Source: Parvularia atlantis
Lineage: Eukaryota; Opisthokonta; Rotosphaerida
Assembly (NCBI GenBank): GCA_943704415.1
Contig: CALSCO010001596.1
Span: 1 to 23,608 of the forward strand
DNA length: 23,608 nt
Direction of reading: 5' to 3'
Positions 1 to 23,608 of the stretch are shown piece by piece. The notes beneath the pieces were generated by a model, which was not told the DNA's origin, made no database searches, and saw only the letters and a list, made by a program, of their open reading frames with translations. Made by a program: the position numbers and the translations under genes. Positions within the stretch are counted from its first letter, which is position 1; each line of letters starts with the position of its first letter.

Positions 1-43
<43 letters not shown>
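1..43. repeat. (CA)n microsatellite at left edge
   Basis: Uninterrupted CA dinucleotide run that is cut by the window edge, so its full length is unknown. It is followed by a CTGCAG that can serve as an intron acceptor ending at 55. The run therefore probably lies in an intron of the membrane-protein gene to its right. It is also open in that frame as alternating His/Thr, so a coding role is not excluded. Confidence 0.9.
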
Positions 44-46
<3 letters not shown>

Positions 47-55
47 TCGCTGCAG

Positions 56-1026
56 ACGGCCGACATCGCGCGCCAGACCGTGCCCATCTACCTGCCGATC
101 CAGCTGACGTCACTAGAGTCGGCTACGACGCTCAAGACGCTCACAAGCCGCTTTGGCCAGGTGCGCGCGCGCACGCTCGCACCGTCGGCAGGCCGGCCGC
201 GCTGACGGCGGATGTGCTCAGGCGCGGCGGCACGCGATGGGTGCGCGCACGATCGGGTACGTGCTCACGTGCATGTACACGAACAAGATCAGGTCGTCGT
301 CGCAGCACTCGCAGCTGGTGCGTGCGCACGAACGAGCACTACCGCTTGTGGCGGTTGCGCTGACGTGGCCCGGGTCGGCGCAGCTGTGGCGCCTGTTCAT
401 GATGCACTTCTTCGGCCCCGCGTGCGTGATGACCCTTGCCATCGGCTGGCCCATCTGGAAGGCGATCAACTCGGCGTCGGAGCTGTCGACAACGTCGAGC
501 GCGGCGTACTACCTGCTGGTGCGCTGTGTGCCTCTCTGTCGCTGCGGAGGCCCCTGATGTCTAGCGCCGCAGACGATCATGAACGTGGTCGGTCTGATCC
601 TCGGTGTGTGCTCGGTCACGCTCATGGTCAACTTTTTCTGGATGAAGCGCCTGTACCTGCGGCAATGGCCGGCGGTGGTGCGCACGCGAGGCGTGCGCCG
701 CGTGCGGACGCCGTGCTGAGCGACGGCCCGCGTGCAGGGCGACATTCTCGGCTTCCTGTGCGCGCCCGTCACGACGATCATCTACATCTACATCCCCATC
801 CTCATCGCACAGACCGACCTGTTCTTCAAGGCACGCGCGCGCGAGGGCGTTCGTCGGCGTGCTGACGAAGTGCCGCGCGCGCAAACAGGACAATATTCCC
901 TACACCGTCGCCGACAAGCCGCAGTCGACGTCGTTCAACGGCACGCAGTCGCTGCGGCACCTGCAGGCGGCCAATGGGATCGGGGACTCGTCGACGCGGG
1001 ACGACTCGGCCTTCAACGAGGCCTGA
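56..1026 (+). CDS. Multi-pass membrane protein, 3' part only; possibly GT2-like
   Basis: I do not firmly recognise this gene. Six exons fit one protein: 56-160, 222-317, 384-518, 573-677, 738-830, 889-1026 (stop TGA), giving about 223 residues with the N-terminus missing. All five introns are phase 0. The protein has three or four strongly hydrophobic spans (around the residues encoded at 384-470, 573-650 and 738-820) and a hydrophilic Ser/Thr/Asp-rich tail of about 45 residues. The exon 1/2 junction reads FGQARRHAMGARTIGY, which recalls the QxxRW-type segment before the C-terminal membrane helices of some GT2 glycosyltransferase-like proteins, with His in place of Trp; this link is only a guess. 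The last intron (831-888) must use a GC donor. The fourth intron has two adjacent GT choices, at 675 and 678; I chose 678 because GTGCG is the local consensus. The 3' neighbour is convergent. Confidence 0.6.
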
Positions 1027-1269
1027 CCGCGCCACGCCGCCGGCCCGCCGCAAAGACGTTGCTTGGACCCTCTTCGGCCGCTCTGCCGGCTCGAGCCTTC
1101 GTTTCGACCCCTGCTCTCGCCGTCGTCGTCTCGTCGTCTCCCGCCCGTCGATCGTGCTCCTGAGCTTTCATGGCTGTGTCTGCCCTCGCGTGCGTGTGTG
1201 TGACATAGCCTCATCATCATCCGTCATGCCCTCGTCGCAATGTGCGCCGCGCAGACACAATGCAAGCGA
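1027..1269. other. Convergent intergenic region, 243 bp
   Basis: This stretch lies between two stop codons of converging genes. It should hold both 3' UTRs. I see no AATAAA-like signal, hairpin terminator or ORF supported by homology. Confidence 0.6.
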
Positions 1270-2200
1270 TCAGATCCGCACCTTGCTCTCGAAGCGGTAC
1301 CGCAGGTACCACAGCTGAAACACGGTCACGGCGACGAGCAGCGCCACCTGGAAGAGCGAGTACCACTGCACGCGCTCGTTGGTGCTCTCGGCGGCTGCGT
1401 GGTGACGCGCTCGTCAGCGCCGCGCGCCCGCACACGCAGAGGACGACGCACTGTCGCGGTGCGAGCGCTCGCGAACGCGTGCGTACTGCTGGTCGTCCTT
1501 GAGCGCGCGCAGGCTGTTGAGCAGCTCGACGATCTCGGCGTCGAGCGCTGTCACGCGCCGCGTCAGCCGCCCGCAGCGCTCGCCGCGCGCGTGAGCGGGG
1601 GCGGCCCGCACCCGCGTCGTCGCCCGACTGCGGCTTGGTCGTCACGCCCGCGCCGTCGTCGGCGAGGATATCGAACGTGACCGACTTGGCCGAGACGGTC
1701 GAGAAGTCGTTGATGAAGCAGTACTCGTACCTTGTGCCGGCCGCGAAGGCGGCTCAGCAAGCGCTTCGGCGGCCGCGAAGGGCGAGCGCGCACCGGCCGG
1801 TCATCTCGGCCACGAACGTGTACGTCTCGGCGCTCGAGCGGTCGACCGAGAAGCGCACCTTGCCACCGGGGTCCTTCATCTGCCCGCACCGTGCCCTCCG
1901 TCAGCGTCGCGGCCCGCCACCCGCCACTGCCGCCGCCGCCGCCGCCGCGCGTCACCTGGAACCCGATGTCGTGGTTGCCGCCGTCGCCGACCTCAAACGC
2001 CAGGCCGAACTTGCGCCCGTTGTTGAGGTTCTCGAAGAAGCACACGTTCTCGCTCGGCTCGAGTTTGATTGTGTACGCGCGCGCGCAGCTGGCGGGCGGG
2101 CGGGCGCCGTGTCAGCCCGGACGGCGCACAGGACGCGCGCCGCGGACCTCGCGACGAGCAGCACGAGCGCGAGCGCGACCACGGCCGTGCCTGCGCGCAT
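1270..2200 (-). CDS. p24/TMED (emp24/GOLD) family cargo receptor
   Basis: p24 proteins are type I membrane proteins that cycle between ER and Golgi in COPII/COPI vesicles and help load cargo such as GPI-anchored proteins. Six exons in transcript order: 2200-2148, 2088-1956, 1879-1794, 1730-1612, 1547-1452, 1394-1270; 203 residues, normal for the family. The signal peptide ends near ARA|YTIKLEP. The GOLD domain shows CFFENL, the DIGFQMKDPGG stretch and YEYCFINDFSTVS, with the two cysteines of the family disulfide. A coiled-coil-prone segment (EIVELLNSLRALKDDQQY) precedes TNERVQWYS and one C-terminal membrane helix. The cytosolic tail is short (YLRYRFESKVRI): it has an aromatic position but no C-terminal KKxx, so COPI retrieval would depend on a partner p24. 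Intron 3 ends in AAG rather than CAG. The start is fixed by the signal peptide. The PRA1 gene starts divergently 35 bp away. Confidence 0.95.
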
Positions 2201-2235
2201 CACTTCTGTCTGGTAATTACGCCACATTACACTGC
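2201..2235. promoter_or_regulatory. 35-bp divergent start region (TMED/PRA1)
   Basis: Only 35 bp separate the two ATGs. The stretch is relatively AT-rich for this window and holds two ATTAC elements 10 bp apart (within GTAATTACG and ACATTACAC). It must contain both 5' UTRs and cannot hold two ordinary promoters, so core promoter elements probably overlap the coding sequences. No TATA box is visible. Confidence 0.5.
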
Positions 2236-3319
2236 ATGTCGACCGCCACGCCACTGTCCTCCTCGGCGCTCGCCGCGGCCAATGAGCCGCTGCCGCTGCC
2301 CGTGACCGTCAACACGGCCGCGCTTGCGTCGTGGTGGCAGCAGCTGCAGAACCACTCGAGCGCGCCCGTGCGCGAGGTGCTCAACCGCCTCCGGTGCGTG
2401 CCCTGGCGGTTTTCGTTGACGCAAAGACCGTTACGACCCGCGGACGCGTGCGCGCGCGCCGCTGCGGGCCGCCTGCTGCTGCTGCTACTGCTGCTGTGCG
2501 GGCGGGCGTGCGGGCATGTCGGTGCCGTGTGCAGCGGGTGGCCAGGCGGCGGGGCGGGGCGGGAGGGCGTTGGCTGCCCTGCCACGTGTGCGTCTTGCTG
2601 ACCCCTGCGTGACAGGCTGGTCGGCGAGAGCGAGTACAAGACGCTGCGGCCATGGACGAGCTTCTTCGCGTACACGCGCATGTCGCGGCCGATGTGTGCG
2701 TGCGTGCGGGCGGGCGGGCGGCCTGTGTGGTCGCGCGTGTGAGCTGACGCGCGCGCTTCGCAGCCGTCGTCGACCTGCAGACGCGCGTCGTCAGCAACGT
2801 CGTGCACTACCGCACCAACTACGCCGTGTTCTTCTTCGTGCTCACGTTCTACGCCCTGTGCGTGCACCCTCTGCTCCCCCCTCACCGCGAGCCCGCGCGC
2901 ACTGACCCCCGGGCCCGTAGCATCTCCAACCTGCTCCTGCTCGCGTCGCTCTTGCTCGTCGGCGGCGTCTACTCGTACGTGCGTGCTTCGCCCGCGGCCG
3001 TGATCCATATGGGCAGCGTGCAGATGTCGCGCTCGCAGTTCAACGTCGCGTTTGCGCTCGGTGCGCTGCCGCATACCGTCGCACGGCTTGCATTGACACA
3101 CGCGAGAGTAGGCACCGTCATCCTGCTGTACGTGGCCGGCTTCACGGGCACGCTCGGGTGGCTCATCGGTGTGGGATCGCTGGCGATCGTGGGCCACGGT
3201 GCGCTGCCCGCCGCCAGCGCCTGCAGCGCGCCCGGCTGACCTGCCGCCCGCCCGGCCGCGCAGCCGCCTTCAGCGACCCCGCCCCACCCGAGACGATCCA
3301 GACGGGCGAGTTTGTGTGA
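2236..3319 (+). CDS. PRA1 (prenylated Rab acceptor / Yip3-like) family protein
   Basis: PRA1/Yip3 proteins are small ER-Golgi membrane proteins that bind prenylated Rab GTPases and affect their release from GDI. Six exons: 2236-2393, 2616-2695, 2764-2857, 2921-3060, 3112-3198, 3264-3319; 204 residues. The family core is clear: LRPWTSFF, then RVVSNVVHYRTNYAVFF, and two pairs of hydrophobic segments (AVFFFVLTFYALISNLLLLA and VGTVILLYVAGFTG with LGWLIGVGSLAIVG), giving the usual four-helix hairpin layout. The tail ends PETIQTGEFV. The first intron is 222 nt, the longest in the window, and carries CTG/GCT-repeat and GGGCGGG tracts. Exon 5 could start at 3110 or 3112 (alternative AG sites), which gives Val-Gly or Gly at the junction; I chose the TAG. 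It shares a 35-bp start region with the p24 gene, and both act in early secretory traffic. Confidence 0.93.
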
Positions 3320-3484
3320 CCCGGCGGGCCGCCCCGAGGGCGCGCACGCGCCGCGCTTCTGCCTGACCGCCGGACCCGCGCGTGTGCGCCTGCTTGTCTC
3401 TTCCTTCGTCTGTTGTGTCTGCCGATGAGCATCCGAGCGCATTTCCGGGACGCCGACAACGGGGCCGACAGGATGGGGCACGGG
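3320..3484. other. Convergent intergenic region, 165 bp
   Basis: This is the space between the PRA1 and TMEM14 stop codons and holds both 3' ends. I see no ORF, repeat or clear polyadenylation signal. Confidence 0.6.
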
Positions 3485-4026
3485 TCACTTGTTTTGCTTG
3501 AGGTAATACTCGAGCGCCGTCAGGCCGCCCACGGCCGCCGACAGCGTCGCGACCAGGCCCGCGGGCATGACCTTGCGCGTGCTCAGGTAGCGTTGGCTCA
3601 TGACGAGCGTGAGCAGCGACGTCGCGCCTGCACCGCGGTCAGCATCGCGCGCACGCAGGCCGGTCTCAGCCCGCACCGAGCGAGGCGTAGTAGCCGTTGA
3701 TGTCGCCCTGCGAGATGGCGTGGCCTGCCCCAGTAGCATCCGCGTCAGCACGGGCTGGGTGCCCCCCCCCCCCCCCCCCCCCCCCCCCGTGTCGCGGCGC
3801 ACCGGCGTAGGCGACGGCCGGGCCGATGACGAGGCCGGCGAGCAGCGACGGCAGGCTGCCCTTGCGCGCGTAGCCAAACAGGCCGCCGAGCGCGACCGTG
3901 CCGCCAAGCACGTAGTTGGCATTCATGGTCTGCGGCGCGGTGAGGGCGGGGAAGGCGCGCAAGCGAGCGAGGCGCACGCACCGCGTCCGGGTTGGCGCGC
4001 AGCACGTCACGCAGCTGCTGCTCCAT
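3485..4026 (-). CDS. TMEM14 family small membrane protein
   Basis: TMEM14 proteins are four-helix membrane proteins; animal TMEM14C acts in the mitochondrial inner membrane in porphyrin/heme handling, and other members are linked to plastid fatty-acid export. Four exons in transcript order: 4026-3982, 3929-3803, 3724-3677, 3627-3485; 120 residues, the usual size. Family marks are GGLFGYARKGSLPSLLAG near the N-terminus and MSQRYLSTRKVMPAGLVA followed by a last glycine-rich helix. Exon 1 adds MEQQLRDVLRANPDA ahead of a second possible start (MNANYVLGG, inside exon 2). I prefer the upstream ATG because its splice junction keeps the frame, but translation from the second is possible. Intron 2 contains a 27-bp homopolymer, G27 on the transcript. 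The substrate cannot be told from sequence. Confidence 0.9.
3762..3788. repeat. C27 homopolymer inside TMEM14 intron 2
   Basis: This is a run of 27 C on the plus strand, read as 27 G in the TMEM14 pre-mRNA. It lies inside a 78-nt intron between the donor at 3802 and the acceptor at 3725. Its exact length may be a sequencing or assembly artefact, as for any long homopolymer. Confidence 0.9.
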
Positions 4027-4158
4027 CGCTGTCGGCGAGCGAGGGGCCGAGTGAGCGTGCAGCGCGCCCAAAGTGGATCAAGTTGTGCGCACGCTGATCA
4101 GTACGGTTGACTTGAGCTTGACTTACCAATTGCGACCTGTACGACGACTCGGTGCACC
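4027..4158. promoter_or_regulatory. 132-bp divergent promoter region (TMEM14/ABCC)
   Basis: This is the shared upstream region of two diverging genes. It holds a direct repeat of TTGACTT (4107-4113 and 4118-4124) followed at once by a CCAAT box (4126-4130) on the ABCC side. The repeats lie about 35-50 bp before the ABCC ATG. CCAAT is the known target of the HAP/NF-Y complex; what binds the TTGACTT pair is not known from the sequence. Confidence 0.5.
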
Positions 4159-10513
<6,355 letters not shown>

Positions 10514-10589
10514 GGCGTGAGACACGAGGCGTACATATGCATGCGCGTTCTGGCTTTGGCTTTTCCTTTGCTCGCACAAGGGGGCTGGC
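10514..10589. other. Convergent intergenic region, 76 bp
   Basis: The ABCC and ERG5-like genes converge here with 76 bp between stop codons. Both 3' UTRs must be very short or overlap antisense into the neighbour. No polyadenylation hexamer is visible. Confidence 0.6.
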
Positions 10590-12484
10590 TCACTTGACCA
10601 TCTGCCGCTGCCGCAGCGTGACGAGCACGCCGTCCTCGGGGATCACGGCCGGGATGTAGCAGATCTGGTCGCTCTTGTTGGTCAAGTGGTGGTCCCAGTC
10701 CAGCAGGGTCGCGATCAGCGACACGAAGACCGTCAGGTGATTCATGGCGTACTCGCGCCCCATGCAGTAGTGCGCGCCCGTACCAAACGTGAGGAAGGCC
10801 TTGCCAAACCTGCGCACCCCGCGCCGGTCAGCGGCTGGCCCGTGCACTGGTGAGCACAGACGCACTTGGTGTCCTCGCCGCGCTCGGGCGAGAAGCGATC
10901 CGGGTCGAAGACGTCCTGCTGCGGGAAGCCGTTTTGCGTCGCGTGCCAGAGCGACGGGAAGATGATCGTGCCCTGCGGCACGGTGTAGTCGGGTGACAGC
11001 TCAAAGTCCTTGACGGCTGTGTGCGCGGGCGGCGTGTGAGCGCGCACGAGCTGCCGCGGCCCGGGGACAGCGCACCGATCTGCGGGATGTACGGCGCCGG
11101 CGGGCGGAAGCGCAGGATCTCCTTCACGACCTGGCGCGTGTACGTGAGCTTCTCGAGAACCTCGAACGTGATCGGATCGTCGTTCGGGCGGACGAGCTCC
11201 TGCTCGGCGCGGACCTTGGCCAGCACCTCCGGGTGGTCGGCCAGCAGCGCCACGCTCCAGATGAGCGACGACGTCGACGCGTCCTGCGACGCAAACAGGA
11301 AGTCCATTGTGACCTCGGCGACGTCGAGGTCGCTGCTGTGCGTGGGCGGCTCGGCGCCCTCGGCCGCGGCCTTGTCGATGCGCACGACGTAGTCTTCCAT
11401 CTGCACCGCGGCGCGGGTACGTCAAGTCCGCTGTCGCGGGTACGGGGCGGCTCAGGGGCGGCTCAGGGGCGGCGCGCACCCAAAAGTCGAGCAGGCACCG
11501 CGGCTGCTCGCCCGCGCGCATGCGGTGCTTGCTCTCGGCGGCAAATTGCACAAGGTACTGAACGATGCGCTTGCGCGACTGCACCGACGCGTGCAGCGCC
11601 GTGCCGGGCAGGTTGATCGGCATCGTTAGGAAGCCGTTGGTCATGGTAAGGTAGTGGTTGTTGAACTGGCGCGGGCGGGCGTGAGGCGGCGCTCAGCTGT
11701 GCGCACATGCATGCGCGCGCGCACACGCGCACACCTTTTCGCGCGTCATGTCGTCCAGGTACGGGCCCACGAAGACCTCGGACGAGGTCGAGATGTTGAG
11801 GTCGCGGATGAAGTAGCGCACCTGCTCGTTGTGCACGCCCTTGGCGAGCCTGTGGAGCGACGTGTCACGCTCGAGCACATGTGGCCCGGCTGCAGCCCGG
11901 CGCGCGCACCAGCTCGCGATCGCGTCGCGCGTCAGGCGCTCCTGGCTGGGCAGATACACGCCGAGCGCGCGGCGTGTGAACAGCGGCACGAGCGCCTTGC
12001 GCAGGGCCGTGTGCTCGGGCCCGTGCATGAAGGCGATGTTGCGCGCGCCGAGGATGGTCAGGGCGTTGGGGTGGAGGAACCTGGGGTGCGCCGGCGCGGC
12101 TCAGCGGTCGTTGCCCTGCGCTGGGTCGGACGTGACGCACATGCGAAACTCGTCTGCGTGGAGGATCTTGCGGATCTTGTCGACGTCGGTGATGTGCAGC
12201 ATGAACCTGCGGCCGGGCGGGCTGCGTGAGTGCCGCGCCTCATGACGCGGCCAGCCGACGCACTTGCCGACGATGCCCGTCCAGGCGACGGGGCCGGCCT
12301 GGGCCAGCTTCTCGTAGAAGCCGGGCGGACTCTGGACCATCTCGACGATGTTGCCGATGAACGGGTAGACGAAGGGCGAGCCGGGCAGGTGCTTGCGCTT
12401 GCGCCACAGGTCGAGCTGCTCCCACAGCGCGTACAGCGCCGCGAGGCCGCCCAGCACGGCCAGGGCCTGCAGCCAGAGCTCCAT
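10590..12484 (-). CDS. ERG5: Cytochrome P450, CYP61/ERG5-like sterol C22-desaturase
   Basis: ERG5 (CYP61) puts the C22-C23 double bond into the sterol side chain late in ergosterol synthesis, in the ER membrane with NADPH-P450 reductase. Eight exons in transcript order: 12484-12264, 12206-12141, 12080-11910, 11849-11735, 11665-11480, 11400-11076, 11016-10866, 10809-10590; 484 residues. An N-terminal membrane anchor (residues 4-22) is followed by LPGSPFVYPFIGNIVEM. Fungal ERG5 marks are LFTRRALGVYLPSQE and RDLNISTS; the I-helix reads FLFASQDASTSS (288-298), ExxR is E347-R350, and the heme loop FGTGAHYCMG has Cys427. The end (ICYIPAVIPEDGVLVTL) also fits ERG5. CYP710 of plants is the nearest alternative, but the CYP61-type stretches favour ERG5. 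Intron 4 carries a long alternating purine-pyrimidine tract and intron 5 a small tandem repeat. A (CT)n tract lies upstream. An Osh1-like sterol carrier is in the same window. Confidence 0.93.
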
Positions 12485-12571
12485 TTTTCTCGGCTGTTGT
12501 GTGGGCAAGGGTTTTTGCGTTTGTGTCAGCGTGCAGCGTGCGGGTGCAAGGCAAGCAGCAGCAGCGACACA

Positions 12572-12650
<79 letters not shown>

Positions 12651-12746
12651 ACCCGCGACCAAGGCGCGGGCTGACAAACCTGACGCGTGGCGCGATCCGC
12701 GTGCACTTTCCTTTTCAGGCAGGTTTATGTATACGCCACCTCTGCC
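12485..12746. promoter_or_regulatory. 262-bp ERG5 upstream region with (GA)n
   Basis: This region is upstream of ERG5 and downstream of the NOA1-like stop, both genes being on the minus strand. It must hold the NOA1 3' UTR and the ERG5 promoter. Its main feature is the (GA)n tract at 12575-12647. Nothing coding is supported; the Arg-Glu repeat reading frames across it are translations of the microsatellite. Confidence 0.6.
12575..12647. repeat. (GA)n microsatellite, about 36 copies
   Basis: This is a perfect 73-bp GA run. On the ERG5 sense strand it is a (CT)n tract about 91-163 nt before the ATG. CT-rich tracts are common in fungal promoters, so it may be a promoter or leader element as well as a variable marker. 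Confidence 0.95.
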
Positions 12747-14507
12747 TCAATAGTAGCGCGAGCGGGTCCCGCCTCGCTCGCGCGCGCCGCGCTTCGTGAC
12801 CTCGTACGGCAGCAGCGCGTCGCGCACGCCCGGCGCCAGCCCGCGCACCGTGCGCGCCGCGAGCTCGGCCGTCGCGCCGGGTGCCACCGTCAGTGCGACC
12901 CAGCCGAGCCCCGGGAAGACGACGTCGAGCGAGCTGACGGCGTCGCGGTCGGGCAGTGCGGCGGGCGGGCCGGGGCGCTCGGGCCCGCGCGCGACGACGG
13001 GCGTGGTGCTGTCGGCGAGCGGGAGGCGGTCGAGGACGGCGCAGAACCCGTCGTCGGCATCGGCGTCGGCGCTGACGCTGTCGGCGGCCAGTGCGGCGGC
13101 CGGTGCGGACTCGATCGCGCACGGCGGCCGGAGAAACAGGCGCCCGCGGTGGCGCGCGAGCAGCGCCGGAACGAGCTCGGTCGAGGTCGTGTGCAGCGGC
13201 AGGAGCGGCGAGGCGAGGACCGTGGCGAGCACGCGCGTGCCGGCGGTGGCGCGCACCACGTCGAGCTGCGCCAGGCCACCCAGCAGCAGCGAGCGCCCCT
13301 CGGCCAGGGCGTACGTGCGCGGCTGGAGCGTGTCCTGCGGCACGACGAGCTTGAGTTCGTCCGGGCGCAGCTGTGGCGCGAGGTGGTACTCGTAGAGGAT
13401 GCCGGGCGTGTCGTACAGGAAGCGGTCGCCGCCGAGCGGGAAGCGCACGAGGTTGATCGTCGTGCCCGGCAGGCGCGAGGTCGTCGCGGCACCGCGCGCG
13501 TTGATCTTGAGCCTGTTTGCGGCGACGCGCGCGGTGTCAACAGACGCTGCCGTGCGCGTGCGCACAACACGCACTTGGCCGTGAGCGCGTTGATGAACTG
13601 CGACTTGCCCACGTTGGTCACGCCAACGACGTACAGGTGGCGGTCGCCGCGCCACTCGGTCAGGCGCTTGACGAGCTCGTCCATGCCCTCGCCCGTGCGC
13701 CCGCTGCACAGGTGGATCTTGGCGCGCAGGTCTGGCAGCACCTCGCGCGTGTGCCGGTGCAGCCACGCGAGGATGCGCTCGCGCGAGGCGTCATCGGGCA
13801 GGAGGTCGACCTGTGTGCGCTGCGATCAGGGCGCAGCAGCGCGCAAATAGCGCGCGCGGACGCGCCTTGTTGGCCACGAGGATGACCGAGTGCTGCGGGC
13901 CGATCAGCCCGTGCACGTCCGCGATCACGCTCCCGGGGAAGTCAAGCAGGTCAGCCAGGAGCAGGACGAGCGCGGGCGGCTCCTCGCGCAAGCTCTTGCT
14001 TAGCACGCGCTCGAACGACTCGCGCGGGATGCCCAGCGGCAACACCTCGCCGTAGTGCCGGATGCGGAAGCAGCGCTGGCACACGACAGGGCCCTTTGCC
14101 CGCGGCTTGAGGCTCGCGGCCGCGTCCTTCTTGGTCGCGGTCTCCACGGCGGCATCGGCAGCGGCAGCGGCGGGCTTCGTCTTGGGCGGGGCGGGCGGCG
14201 CGGCCGGTGCGGCCGGTGCGGCGGCGGCGGCAGCAGCGACTGGCGTGCGCTTCTCGGCGGGCACGTAGCCGGGCGCGCGCGGGTCGTCGCTCTGGAAAGT
14301 GCTGCCGCAGCCGCTGCACCGAGCAAGCTCGGGCGCCATGAAGCGCGGGGCGCGATGCGTCCGGGCGCGGGCGGGCGCGGGCGCGGGCGCGGCGGCGGCA
14401 GCCGAGGCCATCGTGCGCGCCGCCGCCGCCATCGCCACGACGGCGCCCGTGCGCAGCAGCAGTGCGCGCGACAGCACGGTCGCGCTCTGTCGAGCAGATG
14501 CGCGCAT
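12747..14507 (-). CDS. NOA1: NOA1/YqeH-type circularly permuted GTPase, likely mitochondrial
   Basis: YqeH/NOA1 GTPases help assemble the small ribosomal subunit; the eukaryotic form works in mitochondria. Three exons in transcript order: 14507-13866, 13810-13575, 13512-12747; 547 residues. The N-terminus is rich in Arg, Ala and Ser without acids (MRASARQSATVLSRALLLRT), a good mitochondrial presequence, which supports this start. A four-Cys zinc finger follows (C64xxC67 and C143xxC146), its halves split by an Ala/Pro-rich insert. The GTPase motifs come in permuted order: G4 NKVD (214-217), G5-like CSGRTGEG, G1 GVTNVGKS (277-284), G2 region with TTSRLPGTT, and G3 DTPG (327-330). The G4 motif is cut by intron 1, which uses a GC donor (13865). 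The C-terminal domain has Ala/Asp-rich low-complexity parts. Only 15 bp separate this start from the stop of the upstream B-box/NHL gene. Confidence 0.92.
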
Positions 14508-14522
14508 AATGCAAAGTTACGC

Positions 14523-16487
14523 TCACTGGCCCACGACGCGGTGCCGGCTGTGGTCGACCGCAAAGAGCATGGTGCAGTCGGGCGTGAGGCAGCACGCGCC
14601 GTAGCCGTTATTGAACGCGGCCGGGGCCCAGCGGTGCACGAGCTCGCCCTCGGGCGTCCACGCTGAGATCGACTTCTCCTCCGTGACAATGACCGTGCAG
14701 GCAAACTGGTCGTAGGCGACGCCGCTGGGCTGGGACATCTGCGCCTGCGTGGGCATGTTGGGCGCGGGCAGGATGCGCACGCCCCTGCCGTCCGCGGCCG
14801 AGAGCACCTGGACGCGGCTGCTGTTGCGGTCGCAGACGAGGATCTCGTCGCGGTCAGGGATGAAGGCCATGCCCATGGCGTACTTGAAGTTGTCGGCCGA
14901 GCGCCAGCGTACGGTGTTGCTGGGCGTGATGCACACGACGCTGTTGTCGACGTACAGGCTCACGACGAGGTCGCCCGACGGGAGCACGAGCACGCCGTGC
15001 GCCTTGGGGCAGACGATCTCGCGGATCGTCGTCAGCGTGCGCACGTTGACCTGGCGCACGCCCGTGTTGTACATGGCCACCCAGACTTGGTCGGGCGCGT
15101 CAGTTGTGGCCAGGCCGTAGACAAAGTCCTCCATCGGCACGAGCCGGAGAGGGTTACGGTCGAGGTCGAACAGCTGCAGGCGCTTGTTGAGCTGATCGCC
15201 GACGACGAGCTGCGGCACGCCCTCGGCCGTGTGCATGACGGCCACGCCGATCGGTTGCTCGAAATCGCCCAGGCACTTGCCCGGCGCCGGCGTGGACGCG
15301 CCGATCGTCCACGCCGGCACGTCGCTGCCCATGCGCGTGTAGTCGCGCGGCTTGAGCGGGCGGCGCACCGCCCTGAGCGCGCCGAGCTCCTCGATCTCGG
15401 TTGTGAGCAGGTCGGCCGGGCGCGCGAGCACGAGGGTGTGCGCGGTCGCCGCGGCGGGGGCGCTCGGGTACGTCTTGTCGAGGACGCTGTTGAGGCGCGC
15501 GAGCAGCCGCAGGGCCGACTGGATGTTGCGCGGCAGGGCCACAGCCGCGGGCGTCTGCGATCTCTGCACGAGCTCGTTGAAGGCGTCGTCGAGCTCGGCC
15601 ATGTGCTGCACGGCCATGTAGAGCGTGTCGTGGCCCTCGTGCGCGTTCTTGAGCTGCGCCAGGCCGACCCCGCCCGCGTCGCGCACGAGCTGGTCGCGGC
15701 GGCGCTCAAGGCGTACGATGACCGCGTGGAGCTCGCGGATGAGCGTGTTGAAGGCCTCGCGCACGCTCAGGCGCGCGTCGTCGCGCCACTCGCCCACGAC
15801 CTTCTTCATGTGCACGAAGGCGTCGAGGTTGCCGCGCAGGACCGTCACGCGCTCGCGCATGCCGCCGACCTTGGTCCGGACCTGCTGCACGAGGCTGTCG
15901 AGCGCCTCGGACAGGCGCAGGAGCTCGTGGCCGCAGTGCTTCGCCAGCACGCAGTCGTTGCACACGGGCACATGGCAGCCCTGCGTGACGCAGAAGGCGA
16001 ACGCGTCGCTGCCGTGGTCGCGGCAGCGCCCCTCGGCGCCGCCGGGCACACGCAGCAGCACGAGTACGTGGTCTTTGTACTTGCGGTGGCGGCTGTGCGC
16101 GTCGGCCTGTGTCTTGCACATGTGCTCGTCGCACGCTGGGCAGCGCGCGACGGCGGCGTGGGTCCTGCCCGTGTCGGTCTCGGGCTCGCACACGTCGCAG
16201 TCGGGCGCCACCGCGGCGGCCGCCCACGCGTCGCCGTCGGCCTCGGCGCTGGCCGGCGGCTGCGGCGGCGGCTGCGGCTCGGCCTCGGCCGTCGTGAAGG
16301 GCGCGTTGCAGCGCGTGAGCAGCTGGTCGTAGGCGAAGAAGCAGGCGCGCTGCTGCACGCCCGGGTCGTGCACGCACGCGCGGCACATCAGGTGCAGACA
16401 CGGCAGCTGCCACGGCGCGTGCTCGTCCTCGTCAAAGTCGCACAGGCAGAGCGAGCAGACGCGGCGCTGGTCGACCAGCACCTCCAT
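14523..16487 (-). CDS. RING-like, B-box, coiled-coil, NHL-repeat protein (TRIM-NHL-like), intronless
   Basis: A single 654-residue open frame without introns. The N-terminus has a RING-like site: C11xxC14, then CLHLMCRAC (C30, H32, C35, C38), but the last Cys pair is spread (C49, C60) and lacks CPxC, so ligase activity is uncertain. Two B-box-like zinc sites follow (CDVCEPETDTG...CPACDEHMCK; CRDHG...CNDCVLAKHCGH), then a long helical stretch rich in Arg/Glu/Leu that fits a coiled coil (about 200-340), and a C-terminal beta-propeller of NHL type (about 410-654) with blades such as QPIGVAVM, HGVLVLPSGDLVV, YAMGMAFIPDRDEILVCDR and QPSGVAYDQ. In animals such proteins are ubiquitin ligases or RNA-binding regulators; here the target is unknown. 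The frame extends 78 codons further upstream, but that part looks random and overlaps the divergent ELMO gene, so I start at MEVLVDQ. Confidence 0.88.
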   Translation of the reverse strand: MEVLVDQRRVCSLCLCDFDEDEHAPWQLPCLHLMCRACVHDPGVQQRACFFAYDQLLTRCNAPFTTAEAEPQPPPQPPASAEADGDAWAAAAVAPDCDVCEPETDTGRTHAAVARCPACDEHMCKTQADAHSRHRKYKDHVLVLLRVPGGAEGRCRDHGSDAFAFCVTQGCHVPVCNDCVLAKHCGHELLRLSEALDSLVQQVRTKVGGMRERVTVLRGNLDAFVHMKKVVGEWRDDARLSVREAFNTLIRELHAVIVRLERRRDQLVRDAGGVGLAQLKNAHEGHDTLYMAVQHMAELDDAFNELVQRSQTPAAVALPRNIQSALRLLARLNSVLDKTYPSAPAAATAHTLVLARPADLLTTEIEELGALRAVRRPLKPRDYTRMGSDVPAWTIGASTPAPGKCLGDFEQPIGVAVMHTAEGVPQLVVGDQLNKRLQLFDLDRNPLRLVPMEDFVYGLATTDAPDQVWVAMYNTGVRQVNVRTLTTIREIVCPKAHGVLVLPSGDLVVSLYVDNSVVCITPSNTVRWRSADNFKYAMGMAFIPDRDEILVCDRNSSRVQVLSAADGRGVRILPAPNMPTQAQMSQPSGVAYDQFACTVIVTEEKSISAWTPEGELVHRWAPAAFNNGYGACCLTPDCTMLFAVDHSRHRVVGQ

Positions 16488-16553
16488 CAGTGAAGCCTGA
16501 GTGAGCGTCACTTCAGCCGGAGCCAAGCGGGCGCACTCGAAGTTCGCGCCGTC
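16488..16553. promoter_or_regulatory. 66-bp divergent start region (NHL/ELMO)
   Basis: 66 bp separate the start of the B-box/NHL gene from the first of two adjacent ATGs of the ELMO gene. It must hold both 5' UTRs. No TATA or CCAAT box is visible. Confidence 0.45.
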
Positions 16554-18428
16554 ATGATGCGTGCCCCGGGCACGCGCGACGACGCCGTGTCGCTGCGCGA
16601 GGCCAAGGCGCGCGTGCAGCATGAGATCGAGCTGCAGCGCGGCCTGCTGGAGCAGTTTGACCGGTGCGCGCGCGTGTGAGCCGCGGCAGGCCCGGGCTGA
16701 CGTGTCCTGCGCGCGCGACACAGAGCTGATGCCGAGGGCACCGCGGCTTCAGACGTCACGGGCGGCGAGGACCCGGACCGGTGGTATGCGCGCGAGACGG
16801 CCAAGCTGGCGCGGGTGCGTGCACCGCGGGGGGCCTGTGCGCCCAGCGACGGCCGACCGACTCGCATGCAGCTCAAGGACGAGCAGTACCAGCTGCGCCT
16901 GCGCGGCGGAGAGTTCTACGTGCGCAACCAGAGCGGCGTGGGCATGATCCTCGAGGTGGCCGCGTCCGGGCGCATCACGCTGTACGAGCAGCCGGCCGAG
17001 GCTGCGCGCGAGCGCTCCCGCTCGAGCGTCTCGGGCAGCACCGCCGCGATGCTCCTTAGCAACCCGCCGCTCGTCCTCACGCCCGCGCTCGGCCTGCCGC
17101 CGCCGCAGCAGCAGCGCGTTGCGCCGGGGCTCACGCCGTCGGCCTCGGTGCTGTCGATGTTCGCCACGGTGGACGCGTCGACCGCCACTGCAGCAGATGC
17201 CGCGGCCGAGGGCGCCGGGCCGACGAGCGCGAGCGCGGCGCGGCTGTCGGGCGTGACGTACCGGTGCGAGTGTGCCTGCGCGCCTGCCGGACCCGTGTGT
17301 GCTCACGCGGCGTGCGGGCGCGCAGCAAGCCGTCGCTCGTCGTGTACATCAACTCGCTGCTCAAGGTGCGCCCCGTTGAGACCGCCGGCGCGGGCAACTC
17401 GGGCACGGGCGCGCCGTCAGGGTGCGGGCGCGTCGACACAGTGGTGTTTGGCTGCTGAGCGCGCTTCACAGGCTGTACGACCGGCTCGTGCGGCTCGACT
17501 TCAAGAACGGGTCCATGGCGCTTGCGGTGACCGACGCAGAGGAGCTGCTGCGTGCGTCGCCGCCGTGCCGTTTGCGCGTGCGCCGCGCCTGATGCCGCTT
17601 CGTGCCCGCAGAGGTGCTCGGCAGCCACCTACTGCGCTACAACCATCACAAAGTTAACCAGGTGCGTCGCGCGCTCGGCGGTCGTCTGGCGCGACTGACC
17701 CTTCACGTGCAGATCCGGCGCCTGGTCGAGCTGCACGAGCTCAAGACTACGCCGTTCAGCCGCTTCTGTTCGCACCACGAGCTGCTGCTGCACCGGTTGT
17801 GGGCCGCGCTGCTGCCCGGCGAGCCCGCCGAGCCGCGCATCTCGGAGCGGTGGAAGCTGCTCGGGTTCCAGGTGCATTGCGCGCCATCCTGCGCGGTGCC
17901 GCGCTCATGCAGCGCACCGGCAGTCCAAGGACCCGAGCGCGGACCTGCGCGGCATGGGCATGCTCGGGCTGCACACGCTCGTGTACTTTGCCGAGACGCA
18001 CACGACGCGCTGCCAGGAGATCGCGCTCGGCCACCGGCCGTACCCGTTCGCGGCGGTCGGCATCAACGTGACGCAGATGTGCTGTGCGCTCGTGAGCCTG
18101 ACCGACGGTGCGCGGCTGCTGCGGCGTGCCGGTGCAGGCCGGCTCACGCGCGCCCGCAGACGTCGTGCGCCTGCCGCCGTCCGACCCCAAGTGGGGCACG
18201 CCCGCGCTCACGTTCCTGAGCTACGTCGAGAATGAGAACGCGTTCGAGGAGCTGTTTTGCGTCGCCTACGAGCTGCTCGACCTGGTCTTTGTGCGCCTGC
18301 ACGCCGAGTACATGGACTTCCCGACCGTCTACGACCGCGTGCAGCAGCAGCTCAAGGACATGCTCGAGCGCTCGCACCCGCTCTCGTTCCACGAGCTGCG
18401 CGGGCTGGTCGACTGGACGGTGGCCTGA
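16554..18428 (+). CDS. ELMO-domain protein with N-terminal coiled coil
   Basis: ELMO-domain proteins act on small GTPases: ELMOD types are GAPs for Arl2/Arf, and ELMO/CED-12 types work with DOCK exchange factors. Nine exons: 16554-16663, 16724-16814, 16872-17263, 17326-17421, 17472-17551, 17612-17661, 17713-17871, 17924-18107, 18160-18428; 476 residues. The first 40 residues can form a coiled coil (SLREAKARVQHEIELQRGLL). A conserved-looking block follows (QYQLRLRGGEFYVRNQSGVG), then an Ala/Ser/Pro linker. The ELMO domain covers about 274-450: RISERWKLLGFQ, DPSADLRGMGMLGL, HTLVYFAE and YPFAAVGINVTQ are its core, and it ends with a helical tail (AFEELFCVAYELLDLVF). The usual ELMOD GAP Arg may lie in DLRGMG, but this needs an alignment. 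Two ATGs stand in tandem (16554, 16557). The fourth exon runs to 17421 rather than 17352, because only that donor keeps the frame of LYDRLVRLDFKNGS. Confidence 0.9.
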
Positions 18429-18514
18429 CTGCGGCGCGGGCACGGCGGCCCTGGCGGGCTGTGTACGTACGACGGCGGGCGGCGCGACATGATCACACAC
18501 AGAGGCCGGTCAGC
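18429..18514. other. Convergent intergenic region, 86 bp
   Basis: 86 bp between the ELMO and NECAP stop codons hold both 3' ends. I see no clear signal. Confidence 0.55.
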
Positions 18515-19762
18515 TTAGAACGTCGTCCAGCCGCTGAAGCCGGCGCCGCTGCTGCCGCTGCCCGCGCTGCCGGCCGGGGCGGCCGCGGGCGCCTGGAAGT
18601 CGTCAAAGTCCTCCCAGCCCGCGCTCTTCTTGGCCGGCGCGGCGGCGGCGGCGGCGGCCGCGGGTGCGGATGCGGCGCTGGGCGGCGCGCCGAGACGTGC
18701 GCCGGGCGGCGGCGGGAAGAACGCGGCCGCGCTGGCGGCAGCTGCATGCGGTGCTTGTGCGCGTGTGTCAATGGCCTGCACGGGCGGCAGCACGCGCAAC
18801 GCACGGGCGTCGGCACGCGATGCGGAGGACGACGCGGCTGGCTTGGCACCCGCGCCGAGCTTGATGCTGATCGTCTGACCCTGCGCAGCCCTGGCACGTC
18901 AGCGTGTGGCGCGCACCAGCGAGCAGCACCCCACCTCCTTCAGGCTAAAGTCCTTGCGCGGCTGCTTGTCCCACTCCTCCAGGCGCTTGGCGGCCTCCTT
19001 CTCGGCGTTCAGGTGCCTGTTGCGGCGCGGTCAGCGGCGGCCAGGGCCTCCAGCGGGCACGCGCGCACTTCTCAAAGTCCTGCAGCGCGACGTTGAAGTC
19101 GAACGCCTGCGAGCGCTCCTGGAAGCCGACGCCAATAAACGTGTGCTGGCCTGCGACGCGCGCGGGCGCAGGTTGGCACGCGGTGAGGCTCGTCGGCGGA
19201 GAGGGGCGCGCACCGCGGTCGTTCTCGATGCGCACGACAAAGTAACGGCTGCTGTCGAGCACGGGCTCGACCGAGTTGTCGTTTTTGTTGTAGCGGCACA
19301 TGGCGAACAGCTCGCCTGGCGCAGGCGTCAGTGCCTTTTTTTTTTTTTTTTTTTTTTTGCCGACGTGGCACGCGCGCGACCGCACCCGTGTTGGCGTCCT
19401 CGAGGCGCACGAAGCACTGCGGGCCAAGGCCGACAACGCGCAGGCGGCCCTGCCACACCCACCTGCGCGCGCACACACGCGTGAGCGCCCGAGCGGGAGG
19501 GGCGCAGGCGGCGACGCTTACGAGTTGAGGTCCCAGTCGGTGGCCCTGCGCGCGGCGGCTCAGCGGCGGCGGACGAGGGGGTGCGTGCAACTCGCGCGGC
19601 ACGCACTTGTAGCCCTTGCTGCTGGGGCGTGGCGGGATCTTGTACACGTACACCTCGCGCACGAGGAGCAGGGTGCGCTCTGCGTGCGTGTGGCGTGCCG
19701 CGCGTGAGCCGCCCAGACGACCGGGCGCTGCGGAGCACGGGTCACGTGCCGTAGTCGGCCAT
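18515..19762 (-). CDS. NECAP-like clathrin/AP-2 accessory protein
   Basis: NECAP proteins bind AP-2 on clathrin-coated pits and help control its activation. Eight exons in transcript order: 19762-19750, 19679-19607, 19545-19522, 19462-19386, 19315-19214, 19150-19069, 19016-18935, 18880-18515; 272 residues. The N-terminal PH-like domain matches the family throughout: VYVYKIPPRPSSKGYKATDW, GRLRVVG, VRLEDANTGELFA, VLDSSRYFVVRIEND, FIGVGFQERSQAFDFNVALQ, and KEGQTISIKLG. The C-terminal half is Ala/Pro-rich with PPPPG and two WxxF-type AP-2 motifs, one acidic (WEDFDDF) and one at the very end (GWTTF), as in animal NECAPs. Exon 1 has only 13 coding bases, and its intron uses a GC donor (19749) inside CACGTG. 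A further 75-nt intron (18816-18742) is possible; it keeps the frame and would give 247 residues. Intron 4 holds a T23 run (plus strand). Divergent from the Osh1-like gene by 24 bp. Confidence 0.95.
19336..19358. repeat. T23 homopolymer inside NECAP intron 4
   Basis: A run of 23 T on the plus strand reads as A23 in the NECAP transcript, inside the 70-nt intron 19385-19316 and 7 nt before its CTGAC branch-like site. An exact length should not be trusted without good reads. Confidence 0.9.
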
Positions 19763-19786
19763 GGTGGGTTTTGCGGGTTTGGTGCT
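19763..19786. promoter_or_regulatory. 24-bp divergent start region (NECAP/Osh1)
   Basis: Only 24 bp lie between the two ATGs. The plus strand here is made of G and T except two C, a strong strand skew. A palindromic CACGTG (within GTCACGTGCC, 19741-19750), the core bound by bHLH factors such as Cbf1, sits just inside the NECAP gene across its first exon/intron border and may serve both genes. Confidence 0.45.
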
Positions 19787-22700
19787 ATGTCGGATGCGAC
19801 GGTGGAGCTGCTCGCGGCCGTGCGCGAGGGCTCGGCGGCGCGGCTGCAGCAGGCGCTGGGCGAGGCCGCGCCGGGCGTGACCGACTGGGACCGCGTGTGC
19901 CGCTACGGCACGGCGCTGCACATGGCCGCGTACTTTGGCCAGGCGCACCTGGTTAAGCTGCTGCTCGACCACGGCGCCGACATCAACAAGCGCAACAGCG
20001 AGGGCACGCCGCCGCCCGCGCGCCACTGCGGCGCCCTGCTCAACGCACGTGCGCGCGTGCACGCAGGCGACACGCCGCTGCACAAGGCCGCGCTCACCGG
20101 GCGGATCCCCGTGCTCAACCTGCTCCTGCGCCACCCGGGCGTGGACCTGACGGCCGAGAACAAGGAGGCCCAGTCGGCGCTGGCCGTGGCCAAGAACCGC
20201 GAGGTGGCGCTGGCGATCGAGCGTGCGTGCGCCGCGTGCATGGCAGCGCCGCGCCGGCCCTGAGCCGCCGTCGACGCAGAGGCGCAGCAGGCGTACGTGG
20301 AGGACGTGGGCAAGCAGCTGCTCGACGCCGGCCGCGCGGGCGACTGGCCACGCGTCCACGCTATCCTGCGCGGCAGCAACGCCAAGCTGCTCAACGTCAA
20401 CCTACAGGACCGCGTCAGCGGCAACACGCTGCTGCACTACGGTGCGTCTGCGTCCGCGCCCGCGCGCACGCCGCGCTCGGCTCATGCACGGTGTACGCGA
20501 TCTAGCCGCGATGGCCGAGCAGAAAGAGATTGTGGCACAGCTCCTGCAGCAGGGCGGCGACGCCGGCGCGGTCAACCGCGACAACAAGACGCCCGCCGAC
20601 GTCACGCGCCACGAAAACATCCGCCTGCTTCTGCAGAACGCCGGCGCGAGCAGCGACGCCCTGCCGTCGCCCGAGCTGGTGCAGATCCAGGGCCATCTTA
20701 TGCGCTGGGCCAGCTACGCGACAGGCTGGCGCAAGCGCTACTTTGTGGTCGAGAACGGTGCGCCGGGCGTGGTGGCACAGTGCTTGCCTGACACGCAGCA
20801 GGCATGCTGTTCCTGTACAACGCCGCGAGTGAGATCAAGGACGGCCCGCGCGGCACGATCCGGCTCGCCGGCGCGACGATCCTGCCCGGCGACGTACGCT
20901 GCCTGTGCCTGCAGGGCCGTGCGTCTGACGTGCTGAGCCGCGTGCGCCCAGAGCGACCCGCGCGTGTTCACCGTGCGCGGCCGCAACGGCACAACGCACC
21001 AGCTCCGCGCCGAGAGTGACAAGGAACGCGCAGTCTGGCTCAAGCACCTGACCCAGGCCGCGCGCACCGACGCCCCGGTGGTGTGCTGCGCGCGTGGTGC
21101 ACCACGCAGAGGGCTGGTGGCTCAAGCGCGAGTGCAGAAGCGCCGCGCAAACGCCGACGGAGAGCCCAAGTTTGAGCAGCCGGTCGACGTGCTCATCACA
21201 AGCCTGCGCCTGCAGCGCCAGTCGGTCGAGAAGCACCTGGCCGAAGCCAAACTGCTGCTGGCGGGCGACGAGCGGCTGGCGCAGCTCGGGTGCGGTCGGA
21301 CGTGTCTAGCGGCGCCGCGGCTCACGCCCGCTCGTGCTCTCCTTCGCCAGCACGCACCTCAGCACGTCCACGACGACGATGCTCGACACAGTCGCGACGC
21401 TCGTGCGCACGGCCGAGGAGCGCGGTGCGTGCGCAGTGGCGCTCTGGTTGAGTCTCGCGCCGGTTCACCCGCGTGCGCTTGCAGTCTCGTTCTGGCAGAA
21501 GCGGTTCGAGCGCGCCGAGCGCCAGCGCGAGTTGCTCGAGGAGTCTCTCAAGCTGCTGGCCGTGGAGCAGAGCGAGCTTGAGCGGCACGGTGCGTGGCAC
21601 GCGTCATTGTTGCGCGGCTGGCCCTCCTTTCCGCCGCGCCCCTTGTTTCGGCACACTCCAGCACACGCTGACGGTCCATCTCCGCGCCATGCCGCGCATG
21701 GGCTGGACGCGCACAGCCGCCGATATGCTGCGCTCGCGCAACCAGCTGTCGCGCACGAGCACGACCGACTCGGGGCCACCGCCCAAGGACGGGCACGACG
21801 ATGACGACCAGTTCTACGACGCGCCGACCGAGCCCGACACCTCCGTCGCCGTCGCCGTCCCCCGCACCACCAGTGGGGGCAGCGGGGGTAGCGGGGGCAG
21901 CGGGGGCAGCGCGGGCGCCAGTCGCAACGCGACGACCGTGACGGGTAGCCGGGCCGGCAGCGCGAACGGGGCGAGCGGGCCAGCAAGCGGGTGCGCCGTG
22001 CGGCCTGCGCCGCAGCGTGCCGTGTGCTGACCACGCCCCGTCGCACGCAGCGCCGTCACGCACCGCGTCAAGCTGCCGGCGCCGATGAAGGACCGCAGCG
22101 AGATCAGCCTGTGGACAGTGATCAAGGTGCGGCGCCCGGCGGGCATGCGAGGCGCGAGAGCCGACGCACACGCTTGCTGCAGGAGTTTATCGGCAAGGAC
22201 CTGTCCAAGATTGCCGTGCCGGTGTACTTCAACGAGCCGCTGTCGTTCCTGCAAAAGTTCGCCGAGGACCTCGAGTACCACCAGCTGCTGGAGCGCGCGG
22301 CGAGCGGTGCGCCCGGGGCGCGCCCCGGTCGAGCGGTGCTGACACACGCGGCCCGTGCCCAGCGCCGACCTCGCTCGAGCGCATGCAGTGGGTGGCCGCC
22401 TTCGCCATCTCGCCGTATTCGTCCACGACGCGCACGGCCAAGCCGTTCAACCCGATCCTGGGCGAGACGTTTGAGATGAAGCGCGACGACTACGGGTACC
22501 GCTACTTTGCCGAGCAGGTGCGGCCGAGGTACTGTGTGTGTGCCGCGCGGTGCCGTGACACGCGCGCGCACGGCCAGGTGTCGCACCACCCGCCCATCTC
22601 GGCGTGCGTGTGCGAGGGGCGCAACTACACGTACTGGGCTGAGGCGCACATCAAGAACCGCTTCATGGGCAACGTGCTCGAGGTGCGCGCCCGCCACGTG

Positions 22701-23557
22701 CGTGCGGTGATGGCGCGGCTGAGCCCGGCACAGGTGTACCCGAGCGGCTCGTTCCACGTGCTGCTGGGCGCGAGCAAGGAGCACTTTGTGTGGCACCGCG
22801 TCAAGACGGTCGTGCACAACCTGATCATCGGGTCGGTTTGGGTCGACAACATGGGCGAGATGCTGATCAAAAACCTGACGACGGGCGAGACTTGCTTGCT
22901 GGACTTCAAGCAGCGCAGCTGGTGGGGCAAGAACTACGCCGAGATCGAGGGGCTAATCAAGGCGAGCGCGCACGCGCCGCTCTGCCGCCACCGCCGCTGC
23001 CGCTGACCCGCCGGTGCAGAGCCCGGCCGGCCAGCCGCTCGTGCGCATGAGCGGCCAGTGGAATAACCACATCGAGAGCGTGCCCGTGGACGACTCCGGC
23101 AAACCCGCGCCCGGCGCTACGGCCAAGGCATGCGCGGAGTCTTTTTTTTCTTCCCGCGCACGCGCTTAACGGGTGGGCGTGCGGGCAGATGCTCTGGCGG
23201 CGCAACCCGATCCCGCCCGAGAACGCGCGGTACTACAACTTCACGCAGTTCTCGATGGAGCTCAACGAGCTGCTGCCGGATATGGAGGGCCACATTGCGC
23301 CGACCGACTCGCGCTTGCGGCCGGACCAGCGCGCGATGGAGAACGGGCAGCTGGTGCGCCTCCGCGGCCTGGCTGCCCGGCCTGCGCTGACCTCGCGTTG
23401 CCGCGCGCAGGACAAGGCCGCGGCCGAGAAGCTCCGGCTCGAGGAGAAGCAGCGCAAGGCGCGCAAGGTGCGGACCGAGCAGGGGCGCGAGTGGTCGCCG
23501 CGGTGGTTCCGCCAGGACGTCGACGCCGAGTCGGGCGAGACGTGCTGGCTGTACAAG
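19787..23557 (+). CDS. Osh1/Swh1-like oxysterol-binding protein (ankyrin-PH-FFAT-ORD), 3' end cut
   Basis: Osh/ORP proteins exchange sterol and PI4P between membranes at contact sites. Eighteen exons are in the window (906 residues so far): 19787-20003, 20067-20222, 20280-20441, 20506-20757, 20802-20893, 20952-21077, 21138-21289, 21351-21424, 21485-21589, 21717-21990, 22051-22126, 22183-22306, 22363-22517, 22578-22682, 22734-22961, 23020-23127, 23189-23353, 23411-23557. Domains: ankyrin repeats (about 30-125 and 165-225; e.g. [20 protein letters not shown]), PH domain (238-335; [17 protein letters not shown]), a coiled coil ([19 protein letters not shown]), a FFAT-like ER anchor (QFYDAPT, 477-483, after four Asp), a Gly-Gly-Ser repeat linker (498-510), and the ORD from about 538 with [32 protein letters not shown] and the EQVSHHPP signature (654-661). 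Three introns use GC donors (20004, 22962, 23128). A final donor at 23558 starts an intron that leaves the window; only the last residues should be missing. Confidence 0.95.
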
Positions 23558-23608
23558 GTCGGCTCTGGCGCACCTGCGCGGCCCGCGTCTGTGGCTGACG
23601 CGGGGGGG
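23558..23608 (+). other. Partial intron at right edge
   Basis: It starts GTCGG after a complete codon of the Osh1-like gene and contains CTGAC near the end of the window, so the acceptor should lie just beyond the edge. Read-through in frame is possible but would leave the family match. Confidence 0.6.

Follow-up and report, generated by a model that had tools for sequence, protein, structure and literature searches.

GC-AG introns of the window

The window, a 23,608-nucleotide contig (CALSCO010001596.1) of Parvularia atlantis, holds a partial gene and genes for an ABCC (MRP-type) transporter, a NOA1/YqeH-type GTPase, NECAP and an Osh1/ORP1-type protein, all with GC-AG introns in our models (Table 1). 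A first-pass annotation had placed 12 GC-AG introns among about 98, in five of eleven genes. Direct reading of the sequence showed GC at all 12 donor positions and AG at the intron ends, the 3′ AG being imposed by the gene finder on every intron model. The genes were rebuilt with a finder self-trained on the window and 149 kb of the same genome, and its GC-aware version, in which the GC donor class was learned from its own data, recovered all 12 donors. After removal of five doubtful calls (GC at 12742, 14314, 16497 and 20989, GT at 14487), 89 GT and 12 GC introns remained (12/101), and the placement in five of eleven genes agreed with the rebuilt models once one fused model was split by hand. 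With a frozen GC model, dS ranged from 2.6 to 16.5 for the 12 GC donors and from 0.4 to 2.2 for the three doubtful calls still made. The median intron length was 59 for GC and 58 for GT introns, length and branch motif being part of the finder model.

Table 1. Genes with GC-AG introns in the window and positions of these introns (a slash marks the splice junction)
Feature	Position	Strand	Phase	Length (nt)	Remarks
Gene 1 (partial), GC-AG intron	831..888	+	0	58	context AAG/GCACGC; called in three finder runs
ABCC (MRP-type) transporter gene	4159..10513	+			39 introns, 6 GC-AG; homologues and gene model
ABCC GC-AG intron	4793..4855	+	1	63	
ABCC GC-AG intron	5102..5159	+	0	58	
ABCC linker GC-AG intron	7451..7507	+	0	57	
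ABCC variable-region GC-AG intron	7782..7852	+	0	71	called by GC-aware finder
ABCC GC-AG intron	8399..8458	+	0	60	
ABCC GC-AG intron	8929..8981	+	0	53	
NOA1/YqeH-type GTPase gene	12747..14507	-			1 GC-AG intron; hand-joined protein; start uncertain; fused to neighbour in automatic models
NOA1/YqeH GC-AG intron	13811..13865	-	0	55	splits NK/VD
NECAP (DUF1681) gene	18515..19762	-			1 GC-AG intron
NECAP GC-AG intron	19680..19749	-	1 (coding)	70	MADY/ERTLLL; called in two finder runs
Ankyrin-PH-ORD (Osh1/ORP1-type) gene	19787..23608	+			3 GC-AG introns; homologues; runs off contig
Osh1-type GC-AG intron	20004..20066	+	1	63	NSEG/DTPLH
Osh1 ORD GC-AG intron	22962..23019	+	0	58	
Osh1 ORD GC-AG intron	23128..23188	+	0	61	

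It had been expected that a finder restricted to GT donors would break all five genes. This was not observed; the GT-only run kept all five open, with local errors. A nearby GT donor was used at 11 of the 12 sites, the intron at 20004 was retained in frame, and an extra intron was added at two sites (4722-4792 and 19619-19662). In this run, and also with GC allowed, NOA1 and its neighbour were merged into one model. Since the GT-only parse also closes the frames, frame closure was rejected as proof of GC introns, and the evidence consists of homology and donor context.

Homology at single junctions

The nine GC junctions of the ABCC and Osh1-type genes were ranked among the frame-keeping alternative junctions by their score against a family profile, a test that locates a junction to about one codon and does not fix the dinucleotide itself. 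The GC junction ranked first at 4793 (1/130), 5102 (1/190), 8399 (1/88), 8929 (1/111) and 20004 (1/96, and 1/95 against P0121), and the best GT alternatives at these five sites trailed by 8 to 48 bits (19 at 4793, 10 at 5102 and 9.9 at 8399), whereas the best donor that was neither GT nor GC was only 0.5 bits lower at 4793 and 1.6 bits lower at 5102. The GT alternative already noticed for 8929 lies at 8935 and scored 8.0 bits lower. The profile test failed for 22962 (82/251) and 23128 (66/119). Against seven homologues that we chose, 22962 ranked 1/250, with the best GT 36 points lower, and 23128 ranked 2/118, with the best GT 17 points lower; against P0121 alone the ranks were 2 and 13/118, respectively. 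Splicing at 13865 restores NKVD inside the match of the hand-joined protein to the YqeH/NOA1 structure PDB 3h2y (E 5.4e-56).

These sequence comparisons support 8 of the 12 GC junctions. Overall the earlier observation holds, and the GC-AG introns came through most of the available tests. Homology argues weakly for 7451, which ranked 2/243 by profile and 130/242 pairwise, and for 19749, where the junction is 4 residues from the N-terminus and the protein, once spliced, can be matched to NECAP2 from residue 2 onward. The junction at 7782 ranked mid-list (65/131 by profile, 67/130 pairwise), and no Pfam family was found for gene 1, which contains the 831 donor. Profile ranking was rejected as a junction test in variable regions, having failed for 7451 (pairwise), 7782 (both) and the two ORD junctions (profile). 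In the ABCC and Osh1-type genes, GT and GC introns performed similarly, a profile rank of 3 or better being reached by 34 of 47 GT introns and 6 of 9 GC introns. Outside the window, 28 junctions were submitted to Pfam, and at all 10 that were spanned by a match the GC parse was favoured over the GT-only parse, with margins of 2.8 to 39.5 bits and one junction without any GT match.

Excess of GC donors over decoy dinucleotides

The genome of Parvularia atlantis has 16.25 Mb with about 70% GC (0.67-0.71 across the listed 10 kb nuclear stretches), and about 240,000 of its 16.25 million bases were sampled (190,306 plus a held-out 50,000), by prediction only. When all 16 donor dinucleotides were permitted and each non-GT dinucleotide was given an equal 1% prior, 47 GC calls were made versus 1-13 for each of 14 decoy dinucleotides. 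Two points weigh against this excess: GC is the commonest dinucleotide in the genome, and per occurrence AA, AT, TA and TT exceeded GC, these rare dinucleotides having received larger bonuses in the equal-prior run. With equal bonuses and matched flanks, 33 GC calls were obtained at dS>6, compared with 5 for the equally common CG, 6 for CC and 1-6 for the other eight decoys. In the held-out 50 kb, GC flanks gave 13 GC calls versus 1-6 per decoy at dS>4 (mean 3.1 over 14 decoys) and 6 versus 0-3 at dS>8. The GT flank model gave 9 GC calls against a decoy mean of 3.2 at dS>4, 7 of the 9 following an exon-end AG; the excess faded at dS>6 (GC 4, CT 4, AT 4) and at dS>8 (GC 1, AT 3).

When the GC class was self-trained to convergence, 139 of 831 introns (17%) became GC-AG. 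We did not adopt this value as an estimate, since the decoys behaved alike: 11 classes inflated to 7-19%, and decoy classes reached 60-154 introns. Our soft estimate of the predicted genome-wide share is about 5-12%, far above 1-2% and in line with the earlier statement that the usual level of about 1% is exceeded. The proposed frequency of one intron in eight lies at the top of the genome-wide range. Reported shares are 0.98% in animals, 1.01% in fungi and 1.49% in plants (PMC7072748).

Donor context, U1 pairing and proposed origin of the GC donors

For the context comparison, the search was run with the GT-trained donor model and the decoys were handled identically. A at -2 was found in 77% of GC donors, 33% of GT donors and 33% of decoys, and A at +3 in 34%, 4% and 6%, respectively. 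AG occupied -2/-1 in 32/47 GC, 132/694 GT and 18/103 decoy donors, and phase 0 accounted for 35/47 GC and 338/694 GT introns. The same preferences were seen in the window, both for exon-end AG (10/12 GC versus 14/89 GT, p=5e-6) and for +3 A (9/12 versus 2/89, p=5.5e-9); the two GC donors without AG are 19749 and 20004. The share of GC was therefore 10/24 among window donors following AG and 2/77 among the others, and 32/164 among those following AG in the genome sample. Among the 201 strongest GT introns, exon-end AG was confined to phase 0, which can explain the phase bias of the GC introns.

In the window (12 GC, 89 GT), GC donors had more pairs with U1 outside +1/+2 (4.50 versus 3.76, p=0.005), and the predicted U1 duplex energies were alike (median -3.4 for GC and -4.0 kcal/mol for GT, p=0.26). 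When the second intron base was exchanged computationally, GC sites given T reached -6.1 kcal/mol while GT sites given C dropped to -1.7 kcal/mol. The GT donor consensus in this genome is G/GTGCGY. In animals, fungi and plants, ordinary GC-AG introns are of the U2 type proposed here but several times rarer (about 1-1.5%), and the GT consensus is GTRAGT rather than GTGCGY. The single U1 found, with 41 of 149 candidates scored for other copies, has a canonical 5′ end that begins AUACUUACCUGG.

We consider it probable (about 0.78) that these are ordinary U2-type GC-AG introns, unusually common through extreme GC bias and placed by surplus U1 pairing. U1 pairs with donor positions -3 to +6, one pair being lost when +2 is C. 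In donors that have presumably drifted to G/GTGCGY, an exon-end AG (mostly from a phase-0 AAG, CAG or GAG codon) or a +3 A may make pairing strong enough for a T-to-C change at +2 with splicing in the cell kept. The change would come from mutation or from gene conversion biased in favour of GC, with surplus U1 pairing determining the sites where it is tolerated. GC content alone is insufficient, as the contrast between Micromonas RCC299 (64.1% GC, 2.7% GC-AG) and M. pusilla (65.9% GC, 22.2% GC-AG) shows (PMC3033335). Further points against this explanation are the two window donors that lack AG, the softness of the genome share, the fading of the held-out excess at strict cut-offs under the GT flank model, and the report that human and mouse GC donors overall score weaker than GT donors (PMC7242645).

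An annotation artefact would arise if the freedom to use GC, the commonest dinucleotide, let a human or machine gene finder rescue frames. Such a case has been described in Heterorhabditis, where GC-AG fell from 8.9% to 0.8% upon re-annotation (PMC5906903), and the inflation of the self-trained decoys, the four of our own GC calls in the window that look false, and the equality of CT and AT with GC at dS>6 under held-out GT flanks all speak for it. We nevertheless regard it as improbable given the matched-decoy excess over ten decoys, the held-out GC-flank results, the uniform Pfam preference, and the failure of decoys from the same search to show context enrichment. That sequencing or assembly errors changed T to C at +2 is more improbable still, because errors would show no preference for donors that follow AG or carry A at +3 and would not yield the uneven GC shares in the window.

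Altered recognition, in which +2 specificity is loosened by a U1 variant or an altered U1 snRNP (U1C, LUC7, base modification) and GC donors form a functional second class, is unlikely, somewhat less so than an artefact. The GC class is coherent, with its exon-side AG and +3 A, and for Aureococcus and M. pusilla, where the 5′ end of the putative U1 matches the consensus, Iwata and Gotoh kept RNA modification or U1 proteins as options (PMC3033335). Against this, the U1 found here is canonical, and pairing surplus alone fits the pattern. A whole-genome pattern search for the U1 5′ end with A7 replaced by G found 2 exact matches, where about 2 were expected by our own chance estimate and the reversed control gave 0; neither of the two matched an Rfam family, and this candidate was rejected. 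More tentatively, and with the odds against it, a stable second donor class, [A/C]AG followed by GC[A/G]CG, may have arisen independently in an opisthokont lineage that is neither animal nor fungal. Codon use would largely confine it to phase 0, and the coding sequence of the exon would in effect decide the permitted donor dinucleotide.

On the reading as ordinary introns, Parvularia shows a usual intron kind at an unusual abundance, which a few GC-rich algae match or exceed, and the novelty implied by the first-pass annotation is lower, as GC-rich genomes with 7.7-56% GC-AG have been published (PMC3033335, PMC4028052). Iwata and Gotoh mapped transcripts and in 2011 reported 39.6% in Aureococcus anophagefferens, 22.2% in M. 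pusilla and 7.7% in Chlorella sp., calling the cause in two GC-rich algae an enigma (PMC3033335). Those algae share a very GC-rich genome with Parvularia but belong to another lineage, and what is added here, from sequence alone, is a GC share controlled by decoys, together with compensation on the exon side and at +3, an independent case for that question. In the GC-rich Emiliania huxleyi, the share is far higher (56% of 241 manually mapped junctions, RT-PCR proof for 9 GC junctions), default gene finders miss its GC-AG introns, and the authors point to base composition (PMC4028052). Globodera rostochiensis, likewise an opisthokont with GC introns that default annotation misses, has a lower genome GC (38.1%) and a lower share (3.46%, RNA-seq supported) (PMC4901422).

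A simple rule may be proposed: C is tolerated at +2 wherever the rest of the donor pairs with U1 in surplus; the genetic code and GC-rich codon use would place this surplus mostly in phase 0. In this and similar genomes, proteins annotated with GT donors only would carry inserted or missing residues at a sizeable minority of their junctions, errors that leave frames intact and so would go unnoticed.

Loss of METTL16 as the cause of +4 C was rejected, as a PF05971 match is present, this family also matching in bacterial control genomes. A limited look at the literature found nothing on LUC7 donor classes; LUC7 matches were located in the genome. The U6 ACAGAG box is canonical, and the U6 gene has an insertion elsewhere.

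Sampled DNA and the genes of the window

The assembly comprises 616 contigs (16.25 Mb), and the window is the entire contig C390 (23,608 bases). Beyond it, 20 stretches from contigs C1-C10 and 5 further stretches of 10 kb were sampled; contig C3 (24% GC, probable mitochondrial DNA) and the stretch L001, which duplicates the window, were set aside. GC content was 0.67-0.71 across the 10 kb nuclear stretches. Gene models came from a purpose-written semi-Markov gene finder, initially trained with GT donors only on the window, L002-L010 and L013-L024 (172,712 bases in total). This training predicted 774 introns with a median length of 58 nt, and the learned donor and branch motifs were G/GTGCGY (slash, splice site) and CTGAC or CTCAC.

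On the window, the GT-trained finder gave 10 models, one of which fused NOA1 (a YqeH-type GTPase gene) with its neighbour; counted as two, it brings the models to the eleven genes of the first-pass annotation. A Pfam search of gene 1 gave no match. The TRIM-like gene is a single open frame without introns amid intron-rich neighbours. Three of the four long runs in the window lie inside introns, and the runs are possible places for sequencing length errors.

Features of the window and of other sampled contigs
Feature	Location	Strand	Basis
p24, PRA1, TMEM14, P450, ELMO, NECAP, NOA1	window		Pfam or PDB
ABCC (MRP-type transporter), Osh1 (ankyrin-PH-ORD)	window		homologues
TRIM-like gene (TRIM-NHL)	window 14523-16487	-	RING/B-box/NHL by reading of sequence
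C run	window 3762-3788
G run	window 7790-7803
GA-repeat run	window 12575-12647
T run	window 19336-19358
U6 gene	L004:1501-1662	+
nad4	contig C3		homology
nad1, rps12, 1139-aa ORF of no assigned kind	contig C3		reading of sequence

GC donors against other dinucleotides

When any donor was allowed and each non-GT dinucleotide was given a 1% prior, the finder called 694 GT introns, 47 GC introns and 103 for the remaining 14 dinucleotides combined. Calls per background occurrence were lower for GC (0.30) than for AA, AT, TA and TT (0.41-0.50), whose larger log-odds in this test arise because these dinucleotides are rare. Some of the 47 GC calls are doubtful, e.g., those at window 12742 and 4805 (shifted from 4793). 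A matched test, which also included L025-L031 (190,306 bases), compared GC with 10 decoy dinucleotides under equal bonuses, matched flanks and a leave-one-donor-out score, dS. At dS>4, there were 45 GC calls, 12 for CG, 14 for CC and 6-10 for the remaining 8 decoys; at dS>6, the corresponding values were 33 (5 of them in the window), 5, 6 and 1-6. After subtraction of the CG decoy count, the GC share was 5.8% at dS>2, 9.6% at dS>4 (against 312 GT introns passing the matched threshold) and 12% at dS>6 (against 201).

The frozen model was then run on 50 kb of held-out sequence with 14 decoys. With GC flanks, 13 GC introns were called at dS>4 against 1-6 for each decoy (mean 3.1) and 232 GT introns, a GC share of at least about 4% without correction for sensitivity; at dS>8, there were 6 against 0-3. 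With GT flanks, the counts were 9 GC versus 1-5 for decoys at dS>4; 4 each for GC, CT and AT and 0-3 for others at dS>6; and 1 GC, 3 AT and 0-2 for others at dS>8.

Animals, fungi and plants have published GC-AG shares of about 1-1.5% (PMC7072748), compared with 3.46% in Globodera (PMC4901422), 39.6%, 22.2% and 7.7% in GC-rich algae (Iwata and Gotoh 2011, PMC3033335), and 56% among 241 junctions of E. huxleyi (PMC4028052). In Aureococcus and Micromonas the 5' end of the putative U1 matches the consensus, and the origin of the GC-AG abundance was termed an enigma (PMC3033335). Heterorhabditis is a cautionary case for GC-AG artefacts (PMC5906903). No opisthokont with a standing share above 5% was found among the open-licence papers searched, which does not prove absence.

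Homology across the junctions

Outside the window, 28 GC junctions exceeded a dS of 6, and each was submitted to Pfam as a GC-spliced and a GT-only segment. Ten gave a junction-spanning match (E<1e-3), and all 10 scored higher GC-spliced, the GT-only comparator being the finder's best parse rather than the homology-best and some segments differing at more than one place. The other 18 had no spanning match at this threshold. Two results speak against GC: an OTU match in L021 scored lower GC-spliced (17.1) than GT-only (20.5), though it stops short of the junction, and one L005 segment had solely weak matches, in the GT-only version (best E 0.039).

Pfam scores (bits) of segments with junction-spanning matches
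Family	GC-spliced	GT-only
APS_kinase	147.1	130.9
PigN	47.9	40.6
FANCI_S2	44.5	41.7
HSP70 (two junctions)	23.4; 77.1	19.5; 51.8
GTP_cyclohydro2 (two junctions)	62.4; 31.4	47.9; no match
PALP (two junctions)	83.5; 75.7	44.0; 46.9
PMT_4TMC	75.1	70.3

In the window, all frame-keeping introns with any donor were enumerated for each ABCC and Osh1 intron and ranked by profiles of 108 and 120 homologues. Six of 9 GC introns and 34 of 47 GT introns ranked third or better, the ranking locating a junction to about one codon. The runner-up of a different dinucleotide was 0.5 bits behind at 4793, 1.6 bits at 5102 and 6.7-7.2 bits at 8399, 8929 and 20004. The profile ranking failed for 22962 (rank 82 of 251) and 23128 (rank 66 of 119). 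With 7 homologues picked by the analyst as the reference, the ranks rose to 1 and 2, respectively, and with the Osh1 homologue P0121 alone to 2 and 13. The putative donors 7451 and 7782 fall in variable ABCC regions. The NOA1 intron had been claimed to interrupt the NK/VD motif, and its removal indeed restores NKVD within the YqeH match.

Donor context, U1 pairing and relatives

Among the 47 GC introns (GT-trained flanks, one search), A was found at -2 in 77% (33% of GT introns, 33% of decoys), at +3 in 34% (4% and 6%) and at -3 in 49% (24% and 25%); the flank model slightly prefers -2 A and penalizes +3 A, in decoys too. Context figures from the search with GC-learned flanks are circular, because the flanks were learned from the GC introns themselves, and were set aside in favour of the GT-flank search and the window comparison.

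The U1 5' end starts with AUACUUACCUGG, and U6 contains ACAGAG. In the window, GC donors form more pairs with U1 outside +1/+2 than GT donors do (4.50 versus 3.76, p=0.005), which is why the predicted U1 duplex energies of the two classes did not differ (-3.4 and -4.0 kcal/mol, respectively, p=0.26). In the 201 strongest GT introns, AG preceded the donor in 36/79 of phase 0, 0/90 of phase 1 and 0/32 of phase 2, a confinement that could account for the predominance of phase 0 among GC introns (9/12 in the window). The pairing and phase data support a model in which C at +2 would be tolerated through surplus U1 pairing, with GC-biased mutation acting in a direction of change that we infer.

C occupies +4 in 85% of sampled GT introns, compared with about 66% expected from dinucleotide bias by our own arithmetic. 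By base-pairing rules, such a C is complementary neither to U1 nor to the ACAGAG box of U6, although the genome does have a match to PF05971 (METTL16 family; L027). The only U6 gene found carries about 48 extra bases between ACAGAGAAGAUUA and GCAUGG, whose ends fit neither GT-AG nor GC-AG; they may be an intron, an expansion or an assembly fault.

In a tree of 30 Osh1 rows, whose root serves drawing only, the window Osh1 pairs with P0121, outside the sampled Fungi plus aphelid and outside Holozoa. The source is likely an opisthokont close to the fungal-animal split. Contig C3 (15.6 kb; L011, L012) reads as mitochondrial, and rps12 in mitochondrial DNA would be unusual for a fungus.
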